Source: Henricia sp. BOLD:AAB3569 (taxonomy: Eukaryota; Echinodermata; Asteroidea; Spinulosida; Echinasteridae). From it: a stretch of 64,000 nucleotides of DNA. Below are positions 1-64,000 of the stretch, piece after piece; the stretch's first letter is position 1; each line of letters starts with the position of its first letter. The stretch spans positions 1-64,000 of the forward strand of contig JBBELK010000683.1 of the NCBI GenBank assembly GCA_037783545.1, given 5' to 3'. The notes below the pieces were generated by a model. That model had not been told where the DNA came from. It searched no databases and saw only the letters and a program-made list of their open reading frames with translations. The translations under genes were made by a program, and so were the position numbers.

Positions 1-3000
1 GCTCATCCAGGGAATAAAATATGAAATTTTGAAAATTATATATTTTTGGCCAAAATTTCAGTTTTTCTTAGAAATTGACTTGGAAACTGCTGATGTAGGT
101 GCCCAAATGGGCTAAATATTCGTTAGGAGGCATTTCTGAGACATTTTCAAAAAAGTCATTTTTTTAATTTTTGGCCCAAAATTTTCAGATTTAGATTTGG
201 TTCAATATTGCAGGAAACGTTGCTTAGAATCCATAGATGATATTCCTTGAATTTGACCTTGACTGCTCATCCAGGGAATAAAATATGAAATTTTGAAAAT
301 TATATATTTTTGGCAAAAATATTCAGTTTTTCTTAGAAATTGACTTGGAAACTGCTGAAGTAGGTGCCAAATGGGCTAAATATTCGTTAGGAGGCATTTC
401 AGAGACTTTTCAAAAAGTCAATTTTGGGCCAATTTTGATAAAAATGGCTGGACTAACCCCTTGTGATTTTTTTAATTTTTGGCCCAAAATTTTCAGATTT
501 AGATTTGGTTCAATATTGCAGGAAACGTTGCTTAGAATCCATAGATGATATTCCTTGAATTTGACCTTGACTGCTCATCCAGGGAATAAAATATGAAATT
601 TTGAAAATTATATATTTTGGCCAAAATTTCAGTTTTTTCTTAGAAATTGACTTGGAAACTGCTGAAGTAGGTGCCAAATGGGCTAAATATTCGTTAGGAG
701 GCATTTCTGAGACATTTTCAAAAAAGTCAATTTTGGGCCAATTTTGATAAAAATGGCTGGACTAACCCCTTGTGATTTTTTTAATTTTTGGCCCAAAATT
801 TTCAGATTTAGATTTGGTTCAATAATTGCAGGAAACGTTGCTTAGAATCCATAGATGATATTCCTTGAATTTGACCTTGACTGCTCATCCAGGGAATAAA
901 ATATGAAATTTTGAAAATTATATATTTTCGGCCAAAAATTTCAGTTTTTCTTAGAAATTGACTTGGAAACTGCTGAAGTAGGTGCCAAATGGGCTAAATA
1001 TTCGTTAGGAGGCATTTTCTGAGACATTTTCAAAAAGTCATTTTTTTTAATTTTTGGCCAAAAATTTTCAGATTTAGATTTGGTTCAATATTGCAGGAAA
1101 CGTTGCTTAGAATCCATATGATGATATTCCTTGAATTTGACCTTGACTGCTCATCCAGGGAATAAAATATGAAATTTTGAAAATTATATATTTTTGGCCA
1201 AAATTTCAGTTTTCTTAGAACATTGACTTGGAAACTGCTGAAGTAGGTGCCAAATGGGCTAAATATTCGTTAGGAGGCATTTCTGAAGACATTTCAAAAA
1301 AGTCAATTTTGGGCCAATTTTGATAAAAATGGCTGGACTAACCCCTTGTGATTTATTTAATTTTTTGGCCAAAAATTTTCAGATTTAGATTTGGTTCAAT
1401 ATTGCAGGAAACGTTGCTTAGAATCCATAGATGATATTCCTTGAATTTGACCTTGACTGCTCATCCAGGGAATAAAATATGAAATTTTGAAATTATATAT
1501 TTTTGGCCAAAATTTCAGTTTTTCTTAGAAATTGACTTGGAAACTGCTGATGTAGGTGCCAAATGGGCTAAATATTCGTTAGGAGGCATTTCTGAGACAT
1601 TTTCAAAAAAGTCAATTTTGGGCCAATTTTGATCAAAATGGCTGGACTAACCCCTTGTGATTTTTTTTAATTTTTGGCCCAAAATTTTCAGATTTAGATT
1701 TGGTTCAATATTGCAGGAAACGTTGCTTAGAATCCATAGATGATATTCCTTGAATTTGACCTTGACTGCTCATCCAGGGAATAAAATATGAAATTTTGAA
1801 AATTATATATTTTTGGCCAAAATTTCAGTTTTTCTTAGAAATTGACTTGGAAACTGCTGAAGTAGGTGCCAAATGGGCTAAATATTCGTTAGGAGGCATT
1901 TCAGAGACAGAGAGGCATTTCAGAGACATTTTCAAAAAAGTCAATTTTGGGCCAATTTTGATAAAAATGGCTGGACTAACCCCTTGTGATTTTTTTAATT
2001 TTTGGCCCAAAATTTTCAGATTTAGATTTGGTTCAATATTGCAGGAAACGTTGCTTAGAATCCATAGATGATATTCCTTGAATTTGACCTTGACTGCTCA
2101 TCCAGGGAATAAAATATGAAATTTTGAAAATTATATATTTTTGGCCAAAATTTCAGTTTTTCTTAGAAATTGACTTGGAAACTGCTGAAGTAGGTGCCAA
2201 ATGGGCTAAATATTCGTTAGGAGGCATTTCTGAGACATTTTCAAAAAAGTCAATTTTGGGCCAATTTTGATAAAAATGGCTGGACTAACCCCTTGTGATT
2301 TATTTAATTTTTGGCCAAAAATTTTCAGATTTAGATTTGGTTCAATATTGCAGGAAACGTTGCTTAGAATCCATAGATGATATTCCTTGAATTTGACCTT
2401 GACTGCTCATCCAGGGAATAAAATATGAAATTTTGAAAATTATATATTTTTGGCCAAAATTTCAGTTTTTCTTAGAAATTGACTTGGAAACTGCTGATGT
2501 AGGTGCCCAAATGGGCTAAATATTCGTTAGGAGGCATTTCTGAGACATTTTCAAAAAAGTCATTTTTTTAATTTTTGGCCCAAAATTTTCAGATTTAGAT
2601 TTGGTTCAATATTGCAGGAAACGTTGCTTAGAATCCATAGATGATATTCCTTGAATTTGACCTTGACTGCTCATCCAGGGAATAAAATATGAAATTTTGA
2701 AAATTATATATTTTTGGCAAAAATTTCAGTTTTTCTTAGAAATTGACTTGGAAACTGCTGAAGTAGGTGCCAAATGGGCTAAATATTCGTTAGGAGGCAT
2801 TTCAGAGACATTTTCAAAAAAGTCAATTTTGGGCCAATTTTGATAAAAATGGCTGGACTAACCCCTTGTGATTTTTTTAATTTTTGGCCCAAAATTTTCA
2901 GATTTAGATTTGGTTCAATATTGCAGGAAACGTTGCTTAGAATCCATAGATGATATTGGGAATAAAATATGAAATTTTGAAAATTATATATTTTTGGCCA

Positions 3001-4825
3001 AAATTTCAGTTTTTCTTAGAAATTGACTTGGAAACTGCTGAAGTAGGTGCCAAATGGGCTAAATATTCGTTAGGAGGCATTTCTGAGACATTTTCAAAAA
3101 AGTCAATTTTGGGCCAATTTTGATAAAAATGGCTGGACTAACCCCTTGTGATTTGTTTAATTTTTGGCCAAAAATTTTCAGATTTAGATTTGGTTCAATA
3201 TTGCAGGAAACGTTGCTTAGAATCCATAGATGATATTCCTTGAATTTGACCTTGACTGCTCATCCAGGGAATAAAATATGAAATTTTGAAAATTATATAT
3301 TTTTGGCCAAAATTTCAGTTTTTCTTAGAAATTGACTTGGAAACTGCTGAAGTAGGTGCCAAATGGGCTAAATATTCGTTAGGAGGCATTTCTGAGACAT
3401 TTTCAAAAAAGTCAATTTTGGGCCAATTTTGATAAAAATGGCTGGACTAACCCCTTGTGATTTATTTAATTTTTGGCCAAAAATTTTCAGATTTAGATTT
3501 GGTTCAATATTGCAGGAAACGTTGCTTAGAATCCATAGATGATATTCCTTGAATTTGACCTTGACTGTTCATCCAGGGAATAAAATATGAAATTTTGAAA
3601 ATTATATATTTTTGGCCAAAATTTCAGTTTTTCTTAGAAATTGACTTGGAAACTGCTGAAGTAGGTGCCAAATGGGCTAAATATTCGTTAGGAGGCATTT
3701 CTGAGACATTTTCAAAAAAGTCAATTTTGGGCCAATTTTGATAAAAATGGCTGGACTAACCCCTTGTGATTTATTTAATTTTTGGCCAAAAATTTTCAGA
3801 TTTAGATTTGGTTCAATATTGCAGGAAACGTTGCTTAGAATCCATAGATGATATTCCTTGAATTTGACCTTGACTGCTCATCCAGGGAATAAAATATGAA
3901 ATTTTGAAAATTATATATTTTTGGCCAAAATTTCAGTTTTTCTTAGAAATTGACTTCGAAACTGCTGATGTAGGTGCCAAATGGGCTAAATATTCGTTAG
4001 GAGGCATTTCTGAGACATTTTCAAAAAAGTCAATTTTGGGCCAATTTTGATCAAAATGGCTGGACTAACCCCTTGTGATTTTTTTAATTTTTGGCCCAAA
4101 ATTTTCAGATTTAGATTTGGTTCAATATTGCAGGAAACGTTGCTTAGAATCCATAGATGATATTCCTTGAATTTGACCTTGACTGCTCATCCAGGGAATA
4201 AAATATGAAATTTTGAAAATTATATATTTTTGGCAAAAATTTCAGTTTTTCTTAGAAATGACTTGGAAACTGCTGAAGTAGGTGCCAAATGGGCTAAATA
4301 TTCGTTAGGAGGCATTTCTGAGACATTTTCAAAAAAGTCAATTTTGGGCCAATTTTGATAAAAATGGCTGGACTAACCCTTGTGATTATTTAATTTTTGG
4401 CCAAAAATTTTCAGATTTAGATTTGGTTCAATATTGCAGGAAACGTTGCTTAGAATCCATAGATGATATTCCTTGAATTTGACCTTGACTGCTCATCCAG
4501 GGAATAAAATATGAAATTTTGAAAATTATATATTTTTGGCCAAAATTTCAGTTTTTCTTAGAAATTGACTTGGAAACTGCTGATGTAGGTGCCAAATGGG
4601 CTAAATATTCGTTAGGAGGCATTTCTGAGACATTTTCAAAAAAGTCAATTTTGGGCCAATTTTGATCAAAATGGCTGGACTAACCCTTGTGATTTTTTTA
4701 ATTTTTGGCCCAAAAATTTTCAGATTTAGATTTGGTTCAATATTGCAGGAAACGTTGCTTAGAATCCATAGATGATATTCCTTGAATTTGACCTTGACTG
4801 CTCATCCAGGGAATAAAATATGAAA

Positions 4826-5147
4826 ATACTATGAATTGTAGGTTAGGGCGACAAATCGTGTGTAAAAAAAGGTATATTAGGGCGACCTGCTCAATAGGGC
4901 GACTATTTTGGTGTCGCCCTAATATTTTTGAGTTTAAAATTAATTTTTTTAGGTCAAAAACCATTTTTTTTTAGGTCGAGAAACCATTTTTATCGGGACT
5001 GGAGCTGTTTCTCTTTGGTCTGCGACCATTTTTGGAAGCTTTGGGTAAAAAAATAAGGTGTCATTTTGAGTGACTCTTGCCGAAATTTCGGTGGTCTCCG
5101 GTGAGAGTCTTCCCGAAATGTCGCCCTATTGCGGCATTCAGCGTTCA
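4826..5147. mobile_element. Insert within satellite unit, copy 1 (MITE-like)
   Basis: About 320 bp interrupts the satellite unit between TATGAAA and AATTTTGAAAATT. The insert has TTAGGGCGACA near its left end and TGTCGCCCTA near its right end, so it carries short terminal inverted repeats of about 10 bp, plus a second internal pair. It has no coding capacity. The family is not recognised. A non-autonomous DNA element is the simplest reading. Confidence 0.6.
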
Positions 5148-5463
5148 TTAAATTTTGAAAATTATATATTTGTGGCCAAAAATTTCAGTTTTTCTTAGAA
5201 ATTGACTTGGAAACTGCTGATGTAGGTGCCAAATGGGCTAAATATTCGTTAGGGAGGCATTTCTGAGACATTTTCAAAAAGTCAATTTTGGGCCAATTTT
5301 GATCAAAATGGCTGGGACTAACCCCTTGTGATTTTTTTAATTTTTGGCCCAAAATTTTCAGATTTAGATTTGGTTCAATATTGCAGGAAACGTTGCTTAG
5401 AATCCATAGATGATATTCCTTGAATTTGACCTTGACTGCTCATCCAGGGAATAAAATATGAAA

Positions 5464-5782
5464 ATACTATGAATTGTAGGTTAGGGCGACAAATCGTGTG
5501 TAAAAAAAGGTATATTAGGGCGACCTGCCTCAATAGGGCGACATTTTGGTGTCGCCCTAATATTTTTGAGTTTAAAATTAATTTTTTTAGGTCAAAAACA
5601 TTTTTTTTAGGTCGAGAACCATTTTTATCGGACTGGAGCTGTTTCTCTTTGGTCTGCGACCATTTTTGGAAGCTTTGGGTAAAAAAATAAGGTGTCATTT
5701 TGAGTGACTCTTGCCGAAATTTCGGTGGTCTCCGGTGAGAGTCTTCCCGAAATGTCGCCCTATTGCGGCATTCAGCGTTCTT
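5464..5782. mobile_element. Insert within satellite unit, copy 2
   Basis: This is the same insert as at 4826-5147, in the same orientation and at exactly the same phase of the next satellite unit. The identical position means one insertion was later copied together with its unit as a higher-order repeat. Small indels separate the two copies. Confidence 0.65.
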
Positions 5783-6586
5783 TAAATTTTGAAAATTATA
5801 TATTGTGGCCAAAATTTCAGTTTTTCTTAGAAATTGACTTGGAAACTGCTGAAGTAGGTGCCAAATTGGCTAAATATTCGTTAGGAGGCATTTCTGAGAC
5901 ATTTTCAAAAAAGTCAATTTTGGGCCAATTTTGATAAAAATGGCTTGACTAACCCCTTGTGATTTTTTTAATTTTTGGCCCAAAATTTTCAGATTTAGAT
6001 TTGGTTCAATATTGCAGGAAACGTTGCTTAGAATCCATAGATGATATTCCTTGAATTTGACCTTGACTGTTCAATCCAGGGAATAAAATATGAAATTTTG
6101 AAAATTATATATTTTTGGCCAAAATTTCAGTTTTTCTTAGAAATTGACTTGGAAACTGCTGAAGTAGGTGCCAAATGGGCTAATATTCGTTAGGAGGCAT
6201 TTCTGAGACATTTTCAAAAAAGTCAATTTTGGGCCAATTTGATAAAAATGGCTGGACTAACCCCTTGTGATTTTTTTAATTTTTGGCCAAAAATTTTCAG
6301 ATTTAGATTTGGTTCAATATTGCAGGAAACGTTGCTTAGAATCCATAGATGATATTCCTTGAATTTGACCTTGACTGTTCATCCAGGGAATAAAATATGA
6401 AATTTTGAAAATTATATATTTTGGCCAAAATTTCAGTTTTTCTTAGAAATTGACTTGGAAACTGCTGATGTAGCTGCCAAATGGGCTAAATATTCGTTAA
6501 ATGGTCTCATTTTGCCTTTTGACAACAGTATGACGTCGGGTTTTGTTATTCAAACCAACGGGAGTGATAATTCCTGCTGTGTCCAG

Positions 6587-6663
6587 TCGATGTGCCATTG
6601 GCTGATTTTATGGAAAAGATGGAAAATCCACCAATGACAATTAGTTTTAGTATGCAACTGAAG
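6587..6663 (+). CDS. Candidate internal exon, unknown gene
   Basis: A pyrimidine-rich acceptor (CCTGCTGTGTCCAG) precedes an open stretch of 25 codons that ends at a consensus donor, CTGAAG followed by GTAAGT. The peptide contains VPLADFMEKMENPPMTISF. It is open only in this frame, and stops lie just upstream of the acceptor, as expected for a real exon edge. The donor leaves phase 0, but the next candidate exon (8235) needs one carried base, so an unseen exon would have to lie between them. Product not recognised. It may belong to the same gene as 8235-8382 and 10229-10277, or be chance. Confidence 0.25.
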
Positions 6664-6892
6664 GTAAGTTACAACGCATTTCATTTGCGAATTTCTAAAA
6701 ACATTGAGTATTCCACCAATCAGATTTTGCCGTAAAAAAACAGGTTAAAAAAAACTTGCCATTTAATAAAATCACAAAAAAATCACAAAATACATGTAAC
6801 TTCCTTTTTTTGGTTTATTCAAGATACATTTCAAAATCAACAACATTATCGACACTAATTACAGACTGGTATTTGATTGGAGAAATGTTTTC
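6664..6892. other. No feature recognised
   Basis: AT-rich sequence after the candidate donor. No repeat unit, palindrome or coding signal was recognised. Confidence 0.4.
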
Positions 6893-7332
6893 AAGGCAGT
6901 AAACACATGATTGGTATCTCGAAGATTCAGAAATGTTCACAGATTTACACATGAAAAATGGTCTGAAATGCTCTAGTCTTTGAGAAATGAGCAAAACAAT
7001 TATTTTGTCTCGCGAGACGTAAATTCAATTCGCCCCAAAACCATTTCGCACTGGACCACTTCGTCCTGAACCACTTCGCCCCCAAGTCACTTCGTCCAAA
7101 CACTACTTCGCCCAAACACAACTTCGTGCATAGGCCGTGGTTCAGGGCGAAGTGGTTCATGGCGGTGGTTTTTGGGCGAAATGACTGTAAACCCTTTTTT
7201 GACTGTTTTCTCAAAGGTTAGACGAAGTACGTAGCTGGTTTTTGCTCAGGTTGGTTTCAATCATGCATATCTTCAATCACACAGGAGGATAAAACTATTT
7301 TTAACCGTTTACCAATCATGTATACTATCTTT
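6893..7332 (+). repeat. Interspersed repeat with palindromic core, copy 1
   Basis: This copy matches 16840-17800 along its length: ATATCTCGAA-type left part, CTTTGAGAAATGAG, then a core around 7018-7190 rich in TTCGCCC / GGGCGAA motifs, then TCAATCACACAGGAGGATAAA on the right. The core arms TTCGCCCCAAAACCATTTCG and GGCGAAGTGGTT...GGGCGAAATGA are inverted to each other. It is a non-coding, fold-back type mobile element remnant. It provides the empty site that shows the insertion at 16982 in the other copy. Confidence 0.7.
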
Positions 7333-7527
7333 AAGAAAAAACCTCATACACAAGTATATTGGGCAAATGTACAGGATTACACAGAGACTGAAAACCCTAA
7401 TTAGGCTTGTACATCAAATAATGCCGCGTCATTGTTCAGGCGATGTGCGTACACTAATCTGAGTGTGTGTCTAGCACGCATAACATGCTGTACCGAGGTT
7501 CCCATTGGTAAAATAGAGAGGTTTAGA

Positions 7528-8026
7528 TGGACGTAAACGCGAGATGCTTACACCGGGTAACGGGGGGTTACACCGGGGGAAGCCCCCAGAAGATGCAAAA
7601 CGAACGACACAGGGTCTCGCTTTGAATTATGGGAACACGTGGTCAAAGGTTGTTGCCGGGTTTGTCTTTATAAACGCCGTTATCGTTTGACGCAGTATGA
7701 AAATGAACCCGAAATAAACTTCGTCAATGCCCACAGACATCTACTGATTCAGCAAAATTTATTTACAGCCCTATTCCCTCCTATTTTGTGTCATAAATAA
7801 GTGTTTTTCTTCGTACTCACGTCGCGATTCCAAACTGTCCGCCATGTTTTACTACTCGCGGTCGCTAGGTGACGTCATTACACCTTGCCTTACACCACAG
7901 ACCCGCCCGCGAGCTCGGACAGTAGTGGCTGCAACCGGGGCAGACTCGTGTAGCACGTGATGGCTAAAGAACGCTCCGGTGTCAGTTGGTGTTACCCGCA
8001 TGTCAGCATCTCGACGTGAACGTCCA
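7528..8026. mobile_element. TIR element family 1, copy A
   Basis: The left end TGGACGTAAACGCGAGATGC and the right end GCATCTCGACGTGAACGTCC are imperfect inverted repeats. The interior (about 450 bp) is shared with 18980-19390 and 58132-58579, including ATCTACTGATTCAGCAAAAT and CCAAACTGTCCGCCATGTTT. There is no transposase, so this is a MITE-type derivative. Confidence 0.8.
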
Positions 8027-8234
8027 AAATTGAGCGCGCGCCAAAAAATAAAACGGCAGCGGAACGGCAAAATATTCTAGTGTGGACGCTACATAACAGA
8101 TAAAATGTTAGCTTCGTTGATCTTGTGGTCATGAGCATAACTTGAAGTTCTTTAATTAAAGTGATCCTCGGCTAATGTTGAGTATATGTATGGCATTAGG
8201 TTGTGTTCGTATCTATTTCTTCTTGTTTTGACAG

Positions 8235-8382
8235 ACGGAGCGGATTTAAACATTGAAACTCACATCGATGACGTCATGCATTTTAACATGGATCACGACT
8301 GGAGTGTAAAGATACGCGAAGGGCTGAGCCGGTTCACTGTAAACGGAGTACCAGGAAGGGGAGTGTGTGAAATACTTAAAAG
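8235..8382 (+). CDS. Candidate exon, unknown secreted or soluble protein
   Basis: A strong acceptor (TTCTTCTTGTTTTGACAG) precedes AC GGA GCG and an open frame of 48 codons that ends AAA AG before GTATAA. The encoded segment includes NIETHIDDVMHFNMDHDW and SRFTVNGVPGRGVCE. The donor leaves two bases, and joining them to the A at 10229 keeps the frame open into a short terminal exon, a phase match that supports both. The VNGxxGxGxxE string weakly recalls beta-sandwich proteins of the DUF7064/7065 type, but this is not firm enough to name a product. Downstream intron sequence is full of MITEs. Confidence 0.45.
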
Positions 8383-8392
8383 GTATAAAGGG

Positions 8393-8644
8393 CCAGGGTT
8401 GTAGTCGAGTCGAGTCCATCACAAGTCCATCACAAGTCCATCACAAGTCCACAGCTGATAAAATCACAAGTCCGTGACAAGTCTGTCACAAGTCCAGTAA
8501 CAAGAAGCAAAGGATGAACACGCACAAAAGAATGCCTTTGTTGGAGTTCATTTAAATAGCTTGTGACTTGAATTCAGACCCAGGGACTTGTGGTGGACTT
8601 CTGAAGGCTTGTGAGGACTTGTGATGGACCGACTACAACCCTGG
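8393..8644. mobile_element. Fold-back MITE with CCAGGGTTGTAGTCG ends
   Basis: The left arm, CCAGGGTTGTAGTCGAGTC and then GTCCATCACAAGTCC, reappears inverted at the right end, GGACTTGTGATGGACCGACT then ACAACCCTGG. The left arm contains a short tandem repeat of TCCATCACAAG. It lies 10 bp after the candidate donor at 8383, inside the putative intron. Confidence 0.85.
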
Positions 8645-8661
8645 TCAGGGCATAAATGTTA

Positions 8662-8805
8662 GACATTTGCATGGCGGCCATGACAGGGGGCAGGTTTCAT
8701 ATTTAAATTATGTGACAATGGATCCACTAAGTGCCTACTCGTGCATAACGCAACATGACGATGTGGCTGTCCCATGTCATGGCCGCCCGTGCAAAGGCTC
8801 TATAG
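8662..8805. mobile_element. Palindromic MITE family 2, copy 1
   Basis: The inner arms GCGGCCATGACAGGGGGCAG and CATGTCATGGCCGCC are inverted repeats, and the outer right end GCAAAGGCTCTATAG matches the family end seen at 61698. The internal TGCCTACTCGTGCAT matches 61698-61843 in inverse orientation. Confidence 0.8.
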
Positions 8806-8908
8806 ACCGTTTGCATGACGGCCATCTTAGGAGCAAATCATATTGTCATCGCATTTAAATATAAAAAACTGCTCCCTAACGTGGCTATTGGTACAAAGGG
8901 CCTATAGA
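8801..8908. mobile_element. Palindromic MITE family 2, diverged copy
   Basis: This element begins CTATAGACCGTTTGCATGAC and ends GGTACAAAGGGCCTATAG. The ends are imperfect inverted repeats of the family seen at 8662-8805, and the inner arms TTAGGAGCA / TGCTCCCTAA also pair. It abuts the previous copy and shares its terminal TATAG. Confidence 0.6.
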
Positions 8909-9111
8909 CGAATCCCAAATGAGCCCATTGAAACCGAAGGTCTTTGTGTCAAGTCGGCAGTGACGCATGCGCTACAAGTACAGTATTGTACAGTGACTGT
9001 TTGTATGTGTGCTGTTCTGCGTGGCGTGTAGGACTGATTCTGCATTCACGTGCATACATTACATGTATATAGTTCACTAGTGTGGTTTGATAAAGAGGTT
9101 CTTTGTGTTAA

Positions 9112-9273
9112 GCGGGGCCTCCCACTGTGCGATTTTTGCCCACAAATTTCCAACGATTAGGTACGATTTGGTGAGATTACCAGAGACTGTCCATAGACAC
9201 TATACACAATCGTACGAAATCGCACCTAATCGATGGAAATTTGTGGCAAAAATCGCACAGTGGGAGGCCCGCT
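9112..9273. mobile_element. Palindromic MITE, about 162 bp, 60-bp arms
   Basis: The left arm, GCGGGGCCTCCCACTGTGCG then ATTTTTGCCCACAAATTTCC, is mirrored by GGAAATTTGTGGC then AAAAATCGCACAGTGGGAGG. Arms of about 60 bp surround a 40-bp centre. It is non-coding and lies in the putative intron of the 8235/10229 gene. Confidence 0.9.
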
Positions 9274-9611
9274 TTAGGCAACGGCAGTGCGCAGATCGGT
9301 CTCAAATTTGTTAATTGGGGATTCGCCTGTTACTCATAGAGCTCTCCTTCGCTCATTCCCAGCTCGCCTTACAGGGCGCTGGGACGGGCTAATGTGGCTG
9401 CACAGATTTCTGTGATGGAAACACGTGAGGCAAAGGTCATATATACAGGCCCGCGGAGTATTGCGGGTTGCTTGTTGCCAGACAGATAATTAATAAATAG
9501 TATGCCAAGCTTATATATATCATAGTGCAAAAATCGAATTTACGAATAAAATGAGTGTACTTTGTGCGAGACTCACGCGCTCTCCTAACATGGCACAATG
9601 AGAGACTTTGT

Positions 9612-9737
9612 AAACGCTTGATGGCAGCAAACCGGTCCTTTTCATTGTTTACGTCATATCGAACATGCGCACTTTAGCTCAAACGTGATGTAAACAATGG
9701 AAAAGGACCGGTGTGGTTTGCTGCCATCACGTGTTTC
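9612..9737. mobile_element. Palindromic MITE, about 125 bp
   Basis: The left arm, CTTGATGGCAGCAAACCGGT then CCTTTTCATTGTTTACGTCA, pairs with GATGTAAACAATGGAAAAGG then ACCGGTGTGGTTTGCTGCCA. Non-coding fold-back element. Confidence 0.9.
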
Positions 9738-10054
9738 AAATTTTAACCCTGCCTCCGTTAAACAATGATTACTCATTCATGCATAAAGCGGTCAACTTGC
9801 AATTGGTATCAACATGAAGCTTACAACCTATGCATTCTGTGATATCAAATTTGTGCCCAAATAGTGGTTTTTTACTGTGAAACCCACTGATTTCTACACA
9901 AACCAAGCCTCTTCCTGTAAACCAAGTACGATCACATTTTTTTCTTAAATTGATCACATTCAAATGACGTCACTTTCTATACAAATTGCCACGTGCATCA
10001 TGTTTTGAGCGTATTTTATTGTAACGCGCATCGGTTGCGCCGTATTTCGAACAG
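9738..10054. other. Intronic sequence without recognised features
   Basis: No coding signal or repeat was recognised, apart from GTCACTT/ACGTCA-type short motifs. It lies between the candidate exons. Confidence 0.4.
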
Positions 10055-10190
10055 ATTTCGAGCAACACGCGTGCGTGTTGGGAACATGTTCCAGCATGTG
10101 CGTGCGCCTACTTTATGGCATTTAACACGCATTTAAAAAGATTTTTTCCTACGAAGATGGCATCTGTGAACGTGATCAATTAACTTATCA
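10055..10190. repeat. Interspersed repeat, inverted copy at 61855-61975
   Basis: The strings GGAACATGTTCCA, GTGCGTGCGC, CTTTATGGC, TTTTTTCCTACGAAGATG and GTGAACGTGATCAAT occur in the same order on the minus strand of 61855-61975. The family is unknown and non-coding. Confidence 0.7.
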
Positions 10191-10228
10191 ATTTACTGAT
10201 ACAAATACAATTTTTATTTGTTTTCCAG

Positions 10229-10277
10229 ATACCATGGAGGTTGCCCAATACCAACTGCCGAACCAGAAACCTTGTGA
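10229..10277 (+). CDS. Candidate terminal exon of the 8235 gene
   Basis: The acceptor TTTTTATTTGTTTTCCAG is followed by one base that completes the codon left open at 8382, then 15 codons including YHGGCPIPTAEPETL and a TGA stop at 10275-10277. The phase match with 8235-8382 and the clean acceptor support a real terminal exon. No poly(A) signal was identified before the G-rich tract that starts 40 bp later. Product unknown. Confidence 0.4.
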
Positions 10278-10320
10278 TGTGCATTTAAACCATCATAAAT
10301 GACGGGGGAAGAAACAAGAC

Positions 10321-10363
10321 AAGGAAGAAGGGGGGAAGGGGGTGGGGGTGGGGGGGTGGGGGT

Positions 10364-10394
<31 letters not shown>
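10321..10394 (+). repeat. Poly-G tract (G-quadruplex potential)
   Basis: A run of G with a few T and A interruptions, including an uninterrupted run of more than 25 G. It directly follows the candidate terminal exon. On the minus strand it would encode polyproline, which is not evidence of a gene. Its length may be unreliable in an assembly. Confidence 0.9.
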
Positions 10395-10395
<1 letters not shown>

Positions 10396-10515
10396 GAAGA
10401 AGGGGAAATGTATTCTTTTAAAAATTAAGGTATTAATTAGCAAACAGTTTTGGATCCATGGAATGATATAATGTACAGTTAATCCCCTGTAGGCAATTGT
10501 ATTATTGCCTACAGT

Positions 10516-10960
10516 CTCAATGGCTTGAGTGTCCTCCAACATGACTCTGAAGGTCAAGGCTCATGTTTGGTTGACGATCGCTGAAGATCGTTGATACATG
10601 GTCCCGCCGTGGTGGTCTCAATGGCTTGGTGTCCTCTAAACATGACTCTGAACGTCAGGCTCATGTTTGGTTGAACGTCGCTGAAGATCGTTGATTCCTG
10701 GTCCTGCCGTGGTGGTCTCAATGGCTTGGTGTCCTCTAACATGACTCTGAACGTCAGGCTCATGTTTGGTTGACGTCGCTGAAGATCGTTGACTCCTGAT
10801 CCCCGTCGTGGTGGTCTCAGTGGCTTGGTGTCCTCTAACATGACTCTGGCGTCAAGCTCATGTTTGGTTGACGTCTTTGAAGATCATTGATTCCTCATGG
10901 TCCCGCCGTGGTGGTCTCAATGGCTTGGGTGTCCTCCAACATTACTCTGGCGTTGGGTTC
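10516..10960. repeat. Tandem repeat, unit about 100 bp, 4.5 copies
   Basis: The phase string GGTGGTCTCA(A/G)TGGCTTG recurs at about 10617, 10717, 10816 and 10916. Units contain ATGACTCTGAACGTCAGGCT and TTGACGTCGCTGAAGATCG. Minus-strand open frames across it only reflect the repeat. Confidence 0.9.
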
Positions 10961-11416
10961 TTATGAAGTCCAGCTTTCCGTAACGCTTGTTCAAGTTTCA
11001 TATACGAGGATCAGCCATCACCTGGACATAAAATAACCACAAATTAACTTCTTAGTATTGGGGAGAATTTGCGTCAAATCCTGGGGTGGATTGCAATAAA
11101 GAAAGTTAAGGTAATTTTGTCTTTTCCGAAACAAATATACTATGCATACATATACTTATATCATGGTACGCGTGATATGTCTACTTTTACAAATACATAC
11201 ATAGATTTTCAAGGTTTTCTGAAGCATTGATGCATTTATGTAGCTAACATTTCTTCGGGCTAGTTTACTAGCATTCTTCCTTAGATATCTTGCAAATGAT
11301 ACATATAGCCTTTAAGACCGTGACTTTTGGTGAAATTGATTTAATATTGCCCAACGGTATTGCATGGTAATTTTCCACAAATTAGTTAATTTTTCCACAA
11401 ATTTACCAAACTTTAA
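10961..11416. other. No feature recognised
   Basis: AT-rich unique-looking sequence. No exon, palindrome or repeat could be supported. Confidence 0.4.
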
Positions 11417-11552
11417 AAGGGCACAGACTCGTCAGCAATGCGCGCCGCCAAATTCGTGCTCGAAACACGCAGCTCCATGCCTTTTGCATGGAGCTGCGTA
11501 TTGCGTGGCACACATTTGGCGGGCGGCGCATTGCTGACGAGCCTGTGCCCTT
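11417..11552. mobile_element. Near-perfect palindromic MITE, 136 bp
   Basis: The ends AAAGGGCACAGACTCGTCAG and CTGACGAGCCTGTGCCCTT pair, the inner arms AATGCGCGCCGCCAAAT and ATTTGGCGGGCGGCGCATT pair, and the centre GCAGCTCCATGC / GCATGGAGCTGC pairs too. The whole sequence can form one hairpin. Confidence 0.9.
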
Positions 11553-13322
11553 AAGTAGCTACAGACAATGTTGAAAAAGTGGTATTGCCCAACTTTTTTA
11601 AACCAACATTTTTAATATTGACATTTCACTGCCGTATAGCTGAATGGTTTGGGAGTGGGGTGGTGGTTGTATTAGGCACGAAGTATAGTTGACTCTGACA
11701 AATGGGTGCTCAATGAACAACGCTGATTTAAACATGTAATAAATATGAAGGCCTTATATGCCTTTTATCGACTTTACTTCCAATGTTTCTCTTGTCCCTT
11801 CTTTAACTCTGTCCCCTACCAACCATGTTTTTACAAGGGGTGGAAGGTGAGGTGGACATTTCATCGTCTGTCATAAATACAAAAACCCGCCATGTCGCTA
11901 GTGCATTGCGAGTTGTAAAATGTTTGTGTCAGGTGTCGCCCTCGCTTCATACATTCGACACGCACACACAAGCCATGTTCAGTACGGGCACTACCTTCGA
12001 AGGTAAAGTTAACAACGACAGTCCCACTAACAACGACGCGTGTCCAAACGGTGCTTTAACAACGACGCGCAGGCGTGCACATAGCCTTGACCAAGGCGTT
12101 GGGCTTGTCTTCTAGACGGCCGCTGACGACGGATAAAACTGAACAAAGCGCTTACGAGCTACGGAATCTGTTGCACGTATTGGCTCACAACGCGTCCGCG
12201 CTACGACTATGCACAAATGCACGTACATGTATCGGTACGGTACTTAACCCAACAGCCTTTGACGGTTCTGCATTAAGCCAAACTGCAGCGAAACTCATAC
12301 AGTAATAGGGAAACCACCCAGCGTGAGCTGATATTTCATTGGTCGATGCACGCCAGGCTATGTTTAAAAAACGCTATGATCTGCGATCCCCAGTTTGTTC
12401 ATCCATGGAGCTTTCCGAGGCAGTATTAGGAGCTCCTACAAATCATTCAGGAAAGCTGTCATATTACGACCGTTGTCCCCCACAAGTGTAATCAAATACG
12501 TGATGTATTGGCCGAATAAATAATAATAATAATAATAAATGCTACGAACCCGATAATATTTTTTGTTTCGTCCATCGATCGATGCCACGGTTCTCGTAAC
12601 ACGACGACGCCATCACATGCATAATGCATGCCTCGCGGCATTACGTGCAACTCGTGAAGCTCTTGATTGGCTGAAGACAAATGTTAAATATTCATACCTT
12701 GCATACCCACATATCCAAAGCCCGCCATTTACATTTGTACAACTACAACATCAAAAAACTAATGGTTACAGAAGAACAACATCACAAGTAATTATGATAC
12801 ATGCACGTGACACTTAAATTTACGCTAATTACGGGAAGGGCAAAAACACGCAAAAACCCTTTTAAAGAGAAAAAAAAACAAATGGAAAATTCCCCTCCGG
12901 CTCCAAAATTAAAGTTTAATTTTATGGCAACCAAGTCATACGACTCCGTAAATTAGCATTTCTCACTTAAGTTGATCATGTGAATATTATGTGTATGTTT
13001 TGGTCCGAAGTGCCGATTTGAATGAGCTCAAAGAAGACATAGTTCTAAGGTGTGCACGAAGGCTGTTCCAAATTGCGGCGCCAGTTACAGCAAAACTCGT
13101 AGCCTTGTCCGAGGCTATGACATTGCGTGAATCCGTGAATAATTTGCCTGTATGCTAAGCAGCGAAAGTGCGCCACCACGAGATGAATTGTAGCCAACTG
13201 CTAAATGGTCTGGTTACCGTAATATCTTGGTCTGAATCCTGACTTCACGGACGAGGCTGAATCATAGCCTTGTTCTTTCTGTACTCGATTTCTTAATAAC
13301 TGCGTTGGAAATCCGACGCAAA
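11553..13322. other. Mostly unassigned sequence with an AAT microsatellite
   Basis: An (AAT)n run lies at about 12518-12540. The longest frames (for example 11825-12115) lack codon-like composition and recognisable motifs, so I do not call a gene. Confidence 0.4.
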
Positions 13323-13597
13323 TATGCACCTATCAATTGTTCCCCCCCCCCGCGCTACCCCACCCCCTAGGTGGGGGTTTGGTCAACATTTTCATGCCCC
13401 AGGGTGGGGCATTTGGTCCATTATCTGTGCATTTTTGCGCATGTTTTGCACCCGAGGGTGGGGATTTTTGTCACCTAAACGTTGCCCCAGGGGTGGGGTT
13501 TTTGTCACGCAAAAAGTGACAATCCCCACCTCTTAGGTGGGGTAGCCCGGGGGGAGGGGGGGGGGGGGGGGGGGGGGGGGGCAATTGATAGGCGCAT
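13323..13597. mobile_element. G-rich TIR MITE family 3, copy 1
   Basis: The left end TATGCACCTATCAATTGTTC and the right end GCAATTGATAGGCGCAT are inverted repeats. Next to them lie CTACCCCACCCCCTAGGTGG and CCACCTCTTAGGTGGGGTAG. The interior has TTTTGCGCATGTTTTGCACC. It is the same family as 32437-32653. A long G run sits by the right end. Confidence 0.85.
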
Positions 13598-13894
13598 TAC
13601 TTATGCGAAACCCGAGTGCTTATAAATATTCATCTTACATAACATCCAATCAGAGCTCATACTCGGGTCAAAAAAGTGAGCCCTCTTGCTGATTCTCAAT
13701 TCTCCATTTCTATTTTTAGCAGCAACTGAACCTGGCCGACCGCACGCGATATTATTTTCCGTACCACATATTCGCTATGGAGCTTCATCGAGGTGTCTGA
13801 TTGGTGCATTGTAAATTAATATTCATATTTTTTTATATAGCGCCTTCAAGAGTTATTAAATAAAAGGATATAAGGAAGAAAATGTAAGGGTTTG

Positions 13895-13975
13895 TCGAGT
13901 CGTTTGGTAGTCTAGTGGTTAAGACGTAGTACTATCAATCGAGAGATTGCAGATTCGAATCTCCTTTGAGTCGTA
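13895..13975 (+). ncRNA. tRNA-like sequence (degenerate, pol III boxes)
   Basis: TGGTAGTCTAGTGGTTAAGA resembles an A box of the Glu/Asp tRNA type, and AGATTCGAATCTC, about 33 bases later, resembles a B box. The acceptor strands do not pair well and the T stem has mismatches, so this is a tRNA pseudogene or SINE head rather than a working tRNA gene. Confidence 0.4.
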
Positions 13976-15711
13976 TTAATTTTTTTCACTATTATTTAAG
14001 GAAAGAGTGTGGTATTATGTGGGGTATGTTGAGGTAGTTATCGACAAAACACATCAGTATGCAACATATGCATGGGGGTTAAACCAATCAGAAGCAATGT
14101 TCGCTAAACTGCAGTACGGAAAAAAATATCGCCGACCGCACACCGCGCGCGCCCTTTGTCTTGCACGTACAATATGCATTATGCATTTTCGCAATTCTAC
14201 TTCCGCCACCACCACCGTCATCCGCCATTTTTGTCCGGAAATAAATAATCCGCACCGCCCACATAGACTTGTTCTAGTCTCGCGTGTCATAATCAGCGGC
14301 GCAACATTTGCACGCACAACAGGTTTTGATAGAGTCCGTATAAGCCCAACAGTCGTACGTACACTGGGGTAAAGTTTAACACGCAGGCAAAGTCACAGTG
14401 CGCATGCGCTAAGGTTCAAATTCGGTCTGAATTTCAAAACGCGGTGAAACTGACGACACTGCTCCTTTAATACAGCTTATAACCACCAAAACGTGCAGAT
14501 CAGATAAGAACTTCTAATTTTAAAGTGGAAAAAAAAAACAGGGATGTGATTTGTTCCGGTTTTTCCCGGGATAATCTTTGTCACAAAACAACAAGACTAA
14601 AGAAAGTTCCCGGGAAAAATACAAATTTATGTAGACCAGGTCTATAGGGCTTGTGCATAAAAGTTTTAAACGGTAAGACTTTAAAAGTGGATCAGAAATG
14701 TTTTTCTTTAAAATGAAGTGCAGATTAGATGGAAAAACCAAACATTTTGTGAGGAAACACTTGTCTCATATATTTTGCACAAAAGCCATGATCATTTTCT
14801 CAATTCTTTCCAATAAGAGCACTTGTTCTTCATAGCTTCCATTTATAAAGGTTCCCATTATAACGAGGTAATATGCAAAATCAAAGTATAGAGTCGTTGA
14901 CGTGGCTTCACACCTTGTGTACAAAACATAAGACTTTTTGAAAAATTACAGTGGAAAAGATTTACTTTAATAACGTCACCTTAACCATGTGTACAATGGA
15001 CCTGTTCTAAAAATCAGAAAAGTTTTCCTAAGAAATGTATCATCGTTTTTTCACTCCAAACTAATAATTACTCGCCAATTTCACATTTTGGTGGCTAAAT
15101 AGCTGGAACAAGACAACATATAGTGCAGGTATTAAAGTAAAATCATTCCAGATAGTCTAGTAATCATACCATTGTGGTGGCTTTCCAACGATCCTAGCTG
15201 TTGTAAGTGTGGGATTGACATGGAACAACTTTCAACAGAACTTAACCCATACGACGTATGTCATCACAGGCACAGTATGATTTCCTACTTTACTCCTTTG
15301 GAAAACAAACCACAAAGGCAATATTCCGGAGATCCATGTTAACGTCCAACAACAGGTTCCGATTTAACAGTGAGAGCTTCAGATGACATTGTATTTCTTG
15401 GAAAATAGTTGTACTATGCTTTGCCCCACAACGACTGAAGTGAATTTTGATGAATGAAAGAAACAGCGCACATTTTGATGCTGTGTGGAATTCAGCTTTC
15501 TTCGTTCTTTTGTTACCCGACTTCAGTGTATTTGCGTAACCTTACGTAATGCTTTGCTAAAAGGCACAAACACGCATCATTCGTGTAAAATAATGGAGTG
15601 CCTAGAACAATGGGCTAGGCTGGTTGGAGATTAACGGTAACGGTAACTCAATAACGCGCCATTCTGTGACATCATGACGACGTGGTCTGTAGCCTAATCT
15701 TAATACATGTA
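13976..15711. other. No feature recognised
   Basis: Several frames of about 70-120 codons are present, but none has motifs, consistent splice borders or homology I recognise. Part of 14690-14760 (AAACATTTTGTGAGGAAACA) loosely resembles 60750-60830 on the other strand, so a diverged repeat is possible. Confidence 0.4.
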
Positions 15712-16690
15712 ATTAGGAAAAGACCTTTGACCTCATTTTTCTATTGGTCAAATCTTTGTTGGCCTGTAATTTCAAGGTGTTAAGAGATACAAGTACCAGG
15801 TATTATACACCGTTTGCCCTTAACTTTTTTTCCAACTGGCCAACAGGGCCAGTTGGCTTAAGTCTTCACTGGCCCGTCAGCATTTCAAGTGGCCCGATTA
15901 AAATTTCTGGTTGTTCTTTTGAAACACAGTCGACCATTAATGTTTGCAATAACCACATTTGAGTGAATAAATTAGGAAATTTTGGTAGTCATAGAGTTCT
16001 CCCCAGTACAAGTTTTATTTCAACTGGACAGCCGGACCATTTGGGGAGGCTTTCCAGCTGGCCCGAGACGATTTCAACTGTCATTTGGCCAACGGACCAG
16101 TGCTAATTCGAACGCTGCCAGGTATTATAGTTAGACTTGGTCAAGCTTTCCAAAAATTAGGTTGGTGACCTTTGACTTATTTTCCTATTGGTCAAACAGA
16201 TGTTGGCCTATGTGGTAAGAGATACCAGAACGGGGTCAATGGCATTATGGTTGGTTATGGTCAAGCTGTACAAAAATTAAGATGATGACTTTTGACCTGT
16301 TTCTTATTGATTAAACAGATGTTTGGCTATAATTTCAAAGTGGTAAGAGATACCAGGATGGGGTCAATGGCATTATGGTTGGGTTTGGTCAAGCTGTACA
16401 AAATTTAGAATGATGACCTTCGACATGGTTTCCTATTGGTCAAACACATGTTGGCCTATAATTTGAAAGTGGTAGGAGGTACCAGGACGGGGTCAATGGC
16501 ATTATGGTTGGGTATGGTCAAGCATTATAGAAATTAAGTTGGTGACCTTTGACCTTGTTTCCTATTGGTTAAACAGATATTTGCCTATAATTTGAAAGTG
16601 ATATAATATACCAGGATGGGCTCAATGGCATTATATAGCTGGGTATAGTCAACTTGTACAAAAAAGAAGACGATGACCTTTGACCTCGTT
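15712..16690. repeat. Tandem array, about 120-bp module related to the hairpin-element body
   Basis: The module contains GACCTTTGACCT...TTTCCTATTGGTCAAACAGA, TTGGCCTATAATTTGAAAGT, GGTAAGAGATACCAGGA and CGGGGTCAATGGCATTATGG. It recurs about six times at 110-125-bp spacing. The same module, inverted, is part of the body of the elements at 43-53 kb, so this array derives from that family. It is interrupted by the insertion at 15808-16117. Confidence 0.8.
15808..16117. mobile_element. 310-bp insertion flanked by a 12-bp direct repeat
   Basis: CCAGGTATTATA stands immediately before and immediately after this block, while the surrounding tandem modules have a single copy at this place. The block has no terminal inverted repeats and no poly(A) tail. 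It contains AACTGGCCAACAGGGCCAGT and related GGCCAGT pieces. A 12-bp duplication fits LINE-type retroposition of an RNA or endonuclease-mediated capture. Confidence 0.65.
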
Positions 16691-16839
16691 CATTCTTACA
16701 CATCAAAGTACACATCAAATCATCAAACTAAGGTGTGATGAGCTTGATCGGAAAATGTTACCTTGAATGGCCTTTTCAAAGACGTTTCGGCTGGAGTATA
16801 AATACATGTATAATTTACATCAATGGTTATTTAAAAGCA

Positions 16840-17800
16840 GTATACATGATTGATATCTCGAAAATAAGAAATGTTCACAGATTTACGCCTAACTTACACA
16901 ATATTAACATGATGACCGTAGAAAACTTTAACTGAAATGGTTTTGTCTAAAGTGCTATAGTCTTTGAGAAATGAGTAAAACAATGCATAGTTCCGACCTG
17001 TCAATCAAGCCGAACCCGCGACCAATCACAACAGAGCTAGCAGACGGCGCCCACAAAGGTCAAAGTGATGCAATCATCACAAAGTCATTTAACAATCACG
17101 CGATTTTCTGCCCATACAGTTTGTTGTTTGTTGTATGTTGTATGCGCCAGTGACCGGGTTAATTTTGGTTTCAATGTTGGGCGATTCGCTGTTCAAAGGT
17201 AGGAAAGCGTATTTTTATGAAAGATATGTCATCCCTGCATTACTAGCCCTTCGCTCAGTGTGTGCTAGTACGGTAACTGTCGACCTCAAAACATAAATAC
17301 CTTTGGGTTTTCTCCAATGAATCTGTGCTTTCCATGCCGAGTCCCGTTGCTTTGTACGTAGTCTCGCAATTTTTTTGCGATGGCTTGTGAGCGCATAGCA
17401 ACAATATCTAAGGGGCGGGGTTAACTGGGAAATCTCGGAACTATGCATTAGTTTTCGTCTCATGAGACGAAAATTTAATTAGCCCTAAAACCATTTCGAC
17501 CAAGTGCCATTTCGTCCCCAAAACCACTTCACCCGAGTGCCATTTCGCCCCAAATAACTTCGTCAAAACACTATATCGCCCAAATGATACTACGCCCCAA
17601 GACACAGGCCGTGGTTCAGGGCGAAATGGTTCAGGGCGAAGTGGTTTTGGGGCGAAATAAGTGCGAACCCTTTTTCTCAAAAGTTAGACTAAGTACGGAG
17701 CTGTTTTTTTGCTCAGGTTGGTTCTAATCATGCATATCTTCAATCACACAGGAGGATAAAAATATTTGTATAACCAATCATGTATACTATCTTTAAAACT
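16840..17800 (+). repeat. Interspersed repeat with palindromic core, copy 2
   Basis: Homologous to 6893-7332, with the palindromic core at about 17462-17670 (ACCATTTCG...CCACTTCACCC, then GGGCGAAGTGGTTTTGGGGC). It is split by the TIR element at 16982-17449. Confidence 0.7.
16982..17449. mobile_element. 468-bp TIR element nested in the repeat above
   Basis: Perfect 15-bp terminal inverted repeats, AATGCATAGTTCCGA and TCGGAACTATGCATT. The related copy at about 6996 reads AAAACAATTA straight through and is the empty site. The interior has no transposase. The target duplication is short (about 2 bp) and its exact edge is ambiguous. Confidence 0.85.
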
Positions 17801-17921
17801 TTGGTTTGCGTGACTTCACAGTTAAGTGACTTGCACTTTGGAGTCAACAATTTCAAAAAGACTTAATGCAAGGATACATAACAATACAACCATTCACGCG
17901 AGCGGAACGAACTGGATTTGG
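17773..17921 (+). repeat. Direct repeat, left copy
   Basis: About 140 bp (ACCAATCATGTATACTAT...GGAACGAACTGGATTTGG) recurs at 18508-18644 with few differences. The two copies flank the large palindrome at 17993-18178. Confidence 0.9.
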
Positions 17922-17992
17922 CAACTGCACGTTTCCTTATTATCAACATGTCACGGTGAGTAATCACAGACGGATGTCGCCTGGGGAGAACT

Positions 17993-18178
17993 ATACAAAT
18001 ATTGACTGCTCATGAGGGTGATGGTGCAAACTATCGTCCCGAGGTTATTTTGAGACGGCAGGCCTGCTATTTTCCCGAGGCCGTAGGCCGAGGGAAAATA
18101 GCAGGCCTGCCGTCTCAAAATAACCGAGGGACGATAGTTTGCTCCATAACCCGAATAAAGAGCAGTCAATATTTGTTT
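17993..18178. mobile_element. Large palindromic element, about 186 bp
   Basis: CAAATATTGACTGCTC at the left and GAGCAGTCAATATTTG at the right are inverted, and the inner arms CGGCAGGCCTGCTATTTTCC / GGAAAATAGCAGGCCTGCCG are perfect. The right outer end continues as CATAACCCGAATAAA. The last 50 bp of the window repeat this end. Both strands show mirror-image frames, which are not genes. Confidence 0.85.
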
Positions 18179-18507
18179 TATATACCTTATACATTGATTT
18201 TATGTGTCAAAATTATTGGTATTTTTGACCTATGACGCAGAGGTCAAACAATAGTACTTTTTCAGTTGCCCAAAATTGTACTATCCTTTGACCTATGACG
18301 CAAAGGTCAAACAATAGTACTTTTTTTAGTTGCCGTCGGAAATGGTTAAACTATTCCATGTCAGGTGATCTGCTTTTAACCAATCAGTTAACGAGACTCA
18401 ATGTATGAGGTATATAAATTAAAATATGTTTACGTGTCCATTGGAACAACGATATGGTTGGTGACTTCGTCCCAGGTGCACCTTACTCGTAAGGTTTGTA
18501 ACAGTTT

Positions 18508-18644
18508 ACCAATCATGTATACTATTTTTAAAACTTTGGTTTGCGTGACTTCACAGTTAAGTGACTTGCACTTTGGAGTCAACAATTTTTGCAAGGATAC
18601 ATAACAATACAACCATTCATGCGAGCGGAACGAACTGGATTTGG
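18508..18644 (+). repeat. Direct repeat, right copy
   Basis: Second copy of 17773-17921. Compared with the first it lacks about 12 bp in the middle. Confidence 0.9.
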
Positions 18645-18719
18645 AGCTCGAAATAGACCCATACATGATTCTGAAGGTCTTTCTGAAATAGACTGAAAGA
18701 GAACCTGAAAAGAAACCAC

Positions 18720-18840
18720 GAAATGTTTTTTTTTGTATTTTATTACTTCACTTGATTTTGTAACTTCTTTTTGGGTGGTGTTGTGGTCTGTGAAGCGCTT
18801 TGAGGTATTCTACGTAAGGCGCTGTTATAAATATATTATT
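18720..18840 (+). mobile_element. 3' tail of a non-LTR retroelement
   Basis: GTGAAGCGCTTTGAGG followed by AAGGCGCTGTTATAAATATA and TTATT is the usual 3' end of many animal CR1/L2-like elements and their SINEs. It ends directly at the hairpin of the next feature. Confidence 0.5.
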
Positions 18841-18979
18841 GGCTGTTCCGATGCGGTCGGAACAGCCTTTGTTTTCGTTACGTTTTTTTTTTCTTCTTCT
18901 TCCACCTTTTTCAGACGCTATTTTGGACACTTGCACATTGATGATTGACTTCAAACTTCACATGGACATTGGTCACTAT
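18841..18979 (-). mobile_element. Hairpin element, 3' end with GGCTGTTCC hairpin (type A)
   Basis: Read on the minus strand, this is the family body (TTGAAGTCAATCATCAATGT), the purine stretch GGTGGAAGAAGAAG, an A run, the linker CGTAACGAAAACAAA, and then the terminal hairpin GGCTGTTCC...GGAACAGCC at 18841-18867. The hairpin abuts a retroelement tail ending TTATT. The body is interrupted by the TIR element at 18980 and resumes at 19391-19459. Confidence 0.75.
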
Positions 18980-19390
18980 AAGGGCGTTCGAGATGCTTAC
19001 CTCGTGTAACACGCCGTTATCGTTTAAGGCAGGATGAAAAAAGCCGGCGCCACGCAAAAATAGTAGCCCTAAAGTACCGAAATAAACTTCGTCAATGCCC
19101 ACGGACATCTACTGATTCAGCAAAATGTATTTACAGCCCTATTCCCTCCTTATTTGTGTCATAAATAAGTGTTGTTTTTCGTACTCACGTCGCAATTCCA
19201 AACTGTCCGCCAAGTTTTACTACTCGCGGTTACTAGGTGACGTCATTACACCTTGCTTTTCACCACTGACCCGCCCGCGAGCTCGGGTAGTGGTGGCTGC
19301 CACCGGGGCAGACTCGTGTAACACGTAACGGCTAAAATAACGCTTCGGTGTAAGTCGGTGCTACCCGGTGTGAGCATCTCGAACGCCCCT
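18980..19390. mobile_element. TIR element family 1, copy B
   Basis: The ends AAGGGCGTTCGAGATGCTTA and GTGAGCATCTCGAACGCCCC are inverted repeats. The interior matches copies A and C, but about 130 bp near the left is missing. It is inserted in the body of the hairpin element, and the comparable uninterrupted body at 43660 shows that about 16 bp of target was lost or replaced. Confidence 0.85.
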
Positions 19391-19459
19391 ACTAATGACG
19401 CAATGATGGCGTCATCACGTGTCAGATTAAAGTGTCAGTTTAATAAATTAAATATTAAA

Positions 19460-20690
19460 CTAGAGCTTCGCGTTTGTGTCTTTTACAAACGCAAGGTGAT
19501 CGGGTGACATAGACATTGATCTTATGATGACGTCACACTTTTAAAATTGGTTGAAAACTTGAGTTGGTCGATGTTGCAAAAGAAACATTCACATATCGAT
19601 TGCTAGGATTGGAATTCTTAAGACATATGACTCTTTGATTATTATACGCTAAACTTTTAGTGTGTGTCTGATGACGTCATTATTGGCCCAGTCAATCTCA
19701 CCATGATGTCACTATTGTGTGCACAAATTGCTCAATGATCTACTAAAGAACAAGTTCTTACATGTGGTGAAATAATCTTTCGAATATATATTACGGTTTT
19801 CAAGATTTTGTCATTTGAGATCATATTACGTAGTCACCGTGGACGTGATGACGTCATCATTGGTATAGTCATCAAGTCCACATGTGTGGGAACAATTTGT
19901 TCCATAGAACTATGGTCAAATTCCCTACCACTTTAGCTCTATTTGCATTCAAAATGCTAAAAGCTGGCACATTCTCGATTAACTTCCGGTTTAGACCGGA
20001 AGTAGGGGTCACACAGGGGTCATGTCAGTGTATGATTTGTTTAGTTCATTTAGACCTATAATGCTGGGAAAGAATTGTTCAAGTATCTATTATGGTTATT
20101 GATATATTAATTTTGGAAATAATAACCTTTAAATGTTTGTAATTTGACACCTGTGATGACATCATGATGTCACAATTTTGTGCACAAATTGTTCAACAAT
20201 ATGATTAACATCAAGTTCTTAAATGTGGCGAAGGAATCATACCAATATCTGTTGTGGTTCTCAAGATACAGCATTTTAAAACAATTCAGCTCCAAATTTG
20301 CATAATTTGACACCACATTACGTAACCACCGTCCATGTGAAGACGTCACCATTGATATAGTCAATAGGTCCACATGTGTGGAAACATTTCGTTCCGTGGA
20401 AATATGGTCAAATCCACTACCACTTTGAATCTATTTGCATTAAAAATGCTAAACAATTGCACATTTTCGAACAACTTCCAGTTTGGACCGGAAGTAGGCG
20501 TCACACAGGGGTCATGACATCGTATGATTTGTTCAGTTCATTTAGACTTATCATTATGTGAAAGAATTGTTCAAGTATCTATTACGGTTCTTGAGATATT
20601 AATTTTGAAAATAATAACCTTTGAATTTTTGTAATTTGACACCTGATGACGTCATGATTACGTCACACTTGATGCCATCATGATACTATA
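19460..20690 (+). mobile_element. Hairpin element type B, copy A (5' part)
   Basis: It starts CTAGAGCTT, followed by the stem-loop CGCGTTTGT...ACAAACGC (19469-19492) and the tag AGGTGATCGG (19494-19503). The body holds two diverged halves of about 480 bp, each with ATGACGTCAT, TCCACATGTGTGG and an inverted TTCCGG...CCGGAAG pair. It matches 35997-37190. The body continues after a transposon, at 23228-23490, where it is truncated. Its own 3' hairpin was not found. Confidence 0.75.
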
Positions 20691-20825
20691 CTACACTCCT
20701 TTAGCAGTGCTTTGCGCGCGCCACTTTAGTTTGCCCGCTCCAACCACTGCTAAACTTCGCCGCAAATCCTGCGAAGCCAATCAGCACACCGCTTACAAAA
20801 TCGTTAGGATTGTTGCACGGATAGC

Positions 20826-20890
20826 CAATCACAATCGGGTATCGCGCCGCGCCCCCTGACGTCATGCATATGCATATATACCGCCGGTCC
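20826..20890 (+). promoter_or_regulatory. Promoter-like motif cluster inside the TIR transposon
   Basis: Within 60 bp: a CCAAT box (AGCCAATCAC), a CRE (TGACGTCA), an octamer-like repeat (ATGCATATGCATAT) and a TATA-like ATATATA, followed by GC-rich sequence. The spacing is that of a compact animal promoter reading rightward. Any downstream product would be short and is unknown, so this may be the relic of a transposase promoter. Confidence 0.4.
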
Positions 20891-22403
20891 GCAGCGCGAG
20901 AAGTGATACGCTTGCAAAAAAAGACGATGAAACACACACCAAAAATCGGCAAATATTTCCCACTGCTAATACTCAAAACAGTCCATGTTTCCCTTCTACA
21001 CAAAGAATATGTAATATTCTACCCATAAATAATGAAAATTCTACGTACATTTGTCTAGTCCAGTCGGGATCCAACGAAATCTAACGGCATTCCGAAAAAA
21101 ACAGAAATCCAAAATTACCGCCGTGGCGCCGTATGGTTTCCCGTAGTCTGATTGGCTAACGATGACGTCATTGCTCGTTCCAGATTAGACTGCTTTACGG
21201 TCCACCTATTTTGCGTTGGTTAAGTTGTACGCAAAGAGCTTTATTGAATCGCCCCGAATTCAAGTACACATACCTTATTTTTTAAATATCTATATTTCTC
21301 TTCTTTGAACAGTATTATTAAGCCCCACTAAATCAAAACCAATAAGCTATTAAAACTCAAAGCATAGCCAATAAGCCAGGCGTGTATTTAATCAAGTTTT
21401 GATAAGTTTTTACTTAAAATCACTTAGCAAGGATTTGCAAGTTCAAATTTAAATCTGAAGATTTTACTTTGTTGTACACAAGATTTAAGTAAAGGTCAGC
21501 TACTCTATTTCCCAATCTTCTGTTTCCTTGCTCTATACATCTGCCCAAATAAATTTAAATAAACAGCCAAACTCACTTTGGAAAAAATATATATTATGGT
21601 CTTGTTTTTGTGACACAGAAACACATCATGACATAAAATGATAGACTGCTAACGGTTTTCTGTATTTATTCACCGTCACACAACTTTACACGGTCACTAC
21701 ACATGACATGGTGGATTTCAAAAACGTAAATATTGCCAAAAATGTAACCCATAATACACTGTACATGCAAAACCATCTGCTGAATAAATAGTCACATCAA
21801 TTAAAAGGTTTTGCTGTTGCAGAGAGTACATCATGAAGAAATATTATTAATTAAACTCCTTAACAGCATTGTTAAATTCCAACTTTTTGAATAGATACTG
21901 AAAATAAAGAATACTCTCTGACGATATTTATTTTTAAAACAATTTTTTAAAATATTTAAATTGGAACAGCAAGATGTTTGTTTGACGGTGAGATTTCTGG
22001 TCCAAACAGGGTAGTTTGTGTTGCGAAACGGACTTGTGAAACCAGCGACAGTTTGGGGAGATTGTTGTCTGTGTTTGTGCAAAATTTCAGTGTAAAAAAC
22101 ATGCCCTTTGTTTGATTGTTTTAGCACACAAAAATTATTATCAGTTCCTCTTCGTGAGCTTCGTCGAGTGCGTAGTTTTCATTCCAGGCGTAAATGTGTG
22201 CTATTACATTGACAACGACGTTGCGTGCCCCCACGTGTGCTACGTACTCCTGCTGCATTTAGGCTTTCGTGACAAAGCTTATAGTTTAGCAGAAAACGAG
22301 ACAGCGTGTTGAACTAAGACTGATCAGACTTGAAGTTGAGGAATTATTCGCTGGCTTGGCGCAATATATCTCTGTGGGGGCGCTTCATACTGCACCGCAT
22401 TCT

Positions 22404-22820
22404 TCGGTATTTTTTTCGTATACATTGAACAAAGATTTTAAGGAAATTACCTCCTGGAATCAACACATAATGTAATTTTAAGATATACTTCCCACTTGCA
22501 CTTTTGTCGCAAATGTTGCTTTTCTGTAGAAAAATCACGTTTTCTTCCTCAAAAAATGCCTTCAGTTAGTGCACAAGATAACCATTCACGCGCGTGCGCA
22601 GCGCCCTCTGTTGTCGCGCTTACACACAGACCGCTCGCCACGTCATTTTGTGCATTACTTTATGCAGTAATTTTATCATTTATTTATCTCAGAAATGCAA
22701 CATTTGCGACGGAAGTGTCAGTGGGAAGTATATCTTAGAATTGAATAAGCTATCGATTCCAACATATAAATTTATCCAATTCCGTGTTCAATGTATATTA
22801 AAAAAATACCTTCGCGGTAA
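22404..22820. mobile_element. Fold-back element inside the 2.5-kb transposon
   Basis: Inverted arms of about 120-130 bp: GATATACTTCCCACTTGCAC and TTTTGTCGCAAATGTTGC on the left, GCAACATTTGCGACGGAAG and CAGTGGGAAGTATATCTTA on the right. Weaker pairing continues outward to ATACATTGAACA / TGTTCAATGTAT. It could be nested or part of the transposon interior. Confidence 0.75.
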
Positions 22821-23227
22821 AAGAAGAGCTTGAAAAATGTGATTTCCCCACCTTTCTATAGGGATGTACAGTGATCACGGTGAAGGATTAGTGATGTCCG
22901 TGAAACAAATACTTATACTGTGTAAAACCACAATAACAACCAGGACGAAATAATGACAAAAAAAGTCGACGCGACAGTGGGCAAAGCAACGTTAGTGTTG
23001 ACGTACCTGGGCGCAGCCATCTTTACTGTGTCAGATGCAGGTCATGTGACAGAACCAACGTCAGGTGACAGAATCTAGCCAATCATGGCAAGTGTCATCC
23101 AGGCTCGGTCTTGGGTGACGTCACACCCACGCGCTTCGCAGGATTTGCGGCGAAGTTTAGCAGTGGTTGGAGCGGGCAAACTAAAGTGGCGCGCGCAAAG
23201 CACTGCTAAAGGAGTGTAGATACTATA

Positions 23228-23490
23228 CATGCTCGTGAAAGTCTGCCGTAGGGCCTATGTCTGTATCTAATTTACTAACGATTCAGCTTGGTTTGATGGG
23301 CATTGTTACTGGTAAGTGTAAAAACTGGGATTTCCGTTTTCGTTGAACTTTGACCTCCAATTGACCCCAGAAGGAAGGGTCAGATGAAAATGCCCACACA
23401 AAGAAAGTTGTAGCACAGAATGTCATCTATAAACCTGCCAAATACGAAGATCCTGGGTCACGTGGTTTTCGAGACGGAAGCATTTAAAAA
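23228..23490 (+). mobile_element. Hairpin element type B, copy A (continuation)
   Basis: GTGAAAGTCTGCCGTAGGGC, TTGACCTCCAATTGACCCCA and GTCACGTGGTTTTCGAGACG match 37208-37410. It ends near an A run at 23490. Confidence 0.75.
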
Positions 23491-24214
23491 AAAAAACCTT
23501 TACAAAAGACCTTTTTACCACTGAACTCAACACAAAAACCATGCATGGATCTTTTTAAAAAGTTTTCTGAGGTATTAATGCACCTATGAGGCTGAAATTT
23601 CTACAAGGCAGTTTTATCAACACGGGCTTCTAATCACGAGTGGAAATAACGCCCGTTTGAACAATTTGTACCAATAATGTGGTCTACCTTTAAGTGTATT
23701 TGTCCATGTTTTTACATGACCTTATTTTCTTTTATAACATTTATATACGACCACATGCACTGGGAAAAATCATATTCGTCCTTAAGTTTGTTACACCAGG
23801 TACATCCTGAACGTTTGAGATATTTTGAATTATACATGAAATCTCTTTTGGCCTACGTGGGTTGGGACTATTGAACTCCATACAATGGGCACTACACACA
23901 GCCGGTTGCCTCGTTATCATTGCATGTCGGTACGTTGTATAACCCGCCATTATGGAATAGTTGAGTTAAACAGCTAGTATCCCCTCGTCCACATTTTTAA
24001 AGTTTTCCTGTTTATCATGGGAGTGTATGTGTCTAAAACACCATCACAACTTGTTTTCCACAAATTATCGACAGGCTTTTGCTTAAAACACAAAGCAGTT
24101 CCGACCCGAAATTCTGAAACGCTCGAGGTCACTTGGTTCGTTTATCCAACAGGGTTTTGACGTCATCCTGAGAAACATACAAAACGGCCTGTGCAGTATT
24201 AAATGGAAAATACA
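23491..24214. other. No feature recognised
   Basis: No repeat match or coding signal could be supported. Frames are short and lack motifs. Confidence 0.4.
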
Positions 24215-24485
24215 CGAAGTGAATGTTTATCATGCCTGTTTTGTCCTTGTAATTCAAATTACAAACGTGAAAAACACTTCATGGAATATGACAATTTACT
24301 ATTACCTGTTTTGTGAAAAAACGATGAAATTGTGGCTCACAATGAAGCTCTTTTGAAGTAAATACTGGTGCATTGCGATGGGTGGTTTTGTCACGGAACG
24401 AACGGCATTCACGGAGGTCTGCGTACAGCATGGAACGGTTCATGTGGGACGTAGTTCCCACGTGTTTGAACATCGGCCGGTACAA
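24215..24485 (-). pseudogene. DNA polymerase B fragment (Polinton/Maverick-like), broken
   Basis: On the minus strand the frame contains CEPQFHRFF and, after a stop and shift, FHVCNLNYKD. Both align with the + strand fragment at 35600-35750, which continues into clear PolB motifs. It is the segment between the polymerase palm motifs of a protein-primed B-family polymerase and is truncated at about 24215. The neighbouring 24640-24860 matches 35186-35400 in inverse orientation, so both loci derive from the same larger element. Inactive. Confidence 0.5.
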
Positions 24486-24639
24486 GTTAGAATGAGCAAT
24501 AGAAAAGAAAATCTTTCTGCTCTTTTTTTGTCATAGTGTCTGGTAAAACATACAACCACGCAGCTACTGGGCATATCTCTGGCTTTTTGGACCAACAAAA
24601 TTCTTCAAAAAAACACCATCTAACAGTAAACGTGTGGAG

Positions 24640-24860
24640 CTAACAATCGTGTTGACTTCTCTTTCTCAGGATTGCGTCACGGGGTCACGCGCATATCATG
24701 AATACCTAATGACGTTTCAGAAATCGCGAAAATCTCATTATCGAAAAGCGCACTTTTGCTTGCAATTTATCCACTTAAAACCGACAATTAAAAAAAAAAA
24801 TCCACGTCGGCAAGAGGGATGTTTGGACTATCGAAAAAAGCCTAACTGCTAGATTTTCCT
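24640..24860 (-). repeat. Sequence shared inversely with 35186-35400
   Basis: GTCACGGGGTCACGCGCATA, AAAAGCGCACTTTTGC and GGCAAGAGGGATGTTTGGAC occur in reverse order and strand at 35186-35400. It is the upstream flank of the PolB remnant in both places. Coding content is unclear. Confidence 0.75.
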
Positions 24861-25635
24861 TCAAGGGGGATTCTAGCTCTTTAACAAACAGCATTGGTTG
24901 GTCACGTGGTATGTACAACAAATATAAATTGCATGCCCTATCCCCATCCTCTTGCAACAGTGCCCCTTTAACGCACTCCCCAACTCCTGCGTACAGTGGC
25001 CCTGTTGAAAAAGGCCCCATTTGGCGGTGGGACTAGCGACAGAAATCCTGTCGCCTCTGCTGGACCAATCAGGACGCTTGCAGTGCATTGTAGCACGATT
25101 GCAAGCATTCAAATGTCACGCTCGCAGATTGTAAACACCGTGCACGCATGTGATACATGTACTCAGTAATGCTGGCCGTTGTCCGCGTCGGCGATTGGCT
25201 GCTATTTAAAGCATACTGGGGAATCCGTTCCATTACATTCGTCAGCATGCATCCCTGTTATTAATTTGAAAAACTGCGGAGTAAATAAGGTTCGCCGTTT
25301 GAAAGTTTGGTAGGAATGGGACAGTCATAAGGAACGGAACCCAATACAATTTCTGGAAAGTATAGAAATTTTTTCTTTTCGGCATAACATGACCGAATTG
25401 ATTAAATTACATCAAAATGACTCGGGCGTGAGTTGGCTCAAGACAACAGCCGGCTCGCTCCACAGATTTGCGTGTATTTCCTCAGGGTATTGTCACGTCG
25501 CTTTGCAGAGTGGAAATTCCCTGAGATCTCAGGATGGCCCTATCCCAGGCCTCGACATTAACCAAGGCCACCAAGGGGGTAATTCCATGTCAAAACAGCC
25601 AATATTCAGATATCTCGTACATGAGACCTCTCAGA
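24861..25635. other. No feature recognised
   Basis: The region around 25020-25210 is GC-richer, with CCAATCAGGACG and GCGATTGGCTGC CCAAT-type boxes followed by TATTTAAAGCATA. It could be a promoter, but no first exon could be defined downstream. Confidence 0.35.
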
Positions 25636-26130
25636 TTTTAATAATAATAATAGCAATCTTATATAGCGCCAAATGCCAGGGCCTCTAGGCGCTTTACAGT
25701 ATAAACCAAAGTGATAACATACATATATACATGTACATAGATAAAAAATATTAAACGTTAAAACCAAAGAGCATCATCAAGAGCATCAAGTCTGGTAATA
25801 CTGAACAAAAAGATGTGTCTTATTAAGCTGGGACTTGAAATACTGATGGAATGAATTTGACGCATGCTGTTAGGAAGACCATTCCAGAGGTGTGCCGCTG
25901 AAAAAACAAATGATCTATCACCATAGAATTGTGTTGATGAGCGAGCAGGTACCCTCAATTGACAGTCCGATGATGATCTTAGAGACCTGGATGGGGTATA
26001 CAACTGGACAAGGTCAGAAAGATAACCCGGAGCTATGTTGTGAATGGCCTTAAAGGTAAGTAAAAGAGTCTTAAATGCTAATCTTTGCTTGACTGGAAGG
26101 TACAATATGCAAATTATCAACATTCATATT
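25636..26130 (-). pseudogene. Non-LTR retrotransposon, 3' fragment
   Basis: The minus-strand frame carries the typical C-terminal block after the reverse transcriptase: a LPVKQRLAFK-type motif, FKAIHNIAPGYLSDL, SLRSSSD and DRSFVFSAAHLWNGLP. The 3' tail follows as GGCGCTATATAAGATTG with an (ATT)n run at 25640. The 5' portion is missing. The reading frame ends in a stop-terminated tail of normal length, so this is a classic 5'-truncated copy. Confidence 0.8.
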
Positions 26131-26944
26131 ATTACCAAGTCTCGATGCCCTTGAGATAAGTCTTCTAGAACAAGTAATAGAACTTATCGCACGTTTGTTA
26201 TGCATACCCCCACGACATCCCCGGAATCGATACAAACCCATAGAAACAGAGTAAGAAAAACGACCAATGCACATGTACACAAAAAACAAAATACAGACAG
26301 TACGCCAACTTAAATAACACAAACGCAGGATAAAAATACACTTCCTGATGGCAGCGGTAATAATGGCAACAGTGCCAGGAGTACCCCCGTGGGGCGGACA
26401 TGTGCGCTATACTATCTGATCAGACGAGACTCCATCTTTAAGGCAAGGTTCTTCCTTCACAGGTTCCATTTTGGGGCCCGAATGTCAATTTCTTTATTTC
26501 AGCGGGAAAAATTGCCAATACAATGAAGTTATCCGTAATAATAAGTACGAAAGAACACTGAAAATGCCTCAAAACTCACAAAAGGGTGTTCAAATGGCGT
26601 CTTATTATGCCACTGCTTTGCTAATTATACTGATGTAGAAGTTTCTCAGCTTAGCTAGACTTCAGATCCATGCCCATTTAAGTCGGATGTTAACTATTGA
26701 AATAATTTTCAAGAATTAGCAACAAAACCTCATCATATATAGCAGCCGCTTACCGCGCTTTAGCAACAAAACATGATACTATATAGCCGCTTACGGCGCG
26801 TAAGACCTCCTCTACACGTTGGAGTCGAACTTCTGATGAAACCGAGTTATCCATCCACACGGATGCCTGCAGAAAATAGACAAATGTCGCGTTTTATGTT
26901 TACTGAGTTAAATTTCCTATTCTTTAAAAAAGTAATTTGTCCTA
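26131..26944. other. No feature recognised
   Basis: Unassigned sequence. A short direct repeat (ATATATAGCAGCCGCTTACC and ACTATATAGCCGCTTACGGC) lies near 26735-26800. Confidence 0.4.
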
Positions 26945-26946
26945 TA

Positions 26947-28256
26947 CAGGGTGTCCCAGAAAAAAAACGAAACCGAGATTTATCGATGTTTAATCATACT
27001 TTAATCTCAATCTTGAATAATAAATGACACATAGTTGGAAAGCTTAGTTCATCATCTTTCATTTGATACCACTCATATGATACATACTTCACGCATGAAT
27101 GAATAAAGACAATATGAAGCAGGGCTACCAAAAGGTCGTTTGCACAACGATACCTGAATTTCAAAGAAATAATCACATTTCTAAAAAGTTCATTTCCTGC
27201 CCTTTGGTATGATACCTCAGTCAGGAAAAATGAGCCAGGGATGACAGAGATATCGTAATTTTGGCAGAATTCGGAAATATTTGACACGTGACTCAACAGA
27301 ACAAATCGTTTACTCTTTCATAACATCTGGGTTAGACATGGGCCAATCGCTTTTATTTGGTATTCCACAGGGTCACATTTCACGTTTACAACGCATTCAG
27401 AACACGGCGGCACGTCTGGTTACACGAACTAGAAAATTCTCCCACATTTCACCTGTCCTAAACAAACTCCATTGGCTTCCGGAACATTATCGGATCATCT
27501 TCAAGATGATGCTCATTGTTTTTAAGGCATTGAATGGCATGGCTCTATTATACATCTCGGATCTGCTCTCTTATCACAAACCATCACGCACTTTACGCTC
27601 TAGTAGTCAACTCTTGCTCTATCAACCAAGATCACGTCGCACGTGGGGAAGTCGATCCTTCTCAGTGGCATGCACCCCGATTTTGGAATGAATTGCCCTC
27701 TCAGATCAGATCTAGTGATACACTATCCTCTTTCAAATCATGTCTCAAAACCCACCTCATGCACAAAGCATTTGATCAAATGTAGTTTTCTTTAATAGTG
27801 TGTAATTTGTATTTCAGCGCCTTGAGCGCCCTTGAGGATGGAAACGTTGCGCTATATAAATATTCATTATTATTATTATCATTATATCCTGCATTTAAAT
27901 ATGGATTGAATTTCCATGTTTTTAAAAAAATTATTGTTTTTTTCACACCTGACCGAATTTTCGCATTGATGATACGGAGATGGTCACGTGTGCATTAAAA
28001 ACGTGCTGTTGAAACCCCTGAAATTCAGGTATCGTTGTGCAAACGACTTTTTGGTAGCCCTGCTTCATATTGTCTTTATTTATTCATGCGTGAAGTATAT
28101 GTATCATATTATTATTTATTATTATTATATGAGTGGTATCAAATGAAAGATGAGGAACTAAGCTTTCTAAATATGTGTCATTTATTATTCAAGAATGAGA
28201 TTAAAGTATGATTAAACATCGATAAATCTCGGTTTCGTTTTTTCTGGGACACCCTG
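26947..28256. mobile_element. 1.3-kb TIR element, CAGGGTGTCCCAG ends, TA target
   Basis: The ends CAGGGTGTCCCAGAAAAAAA and TTTTTTCTGGGACACCCTG are part of about 220-bp inverted repeats (TTTCATTTGATACCACTCAT / ATGAGTGGTATCAAATGAAA also pair). TA flanks both ends. The termini and TA duplication fit the Tc1/mariner group, but no transposase is present. The interior is occupied by a non-LTR fragment. The right end lies 330 bp upstream of the PGRP start codon. Confidence 0.85.
27290..27893 (+). pseudogene. Non-LTR retrotransposon, 3' fragment inside the TIR element
   Basis: The frame starts in a TSGLDMGQSLLFGIP motif and continues RIQNTAARLVTRTRKF, LHWLPEHYRIIFKMML and FKALNGMALLYISDLL. After a frameshift near 27685 it continues FWNELPSQIRSSDTL. 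The tail TTGCGCTATATAAATATTCA followed by (ATT)n is a standard 3' end. 5'-truncated and frameshifted. It is nested in, or was captured by, the 26947-28256 element. Confidence 0.85.
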
Positions 28257-28586
28257 TATGGCTTTCACTCTAAATTCCCTAAAAACCGCTTTTTTTCCAG
28301 AAATTAAACGCGCAAAAAGGCTCAGTGATGTGAATCCATGCACCATAAGGACGGTCGCGGTTGGTATACGAGCCGACAGGCAGATGTACTAGTAGCCTTG
28401 GCACAAAAAGTACATGGTTGAAGTTCACTGCACACTAAAAAAAGAAGAAGATCAAAACGATCGTGAATACTGAATGCCAGTTATCCGTCTGCACGGGGAT
28501 TGAACGAATCAGTATACAACTTGAAACCTCACACGAGTCAGGTCTTCTTTGCTAAAGCTAAAGTCAAAGATTTAGTTAAAATAAAA
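28257..28586. other. Region upstream of the PGRP start
   Basis: No TATA box or other core element could be identified with confidence. The sequence just before the ATG (AGTTAAAATAAAA) is A-rich. The left half contains the edge of the TIR element. Confidence 0.4.
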
Positions 28587-28656
28587 ATGCTGGGCCGAAT
28601 CGGTGTGACCATCATCGGCCTACTGTGCCTGAGCGCTGCAGCCAACCTAGTCAGCG
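28587..28656 (+). CDS. PGRP: PGRP gene exon 1: start codon and signal peptide
   Basis: ATG at 28587 opens 23 codons that read as a signal peptide: a short basic start (MLGR), a hydrophobic core (IGVTIIGLLCLSAAA) and small residues before the end. It stops at AGCG followed by a consensus donor GTAAGT, leaving one base (phase 1). Exon 2 at 31769 begins with the two bases needed to complete a glycine codon and then encodes the first cysteine of the mature protein. The protein is therefore predicted to be secreted. The A at -3 supports this start. The exon lies between a TIR element (upstream) and a 53-bp minisatellite (downstream). Confidence 0.7.
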
Positions 28657-28974
28657 GTAAGTTGGGCAGTTTTCTGGTTCTTGTTTATAAAATGTTATGG
28701 TTTTAGGCTTTAGACAATAATTATGTACCGTACCCAACTCGCACTTTGGCAAACTTTACTTTACATCGTACCCTTTTTGCGCATATCATAGGCATCGGCG
28801 CGCGGCGAGTCGGGGCTGGGTGACTGGTATAGCGAATACAAAACCATGGAAGATTTGATTTCCTTGAAAACACAGGGACATTTAAGCAGAAAACGTGTCT
28901 TTTAATTAATTGGTCCAAATACATTTAGTTTTATATGCTGAACAAAATATGTACCTAAATTCTTGGCTCCCTGA

Positions 28975-29832
28975 AATGCCAGAAACGGGCACAGCAAATG
29001 CCCACGACCCAAGGCCTCGGGTCCAAATAGCCCAGAAACGGGCACAGCAAATGCCCACGACCCAAGGCCTCGGGTCCAAATAGCCCAGAAACGGGCACAG
29101 CAAATGCCCACGACCCAAGGCCTCGGGTCCAAATAGCCCAGAAACGGGCACAGCAAATGCCCACGACCCAAGGCCTCGGGTCCAAATAGCCCAGAAACGG
29201 GCACAGCAAATGCCCACGACCCAAGGCCTCGGGTCCAAATAGCCCAGAAACGGGCACAGCAAATGCCCACGACCCAAGGCCTCGGGTCCAAATAGCCCAG
29301 AAACGGGCACAGCAAATGCCCACGACCCAAGGCCTCGGGTCCAAATAGCCCAGAAACGGGCACAGCAATTTGCCCACGACCCAAGGCCTCGGGTCCAAAT
29401 AGCCCAGAAACGGGCACAGCAAATGCCCACGACCCAAGGCCTCGGGTCCAAATAGCCCAGAAACAGGCACAGCAAATGCCCACGACCCAAGGCCTCGGGT
29501 CCAAATAGCCCAGAAACGGGCACAGCAAATGCCCACGACCCAAGGCCTCGGGTCCAAATAGCCCAGAAACGGGCACAGCAAATGCCCACGACCCAAGGCC
29601 TCGGGTCCAAATAGCCCAGAAACGGGCACAGCAAATGCCCACGACCCAAGGCCTCGGGTCCAAATAGCCCAGAAACGGGCACAGCAAATGCCCACGACCC
29701 AAGGCCTCGGGTCCAAATAGCCCAGAAACGGGCACAGCAAATGCCCACGACCCAAGGCCTCGGGTCCAAATAGCCCAGAAACGGGCACAGCAAATGCCCA
29801 CGACCCAAGGCCTCGGGTCCAAATAGCCCAGA
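28975..29832. repeat. Minisatellite, 53-bp unit, 16 copies, in PGRP intron 1
   Basis: Units begin GAAACGGGCACAGCAAATGC and include CCACGACCCAAGGCCTCGGG and TCCAAATAGCCCA. They are almost identical. One has an extra T (29368) and one has GAAACAGGC (29460). Each unit holds two short inverted pairs, GGGCA/TGCCC and GACCC/GGGTC. The unit has no stop codon on the minus strand, so all three minus frames stay open for about 890 bp. This is a by-product and not a protein. It begins 320 bp after exon 1. Confidence 0.95.
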
Positions 29833-29888
29833 AGCACAAAAACACCTAAATGCGTTATTTAGAGTCTTTAGTTTCTAAACTTTATATA

Positions 29889-30486
29889 CACTCCACCAAA
29901 AAAGTTCTGTCACCAGTAAGACATTTTTAGATATTTATTATTAAATTGAATTTAATGTAGGAAAATAATATATCAAATTTTAGCTGAACATATCCCTCAA
30001 AGGAATAGAGCTCAAGAGAGATCATGATGGCAAGCTTCACTGAACAGGAATGCAACAAAGGAGTGTGGGGTCAGAATGAATAACACCAAAGAACAATGCG
30101 ACTGGTGATTTGGGCAATTTGTGTGTAGACAATTTTTAAGTGAGTTTGGATTTATCAATGTCTTGTCAAAAACATCGAAATCAAAATGGTTAAATTGTCC
30201 AATCTGAATCGTGCCATTGCATTAGGTATGGTGGAAGCAAAATACTGAACTTTAACTCCCCTTGCTTGAGTGCAATAAAGTTGACATCGTTGTTTTTTTG
30301 TGTTTTTCATTCTGACCCCACACTCCTTTGTTGCATTCCTGTTCCGTGAAGCTTGCCATCATGATGCTATTCCTTTGAGTGATATGTTCAGCTAAAATTT
30401 GATATATTATTTTCCTACATTAAATCCAATTTCATAATAAATATCTACAAATGTCTTACTGGTGACATAACTTTTTTGGTCGAGTG
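29889..30486. mobile_element. 598-bp TIR element, CACTC ends, TA target
   Basis: The ends CACTCCACCAAAAAAGTTCT and CTTTTTTGGTCGAGTG begin inverted repeats of about 200 bp (TGTCACCAGTAAGACATTT, GATATATTATTTTCCTAC and GCAAGCTTCAC all pair). TA flanks both sides. It is Tc1/mariner-like without transposase and lies in PGRP intron 1. Confidence 0.85.
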
Positions 30487-30889
30487 TATTATGGGACCTG
30501 TCACTGCAGAAATGTCCCCCAAATGGCAAAAATTCACGTTATTAGTGCCTGGAGTACAGTTAGATGTAACATGTATAATCTAAATCGATTTTGACTTTTG
30601 ATATCTGAAGCTATAGCTGATCAGAAAAATAAATATTTTGAACTTGTGTTGACGATTTGACGTATGTCAAATCATTCTGATGGTGAAATCTTATCGTTGG
30701 CAAGTATACGAGCTGTTTTACAATGGATTAAAGGAAAAACTGGAATTGCGTGAATGTTTGATGGCGTCTTTCCACTCAAAGACATCTAGAAACCCTGAAA
30801 TTCGGCACTTCGGGGTCGTGAGATACCAAATATCAGAGTCAATAATGTATATAGTCGAGTGTTTTAGCCAGAACTGGTTTTCGTCCCAC
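30487..30889. other. PGRP intron 1, no feature recognised
   Basis: No repeat or coding signal could be supported. Confidence 0.4.
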
Positions 30890-31150
30890 TTGGGTCTAGT
30901 GCATGTAAAGCTCAAACCATATAACGATGTGGTTGTGGGTTCGAGCCCCACTGTGGTAAACGTGTCTGTGTCCCTGGGCAAGACGCTTAATCTCAATTGC
31001 CTCGTCAGATCAAGTGACGTTTGGAGAGCTATGGGGGAGGTTATCACAATCCTCTGATAGGTTGTGGGTTTTTTGTGTGTGGGGAGTACAGCTGTTTGGG
31101 ATTTGTCCTTTTTGTAAATGTGTTTATTATGCTGCATCGTGTCTGGTACA
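30890..31150 (+). mobile_element. tRNA-derived SINE (partial)
   Basis: A B-box-like GGGTTCGAGCCCC at about 30938 is followed by TGTCCCTGGGCAAGACGCTT, the conserved SINE body string. An A-box-like TGGGTCTAGTGCATGTAAAG lies upstream. A diverged copy in PGRP intron 1. Confidence 0.6.
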
Positions 31151-31336
31151 AAATAGATATAAATATGTGGGTGTGTTAAACTGTACGATTGAGTGGTCCT
31201 GAAATGTACACGGCCGCTGTAAATTGTTGTCTGGAAGGGGGCTTCTCCTAAAGGAAAGTGTTCAGATTTTTCCAGAAAATGTATTTCATTCTAGCTTACC
31301 AAACATCATACGAAACACCTCAAAATACTATCCATG

Positions 31337-31449
31337 CAGTGGCGGATCCAGCGTCATTGAAATACAGGAATACAAAGGAAAACCAGGGGCTATAGCCCCC
31401 GGAAATCTATTGTATTCCTGTATTTTATGAGGCTGGATCCGCCACTGCC
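31337..31449. mobile_element. hAT-like palindromic MITE, 113 bp
   Basis: The ends CAGTGGCGGATCCAGC and GCTGGATCCGCCACTG are perfect inverted repeats of a type common in hAT elements. The inner AATACAGGAATAC / GTATTCCTGTATT pair, and the centre is AGGGGCTATAGCCCCC. A clear target duplication was not found. Confidence 0.75.
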
Positions 31450-31691
31450 GTGCATGCTTTAAAGCAGAATGACCCATAAATATGGAATGGATAATTAGTT
31501 TACAAAACATAGGTGTTTTTTACGATATCCTTGAAAATCTACGGATTAGGAGCGCATAATTTCACAATGGTAATGAGAAAATATTACAAACGATATGGTA
31601 TCAAAATATCAACACCCATGGAAAAAATGGGGGAAGGGGGCGTGCTCAAAAATATGATCTGGACACGCTCCTTTAAAGGTATATAGAGTAC
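31450..31691. other. PGRP intron 1, no feature recognised
   Basis: Unassigned intronic sequence. Confidence 0.4.
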
Positions 31692-31757
31692 ATTAAGTAC
31701 TGGCACAGGAACTTGAGTTCAACGCACTATAGACCGCTCGGCCATAACACCCCACAT
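31692..31757 (-). mobile_element. tRNA-Leu-like SINE head, antisense, next to the exon 2 acceptor
   Basis: The reverse complement reads GGGGTGTTATGGCCGAGCGG then TCTATAGTGCGTTGAACTC, the head of the SINE found at 38459. The sequence between it and exon 2 is only about 11 bp, including the T-run of the acceptor. Confidence 0.75.
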
Positions 31758-31768
31758 TTTTTTTTTAG

Positions 31769-31963
31769 GGTGCAGCGTAGGAGAAGAAATTACGTTTGTG
31801 ACCAAAGACGGATGGTCTGCTAGCCCTACCACTATTGCCGCGACCCTAAAGGGTACATTGGAAACTGTCGTAGTGAGACAAACTACTGGGCCACGATGCA
31901 ACGACACCAAGACTTGTGCAAGTATAGTCGGCGCTTTACAGAGGCAAGACATGGTCCGTGACC
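31769..31963 (+). CDS. PGRP: PGRP gene exon 2: first half of the PGRP (amidase-2) domain
   Basis: The acceptor is a T run ending TTTTTTTTAG and the donor is GACC followed by GTAAGT. Entry and exit phases are both 1, matching exons 1 and 3. It encodes residues 24-88. Visible family features are the start GEEITFVTKDGW (usual form: F(V/I)(S/T)R..W), a hydrophobic strand TVVVRQTTG (usual VIIHHTAG), the disulfide pair GPRCNDTKTC, and the helix ASIVGALQR. PGRPs bind bacterial peptidoglycan, and some cleave it as N-acetylmuramoyl-L-alanine amidases. Here R60-Q61 replace the conserved HH pair that includes a zinc ligand, so catalysis is unlikely. Predicted role: extracellular recognition or regulation. 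A SINE head lies just before the acceptor. Confidence 0.85.
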
Positions 31964-32436
31964 GTAAGTATCGAAGTGTTCGCTGCGAACATTTGGTGCA
32001 CGATATGAGACCGGGTGACTCCCTCTTCCATTCTTTGCCATTGTGTGTCAAACATCCAAGGTTTTCCTTTTAGGTTTTTTGGGAAGTCGTGCGTTAACAA
32101 AAGAGAAAAGTGTGTTGAGGTATAAGGGCGGCAGTCTCATACCCTGCAGCATATAATGGTATCAAGTCTGTAGTCCGTCTGACGTCTTATGATTCCCAGC
32201 CTGCGTGCGGTAGCCGTTTTTATATTAGGCTTTGACATGTTTACCGACTTGAGAAACATGCACCTTGCGCCAATATTCGCGAATTCACCGCGTGAAGTGA
32301 ATAAACTAGAAATAGGGCCAATCGCAACCCGCCCAGGCGTGGCGTGGTAGTGTCGAACATTTCATTTAGTGACTTTAGTCACTAAATGAAATAAAGTTAG
32401 TGACTTTATTAAAATTAAAATATCTTTTTTTATCTC
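31964..32436. other. PGRP intron 2, start
   Basis: Mostly unassigned. A short palindrome, TTTCATTTAGTGAC / GTCACTAAATGAAA, lies at about 32359-32391. Confidence 0.4.
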
Positions 32437-32653
32437 TAGGTGGGTGTTTGGACACGTTTTTCATGCCCCAGGGTGGGGCATATGACTCATTTTCTGTGCA
32501 TTTTTGCGCATGTTTTGCACCAGAGGGTAGGGATTTTTGTCGCCTAAATGTTGCCCCAGGGGTCGGGATTTTGTCACGCAAAAAATGACAATCCCCACCT
32601 CTTAGGTGGGATAGCCCGGGGGTTAGGGGAGGGGGAACAATTGATAGGTGCAT
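32437..32653. mobile_element. G-rich TIR MITE family 3, copy 2 (left-truncated)
   Basis: CTAGGTGGGTGTTTGG, CATGCCCCAGGGTGGGGCAT, TTTTGCGCATGTTTTGCACC and CACCTCTTAGGTGGG, then ACAATTGATAGGTGCAT, match 13323-13597. The left terminal repeat is missing. Confidence 0.8.
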
Positions 32654-32673
32654 AATACACACCCCAAAGCATG

Positions 32674-32701
32674 GGCTGTTCCGACACGGGGCGAAACAGC
32701 C
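32674..32701 (-). mobile_element. Type A terminal hairpin of an outer hairpin element
   Basis: Minus strand: GGCTGTTTCG...CGGAACAGCC, preceded by the linker TCGTTACGAAAACAAA (32702-32717) and an A run. It is the 3' end of an element whose body resumes at 35063-35185. The two parts are separated by the nested type D element. Confidence 0.65.
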
Positions 32702-32723
32702 TTTGTTTTCGTAACGATTTTTT

Positions 32724-35062
32724 TGCTTTTTCGCAACCTTTTGCGAAAAAGCTATTGTTTTCGTTCCGATTCTTGGCTTTTTCGCTAAGCGCGAAAAAGA
32801 CTTTGAAATCAGGTCTGATTTTTTTATTTGGCTTTCCGCAGCAGCTTTCTGAAGTTGAAAAATGGCCAAAACGCATTTTTAAGAGATGTCTGTGGCGAAG
32901 TTTTTGCAAATTGGCCCAAAATTGGTGCATATGTTCACCGAGGGTCACTGAACATGCCCATACCTTCAAAAGTCTGATGACGTCACCAGGTGTCAAATTA
33001 CACTCGGTTGAACATGCATTCTTTTAACAGCTATATCTAGAGAACGAAAAGGCCGATGAAGGTCAAATTTTGTGTTTTAGGTTTGTTGTGACTTGCTCTA
33101 ATGCATATTGTCAGCAAAACTTGGAGCGACACGATGACGTCATCAAATAAGCGCGCTTGTGCAGCATACATTAGCCAAGCATGCTCATTTTTGAAGTTAG
33201 ATTAAAGGGGCATGAAATTTTATGTTTTTCATATTCAAAAATTCATGACCTACGATCTTCATTCCTTCGGCATACAGGATCATTAATGAAGGTCTTTCAG
33301 ATGCCCACATGATTTGACCTTTGACCTCATTCCTATTAGTCAAACAGACTTTGCCTTGTAGTTTAAAAGTGTTAAGAGGTAGAGGGATGGGGTAAACTGT
33401 GTTACGGTATGCAAAAAATATGGCGTTGATCTCTGACCTTGCTCACTTCCGGTCGAAACCGGAAGTGCCCCCTAGTTAAAAAATGGTAAGAGGTATTGAG
33501 ATGGAGTCAATTAGCCTTTTTGAAGTATGGCGGACACAATAGGAGGGCGCACTTTGCAGTGGGTATAAAATCGACTAAAATGTAAAATAACTAAGTTTTT
33601 CACTTTACACTTATTAATTTTATTGATAATTCTGTCTATGTATTATAATTACAACATGTAAATCAAGTTTTTGGAAAGAAATACAATTGATAACAAAAAT
33701 CATACCCAAATGAAATTGCGCCCTCTCCTTTTGTTTCGCCATACTTCTAAAAGGCTAATGGTGTTAGTGTCACAGCCCATTATGCTTTCCAAAAATAAAA
33801 GATATGACGTCATCGTACGTAATAGCGCCCTCTAGCGACAAGATAAAAATTCCTCAAAACGTATTTTAAACAGATGTCTGTGGGGAAGTTTGTCTAAAAA
33901 TGGCCAAACTTGGTAAAGTGTGTATAACAAGACTTTAGGTCAGTACACATGCCTGTGGTGTGTCATACTTCAATGACGTCATCAAGTGGAATTTTACATG
34001 ATTTGAATTGTAAAAGTTGGATGACCTATATTTGCAGAACCCAACATCGGAAACAAATATAACTTCACAGGTATGTTGTCTGTGGTTAGCTTCGTAACAT
34101 ATTGTAATGACGTCACGATGACGTCATCGTGCGTCATATTACAATAGATTGAAAATTAAAGGTCAACATTTTAAAAAAATCAATAAAAAATCAGCATTTT
34201 AACATATGACCCTAATTGTTACGGTAACAGTCGCAGTTAACAATGATCTAAGTTTCGTACACAGACAATGACCTTTGATTTTGTTCACTTCCATTAGAAA
34301 CCGGAAGTGCACGTAAATGAACCTTTTGTTAAAAATGGTAAACGATGCAGAGATCGGGTTTATAATGTTAGTGTCCAGGGTGAATGGGGTTTCTAAAAAT
34401 GTAAGTGATGACGTCATCACTTGGAAGGGCGCCCTCTAGCGACGAAATTTAAAATGTCCAAAAATTTACTTCTATGGCTACGTTTGTGCAAATTAGCTCA
34501 ATATTAGTGATTGTAGAGCTGAATTAGTGCCAACCAACTTTGTATGGTCAAAACTTTAGTGACGTCACCGATCCTTTAAATACGGGGCATTAAAGGTAAC
34601 ATTTGGTATTTTTAAAGTTGAATAATTTGCTTGCTTTTGGAGTAGTGACGAAGTTCATTTTTCTCAGGCATGTTTCCAGCTACGAGGTCTGTGACATTTC
34701 ACAATATTATCATGATGACGTCATCAAGTGTCATATTACAATAAATTGAACATTAATGGTTTAAATCTTCGAAAATCAATACAAAATCAGCTCTTTAATT
34801 TTTGCAGTAACAGTAACAGCTAACCGAGATCTAAATTTCGTACACAGACAATGACCTTTGATTTTGTTCACTTCCGGTACAAAACCGGAAGTAGACAAAA
34901 ATGGACCTGTATTTGGAAAGTGGTTAGTAATGCAGAGATGCAGAGAGGTAACACATTAAAAGTAACAATTGCTAATTTTTCAAGGTAAGCATATTTTTGA
35001 CCTTTAAAAAAAAAATACCGAAAAAGCCATTCGATTTGTTCAGAAAACAGACGAACCTCTAG
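32724..35062 (-). mobile_element. Hairpin element type D, nested, tag GGCTTTTTCG
   Basis: On the minus strand the 5' end is CTAGAGG (35062-35056), then an imperfect stem-loop TTCGTCTGTT...AACAAATCGAA, then TGGCTTTTTCGG. At the other end are two hairpins with the same tag: GCTTTTTCGC...GCGAAAAAGC at 32724-32752 and CTTTTTCGC...GCGAAAAAGCC at 32775-32801. The body has repeated modules with TGACGTCATC, TTCCGGT...ACCGGAAGTG and CCTTTGACCT. It is inserted in the A-rich run of an outer type A element. It lies in PGRP intron 2 and has no coding frame. Confidence 0.6.
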
Positions 35063-35185
35063 TTTTTCTTCTTCCACCTTTTTCAGACGCTATTTCGGGC
35101 ACTTGCACATTCATGATCGACTTCACACTTTACATGGACAGTTTGATAGATTAAATATTAAAAATACAATAAAAAATCAAACCTT
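35063..35185 (-). mobile_element. Outer type A element, 3' body fragment
   Basis: Minus strand: CATGTAAAGTGTGAAGTCGA, TGTGCAAGTGCCCGAAATAG, then GGTGGAAGAAGAAAAA, immediately before the CTAGAGG of type D. The missing rest (linker and terminal hairpin) is at 32674-32717. It is truncated on the far side near 35185. Confidence 0.65.
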
Positions 35186-35401
35186 TGACCTAGGCTTTTT
35201 TTTCTTTAGTCCAAACATCCCTCTTGCCGACATGGATTTTTTTTTTAATTGTCGGTTTTAAGTGAATAAATTGCGAGCAAAAGTGCGCTTTTCGAAAATG
35301 AGAGCGCGATTTCTGAAACGTTCATTAGGTATTAATGATATGCGCGTGACCCCGTGACGCAATTATGAGAAAGAGAAAGAGAAGTCAACACGATTGTTAG
35401 A
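35186..35401 (+). repeat. Flank of the PolB remnant, shared with 24640-24860
   Basis: AGTCCAAACATCCCTCTTGC, GCAAAAGTGCGCTTTT and TATGCGCGTGACCCCGTGAC are the inverse of 24640-24860. It is the upstream portion of the same large element as the polymerase fragment. No clear coding frame. Confidence 0.7.
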
Positions 35402-35606
35402 CTGGTTCCCGTCCTCATATTTACTTCCCCTTCGTCGTATATGAGGACAAGTACACGCCGCCATGTTTGGCATAAATATCAAGGAATTCCTGGAGGTTTA
35501 TGCAAATTAACGGGGCTGTGTCACAGTCTGCGCAAGCGCCAAGCGCGCTTAGAATAATGTAGTGCAATTTCGAATAAAGCGTTGTGTTGAACGAAATTGC
35601 ACTACT
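35402..35606. mobile_element. Two small palindromes between PolB flank and PolB fragment
   Basis: GTCCTCATATTTACTTC / ATATGAGGAC (35412-35449) and TAGTGCAATTTCG / CGAAATTGCACTA (35560-35607) are inverted pairs. This stretch is absent from the related locus at 24.5 kb, so it is probably MITE material. Weak. Confidence 0.4.
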
Positions 35607-35996
35607 TTTGTGAGCCACAATTTCATTTTATTTTTCACAAAAAGATAACAATAAATTCTTGTCATAGTACAGAAAGTATTTTTCACGTTTGTAATTTGAA
35701 TTACAAGGACGAAACAGGCGTGATGAGCATACACTGTCAAGAAGACTGCAAATTTGCCATGGTCAACATGTACAGGACAAAGGCGACGCTCGATAAGCCA
35801 ATATACTGCGGAATGACGACATTGGACTCGTCGCAAATGCTGATGTACGACTTTTATTACAATCATTTAAAAACCACACTGTAAAAAATTGTGTTGTGTT
35901 ACAGTCGTTTTTCTGTTGAAAAAGTCACAAACGAACGCAAGTACAAAAATAACGTAAACCTGGTGTACACAGACACGGACAGTCTTATTTTAGAAA
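35607..35996 (+). pseudogene. DNA polymerase B fragment (Polinton/Maverick-like), 5' part
   Basis: The frame holds EPQFH, FHVCNLNYKDETG, YRTKATLDKPIYCGM and DSSQMLMYDFYYNHLK. After a stop near 35882 and a shift it reaches NLVYTDTDSLI at 35957-35990. The YTDTDS string is the palm motif C of B-family polymerases, and KPIYCGM...MYDFYYN is the usual segment just before it in protein-primed polymerases. The frame is cut at 35996 by CTAGA, the end of a mobile element. Its continuation is at 45173. The stop and frameshift mean the gene was already dead or decayed afterwards. Confidence 0.75.
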
Positions 35997-37815
35997 CTAG
36001 AGCTTGGCGTTTGTTTTTAAACATAAACATTGATCTTATGATGAAGTCACACTTTTAAAATGGTTGAAAACTTGAGTTGGTCGATGTTGCAAAAGAAACA
36101 TTCACATATCAATTGCCAGTATTGGAATTCTTAAGACATATGACTCTTTGATTATTATACGCTAAAATTTTAGTTTGTGTCTGATGACGTCATTATTGGC
36201 CCAGTCAATCTCACCATGACGTCACCACTGTGTGCACAAATTGCTCAAGGATCCACTGAAGAACAAGTTCTTACATGTGGTGAAATAATCTTTCGAATAT
36301 ATATTACAGTTCTCAAGATTTTGTCATTTGAGATCATATTACGTAACCACCGTGCACGTGATGACGTCATCATTGGTATAGTCATCAAGTCCACATGTGT
36401 TGGAACAATTCGTTCCGTAGAACTATGGTCATATTCCCTACCACTTTGGCTCTATTTGCATTAAAAATGCTAAAACCTGGCACATTCTCGATTAACTTCC
36501 GGTTTATACCGGAAGTAGGGGTCACACAAGGGTCATGTCATTGTATGATTTGTTTAGTTCATTTAGACCTATAATGCTGTGAAAGAATTGTTCAAGTATC
36601 TATTAGGGTTCTTGAGATATGAATTTTTGAAATAATAACCATTTAATTTTTGTAATTTGACACCTGTGATGATATCATGACGTCACAATGTTGTGCACAA
36701 ATTGTTCAACAATTTGATAAACATCAAGTTCTTAAATGTGGCGAAAGAATCATGCAAATATCTGCTGTAGTTCTCAAGATACAGCATTTTTAAACAATTC
36801 AGCTCCAAATTTGCGTATTTTAACACCATATTACGTAACCACCGTCCATGTGATGACGTCACCAATGGTATAGTAAAAAAGTCCACATGTGTGGAAACAT
36901 TTCGTTCCGTAGAAATATGGTCAAATTCACTACCACTTTGAATCTATTTGCATTCAAAACGCTTAAAAAATGCACATTTTGAACAACTTCCGGTTTGGAC
37001 CGGAAGTAGGCGTCACACAGGGGTCATGACATCGTATGATTTGTTTCAGTTCATTTAGACTTATTATGTTGTGAAAGAATTGTTCAAGTATCTATTACGG
37101 TTCTTGAGATATGAATTTTGGAAATAATAACCTTTTAATTTTTGTAATTTGACACCTGATGACGTCATGATTACGTCACACTTGATGCTATCATGATACT
37201 ATACATTCTGGTGAAAGTCTGCCGTAGGGCCTGTATCTAATTTACTAACGATTCAGCTTGGTTTGATGGGCATTGTTGCTGGTAAGTGTAAAAACTGAGA
37301 TTCTCAGTTTCATTGAACTTTGACCTCCAATTGACCCCAGAAGGAAGGGTCAGATGAAAATGCCCAATTACAAATATCTTGGGTGACGTGGTTTTCGAGA
37401 CGGAAGCATTTTAAAACATGCATATTTTGGTTATTTTTGAGATGTAATTTGATACTTGATGACGTCACGATGACGTCACACGTGATGCCATCATGACATT
37501 ATACATGCTGGTGAAAGTCTGCCATAGGACCTATGCCTGTACTTAGTTTCATAAAGATTCAGCATGGTTTGATGGACATTGCTGCTCAATAAGTGCAAAA
37601 ATTGAGGTTTTCGTTGAACTTTGACCTCAAATTGACCCCAGAAGGAAGGGTCAGATGAAAATGCCCACGAAGAAAATTGTTGGCCATGATCTGATCTATA
37701 AGCCTGCAAAATACGAAGATCATGGGTCACGTGGTTTTCCAGACGGAAGCATTTTAACATATGCATATTTTGGTAATTTTTGGCTTGTAATTTGATACCT
37801 GATGACGTCATTATG
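35997..37815 (+). mobile_element. Type B body, copy B
   Basis: Matches 19460-20690 and 23228-23490 in order, and has the empty site for the 2.5-kb transposon near 37195. It then repeats the GTGAAAGTCTGCC module a second time at about 37510. It carries many TGACGTCA and TTCCGG/CCGGAAG motifs. Confidence 0.8.
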
Positions 37816-37852
37816 ACGTCACACCTTCACATTGGGGTTGATGTTCCTACCA

Positions 37853-38450
37853 AGTTTCAAGTTGATAGTCCGGCAGCCAAGGAGAGTGACCCTTTTTTCT
37901 CTGATATAGTTTTTTTCTCTGCTGATTATTCATCTTTGGGGTGTATCTAATGGCTGAGGCTATAAGCCAGGCACTCCGTGCTTTCCCATCACAGCCCGTG
38001 TACGAACCCGTCATGGTTATGGAAGGAATGTACCCAATTGATGTACATCGTGTACGTGCAGGTGCATACACATCCACATTCGGGCCCTTGCAGCTGTGAA
38101 CTGTGCGATCCGCATTCGGGTCATGCATGGAGTGCCTGGCTTATAGCCTCTCCCTGTATCTAATGAGATCTAGGGTGGTGTGGACCTTTCACCCTTGAGC
38201 AATTTTAAATATTCAAAATGGCGTCCAAGATGGCTGTTGCGATGGACTAAAATAGGAAAATTCCAATTATGTCAGCGTTTTCTGCCACAAAGCAATGATG
38301 TTTTAACCAAAATTTATGTTTTGGGGTATGATGGATTTACTAAAAAGGGTTTGAGAAGTATTAAATGTACCGTTGCTATGGTAACTAGCCATATGGCAAC
38401 CATTGAGACTGTAAAAAGTGGTAAAATGACAAACTGCCATAAAGTCCAAG
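37853..38450 (+). repeat. Long inverted repeat, left arm
   Basis: CTGCTGATTATTCATCTTTG, TGAGATCTAGGGTGGTGTGG, TCCAAGATGGCTGTTGC, CGTTGCTATGGTAAC and GTGGTAAAATGACAAACTG recur inverted at 41480-41868. The arm is interrupted by the MITE at 37953-38156. Between the arms lie a SINE and a BEL/Pao fragment. Confidence 0.8.
37953..38156. mobile_element. 204-bp TIR MITE with 9-bp target duplication
   Basis: The inverted ends contain GAGGCTATAAGCCAGGCACT and AGTGCCTGGCTTATAGCCTC. TATCTAATG stands on both sides (37944-37952, 38157-38165), and the opposite arm (about 41757-41772) has the site once. A 9-bp duplication is typical of Mutator-like elements. Confidence 0.9.
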
Positions 38451-38458
38451 ATATATTG

Positions 38459-38655
38459 TGGGGTGTTATGGCCGAGCGGTCTAGTGCGTCGAACCTAAGT
38501 TCCTTTGCTAGTACTAGCATGTAGGTTCGAATCCGGGCCGCGACGGGTTGTGGCACCTGTGCCCTTAAGCAAGGCACTCAACCACACTTGCTCCCATTCC
38601 TGTGATTGGCGGTTCTCCGCTGTTGGATATGGTGAATAAATAAATAAATATATGA
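38459..38655 (+). mobile_element. tRNA-Leu-derived SINE
   Basis: The head GTTATGGCCGAGCGGTCTAG (A box) and AGGTTCGAATCCGG (B box) are followed by the body TGCCCTTAAGCAAGGCACTC, CTGTGATTGGCGGTTCTCC and GGTGAATAAATAAATA. It is the full-length reference for the other copies in this window. Confidence 0.85.
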
Positions 38656-38783
38656 ATTGAACATTCTTTGTATATCCTATGTACACTACTCAAAAGAATT
38701 AAAGGAACAAGAGAATATAATGTTTTTTGTCATGGTCTATATGGGCTACGGTTAGAACAAGAGGCATTAAAGTTATGTGAAAA

Positions 38784-41420
38784 TCATTCAGGAGTAACTC
38801 TTCCTTCAGGGAGATCGGCCATACGCTTAAACTGTGGTCGTCCATTCAACCTTCTGCAAACAAGACATCCTTTTAGAATCCGACTGATCAAAGGTCGTGG
38901 TTGAGGGATCCAATACTTCCTTCTCAGGAGGGACAGAACATGATCCTTGCCACTATGCCCAGCCAATGTCTGGTGAGTCTGTCTCACTAGAAGAAGCGAC
39001 ACATGGTGATTCTTGGGAAGAATTGCTTGAAACTTGTGCTCATCCCCAATCGGTGCAAGCCGAAGTCTATCACCAATCCTAAGTATGCCGGTGTCGTCAA
39101 GATGAGGACAAAGACTATGGACGGAGCTCTGTCGTCTGACGGAACGATCTCCATGCAAGTCTATGATTTCCTGCCGGAAGCTCCTTCCCTGCACATACTT
39201 TACAACTGCCGTCTCAGCAGCCTTAAGTTCACCGACAGTCAGACCTGATCCTTGTTCTTGTCGGTGGTTCTTGAGCCAGCTCTTGAAACGGAGGATCCAT
39301 GCCACAGCCTTCGTAAGGCGTAGCCAAGAGGAATATCTATTGATGAGCCCGTCAATTACATCAGGACTCTCATTAACATTCACAGCCCGTGAAACAGCTT
39401 GTTGCTTGACTTCTCGATCTATATCGAGGAGATTCCGCATTTCAGGCATTGGGGGCCAACTGCTTTCCTGTTTCCAGAGAAAATCAGGGCCTTTCTTCCA
39501 CCTATCACTGGAGACCATGTGGTTTGCATTAGGCCCACGTGAGGCGTCATCAGCTGGGTCAGCTTCAGTGTATACATGTCGCCACTGGTTAGGCGATGAA
39601 GCTCTGTGTATTTCTGCCACTCTATTGGCAACGAACGTATGGAATCTCTTGTCCAGATTTGTGAAATACTGAAGTACAAGCGTACTATCAGTCCAGAACA
39701 CTGACTCCTGCAGTTCTAACCCGAGCTCCCTCTTGAGCATCTCATCCATTCTCACAGCCACAACTGCGGCCGACAATTCCAGCCTTGGGATTGTCATTGT
39801 CTTTAATGGTGCAAGGCGCGACTTGCCCATCAAGAACGCGCAGTGGATGTTTCCCTTGGCATTGACTATGCGCAGGTAAGACACTGCACCGTAGCCATCT
39901 TGTGAAGCGTCTGCAAAATGATGCAGGCGGCATTCACAGATTTCCCCGAAGTCATCTGGGATGAGGCATCTCTTGAGGGAGAATCTACCTAAGAGTGGAA
40001 GGTCTTTTAGCCACCTTACCCACTCTTGCTGAGTGTCACTCTCCAGGGGGTCATCCCAGCCCTTCCCAACAATCCTGCACTCATTTTGAAAGAGCAATTT
40101 TGCCTTCAGGATGAATGGGCATACAAAACCGAGCGGGTCATATACTGAGCTGATCACGCTCAACAGACCTCTCCTGGTGTGACTCCTGGGGTCGATTTTT
40201 ATCTTGATCCCAAAGACAGTCCCCATTCATGTCCCAGTGCATTCCCAAAGCCCTCTCGATGGGCAGACGATCCTGATCCAAATCCAGATCATTGACGACC
40301 TTGGCTTTATCAGCTTGTGGTATAGCTGCTAAGACCTTCTTGCTGTTGCTCACCCATTTTGTCAACCGGAAACCGCCTTTAGCCAGCAGTTTTCCTTGAC
40401 TGCTTGTACCGTACTACTGGTGCCAAATTCCGCAGCATTGTCATCTGATGTGCGTCTTAAAGCAAAGCTTGCACAGCCTGGGCTCCACACGCCCCCAAAT
40501 AGATGGGCCGTCATGCGTAGCACCTGCTTTAGCGAGGTCTCCCTCAGGCCACCACAAGAATCTCAAAGCATCACAGTGTTCCTCTGTCACACGGACTTGA
40601 TGGAACATTTGTTCAATGTCCCCCATCAGGCCAACGCGCTTTTTCCGAAAACGCACGAGAACACCAACCAGCTTATTAGTCATGTCCGGCCCCTGTAGAA
40701 CTTAATTGTCATTTAGTGACACACCGTGAAACTTGGCCGCACAGCCAAACACAACCCTAAGCTTCTCTGTCTTATTGGGATTGCAGACACCATGGTGGGG
40801 AACGTACCATGTTTTACCAGGGGCGTGGTCAAGTTTCTCTACAGGGACCTTCTCAGCATAGCCTTTGTCGAGGAGACTACTGATTTCTTGGCGGTACCTC
40901 ATATGCAGGTCATGATTTTTGGATAACCGTTTTCCAAGGGACTGCAGTCGCTTGACCGCCATGAATGTATTGTCTGGTAGACCGGGAGGTTCAGACTTGA
41001 ATGGTACAGGCAGATGGTAGTGTCCATCCTTCAAACAGATCGACTCGTTCCAGGTGTCCACCACCCGTTTGTCATTAGCTGACATCTTGAGAGAGTCATC
41101 AGTTGCCTGAACAATCCTGAACAATCCTGTGTCCAACTTCCAAAACCGCTCAACCTGAGCTTCGAGACCACCTCGAACAAAGTTGGACACCGCACCTGAA
41201 TCACTCGAACACCCAAGGGGCCATTTATGGTCCATCCGAGAGGTGTTCTTACGGCATATGGCTCGCCTTCTTTCCCTCAGCGAACTTCAAGTGGCATGAG
41301 GGCCTGCGGTGCATCTTGGCCAATCAAGATCGTCACACCGCTCTCATCTACCTAGGGAACTGGGAGACACTTGATGTGATCACATGTCACCAGATTCTCG
41401 TAGGTTGCACAGCTATCCAA
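38784..41420 (-). pseudogene. BEL/Pao retrotransposon pol fragment
   Basis: Minus-strand order: end of the aspartic protease region (LIGQDAP...PLEVR), connection and reverse transcriptase (VVFGCAAKFHGVSLND, MGDIEQMFHQVRV, RFLWWPEGDL), RT tail ([14 protein letters not shown]), RNase H (HHFADASQDGYGAV, TIPRLELSAAV, FWTDSTLVLQYF, DPADDASRG) and the integrase zinc-binding domain (RQTHQTLAGHSGKDHV, CLVCRR). It is broken by an in-frame stop at 40702-40704, frameshifts near 40230-40440, loss of the segment with the YVDD active site, and truncation before the integrase core. No LTRs are seen. The longest surviving frame, RNase H plus zinc domain, is 480 codons. Confidence 0.9.
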
Positions 41421-41479
41421 TACATTGTGGCCATTAGTACATAAATGAACAACAATGCTCAAATAAACATTTAACTAGA

Positions 41480-41868
41480 AGTTTTTGACAGTTTGTCTTT
41501 TTTTTACCAATTTTTACCGCATTTTACCACTTTTTACTGCCATATTTCTTGTTACCATAGCAACGGTACATCCAATACTTCTCCAAACCTCCCTATCAAA
41601 ATTATTGTACCCCAAAACATATATCTGGGCCAAAAAAACATTGATCTGTTTGGAAATATGGGGAATTTTACAATTTTAGACCTTAGCGGGAGCCATCTTG
41701 GACGCCATCTTGAATATTTAAAATTGCTCAAGGGTGTCCGGTCCACACCACCCTAGATCTCATTAGATACACCCCAAAGATGAATAATCAGCAGAGAAAA
41801 AAACTATATCAGACATTTTAGGGTCAGGTGGAAATTTGGCCTTTGGCTGCCGGACTATGATAGCTTGA
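41480..41868 (-). repeat. Long inverted repeat, right arm
   Basis: Inverted partner of 37853-38450. It retains the empty site of the 9-bp-duplication MITE. Confidence 0.8.
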
Positions 41869-41899
41869 ACCGTTTTGAAGAAAAGCTCTGGAAATGTTT

Positions 41900-42037
41900 G
41901 AGTGGAAAAAAAAAAAAATGAAAAAAAAAAAAAAAAAAAGACAAAGAAATCGTACAATATCAATAGGTGATCGGAATGAGTTCCGATCACCTAAAAAAAA
42001 AAGACAAAGAAATCGTACAATATCAATAGGTGATCGG
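41900..42037 (+). mobile_element. GGTGATCGG hairpin array, left part (one and a half hairpins)
   Basis: After A runs come the linker GACAAAGAAATCGTACAATA, a complete hairpin AGGTGATCGG...CCGATCACCT (41965-41992), the linker again, and then only the left arm AGGTGATCGG (42028-42037). The duplicated segment starts in this arm. Confidence 0.9.
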
Positions 42038-42335
42038 CAGTTGGCGGGCATCGTCAACTACCTAGTCTTGATTCAAGACACCAGTACGGGCACGGCCATA
42101 AGCATAACAAAGCGCCCTCATGCTCTGCTTAGCACCGCTGTCAGTTGATGGCGCCCTGTTTACAGTCTGCTCTTAAAGGAGAAGATAAATAACGCTTGAA
42201 TTTCAGACTAACCAAGAAAAAATAACATGCTTCGTGCCAAAGAGGGCGATTTGCATCACATTACAATTTTTGAAGTTGCCGTCTATTAATTTTCATTGCC
42301 GATTCCGCGCGTAAATTGAACGCATTTTAACAAGC

Positions 42336-42575
42336 GGGGTGTTATGGCCGAGCGGATCTAGCGCGTCGAACTCAAGTTCCTGTGACAGTACTAGAATGTG
42401 GGTTCGATTCCAGAGCATTCTTTCATAAAGAGCAAGGGGAAGGAATTCCCCGGTGTCTCTGGCTGTTTCTAATTTAACTTAGAAGTTGATAGTTATTCGA
42501 ATATCTATGTTAATAATTGATCCCATTCCTGTAATTGGCGGTTCTTCCGCTGTTGGATGTGGTGAATAAATAAAC
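42336..42575 (+). mobile_element. tRNA-Leu-derived SINE (in duplicated segment, copy 1)
   Basis: GTTATGGCCGAGCGGATCTA and GGGTTCGATTCC are followed by CCAGAGCATTCTTTCATAAA, AGGAATTCCCCGGTGTCTC and GTAATTGGCGGTTCTTCCGC. Identical to 47757-47996. Confidence 0.85.
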
Positions 42576-42730
42576 AAGCATAAAACAGCAACCGCTTGAT
42601 GAATGTTTGCAACAAAAGTATTTTTGAAATCTATTCAGGCTTGTGTGTTGTGTAAAAGAGGTTTTAACTCAAAATAAAAATTCAAATTTTTCTCCCAAGT
42701 CGCTAATAATAATAATAATAATAATAATAA

Positions 42731-44852
42731 CTAGACCTGTGTTCGTTCTTGACAACGAACACATGGCTGTTCCCCTCCTTTTTATAAACATATATGGTGT
42801 TCGGGATGACCTTTGTTAGTGATCGTATATGAAGAAATCACGATCGTATGTCAAACGGTCGAGTTTTTATCGATTTTTAAATATCGAATTTTATTACATG
42901 CCCCTTTAATCTGACATGTAGGGAAGGTCAAAGGTGTTGATATATGTTTGGATACCCCACCCTAGTCGAAGTGTAACACAGTTGACCCCATCGTGATATA
43001 TTGTACCCCTTTCAAATGGCAAGGCAAAATCTGTTTGACCAATAGGAAACGAGGTCAAAGGTCAAGCCATGTGCGCATCTTAAAGACATTTGTTGGTGAT
43101 CGTATATGCAGAAGGAATCAAATTCGTAGGTTAAACGGTAGATTTGTTATTGATTTTCCAATATTTCATTACGTAATCATCTTGTCGCTAGAGGGCGCTA
43201 TTTCGTACGATGACGTCATCACTTATATTTTTGGAAAGCTTAAGGGCCTCTGGTAATAACACCATTGACCCCATCTCAATACCTCCTACCACTTTCAAAC
43301 TAAGGGCCACTTCCGGTTTCGACCGGAAATGAGCAAGGTCAAAGGTCACGACCATATTTTTGGGATACACCACCCTAGGTCCAAGTGTAATACAGTTGAC
43401 CACATGCAGATATCTTGTACCACTTTCAAATGGCAAGGCAAAATCTGTTAGACCAATAGGAAACGAGGTCAAAGGTCAAGGGGTGTGCGCATCTCAAAGA
43501 CCTTTGTTAGTCATCGTATATGCCGAAGGAATCAAGATCGTAGGTCAAACGGTTGATTTTTTTATTGATTGTTGAATATTTAATTTATTAAACTTCATAC
43601 CCCTTTAATCTGACACGTGATGACGTCATCATGACGTCATTAGTACTGTGCACAACTTCACATAGTGACCAATGTCCATGTGAAGTTTGAAGTCAATCAT
43701 CAATGTGCAAGTTTCCGAAATAGCGTCCGAAAAAAGTGGAAGAAGGAAAAGAAAAAAAACTAGACCTGTGTTCGTTCTTGACAACGAACACAAGGCTGTT
43801 CCCCTCCTTTTTATAAACATATATGGTGTTCGGGATGACCTTTGTTAGTGATCGCATATGAAGAAATCACGATCGTATGTCAAACGGTTGAGTTTTTATC
43901 GATTTTTAAATATCGAATATTATTACATGCCCCTTTAATCTGACATATAGGGAAGGTCAAAGGTGTTGCTATATGTTTGGATACCCCACCCTAGTCGAAG
44001 TGTAACACAGTTGACCCCATCCTTATATATTGTACCCCTTTCAAATCGCAAGGCAAAATCTGTTTGACCAATAGGAAACGAGGTCAAAGGTCAAGCCATG
44101 TGCGCATCTTAAAGACATTTGTTAGTGATCGTACATGCAGAAGGAATCAAATTCGTAGGTCAAACGGTAGATTTTTTATTGATTTTTGAATAATTAATTA
44201 CGTAATCATCTTGTCGCTAGAGGGCGCTATTTCGTACGATGACGTCATCACTTATATTTTTGGAAAGCTTAAGGGCCTCTGGTAATAACACCATTGACCC
44301 TATCTCAATACCTCCTTTCACTTTCAAACTAAGGGCCACTTCCGGTTTCGACCGGTTTCGACCGGAAGTGAGCAAGGTCAAAGGTCACGGCCATAATTTT
44401 TGGATACACCACCCAAGGTCCAAGTGTAATACAGTTGACCACATCCAGATATCTTGTACCACTTTCAAATGGCAAGGCGAAATCTGTTAGACCAATAGGA
44501 AACGAGGTCAAAGGTCAAGCCCTGTGCGCATCTTAAAGACATTTGTTAGTGATCGTATATGCCACAGGAATCAAGATCGTAGGTCAAACAGTTGATTTTT
44601 TATTGATTTTTGAATATTTAATTACGTAATCATCTTGTCGGTAGAGGGCGCTATTTCGTACGATGACGTCATCACTTATATTTTTGGAAAGCTTAAGGGC
44701 CTCTGGTAATAACACCATTGACCCCATCTCAATACCTCCTTTCACTTTCAAACTAAGGGCCACTTCCGGTTTCGACCGGAAGTGAGCAAGGTCAAAGGTC
44801 ACCAACATATTTTTTAGATACCGCACCCTAGTCGAAGTGTAACACAAGTGAC
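42731..44852 (+). mobile_element. Hairpin elements type A, tandem (copy 1 region)
   Basis: 5' ends CTAGACC at 42731 and 43760 are each followed by the stem-loop TGTGTTCGTT...AACGAACACA and the tag GGCTGTTCC. The body contains AGGTCAAAGGTCA, CGATGACGTCATCA and ACTTCCGG...CCGGAAGTG modules. The first starts right after an (AAT)n run, the second right after the A-rich 3' end of the first. Part of the duplicated segment. Confidence 0.75.
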
Positions 44853-45172
44853 CTAAAAAAAAAAGACAAAGAAATCGTACAATATCAATAGGTGATCGGG
44901 ATCAGCCCGATCACCTAAAAAAAAAGACAAAGAAATCGTACAATACCAATAGGTGATCGGGATCAGCCCGATCACCTAAACAAAAAAAAGACAAAGAAAT
45001 CGTACAATAGTAATAGGTGATCGGGATCAGCCCGATCACCTAAAAAAAAAAAAAGACAAAGAAATCGTACAATAGTAATAGGTGATCGGAATCAGTTCCG
45101 ATCACCTAAAAAAAAAAAGACAAAGAAATCGTACAATATCAATAGGTGATCGGAATCAGTTCCGATCACCTA
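44853..45172 (+). mobile_element. GGTGATCGG hairpin array, right part (five hairpins)
   Basis: Five hairpins at about 44890, 44951, 45015, 45080 and 45144, separated by A runs and the linker GACAAAGAAATCGTACAAT. The period is about 62 bp. The first three close with GGG/CCC next to the loop and the last two with GGAA/TTCC, a paired change that keeps the stem. The last one ends at the junction with PolB. Confidence 0.95.
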
Positions 45173-45363
45173 ATTAAAACGGACGCCGTATACGCGGACA
45201 TGGACAAGTATAAGCACCTATACGACTTTCCAAATTACCCAGAGGACCACCAGATGTATGACAAAACCAATAAAAAGGTCATAGGCAAATTTAAAGACGA
45301 GACCGCGGGTCAACAAATTATAGAGGCGGTGTGCAGGTTATCGAATCCATAGGCCTCATAGAC
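45173..45363 (+). pseudogene. DNA polymerase B fragment, 3' part
   Basis: The frame opens immediately after the last hairpin and contains TDAVYADMDKYKHLYDFPNY, PEDHQMYDKTNKKVIGKFKD and E. This is the segment that follows the YTDTDS motif in Polinton-type polymerases (D.YPKDHPLY...NKK..GKFKDE). It ends with a stop and decayed sequence, so the C-terminus is missing. Its frame is in phase with the part ending at 35996. Confidence 0.75.
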
Positions 45364-45390
45364 TACGTCATCTTTTGTTGATTGCCTAGG

Positions 45391-45482
45391 CAATTGGCTC
45401 TAAACTAAATATCACTGAACCGTGCTCCTGTGCTTTTGCAATGGTACTTTTTTCGACGGCCATGTTAGTTTAGAGCCAATTG
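45391..45482. mobile_element. Palindromic MITE, 92 bp
   Basis: The ends CAATTGGCTCTAAACTAA and TTAGTTTAGAGCCAATTG are perfect inverted repeats. Confidence 0.8.
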
Positions 45483-45873
45483 AAATGGCAACACGTCACA
45501 CTTCGGCTGTCTATTGGGGCTTGGTGGTGATCCACGTGAGAAACCACGCAGAGGTAACATTGCCCAGTTGTACCTCCATCGCAACAATGGACAATTACGG
45601 AGAAGGGTAGGCCTACGAGATGCCATCAATCGCCATTTTTAACCGGCGTATTTGAGGTACAGGGGTTCTCAATATAAAGAACAACTGGATGGATGGATGG
45701 ATCTTCAAGCTTGAAGACAATAGCTTCACATTTAAAAAGTGTATTAGTGTATGCATGTATCAATAAATATTGAGTGGTCTTTCTTGTAGTGATGGTCAAA
45801 ACTGCATGTATAACACCCTCTATAATCTTGTGATGACCGCCAACAGGCCTGCTATTTAATTAGGGTGCTTTTA
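45483..45873. other. PGRP intron 2, microsatellite only
   Basis: A (GGAT)n run lies at about 45690-45703. Otherwise nothing was recognised. Confidence 0.4.
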
Positions 45874-46036
45874 CAGGGGGTCAAAAGGTCACGGGTCACT
45901 GTTGCTTGTCCTTCAGATTGGGAGAGAATAGAACCACGTGGTAAAACGCACGTGCTAGCAGGAAATCACGTGACTATGTTGTTCTCTCCCGATCTGAAGG
46001 ACAAGCAATAATGACCTGTGACCTTTTGACCCCCTG
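45874..46036. mobile_element. Palindromic MITE, 163 bp
   Basis: The left arm CAGGGGGTCAAAAGGTCACG and CTTGTCCTTCAGATTGGGAG pair with CTCCCGATCTGAAGGACAAG and GTGACCTTTTGACCCCCTG. Confidence 0.9.
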
Positions 46037-46893
46037 ACACCCTGTGAAGGCGTACTTATCAATATTACCCAGGGGAATTAGTTTGCACCATTCGGCAGTC
46101 AATATTCTGTACATTAGTGGTACATTAGTGAACTACTGGTAGTTTGCTTCAACCTCGGCGAGCTTTATCGACTATTCACCCTATGTCCTCCGCACATACC
46201 ATCGAAGGAGACATTTTCCGGGAGACAACAATATCCTAGATCATTTAGAGATAGGGGACAGACTTTTCTGGGGGACAGTATTTTCTCCCACACTGGCGCT
46301 CTGAATTCATTATTTTCAAAGGCAGGTGCATTAGATTGCCACATACCATGCATTGCTCTTGCACTGGCGTGAAACACGCGAAGACAGGTGTTCACGCACA
46401 ACACAAAGGCGCAAATTGCATGTTTCATGAGAGGAGGCTTTTGCTATGACATGCATATGCATGTTTTCATGGAACAATAAAGCTTTAGGTATACTACGGT
46501 CAAGCTGGGTGGAGCTTGCGGTGTTGACGATTTCATTGGCCACTGATGACCAGTCAGTCAACCCACGGTCCGACATACGTTCAAAACGAATGAACACTAC
46601 TAGGACCGCGTGGATTTAGGGGTTCTGACGATGCAACTCTTTAGTTTTGAGAGGTAGAACATCTCAGGATCTGGATTCGGATCTGTCATCAAACACGCCC
46701 AAAATTTGAAATGATTTGGCACATGCCCTTTAATCAACGCGCCCTTATTGTCCCAACTACAGTTAGGATTTCCCAACTACGGTATCGCAGTTGGGACTGG
46801 CCCAACCATACGGTTGGGACGGTCCCAACTATAGCTGGGCCCGTGGTCGTATAGTTGGGGCGTAACATTTGTTTTCTTCAACTGCATGATCAG
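46037..46893. other. PGRP intron 2, end; cluster of small palindromes
   Basis: 46740-46860 holds several short inverted pairs built on CCCAACTA / TAGTTGGG, probably small fold-back remnants. The rest is unassigned. Confidence 0.5.
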
Positions 46894-47057
46894 GTCTGAG
46901 TGATATAAGGTACAACTTTCTTATCGGTGGTGATTTGAAAGTATATGACGGCACTGGGTGGACTACGGCAGCGTCTCGATCAAATGGAGCTCGTTTTAGC
47001 GGACCAACCGATATCTTCATCGCTTTCATTGGAGGCTTCGATGACTCCCCGCCCCCG
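46894..47057 (+). CDS. PGRP: PGRP gene exon 3: core of the PGRP domain
   Basis: The acceptor is CTTCAACTGCATGATCAG and the donor is CCCCCG followed by GTAAAC. The first two bases complete the arginine codon split at 31963, and the exit phase is 0. It encodes residues 89-143. LSDIRYNFLIGGDLKVYDGT and then GW is the PGRP hallmark (usual W.DIGYNFLIGGDG.VYEGRGW), followed by GPTDIFIAFIGGFDDSPPP (usual SIGI.FIGNF....P). The tyrosine that contributes to amidase catalysis is kept (Y95). The last part of the domain, with the GHR motif and the zinc-ligand cysteine, is not in this exon and was not found in the window. Intron 2 is 14.9 kb, almost all of it mobile DNA. Confidence 0.85.
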
Positions 47058-47082
47058 GTAAACATTTATTATTTTTTTGTTT

Positions 47083-47141
47083 GCATCTTGTTTCATTATA
47101 TGCATCTTGTTTCATTATATGCATCTTGTTTCATTATATGC
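47083..47141. repeat. Three tandem copies of a 20-bp unit
   Basis: GCATCTTGTTTCATTATAT is repeated directly after the exon 3 donor. Confidence 0.9.
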
Positions 47142-47453
47142 TGCACGACATAAGACCAAGTGACTTCCCCTACCGCACCTTAAATTAGGGGAAGCCCCCA
47201 GTAGGGGTCATCGGCCGCGCGGTCGTGACACTTATTATTGGTCAAATCTGTAACCGAAGTTCGCAAGCTTGATTGACCGCTGCGTGAAATTGCACTGTAA
47301 ATCATGCCTCCTTTTGTTTCTGTCATTTAATCTGTCAGGCTGATTTCTTTTTGGTGCAGGTCTAATGGGGCTGGTTTTCTTTATATCTGTGTCAAATATC
47401 ATACAAGTCCATCTTTGCAGTGGTGAGATTTTCCGCCCCAAAATATCACCAAA
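47142..47453. other. Intron after PGRP exon 3
   Basis: A small hairpin (CTTCCCCTA...TTAGGGGAAG) lies at about 47166-47192. No exon that would finish the PGRP domain was found here. Confidence 0.5.
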
Positions 47454-50400
47454 ATCGGCAGTTGGCGGGCATCGTCAACTACCTAGTCTTGATTCAAGAC
47501 ACCAGTACGGGCACGGCCATAAGCATAACAAAGCGCCCTCATGCTCTGCTTAGCACCGCTGTCAGTTGATGGCGCCCTGTTTACAGTCTGCTCTTAAAGG
47601 AGAAGATAAATAACGCTTGAATTTCAGACTAACCAAGAAAAAATAACATGCTTCGTGCCAAAGAGGGCGATTTGCATCACATTACAATTTTTGAAGTTGC
47701 CGTCTATTAATTTTCATTGCCGATTCCGCGCGTAAATTGGACGCATTTTAACAAGCGGGGTGTTATGGCCGAGCGGATCTAGCGCGTCGAACTCAAGTTC
47801 CTGTGACAGTACTAGAATGTGGGTTCGATTCCAGAGCATTCTTTCATAAAGAGCAAGGGGAAGGAATTCCCCGGTGTCTCTGGCTGTTTCTAATTTAACT
47901 TAGAAGTTGATAGTTATTCGAATATCTATGTTAATAATTGATCCCATTCCTGTAATTGGCGGTTCTTCCGCTGTTGGATGTGGTGAATAAATAAACAAGC
48001 ATAAAACAGCAACCGCTTGATGAATGTTTGCAACAAAAGTATTTTTGAAATCTATTCAGGCTTGTGTGTTGTGTAAAAGAGGTTTTAACTCAAAATAAAA
48101 ATTCAAATTTTTCTCCCAAGTCGCTAATAATAATAATAATAATAATAATAACTAGACCTGTGTTCGTTCTTGACAACGAACACATGGCTGTTCCCCTCCT
48201 TTTTATAAACATATATGGTGTTCGGGATGACCTTTGTTAGTGATCGTATATGAAGAAATCACGATCGTATGTCAAACGGTCGAGTTTTTATCGATTTTTA
48301 AATATCGAATTTTATTACATGCCCCTTTAATCTGACATGTAGGGAAGGTCAAAGGTGTTGATATATGTTTGGATACCCCACCCTAGTCGAAGTGTAACAC
48401 AGTTGACCCCATCGTGATATATTGTACCCCTTTCAAATGGCAAGGCAAAATCTGTTTGACCAATAGGAAACGAGGTCAAAGGTCAAGCCATGTGCGCATC
48501 TTAAAGACATTTGTTGGTGATCGTATATGCAGAAGGAATCAAATTCGTAGGTTAAACGGTAGATTTGTTATTGATTTTCCAATATTTCATTACGTAATCA
48601 TCTTGTCGCTAGAGGGCGCTATTTCGTACGATGACGTCATCACTTATATTTTTGGAAAGCTTAAGGGCCTCTGGTAATAACACCATTGACCCCATCTCAA
48701 TACCTCCTACCACTTTCAAACTAAGGGCCACTTCCGGTTTCGACCGGAAATGAGCAAGGTCAAAGGTCACGACCATATTTTTGGGATACACCACCCTAGG
48801 TCCAAGTGTAATACAGTTGACCACATGCAGATATCTTGTACCACTTTCAAATGGCAAGGCAAAATCTGTTAGACCAATAGGAAACGAGGTCAAAGGTCAA
48901 GGGGTGTGCGCATCTCAAAGACCTTTGTTAGTCATCGTATATGCCGAAGGAATCAAGATCGTAGGTCAAACGGTTGATTTTTTTATTGATTGTTGAATAT
49001 TTAATTTATTAAACTTCATACCCCTTTAATCTGACACGTGATGACGTCATCATGACGTCATTAGTACTGTGCACAACTTCACATAGTGACCAATGTCCAT
49101 GTGAAGTTTGAAGTCAATCATCAATGTGCAAGTTTCCGAAATAGCGTCCGAAAAAAGTGGAAGAAGGAAAAGAAAAAAAACTAGACCTGTGTTCGTTCTT
49201 GACAACGAACACAAGGCTGTTCCCCTCCTTTTTATAAACATATATGGTGTTCGGGATGACCTTTGTTAGTGATCGCATATGAAGAAATCACGATCGTATG
49301 TCAAACGGTTGAGTTTTTATCGATTTTTAAATATCGAATATTATTACATGCCCCTTTAATCTGACATATAGGGAAGGTCAAAGGTGTTGCTATATGTTTG
49401 GATACCCCACCCTAGTCGAAGTGTAACACAGTTGACCCCATCCTTATATATTGTACCCCTTTCAAATCGCAAGGCAAAATCTGTTTGACCAATAGGAAAC
49501 GAGGTCAAAGGTCAAGCCATGTGCGCATCTTAAAGACATTTGTTAGTGATCGTACATGCAGAAGGAATCAAATTCGTAGGTCAAACGGTAGATTTTTTAT
49601 TGATTTTTGAATATTTAATTACGTAATCATCTTGTCGCTAGAGGGCGCTATTTCGTACGATGACGTCATCACTTATATTTTTGGAAAGCTTAAGGGCCTC
49701 TGGTAATAACACCATTGACCCTATCTCAATACCTCCTTTCACTTTCAAACTAAGGGCCACTTCCGGTTTCGACCGGTTTCGACCGGAAGTGAGCAAGGTC
49801 AAAGGTCACGGCCATAATTTTTGGATACACCACCCAAGGTCCAAGTGTAATACAGTTGACCACATCCAGATATCTTGTACCACTTTCAAATGGCAAGGCG
49901 AAATCTGTTAGACCAATAGGAAACGAGGTCAAAGGTCAAGCCCTGTGCGCATCTTAAAGACATTTGTTAGTGATCGTATATGCCACAGGAATCAAGATCG
50001 TAGGTCAAACAGTTGATTTTTTATTGATTTTTGAATATTTAATTACGTAATCATCTTGTCGGTAGAGGGCGCTATTTCGTACGATGACGTCATCACTTAT
50101 ATTTTTGGAAAGCTTAAGGGCCTCTGGTAATAACACCATTGACCCCATCTCAATACCTCCTACCACTTTCAAACTAAGGGCCACTTCCGGTTTCGACCGG
50201 AAATGAGCAAGGTCAAAGGTCACGACCATATTTTTGGGATACACCACCCTAGGTCCAAGTGTAATACAGTTGACCACATGCAGATATCTTGTACCACTTT
50301 CAAATGGCAAGGCAAAATCTGTTAGACCAATAGGAAACGAGGTCAAAGGTCAAGGGGTGTGCGCATCTCAAAGACCTTTGTTAGTCATCGTATATGCCGA

Positions 50401-51726
50401 AGGAATCAAGATCGTAGGTCAAACGGTTGATTTTTTTATTGATTGTTGAATATTTAATTTATTAAACTTCATACCCCTTTAATCTGACACGTGATGACGT
50501 CATCATGACGTCATTAGTACTGTGCACAACTTCACATAGTGACCAATGTCCATGTGAAGTTTGAAGTCAATCATCAATGTGCAAGTTTCCGAAATAGCGT
50601 CCGAAAAAAGTGGAAGAAGGAAAAGAAAAAAAACTAGACCTGTGTTCGTTCTTGACAACGAACACAAGGCTGTTCCCCTCCTTTTTATAAACATATATGG
50701 TGTTCGGGATGACCTTTGTTAGTGATCGCATATGAAGAAATCACGATCGTATGTCAAACGGTTGAGTTTTTATCGATTTTTAAATATCGAATATTATTAC
50801 ATGCCCCTTTAATCTGACATATAGGGAAGGTCAAAGGTGTTGCTATATGTTTGGATACCCCACCCTAGTCGAAGTGTAACACAGTTGACCCCATCCTTAT
50901 ATATTGTACCCCTTTCAAATCGCAAGGCAAAATCTGTTTGACCAATAGGAAACGAGGTCAAAGGTCAAGCCATGTGCGCATCTTAAAGACATTTGTTAGT
51001 GATCGTACATGCAGAAGGAATCAAATTCGTAGGTCAAACGGTAGATTTTTTATTGATTTTTGAATATTTAATTACGTAATCATCTTGTCGCTAGAGGGCG
51101 CTATTTCGTACGATGACGTCATCACTTATATTTTTGGAAAGCTTAAGGGCCTCTGGTAATAACACCATTGACCCTATCTCAATACCTCCTTTCACTTTCA
51201 AACTAAGGGCCACTTCCGGTTTCGACCGGTTTCGACCGGAAGTGAGCAAGGTCAAAGGTCACGGCCATAATTTTTGGATACACCACCCAAGGTCCAAGTG
51301 TAATACAGTTGACCACATCCAGATATCTTGTACCACTTTCAAATGGCAAGGCGAAATCTGTTAGACCAATAGGAAACGAGGTCAAAGGTCAAGCCCTGTG
51401 CGCATCTTAAAGACATTTGTTAGTGATCGTATATGCCACAGGAATCAAGATCGTAGGTCAAACAGTTGATTTTTTATTGATTTTTGAATATTTAATTACG
51501 TAATCATCTTGTCGGTAGAGGGCGCTATTTCGTACGATGACGTCATCACTTATATTTTTGGAAAGCTTAAGGGCCTCTGGTAATAACACCATTGACCCCA
51601 TCTCAATACCTCCTTTCACTTTCAAACTAAGGGCCACTTCCGGTTTCGACCGGAAGTGAGCAAGGTCAAAGGTCACCAACATATTTTTTAGATACCCCAC
51701 CCTAGTCGAAGTGTAACACAAGTGAC
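47454..51726 (+). repeat. Source-like copy of the duplicated segment (4.3 kb)
   Basis: Matches 42033-44852 with one extra 1,453-bp unit. Its left flank is ordinary intronic sequence and its right end continues into further family body, while the other copy is bounded by hairpin arrays. That makes this the likely parent copy. It includes a SINE at 47757-47996. Confidence 0.85.
47757..47996 (+). mobile_element. tRNA-Leu-derived SINE (copy 2 of 42336-42575)
   Basis: Same sequence as the SINE at 42336. It was duplicated with the segment and is not an independent insertion. Confidence 0.85.
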
Positions 51727-52079
51727 TTTGTCCAAATATCTTGCACCACTTTCAAATGGCAAGGCAAAATCTGTTTGACCAATAGGAAACGAGGTCCAAG
51801 GTCAAGGGGTGTGCGCATCTCAAAGACCCTTGTTAGTCATCGTATATGGCGAAGGAATCAAGATCGTAGGTCAACCGGTTGATTTTTTAATGATTTTTGA
51901 ATATTTAATTTATTAAACTTCATGCCTCTTTAATCTGACACGTGATGATGTCATCATGACGTCATTAGTACTGTGCACAACTTCACATAGTGACCAATGT
52001 CCATGTGAAGTTTGAAGTCAATCATGAAAGTGCAAGTGCCCGAAATAGCGTCTGAAAAAAGTAGAAGAAGAAAAAGAGA
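48152..52079 (+). mobile_element. Head-to-tail array of type A hairpin elements
   Basis: 5' ends CTAGACC lie at 48152, 49181 and 50634 (spacing 1,029 and 1,453 bp). The second and third units are identical as far as I compared them. Each 3' end is AGTGGAAGAAGGAAAAG plus an A run that touches the next CTAGA. Terminal GGCTGTTCC hairpins are absent between units and appear only at the far end (53559). The body has AGGTCAAAGGTCA, TGACGTCA and TTCCGGTTTCGACCGGAA modules. No protein is encoded. Confidence 0.8.
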
Positions 52080-52630
52080 TGCACAGCCAACAAGCAAAAT
52101 ACGTATTTTCCCGTTTCCTCGCAGTGCACAGTCAATAGGCATTTTGCCTGTGTACAAACAAAATACGTATTTTCCCGTTTCCTCGAAGTACACAGTCAAT
52201 GGGCATCGCCCGTGTACAAGCAAAATACGTATTTGCATGTTTCCTCGAAGTGCACAGTCAATATGCCATTGCCTGTGTACAAGCAAAATACTTAGTTTCC
52301 CGTTTCCTCGCAGTGCACAGTCAATAGGCCATTGCCTGTGTACAAACAAATTACGTATTTTCCCGTTTCCTCGAAGTACACAGTCAATGGGCATTGCCTG
52401 TGTACAAGCAAAATACGTATTTTCATGTTTCCTCGATGTGCACAGTCAATAGGCCATTGCCTGTGTACAAGCAAAATACTTAGTTTCCCGTTTCCTCGCA
52501 GTACACAGTCAATAGGCCATTGCCTGTGTACAACCAAAATACGTATTTTCATGTTTCCTCGAAGTGCACAGTCAATAGGCCATTGCTTGTGTACAAGTGA
52601 AATACTCAATTTCGCGTTTCCCTATTAGTA
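52080..52630 (+). repeat. Cassette array, about 62-bp unit with GTRCACAG/CTGTGTAC stems
   Basis: About nine units: the stem GTGCACAG or GTACACAG, about 14 bases, the stem CTGTGTAC, then the linker AAGCAAAATACGTATTTTCC and CGTTTCCTCG. It sits exactly where the terminal hairpin of a type A element is expected, after GTAGAAGAAGAAAAAGAG. Open frames on both strands reflect the repeat. Confidence 0.85.
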
Positions 52631-53586
52631 GTGCACAGTCTATATAGCCCATTCCGATTTCAACCGGACGTGAGCAAGGTCAAAGGTCACCGCCATATTT
52701 TTTGGATACCCCACCCTAGTCGAAGTGTAATACAGTTGACCACATGCAGATATCTTGTACCACTTTCAAATGGAAAGGCAAAATCTGTTAGACCAATAGG
52801 AAACGAGGTCAATGGTCAAGCCCTGTGCGCATCTTAAAGACATTTGTTAGTGATCGTATATGCCACAGGAATCAAGATCGTAGGTCAAACAGTTGATTTT
52901 TTATTGATTTTTGAATATTTAATTACGTAATCATCTTGTCGCTAGAGGGCGCTATTTCGTACGATGACGTCATCACTTATATTTTTGGAAAGCTTAAGGG
53001 CCTCTGGTAATAACACCATTGACCCCATCTCAATACCTCCTTTCACTTTCAAACTAAGGGCCACTTCCGGTTTCGACCGGAAGTGAGCAAGGTCAAAGGT
53101 CACCAACATATTTTTTAGATACCCCACCCTAGTCGAAGTGTAACACAAGTGACTTTGTCCAAATATCTTGCACCACTTTCAAATGGAAAGGCAAAATCTG
53201 TTTGACCAATAGGAAACGAGGTCAAAGGTCAAGGCGTGTGCGCATCTTAAAGACTTCTGTTAGTCATCGTATATGGCGAAGGAATCAAGATCGTAGGTCA
53301 AACGGTTGAATTTTTATTGATTTTTGAATATTTAATTTATTAAACTTCATACCCCTTTAATCTGACACGTGATGACGTCATCATGACGTCATTAGTACTG
53401 TGCACAACTTCACATAGTGACCAATGTCCATGTGAAGTTTGAAGTCAATCATCAATGTGCAAGTGCCCGAAATAGCGTCCGAAAAAAGTGGAAGGAAAAA
53501 AAAAAGAAGGAAAAAAAAAAAAAACAAAACAAAACAAAACAATCGTAACGAAAACAAAGGCTGTTCCAACTCGAGTCGGAACAGCC
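52631..53586 (+). mobile_element. Type A element, 5'-truncated, with terminal hairpin
   Basis: The body resumes at about 52640 (CCGATTTCAACCGGACGTGA) and runs to GTGGAAGGAAAAAA, the linker TCGTAACGAAAACAAA, and the hairpin GGCTGTTCC...GGAACAGCC at 53559-53586. This is the clearest complete 3' end of the family in this window. Confidence 0.75.
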
Positions 53587-53602
53587 AAAAAAAAAAAAAA
53601 AC

Positions 53603-54262
53603 CTAGAGGTATTGTGTTTATAAATAAACACAAAGCTTTTCCGCATAAAGATTACGGATGTTTAGGGTCAAAGGTCACGATAGTAATGTTTGCAAATCTT
53701 GGAAAACCACGGACTGTCACTTTGATCACAGGTAAAGAAGCACACCAATTTGTTGATTTTAAAATAGATATATATATAATTGTTGAAATGCTTGACCTTT
53801 AAAGGAAAGATGACGTCATGTATGTTTTGACTACACAAACATGTTTGGTGGTTAACATGGTCTATAATCATATATGATTAGCTATTTTACATAAACTTTG
53901 CCTGAGAACATTATTTCAGAACATTTCGAACTTCGTCGCTAGAGGGCGCCCTTCCAAGTGATGACGTCATTTACGGTTGATTTTTTATAAATGTTTGAAT
54001 ATGGAAAACATTAAATTTCATGCCCCTTTAACCCGACACCTGATGACGTCATAATGACGTATTTGTTTTAGGACCGTCCTTACAATATGATCTTTATTCA
54101 TACCAAGTTTCATTGTTATCAGAATTGAGGAACATATTGAAAAAGTGAGCCGAACGGTTTATGTGCATTGTTAATGGTACTTCCGGGTTAGAAGATGGAA
54201 AAAAAAAAAAAAAAAAATCCGGACAAAAACAATACCTTTTCCGCAGGATTTGCGGAAAAGCT
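53603..54262 (+). mobile_element. Hairpin element type C, 660 bp, both ends present
   Basis: The 5' end CTAGAGGTA is followed by the stem-loop TTGTGTTTAT...ATAAACACAA and the tag AGCTTTTCCGC (53634-53644). The 3' end is an A run, CCGGACAAAAACAATA, and the hairpin CTTTTCCGC...GCGGAAAAG (54236-54260). The body has TGACGTCA motifs and a CTAGAGGGCGCCC string. It lies between two type A hairpins, in the A run that normally precedes the linker, so it is a nested insertion. Confidence 0.7.
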
Positions 54263-54314
54263 AAAAAAAATCGTAACGAAAACAAAGGCTGTTCCAACTC
54301 GAGTCGGAACAGCC
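54263..54314 (+). mobile_element. Second type A terminal hairpin
   Basis: The A run, the linker TCGTAACGAAAACAAA and the hairpin GGCTGTTCC...GGAACAGCC (54287-54314) end directly at the 3' tail of the retrotransposon that follows. Confidence 0.8.
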
Positions 54315-57300
54315 AATAAGATTTTAAATGCGCACATATCCACCCTGCTGGGTGTTCAAGGCGCAGAGACACTAAAAAAACAAACAAAGTAATATTAAAC
54401 ATGAAAGAAACAATCAAGAATAAGAGGAACAACCGAATTAGTCCTTGAAAACCCGAGACATAAGATAAGGTTTAAGAAGTGATTTAAATTTTGTTGTACA
54501 GAGACAAGATCTAAGATTAAGCGGTAGAGAGTTCCAGATGTGTGGTGCGGCTGCAGAAAAACTCCTGTCACCCCACGAGTGTCGAGACTTGGATTCCTTA
54601 AGGAGAAGCATGTTGCTGGATCGTAGCTTCCTTGGCGGAGTGTAAACTTGACGAAGTTCTAGGATGTAATGGGGAGCCTTGCCGTTGAGTGCTTTGTGGA
54701 CAAGTAGCATAAGCTTGAAGATAATTCGTTGAGAGATAGGGAGCCAATGAAGTTGTTTCAGGATGGGGGTGATGGAACAGGATTTTCTAGAGAGTGTAAC
54801 GATGCGGGCTGCGGTGTTTTGGACGCGTTGGAGACGGGCAATCTGGTTATGCGGAAGACCATACAAAAGGGCATTGTCGTTGTCAAGGCGAGAAGTCATG
54901 ACAAATGCATGAATTACTTTTTCCGTAGCGCTCTTGTTCAAAAACTTGCGTATTTGACCGATGTTCCTGATGTGAAATGTTAAGAGACGAATGACGTTGT
55001 TGATGTGTGGTTGAAGTGTCATTGACGAATCGAAGATAACACCCAAGTTCCGAGCCTGCATTGAGGGAGCTATCTGAGCATCACCAATGGAAATATATGG
55101 CACTGTAACTTTTGATAGTTGTTGACGTGATCCAAATAAAAGGAATTCTGTCTTGTCATAATTTAACTTCAGGAAGTTCTGTTGCGTCCAGTGTCGAATC
55201 TCTTGGATACATTTCTCAAGTATTTCAAGGGAGGCATTGGCATGTTCTTGAGAAGATTTAAACGTGATGTATAGCCGAGTGTCGTCCGCATAGACATGGT
55301 AATTCAGGTTAAATTTCAAAATGATGTCACGAATTGGCAAAGTGTACAGCGTAAACCACTGTGGGCCCAGTACTGACCCCTGTGGCACAGAGTAGTTTAG
55401 GACAACCGGGTGTGATATTGCAGTGCCGATACACACGTGTTGAGTTCTATTGGAGAGATAAGATTTGCACCATGCTAGGGCTGTGTCCTGCATGCCAAGG
55501 TAATTCTGAAGCCGAGAGAGGAGGATGTTGTACTCAACAGTGTCAAAGACGGCACTCAAATCTAATAGGACTAGTGCTGTAAGGTTTCCATTGTCCATGG
55601 CTGAAAGAATATCGTTGTTCACACGGACTAGTGCAACTTCCGTCCCATGGAAAGGCACGTATGCCGACTGGAACATGTCGGACAGGTTGAAAGCGTGAAT
55701 GTGATCGCGAATACGTGATGAAACTACTCGTTCAATGACTTTTCGAGATACTTTAAGTTCGCAACTGGTCTGTAGTTTTTGAATACCTCCTTGTCCAGGT
55801 TGGGTTTTTTGATGAGCGGCCTGATGTAGGAAATCTTTAGGCTATCTGGAAAGGGACCGGAGCTGAGAGATTTGTTTACAAGAGCAGTGATGTACAGAAC
55901 AAATGTATCAATGTTTTGCTTTAACATGGATGTTGATACTGGATCCAGTTCACAGGATTTTGAAGGAGATTTTATAATAATTCTTTGAATCTCAGCAGCA
56001 GTGGTAGGTTCAAACATAGATAGTCTACAGTCTTGGTGAAGATGTGGCGATGTCTGCCGCACGTCACCAGGGACCGTTGAGAATGATGAGCGGATGTCTG
56101 AAATCTTGGTGACAAAGAACTTGGATAATTCATTTGCCATGCAGGTCCTGATCATTGTAGTTGGATGGGAGGACAGGGGTTCTGGATTTCAGCAACAGTT
56201 TATTAATTATCTTAAAGGGCTTCTTTTGATCTCCTGAGGATTCATGCACTTGGGATGAGAAGTGGGTGATCTTTGCCTGGTTGATCAATTTCCTAACCAC
56301 ATTACATTGATTGCGGCCGGTGTGGTTCCAGTTTGCCGTTTTCCCGCCATTTCCGCTCAAGTTGACGACGAATCTTTCTTGCAGCTCTAATGTCATCATT
56401 GAACCAAGGAAATTCAGTTCGGACCTTGACAGATCTTGTTTTCAAAGGTGCGTGTAAATCCAAGATGTCACGGACAGTACTTTCGTATTGGCTGACATAT
56501 ACATTCAAGTTATCATGATCGAGGTTTAATTTTGCCAAATGAGTTCCTAAATCCCGGAACACTTGAGGAACATTTACGTTTTTCCACTGTCGGGTCTTTA
56601 CAGTGATGGATGGGATGTTGGGCTTGCACATGCTCAAATTACACATAACTGCATAATGGTCTGATAATCCAGGTAGAATCGTAATGTTAGAGACAGCAGG
56701 TGGGGTGATATCGCGAGTTATTACAAGGTACAGACAGTGACCGAGACGATGAGTCGGCTCCGTGACATGCTGGGTAAGACCGTAAGCCGATAGCAAATGC
56801 TTAAATTGGTTTGCATTGGTGTTATGGATGTCATCAACATGAATGTTGAAGTCACCGGTGATGATGATGTCAGATGGGTGCAGGAGATATTCCAAAATCA
56901 AATTCTCAAATTCTTGAAGAAAACTTGAGAAAGTCACATGATGGCCGTTGGCATCTCTTTCGGGTCTGTATAAAACGACGAGGCGAACAGATTTTGAGTT
57001 TCCTGTTATTTCAGCATTAAGAGATTCAAAGGTTGTGTAATGGCTGTTATTATCTTTCACAGAGACACATAAACTGGATCTGTGAAGTAGTGCAACTCCT
57101 CCGCCAGTCTTTTGAGGTCTAGGAATTTGATGAAAATAGTAGCCAGCAGGAGTACACTGACGACATGTTAGGTCATCACCTGGTCTTAGCCATGTTTCAG
57201 AAACAGCAACAAAGTCTAGATTTTTCTGCAGAACAAAATCCACAAAGTCTTCAGACTTGTTACAGATGGACTGTGTATTTAAAACACAAAAGCTGAGTTG

Positions 57301-58131
57301 AGATTTGGCATGAGTCACTGGTGCTGGAACTGATGGGTGTGTGGGTTCAGGCTGAGGGGATTTGTGAACTGATCTACGGCAGCCGGCTTTTTTACCACGA
57401 TGTGTAGGTTGGTAAATACAGCTGGGATTTACAAAAAGTCTGAGGTTTTGTACCTTAATAGGGCATGAAGGTAGAGTTGTAGCAAATGTAGATGGGGCAT
57501 AACGCAGAATAAGAAGCTTGTTGCGAGAGTAGGAAATTGTAGATTTCAGACTGGTTTCCGAGTTTGAGTTATTTTCTGCTTCAGGACCGGGATTTAGAGC
57601 AATGTCACCAAATATCACAAAAAAACTAGCTCAGGCTGGTGAGTTGTCATAGTAAGGAACAGGGCATTTAATATATTTTCGATGCTGGATGGTTCTTATA
57701 GTGTCTTTGGCATAATGCATGCACTGTACACAGTTGATGTTGATTGCACAAAGCTGACCACAGATGAGTCATTGGAGCACAGTGGTCCAGCAAGCAGGGA
57801 GAGAATAAACAGGAAGTTGACCTCCATTGTCCACAGCTGGGCATGATAAATAGTGTTATGTAATGGTGGTGATGGCTGACTGCACAGCTCTGCAACCACC
57901 AATGTGTGTTTGCTCTGTAAGGCAAACTTCTAGTTGTGACACAGCAAAAATCCAACAGAAAATCACCAATTTCACAACATAGATGACTCCAAGATGCACA
58001 GAAAAAGTCCAGCAGATTCCTGGTGTTGTAACAAATCCATTGGTATGAGAGTGAGAACACAAATGAAGCAAAAAAAACAAAGAAAATTGCAAAAAAATTG
58101 CAGAGCTGATTTGAGTGGCAGTTTGTCAGGC
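54315..58131 (-). mobile_element. Non-LTR retrotransposon, nearly complete, three frameshifts
   Basis: Minus strand. The protein begins with a hydrophobic stretch and GDIALNPGP, a 2A-like ribosome-skipping motif with A in place of the usual E. An APE-type endonuclease follows (VLNTQSICNKSEDF, AVSETWLRPGDDL, ITGDFNIHVDD, LSDHYAV), then the reverse transcriptase (YIRPLIKKPNLDKEVFKNYR, LLDLSAVFDTV, QGSVLGP, YHVYADDTRLY) and the C-terminal block (LQRVQNTAARIV, LHWLPISQRI). Pieces are 57618-56302, 56399-56130, 56155-55724 and 55676-54438, separated by frameshifts near 56320, 56155 and 55735. The 3' tail is TGTGCGCATTTAAAATCTTA. The 5' UTR probably extends to about 58131. Catalytic motifs are intact, but the frame is not. 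Confidence 0.9.
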
Positions 58132-58579
58132 GCGCACCTCATAAACTCCACCACAAGATGCAAAACTAACGACACTGGGTTTCGCTCTGAATTATGGGAA
58201 CACGGGTCAAATGTTGTTGCCAGGCGGGGATTTATAGACGCCGTTATCGTTTTACTCACGATGAAAGATGGAGCCGGCGCCACGCAAAAATAGTTGCCCT
58301 AAAGTTACGCAATAAACGTTGTCAATGCCCACAGACATCTACTGATTAAAGCAAAATGTATTTACAGCCATACTCTCACCTATTTTGTGTCATAAATCTG
58401 CGTTTTTCTTCGTTCTCACGTCACAATTCCAAACTGTCCGCCATGTTTTACTGCTCATCTTAACACCAGAGCTCCCGCCCGCGAGCTTAGGTAGCAGACT
58501 CCTGTATCACGCGATGGCTAAAATAACGCTCCGGTGTAAGTTGGTGTTACACGGTGTAATTTGTATCTCGAACGCCCCT
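58132..58579. mobile_element. TIR element family 1, copy C (left end missing)
   Basis: AAGATGCAAAACTAACGACA, GAATTATGGGAACACG, ATCTACTGATTAAAGC, TCCAAACTGTCCGCCATGTT and the right end GTATCTCGAACGCCCCTA match copies A and B. The left end is cut where the retrotransposon's 5' region begins. Confidence 0.85.
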
Positions 58580-58949
58580 ATATGGTCCAAATAATGTCGC
58601 GTCAATGTTGAAGCGGTGTGTGCGCGCGTTGTGTGTCTCCAGCATTGAACTCATATACATACATAAGTATGCATTCACGTACGTCTTCAGCAGCGGTTCA
58701 CACTATTCGCCGCATCCAATTCCGCATGCGGAGCTGAAAAAAAAACCACACACACACGGGAAGCACGCATCGCGCCATTTTCATCCGTTCCTTCCGCGAG
58801 CAAAGCTAGCTCAGCGATCCAGCCGCCCGAGTTCAGCCATACATTTGAAAACAAAGAATACATCTACCACAGGATTTGTTTCAAACAAACCGCTTTAGAA
58901 AATCATGCTGTGGTTGATGTATTTTAATCGCACTGTTGTACTGTTGTAC
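58580..58949. other. No feature recognised
   Basis: GC-mixed sequence with CA repeats near 58745. Nothing supported. Confidence 0.4.
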
Positions 58950-59172
58950 ACCTCGGACTTGGGGTTGCGGGTTCGAATCCGGCTGCGGTACCTGTGCTCT
59001 TGGGCAAGGCACTCAACCGCACTTGCTCAATCCTTCGGAAGGGATGTAAAGCCGTTGGTCCAGTGTGTTAGGTAATGGTAACGCACTCTGAAGATCCCAG
59101 AGCATTCTTTCGTGAAGAGCAAGGGGATTCCCCGGTGTCTTTCTGGTCATTTCTAATTCTAATTCTTCATGG
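58950..59172 (+). mobile_element. tRNA-derived SINE (5'-truncated)
   Basis: B box GGGTTCGAATCCGG, body TGCTCTTGGGCAAGGCACTC, then CCAGAGCATTCTTTCGTGAA and GGGGATTCCCCGGTGTCTTT, ending in TTCTAATTCTAATTC. It joins parts seen separately in the 38459 and 42336 copies. Confidence 0.85.
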
Positions 59173-60327
59173 GTTTTCTCACGCTTACGAGTGACAGTGC
59201 AATGAGCACTATTGAGGATTCCTTGGTATTGTAACGTGCAGGGGCACCCATGAGTGGCGCTATCAAGTGATGGAAGACACGTGCATAATTACGCATGGGC
59301 GTAGGGGACGTACAAAGTCCTGTTTCTACGGCGTGCTGTGCTAACCATGGCTGTTACGTTGCTTAGGTTTAAACTCCTCCGGGCTGCAAGCACTTTTTGG
59401 GCGGGCTTTCTTGGGGTAGGTTCTGATTCTGAATTGAATCTCGAAACATATCCTGGGAGAGAAGAATGAATAATGATGATGATCCTTGCGGATTCCCGTG
59501 TGATGTTGCTCAATAGAGTGGCCAGTACGTCTCTGAAAATGCCGCTGGATAATTTTGAAACACGATTGGATCCGTGTCTGTGATCTTGATGATTGCTCGA
59601 TCTGGACTGGTATTAAACGATTGTGCTCGATTGGTACGACTGGAATTACACCAAGCAGTGGGTGTTTTATTCGCACGAATAAAACATTTTAAAAACCGGT
59701 CCTAGATTGAACCTTGAGACGTATCCTGGGCGAATATCGTCAGGTTTACGCAATTTGCGTCTCTGTTTGCAGAACGGATGAAGCGTTGGTAGCCTATGGT
59801 GATTTCGCAAGTAGTCTAACCGCGAGAGATAAGCTACGAGGTTTCCCTTGCTTGGGTGCGCGGCTCACTACGGAGAGCCGTGGTTTCATCATGGAGCTAT
59901 ATTTAGAAAACTAGAGTGCGCAGTCGCTATACTGTGCGCGCTACGCTTATACGCGGGCGTGCCGCCCTGGGACCGCGTCCGCCATTTTGTTAGTGGACAA
60001 AATGATTGATAAATACCCGGATGTATCCACTGCATGCAGTCAACGGCGCGGCAGCTATAAATAGGCTTTTGAATGATTTATTGGCTGTTTAACACCAGTC
60101 ATGAGAGACATTTTCCTATAGTACTTAGGCAGGTATGAATACCGTACACCTCTGCCACTAATTATGACATATAATGTAACAGAAAGTGCGAATTTGGTTA
60201 GAAACGTGATTTTAGAATGAAAAAATATCCAGTTTTTCTCTTGGAAAACGGGTTATGCCATGCTCCATGTACTTAATGCATGGACCCAACTGGCGGTTTC
60301 AGGCAGTCGGTTTCACCGGGAAATCCT
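59173..60327. other. Mostly unassigned, with one dispersed repeat
   Basis: GTAGCCTATGGTGATTTCGC then AAGTAGT (about 59790-59817) recurs at 61277-61303. No gene model could be supported. Confidence 0.45.
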
Positions 60328-60594
60328 GCACCTGTTTCATACTGGCGCACCACAGTCGCGCCGAACTAAATTATCCCAGAAATTTGAATTACGTTCGACG
60401 TATGAAACAATTTGGAGCGACTTGGTTCGCCAGAAGTCGAAAGATCGACTGTTCCAGTCGGTCAGAACGACTGAACAGCGACTTGGTTTCAGACGTCGAT
60501 CTCTAGTGCATGTGCGCATGGCTCGCATTAAGACGCCTGTCTGAAACAAAATTTTAATCGGAACGACTCTGGTGCGCCTGTATGAAACGGGTGT
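60328..60594. mobile_element. TIR MITE, 267 bp
   Basis: The ends ACCTGTTTCATACTGGCGCA and TGCGCCTGTATGAAACGGGT are imperfect inverted repeats, and CACAGTCG / CGACTCTG also pair. The interior is rich in TCAGACG/CGTCTGA-type motifs. Confidence 0.7.
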
Positions 60595-61697
60595 TACTTT
60601 CCCCCGAGTCAGTGGCTGAGGTAATAATATACCCTAATTAAGTCGCTCTATATCTACACACGCAGAGAGCAGTGGGGGACGGAGCAGGAAAGAATTCAGA
60701 AGTTGATCGTGGCTTCAGACCTTGTGTGCAAAATGCATGAGGCAGGCTGAACAAAAATCCAAAGTGTTTCCTCACAAAATATTAAACTTTGCCACTCCAA
60801 ATTTAGAGTTTTTCCATCAAATCTGCACATTCCAATGCTAGATAAGTCATAAAAAAAAATCTGATCAAATTCCCAAATCTTATACAGTACCCGGGCGACG
60901 ATTTTGGATGTTGTTTGGCCCATGGAGGAAGAAAACATGTTTGGCCTAACTAAAGTTTCAATCTTTTAAAGTAAAATATAAACAGGGGACAATGTTCCGA
61001 CAGTCAGGATGATTGTAGTTAGCAACCACATCTTTCTGCACCCCTATCACTGAAAGCATTTATCTTAAAATAAAATTTAAGCTGAAAATACGCACGTCGT
61101 CAATACATTAGCACGTACTTTTTGCCCACTAACAAAATGGCGTCCACGCACCCTTGAGGGCACGGAGTCACATGATAAGTACTCACTCTAGTTCCTATAT
61201 ATAGCTCTATTGGTTTCATCAGTCAGGAGTCTGGTGCCGTTGCCGGAAGTGGATCGTGTGGAACGGATGAAGCGATAGTAGCCTATGGTGATTTCGCAAG
61301 TAGTATAACCGCCAGGGTTCATCGCAGTCAGGAGTCTGGTGCCATTGCCGAAAGTGGATCGTGAGAGGGCTTCAGCATACACTGTGTGAAAGGAAGCTAT
61401 CGACAACGCACTATACCGAGCAGCACACTAGATTCGTCACGTGGGGGCAGTATATTTCCTCCCAATCGTACTCGTCTCGTCTCTCGCCGCTCAGAGCGGG
61501 AATCGTCGTGCCGTCCGCTTGGACGCTACATCCCCGGTCAAGGGGGGGTCGTACGTCACAGTATGAATACCAGAAAGATAAAAGAAAAAAATAATAATAG
61601 TCATACGTACGTACGGGCCTAGATTTTGCCAGCTCGGATCACAGACTTGGACAAGGCTATGGTCTAGCACGCGTAACGCACCGTACAAAGGTTCATA
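60595..61697. other. Mostly unassigned, with a 106-bp tandem duplication
   Basis: GTCAGGAGTCTGGTGCC(G/A)TTGCC(G/A)(G/A)AAGTGGATCGTG occurs at about 61222 and 61327. No coding signal was recognised. Confidence 0.5.
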
Positions 61698-61843
61698 TAG
61701 AGCCTTTGCACGGCGGCCATGACAGGGGGTAATCACATTGTTACTATGTGTCATGCATGAGTAGGCGCTTTGTGGTTCTATTATTACATCATTTAAATAA
61801 GAAAAACCTGCCCCCTGTCATGGCCGCTGGTGCAGAAGCTCTA
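61698..61843. mobile_element. Palindromic MITE family 2, copy 3
   Basis: The left end TAGAGCCTTTGCACGGCGGC then CATGACAGGGGG and the right end CCCCCTGTCATGGCCGC then AGAAGCTCTA are inverted repeats. Same family as 8662-8805. Confidence 0.85.
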
Positions 61844-61854
61844 TTGATCACGTT

Positions 61855-61975
61855 CACAGAGACGGCATCTTCGTAGGAAAAAAATGCTACTGCGTATTAA
61901 ACGCCATAAAGTACGCGCACGCACACGCTGGATCTGGAACATGTTCCATTTTTGGCTCGAAATTTGTTCATAAAC
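61855..61975. repeat. Interspersed repeat, inverse of 10055-10190
   Basis: ATCACGTTCACAGAGACGGC, TCTTCGTAGGAAAAAAA, CGCCATAAAGTACGCGCACG and GGAACATGTTCC match the other copy on the opposite strand. Confidence 0.7.
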
Positions 61976-61994
61976 AAAATGTGCGACACAAAGG

Positions 61995-62145
61995 GCGTGT
62001 TTGTTTCATGAAAGATCCGAATCCAGATCCGAGTTACATGTATTTTACGCGCAGAAACAAACGTAACTGCTCTCGACTAGGAATTCAAGTCACGTGAATT
62101 GGATCTGCGCAAATCTGAATCTAGATCCGTCCGAACAAACTTGCC
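61995..62145. mobile_element. Imperfect TIR element, about 150 bp
   Basis: GGGCGTGTTTGTTTCATGAA then AGATCCGAATCCAGATCC pairs imperfectly with GGATCTGCGCAAATCTGAAT then CTAGATCCGTCCGAACAAAC. Diverged. Confidence 0.5.
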
Positions 62146-62650
62146 CAAAATCGTCGCCCAAAATGTTACGTACTGATGCACGTGACAATTTGTAGGACGT
62201 GAACGTGAAATGCTTCGAGTTGTTGGTCATTATTCTAAAATCTTAGATTAGATGAAAACAAAAACCAACGTCTGTGACTTTCGTGGCGAGATCATTTTGT
62301 TGCTGTGACCTTGGCGGAGGGAGTGCATGTCCCCCACACCCCTAGGCCTTCCACCCACCGACTCGAATAAGATCGAGAAATCTGTTTTTATAAAAGTATT
62401 TGTTTATATTCAGCGTATTTTTGCAATTGTCTTTTTCTCCTCAGCCTCCGGACGGATCGGTGAACGTTCTGCGCAAACTGATCCGTGTTGGAAGGGCATT
62501 TGGCCATCTCAAGTCTGATTATCGTCTTTGCACAGAAAATGATCATGCTCTTGGATCTGGAGAAGCCGCGGTGTTCGAGACCATCCGGTCTATGCCTGAA
62601 TATAATTGTGATTAAAGTCTTCAATCCCAAACGATGTATACTGATATTAC
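62146..62650. other. No feature recognised
   Basis: Several short frames without motifs. Nothing supported. Confidence 0.4.
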
Positions 62651-63319
62651 TATACCTCATAAATATTCATCAGGCAGCCGCGGTATTTCATTGGTCCATT
62701 CCAGCAACTCAGCCGTGTGTGTTAGTTTTTACTAACACATGGGTACTATCACACGGCCTAGATTTGTCCCAGTACACCGTGATCTTTTTACCAACAACGC
62801 ATTGACTTTTCGTTTGTGCAGTGGAGATTAGTGCAAGAGCTCATTGTACCAGTCTATTACAGGTATAAATCAAAATGGCGTTTACTGTGCTCGCTTTGCG
62901 ATCGTACAGAGGAAAAACTTGATGGAATTTTTGACAAAAAAGACGCCAAAGAATCAAAACGAGCTTTAGAAAATGCAGTTTGCATACTTGCAACAAACAC
63001 TGAATGCAGGGGAATGACCAGCTTTCTACGCCGAAGTTCGCACCAAGTTTGACAATGACAGAATTGACGTTGTTCCATTTAAAACCCTGAAAGTAGTTGC
63101 AAAACTTTAAATTTTTAAACATAATTCCAGTGTTTGTCTGAATTTCAAAAATATTAAATGACTAGACATGAACTTTCTGCTCTGTGTCTCCTTAGATTGA
63201 AAAGAATATTTTAGTTTAACCAACTACTGCACGCACGATAAAATTAAAACACCTGGTGGAATGGACCAGTGAAATACCGTGGCTACCTACATGACCTAAT
63301 GAATATTTTATGAGGTATA
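62651..63319. mobile_element. 669-bp TIR element carrying a coding fragment
   Basis: The ends TATACCTCATAAATATTCAT and ATGAATATTTTATGAGGTATA (first and last about 60 bp, also CCGCGGTATTTCATTGGTCC / GGACCAGTGAAATACCGTGG) are inverted repeats. The interior holds a broken protein-coding piece (62875-63109). Confidence 0.8.
62875..63109 (+). pseudogene. Crypton-like / KCTD1-like N-terminal coding fragment, frameshifted
   Basis: ATG at 62875 starts MAFTVLA. After a one-base shift the frame reads TEEKLDGIFDKKDAKESKRA and LENAVCILATNTE, and after another shift FYAEVRTKFDNDRIDVVPFK and TLK before a TAA. The pattern (acidic start, DKKDAKESKRA, then FYAEVR) is like the N-terminal helical region found in invertebrate Crypton-type tyrosine recombinase proteins and their domesticated relatives. 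No catalytic domain is present. It is flanked by TIRs that Cryptons do not have, so it looks like a captured fragment. The assignment rests on pattern memory only. Confidence 0.4.
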
Positions 63320-63339
63320 GTAAAACAAATACAACATGG

Positions 63340-63475
63340 TTTTCTTGGGAGATAGTGTTAATCATCCAACACCGAGGGGTCATTAGTTTTCACTATCTCC
63401 CTCGGCTTACGCCTCGGGAGATAGTGCCAATCATCCAACACCTCGGGGTCGTTAGTTTTCATTATATACCTCATG
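63340..63475. repeat. Two direct copies of a 50-bp unit around a small palindrome
   Basis: GGGAGATAGTG(TT/CC)AATCATCC, AACACC and GTCATTAGTTTTCACTAT occur twice (about 63351 and 63409), separated by CTCCCTCGGCTTACGCCTC. TATCTCCCTC...GAGGGAGATA-type pairing makes a local hairpin. Confidence 0.8.
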
Positions 63476-63951
63476 CGTAGATTCCTGTCATCTGATTGGT
63501 TAAAAGTGGGGGCATTGAATCGGCTAGACCCGGCGCGTATGCCAACTGGTCAATAGTCTTTGCCATGCCCCGGGCATAGTCATTTAGCGGGTTGCGGACG
63601 CGCGCATTACATGTGTTAGCATAGCTATAGCTGTGCACCAACTATGCAGCTGTGCGCTTCACGTAAACATTCATCAGGACGGTAATGGCGGAATCTCGAC
63701 GTCATTTTGTCGTCTGTCGTAGATGATGAAGTCCTTAAGAAAGAAAGAGAAGTGGCCTACAGTGAAAACTGTGTCAGGTGAAATGTGCTACTAAAGTGCC
63801 AGGTGATTATGCTACAATGTTTGCTGTAAATATACAACTTTTGCGCCGTAGACCAGCTTCCGAAATCGAAATGCGAAGGACCACTGTCATGACTGTATGA
63901 TGTCTCGTTACTTTTAACCAACCAGATGACAAAAATCTACACATTCGGTAT
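63467..63951. mobile_element. TIR element, about 485 bp
   Basis: The left end TATATACCTCATGCGTAGAT then CCTGTCATCTGATTGGTTAA pairs with CTTTTAACCAACCAGATGAC then ATCTACACATTCGGTATATA. A similar right end (CTTTTAACCAATCAG...GAGGTATATA) lies at about 18375-18416. Confidence 0.65.
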
Positions 63952-64000
63952 ATAAAACAAATATTGACTGCTGTTTATTCGGGTCATGGTTAAGATTATA
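63952..64000. mobile_element. Start of another copy of the palindromic element at 17993
   Basis: ATAAAACAAATATTGACTGC then TTTATTCGGGT is the inverse of the right end at 18140-18180. The rest lies beyond the window. Confidence 0.75.

What the first reader, a model, noticed from the sequence alone, without database searches (positions are those of the whole stretch)
32674..54314. Hairpin-ended mobile family with subfamily-specific matching end tags
Seen: 5' ends share CTAGA, then a stem-loop, then a roughly 9-10-bp tag. 3' ends share an A run, a linker like TCGTAACGAAAACAAA, and a terminal hairpin. The tag at the 5' end reappears as the 3' hairpin arm in four different versions: GGCTGTTCC (42731, 43760, 48152, 49181, 50634 with 53559, 54287, 18841), GGTGATCGG (19460 with 41965 and 44890-45172), GCTTTTCCGC (53634 with 54236), and GGCTTTTTCG (35062 with 32724 and 32775). 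The context is conserved while the tag changes at both ends together, which implies a recognition system that pairs the two ends. Established: Helentron/HINE (DINE-like) elements have subterminal inverted repeats and a 3' stem-loop. Inference: this is a Helitron-superfamily relative, or an undescribed element class, with swappable end tags.
Basis: partly seen in the sequence, partly recalled or inferred. Interest (0 to 1): 0.9.

Follow-up and report, generated by a model that had tools for sequence, protein, structure and literature searches.

The report
Helentron family with matching end tags

Summary
Copies carry a 9-12 bp tag at one end that recurs as an arm of a hairpin at the other, in four versions. 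Genome-wide, of 202 listed starts on contigs C1-C47, 82 have a listed hairpin end within 6 kb, and in 77 of these 82 the nearest has the same tag. Read on the other strand, the anatomy is that of Helitron2/Helentron elements and their non-autonomous HINEs: a 5' terminal hairpin built on the inverted repeat (ATIR/subTIR), a 3' ATIR just before a 3' hairpin, and insertion in T-runs. One empty-site comparison inside the window supports this. The genome carries long RepHel + endonuclease + OTU frames, and exact-tag ends lie 10-15.7 kb upstream of Rep hits at three loci. Bao & Jurka (2013) already described ATIRs, compensatory changes in them, a pairing model for ending replication, and inverted RepHel genes. 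So this is a new member of a known kind. Notable are its scale, several ATIR versions in one genome, and nested arrays.

The parts
18841..18880 (-).
19460..19504 (+).
32674..32724 (-). GGCTGTTCC hairpin, linker and T-run of an outer copy, interrupted by the next element
32725..35062 (-). GGCTTTTTCG copy (two stacked tag hairpins at 32725 and 32775; CTAGA end at 35062) inserted in the T-run of the outer GGCTGTTCC copy
35997..45172 (+). GGTGATCGG-family copy with degraded CTAGA end; hairpins at 41964 and 44889-45172 (5 tandem units); carries further insertions; seems to sit inside a PolB-like frame (frame read by eye, no call)
42731..44856 (+). two GGCTGTTCC copies in series (starts 42731 and 43760); the second starts in the A-run of the first
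48152..53586 (+). GGCTGTTCC copies in series (starts 48152, 49181, 50634), tag hairpin at 53559-53586
53603..54261 (+). complete copy of about 658 bp with tag GCTTTTCCGC at both ends, inserted between a GGCTGTTCC hairpin's A-run and a second GGCTGTTCC hairpin unit
54262..54314 (+). second GGCTGTTCC linker + hairpin unit

Best explanation
The elements are non-autonomous Helentrons (HINEs, Helitron2 group), read on the opposite strand. A RepHel-endonuclease from autonomous Helentrons in the same genome is inferred to nick at the 5' hairpin, peel one strand by rolling-circle replication, stop at the 3' end where the 3' ATIR pairs with the 5' ATIR and opens the 5' hairpin (the Bao & Jurka endpoint model), and insert the single strand between Ts in a T-run. 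Shown here: the anatomy, tag agreement genome-wide, insertion in T-runs, and RepHelEN frames at similar distances from the same ends at a few loci. Inferred: the nicking, pairing and endpoint steps, and which autonomous group drives which tag.
For: Anatomy. Both terminal hairpins fold better than shuffles: 0 of 200 shuffles as good for 7 of 8 sequences, 1 of 200 for the eighth. Where the two arms of the tag hairpin differ (54236 and 32775), the tag matches the outer, terminal arm (12 and 10 bp), as an inverted ATIR should (read). The other end has a hairpin 7-10 nt before ..CTAG, which fits a Helitron 3' end. Tag agreement: 77 of 82 nearest pairs, from 202 starts of which 120 had no listed end within 6 kb; collapsed to clusters 40 of 44, against a shuffled mean of 13.8 and maximum of 25 in 10,000 shuffles. 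Flanks: AA before 38 of 39 starts, AA after 33 of 35 hairpin ends, i.e. Ts on the Helitron2 strand. Empty site: the flanks of 32725-35062 align side by side (query 0-49 and 50-128) to the uninterrupted copy at 18841. Partner: of the 100 listed of 218 exact GGCTTTTTCG starts, 5 lie 5-16 kb upstream of a Rep hit on the same strand: C43 (10,260; 10,859; 15,720 bp, two Rep hits), C139 (11,763) and C203 (14,413); shift-control mean 0.053, maximum 2 of 57 shifts; flipped strand 0. Non-GGCTG hairpins lie 14,752 bp downstream of Rep at C43. Two frames read hold PF14214, PIF1, Exo_endo_phos and OTU. Rep-locus identity between C657 and the C43/C139 copies is 95-98%.
Against: Of 24 long-frame Rep hits on contigs C1-C230, 4 have a listed start 5-16 kb upstream: 3 exact GGCTTTTTCG (C43 twice, C139) and 1 GGTGATCGG (C3, whose list reaches only C58 and whose control is mean 0.123, maximum 4); the C203 Rep is a weaker row outside the 24. 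No Rep lies within 30 kb of the 100 listed GGCTGTTCC or 99 listed GCTTTTCCGC starts. One Rep (C129:552844) has a GGCTTTTTCG start 23.4 kb upstream and a GGTGATCGG hairpin 17.7 kb downstream, so its ends do not match as listed. Seen from the hairpin side on C1-C19, 42 of 48 GGCTGTTCC and 10 of 13 GGTGATCGG hairpins have a same-tag start as the nearest, but only 2 of 42 of the non-GGCTG class (2 a GGTGATCGG start, 38 none) and 1 of 6 GCTTTTCCGC. ATIR identity is 9-10 bp in two of four tags, below the 11 bp rule of Thomas 2014 though inside the 8-15 bp of Bao & Jurka. The Rep frame runs opposite to the usual Helitron2 orientation (published for a minority).
Confidence: 0.93

Rival explanations
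1. An undescribed element class with its own recombinase, only converging on Helentron-like ends.
For: No autonomous copy was read from end to end; no Rep lies within 30 kb of the listed GGCTGTTCC or GCTTTTCCGC starts.
Against: The Helitron2 end features tested are met, insertion in T-runs is seen, and exact-tag starts lie upstream of Rep hits far above the shift control.
Confidence: 0.04
2. The tag match is shared ancestry only: the few families each inherited a fixed pair of ends, with no functional need for the two ends to match.
For: Within the GGCTGTTCC copies read the tag hardly varies, so many copies count as few independent events; only four tag versions were tested.
Against: Four unlike tags sit in similar context, each matched across the two ends, and the match is to the terminal arm where the hairpin arms differ. 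Compensatory changes in another pair of Helitron2 elements are on record.
Confidence: 0.15
3. Stacks of tag hairpins and series of CTAGA starts are rolling-circle concatemers or unequal-crossover arrays, not nested insertions.
For: End counts do not always balance: 3 starts and 1 hairpin at C3:507819, 5 and 2 in the window; the five same-tag units at 44889-45172 have no matching set of starts; one of the two hairpins at 32725/32775 has no partner start; a satellite of about 655-bp units exists on C8.
Against: 23 of 39 starts sit in the A-run of another copy's tail (the script says 24, one is miscalled on reading); arrays of 13/12 and 6/7 ends; cross-family nesting at 32674-35160 with side-by-side flanks.
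Confidence: 0.3

Closest known systems
Helitron2 group (Bao & Jurka 2013, PMC3627910; passages seen; authors' names recalled)
   Same: 8-15 bp ATIRs, 5' ATIR in a 5' terminal hairpin, 3' ATIR just upstream of a 3' hairpin, compensatory ATIR changes, insertion after Ts in the examples, RepHel inverted in some members
   Different: Four ATIR versions with similar context in one genome; 3' end ..CTAG; the candidate partner frames also carry an endonuclease
Helentron / HINE (Thomas et al. 2014, PMC4067079; passages seen)
   Same: palindromic subTIRs, 3' stem-loop, T-rich insertion sites without duplication, RepHel + endonuclease, OTU proteases, non-autonomous copies in excess, families defined by subTIR
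   Different: subTIR match 9-12 bp here against 12-15 bp in the mite; Rep frame in the minority orientation (as in Helentron-Da-40)
Cg_HINE of Pacific oyster (Vojvoda Zeljko et al. 2020, PMC7492417; passages seen)
   Same: several HINE elements in one genome, each with its own subTIR, the complementary repeat beside the left subTIR, a palindrome after the right one, tandem central repeats, links to satellite DNA
   Different: 11-12 bp subTIRs and a microsatellite in the left module; the authors could not relate any autonomous Helentron to them
FoHeli1/2 of Fusarium oxysporum (PMC5148889; passages seen)
   Same: hairpins at both ends, inverted repeat inside the hairpins, repeats asymmetric
   Different: TCAG/ATTTT ends, insertion between TNAT and T; no endonuclease found in fungal Helitrons there
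Canonical Helitron (Helitron1; features as quoted)
   Same: 3' end fits CTRR (here CTAG) with a hairpin shortly before it
   Different: no 5' TC, a 5' terminal hairpin with ATIR, insertion among Ts and not between A and T

Membership tests
Helitron2/Helentron (HINE) | Short inverted repeats at both ends, placed asymmetrically (8-15 bp, 0-4 nt from the 5' end; subterminal at the 3' end) | tested here: met
   four tags, 9-12 bp, terminal arm at one end, about 35 nt inside the CTAG end at the other (read)
Helitron2/Helentron (HINE) | 5' hairpin that contains the ATIR, and a second hairpin near the 3' end | tested here: met
   folds (5' hairpins of four tags, 3' ends of three); the 3' hairpin of the GGCTTTTTCG copy in the window is imperfect
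Helitron2/Helentron (HINE) | Insertion among Ts, no target duplication | tested here: met
   AA flanks at 38 of 39 and 33 of 35 ends; one empty site in the window, T numbers in the run not comparable
Helentron | RepHel protein with C-terminal endonuclease (often OTU) present in the genome | tested here: met
   PF14214, PIF1, Exo_endo_phos, OTU in the C657 and C457 frames, the two that were read
Helentron | That protein lies between these same ends | tested here: inconclusive
   coordinates only: C43, C139, C203 with exact tag, C258 with <=3 mismatches, one C43 3' stack; against: C129 mixed ends, none for two tags
Helentron family rule of Thomas 2014 | at least 11 bp identical subTIRs | tested here: inconclusive
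   11-12 bp for GGTGATCGG and GCTTTTCCGC, 9-10 bp for GGCTGTTCC and GGCTTTTTCG (read)
Canonical Helitron (Helitron1) | 3' CTRR with a hairpin shortly before it | tested here: met
   ..CTAG with the hairpin 7-10 nt before the end
Canonical Helitron (Helitron1) | 5' TC, A|T insertion, no 5' hairpin | tested here: not met
   5' end is the ATIR hairpin, flanked by Ts on both sides

The most novel reading that the evidence does not exclude
One genome runs several parallel Helentron 'address' systems: each ATIR version is served by its own RepHelEN lineage, related elements change address by replacing the ATIR at both ends while the rest of the terminus stays alike, and the 5'-hairpin/3'-ATIR pairing is the lock that decides where replication ends.
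Probability: 0.25. Interest if true: 0.6.

Novelty: new member of a known kind. Interest (0 to 1): 0.33.

Why it matters
As a kind it is known. Its use is as a natural experiment: four ATIR versions with similar surroundings, thousands of matched ends and long open RepHelEN frames sit in one genome. That makes the 2013 proposal, that pairing of the two ATIRs sets the end of rolling-circle replication, directly testable by swapping tags. It also shows that reading HINEs on the wrong strand makes a published subTIR look like a new end-pairing code.

Tried and rejected
Rfam on the window: nothing at gathering score. ARAGORN: no tRNA, although the repeat near 42340/47760 looks like a tRNA-derived SINE by eye. 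Scan of 30 Rep loci with about 1.5-kb flanks for these ends: only chance-like CTAGA hits, none with a known tag. Scan of 20 kb at C457 and 19 kb at C657: no such ends; later coordinates put the ends outside what was fetched. Eight downstream stretches of other autonomous elements: no hairpin with arms of 9 bp or more, and for the closest pair (C54/C457) the likeness ran to the edge of the stretch. Strict last-in first-out matching of starts and hairpins in arrays: counts are suggestive (13/12, 6/7) but other arrays are unbalanced (7/5, 3/1, 2/1, 5/2; some are cut by the edge of the fetched DNA) and start types do not map cleanly on hairpin types, so no claim is built on it. A first fuzzy scan timed out and a second used too loose a threshold; one search replaces both.

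Limits of the lists: a listing shows at most the first 100 places, so the co-location work uses 100 (or 99) places per list and not all hits; one search used contigs C1-C47 only (and the GGCTGTTCC start list ends at C19). The label GGCTTTTTCG for the 3' list is presumptive: the pattern is 'linker, then not G at the fifth base', only two matched strings were shown (one GGCTTTTTCG, one not), its control is 95 against 952, and 38 of its 42 places on C1-C19 have no listed start within 6 kb. Off-diagonal pairs within 6 kb: GGCTTTTTCG start to GGTGATCGG hairpin 7 (control mean 0.16), of which 6 lie on contigs past the end of the list; GGCTTTTTCG start to GCTTTTCCGC hairpin 2 (control 0.07), both at C671, also past it; GGTGATCGG start to non-GGCTG hairpin 6 (control 0.14). 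The 5 mismatched pairs are GGTGATCGG starts with a non-GGCTG hairpin 4.9-6.0 kb on; two (C9, C40:2350408) have a GGCTTTTTCG start in between, which fits nesting, and three are unexplained. In some searches only 93 of the 150 Rep rows were used; one search used all 150.

Full report
What was checked. Seven of nine CTAGA + hairpin candidates have a tag matching a 3' hairpin arm over 9 bp; 239 of 200,000 random positions do, real tags included. So the pattern is real.

Orientation. Read on the other strand, every part has a name. The tag hairpin is the Helitron2 5' terminal hairpin, with the 5' ATIR as its outer arm. The T-rich linker follows. Then come the 3' hairpin and, 7-10 nt on, the end ..CTAG, which also fits the CTRR end of canonical Helitrons. 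Bao & Jurka 2013 (PMC3627910, passages seen) give this plan for Helitron2: ATIRs of 8-15 bp, the 5' ATIR in a hairpin 0-2 bp from the end, and the 3' ATIR upstream of the 3' hairpin. They report compensatory changes in two related elements, propose that ATIR pairing opens the 5' hairpin and sets the replication endpoint, and note RepHel genes in opposite orientation in some elements. Thomas 2014 (PMC4067079, passages seen) gives a like plan for Helentrons and HINEs, with T-rich insertion sites, endonuclease, OTU proteases and one minus-oriented Rep. In two window copies the two arms of the tag hairpin differ; there the tag matches the terminal arm (12 bp at 54236, 10 bp at 32775; read), as an inverted repeat should. 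Of the eight terminal sequences folded, seven beat all 200 shuffles and one beat 199.

Do the tags agree genome-wide? Letters of the genome were limited, so coordinates were used. Lists of up to 100 places were made for four 5' tags and four 3' classes. On contigs C1-C47 these hold 202 starts; 120 have no listed hairpin end within 6 kb downstream on the same strand, 82 do, and in 77 of the 82 the nearest one has the same tag. Collapsed to one per 30-kb cluster it is 40 of 44, against a shuffled mean of 13.8 and a maximum of 25 in 10,000. Over the full lists 53 of 100 (GGCTGTTCC), 12 of 100 (GGCTTTTTCG), 22 of 99 (GCTTTTCCGC) and 17 of 100 (GGTGATCGG) starts have a same-class hairpin within 6 kb, against shift-control means of 0.30, 0.02, 0.00 and 0.09. 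Three off-diagonal cells are also above control: GGCTTTTTCG to GGTGATCGG 7, GGCTTTTTCG to GCTTTTCCGC 2, GGTGATCGG to non-GGCTG 6. Most fit list ends or nesting; three of the five mismatched pairs stay unexplained. Seen from the hairpin side on C1-C19 the nearest start has the same tag for 42 of 48, 10 of 13, 1 of 6 and only 2 of 42 hairpins (GGCTGTTCC, GGTGATCGG, GCTTTTCCGC, non-GGCTG), so the non-GGCTG class, labelled GGCTTTTTCG by presumption, is poorly resolved.

Insertion. Flanks are AA before 38 of 39 starts and AA after 33 of 35 hairpin ends, which is T..T on the Helitron2 strand. Inside the window the GGCTTTTTCG element 32725-35062 interrupts a GGCTGTTCC copy. Its flanks align to positions 0-49 and 50-128 of the uninterrupted copy at 18841, meeting inside the T-run. 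No loss or duplication shows outside that run; the number of Ts and of CTT steps in the run differs a little between the copies and cannot be scored. In 23 of 39 cases a start lies in the A-run of another copy's tail (24 by script, one miscalled) and in 7 just behind a hairpin. This explains many of the series of starts and stacks of hairpins as nested insertion: 13 starts and 12 hairpins at C1:554742, 6 and 7 at C2:325388. Others are less balanced: 7 and 5 at C2:362784, 3 and 1 at C3:507819, 2 and 1 at C3:693109, 5 and 2 in the window, with 1 and 1 at C1:850903 (some are cut by the edge of the fetched DNA). The five same-tag units at 44889-45172 look like local amplification.

Partner. PF14214 finds 150 Rep hits, many in open frames of more than 3000 codons. 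Two frames were read: both have DUF6570, Helitron_like_N, PIF1, Exo_endo_phos and OTU, and both carry the stretch PHTHC, which fits an HUH motif (motif recalled). Of 100 listed exact GGCTTTTTCG starts (of 218) five lie 5-16 kb upstream of a Rep hit on the same strand: 10,260, 10,859 and 15,720 bp at C43 (two Rep hits), 11,763 at C139 and 14,413 at C203, against a shift-control mean of 0.053 (maximum 2 in 57) and none on the flipped strand. C258 is a further place with <=3 mismatches. For GGTGATCGG one start lies 14.6 kb upstream of Rep at C3 (control mean 0.123, maximum 4), and hairpins lie 14.0-18.1 kb downstream at C129, C181 and C219 (control mean 0.053, maximum 2). C129 has a GGCTTTTTCG start upstream (23.4 kb) and so does not match. 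At C43 two stacked non-GGCTG hairpins lie 14.8 kb downstream of Rep, which suggests an element of about 25 kb. The Rep frame runs towards the tag hairpin, opposite to most Helitron2. No Rep lies within 30 kb of the listed starts of the two other tags.

Verdict. This is a Helentron/HINE clan: known in kind, well populated, and a good test bed for the ATIR endpoint idea. I score it as a new member of a known kind. Novelty rests on the five paper searches made, which listed 30 of 85, 20 of 227, 6 of 6, 12 of 20 and 10 of 21 papers of an open-licence library, so descriptions in Repbase or subscription journals may exist. The Helraiser and wheat Helitron papers were seen as search listings only.

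Noticed in passing
G000 C8:40569-105517 (at least; the list was cut there): Satellite of roughly 655-bp units, most with a related linker and hairpin arm (GCTGTTTCGG); a further tag version and a link from HINE to satellite DNA.
   Followed up: partly
G000 C457:968371-988370 (L039, L040): A 4074-codon stop-to-stop RepHelEN frame with OTU, a Herpes_teg_N-like and a Bactofilin-like stretch.
   Followed up: partly
G000 contigs C159, C585, C898, C1007, C708: A second group of Helitron_like_N hits in short frames, many with stops, clustered on a few contigs.
   Followed up: no
window 35930-45360: PolB-like protein sequence on both sides of the GGTGATCGG-family element, read by eye; a Polinton/Maverick-like host element is likely.
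   Followed up: no
window about 42030-44850 and 47460-50200: Large near-identical duplication that includes a tRNA-like SINE with a TAA tail, into which a GGCTGTTCC copy is inserted (by eye).
   Followed up: no
window 38784-40223 (-) and 54438-57627 (-): Pao-type retrotransposon fragment, and endonuclease and reverse transcriptase frames of a non-LTR retrotransposon kind.
   Followed up: partly
window 28979-29833: 53-bp tandem repeat, 16 copies, 99% matches, open in several frames.
   Followed up: no
C2:363168-363330, minus strand (in L062): Stack of four hairpins with three different arms (GGTGATCGG, GGCTTTTT, TTTCGCT) within about 165 bp, suggesting at least one more tag version.
   Followed up: no
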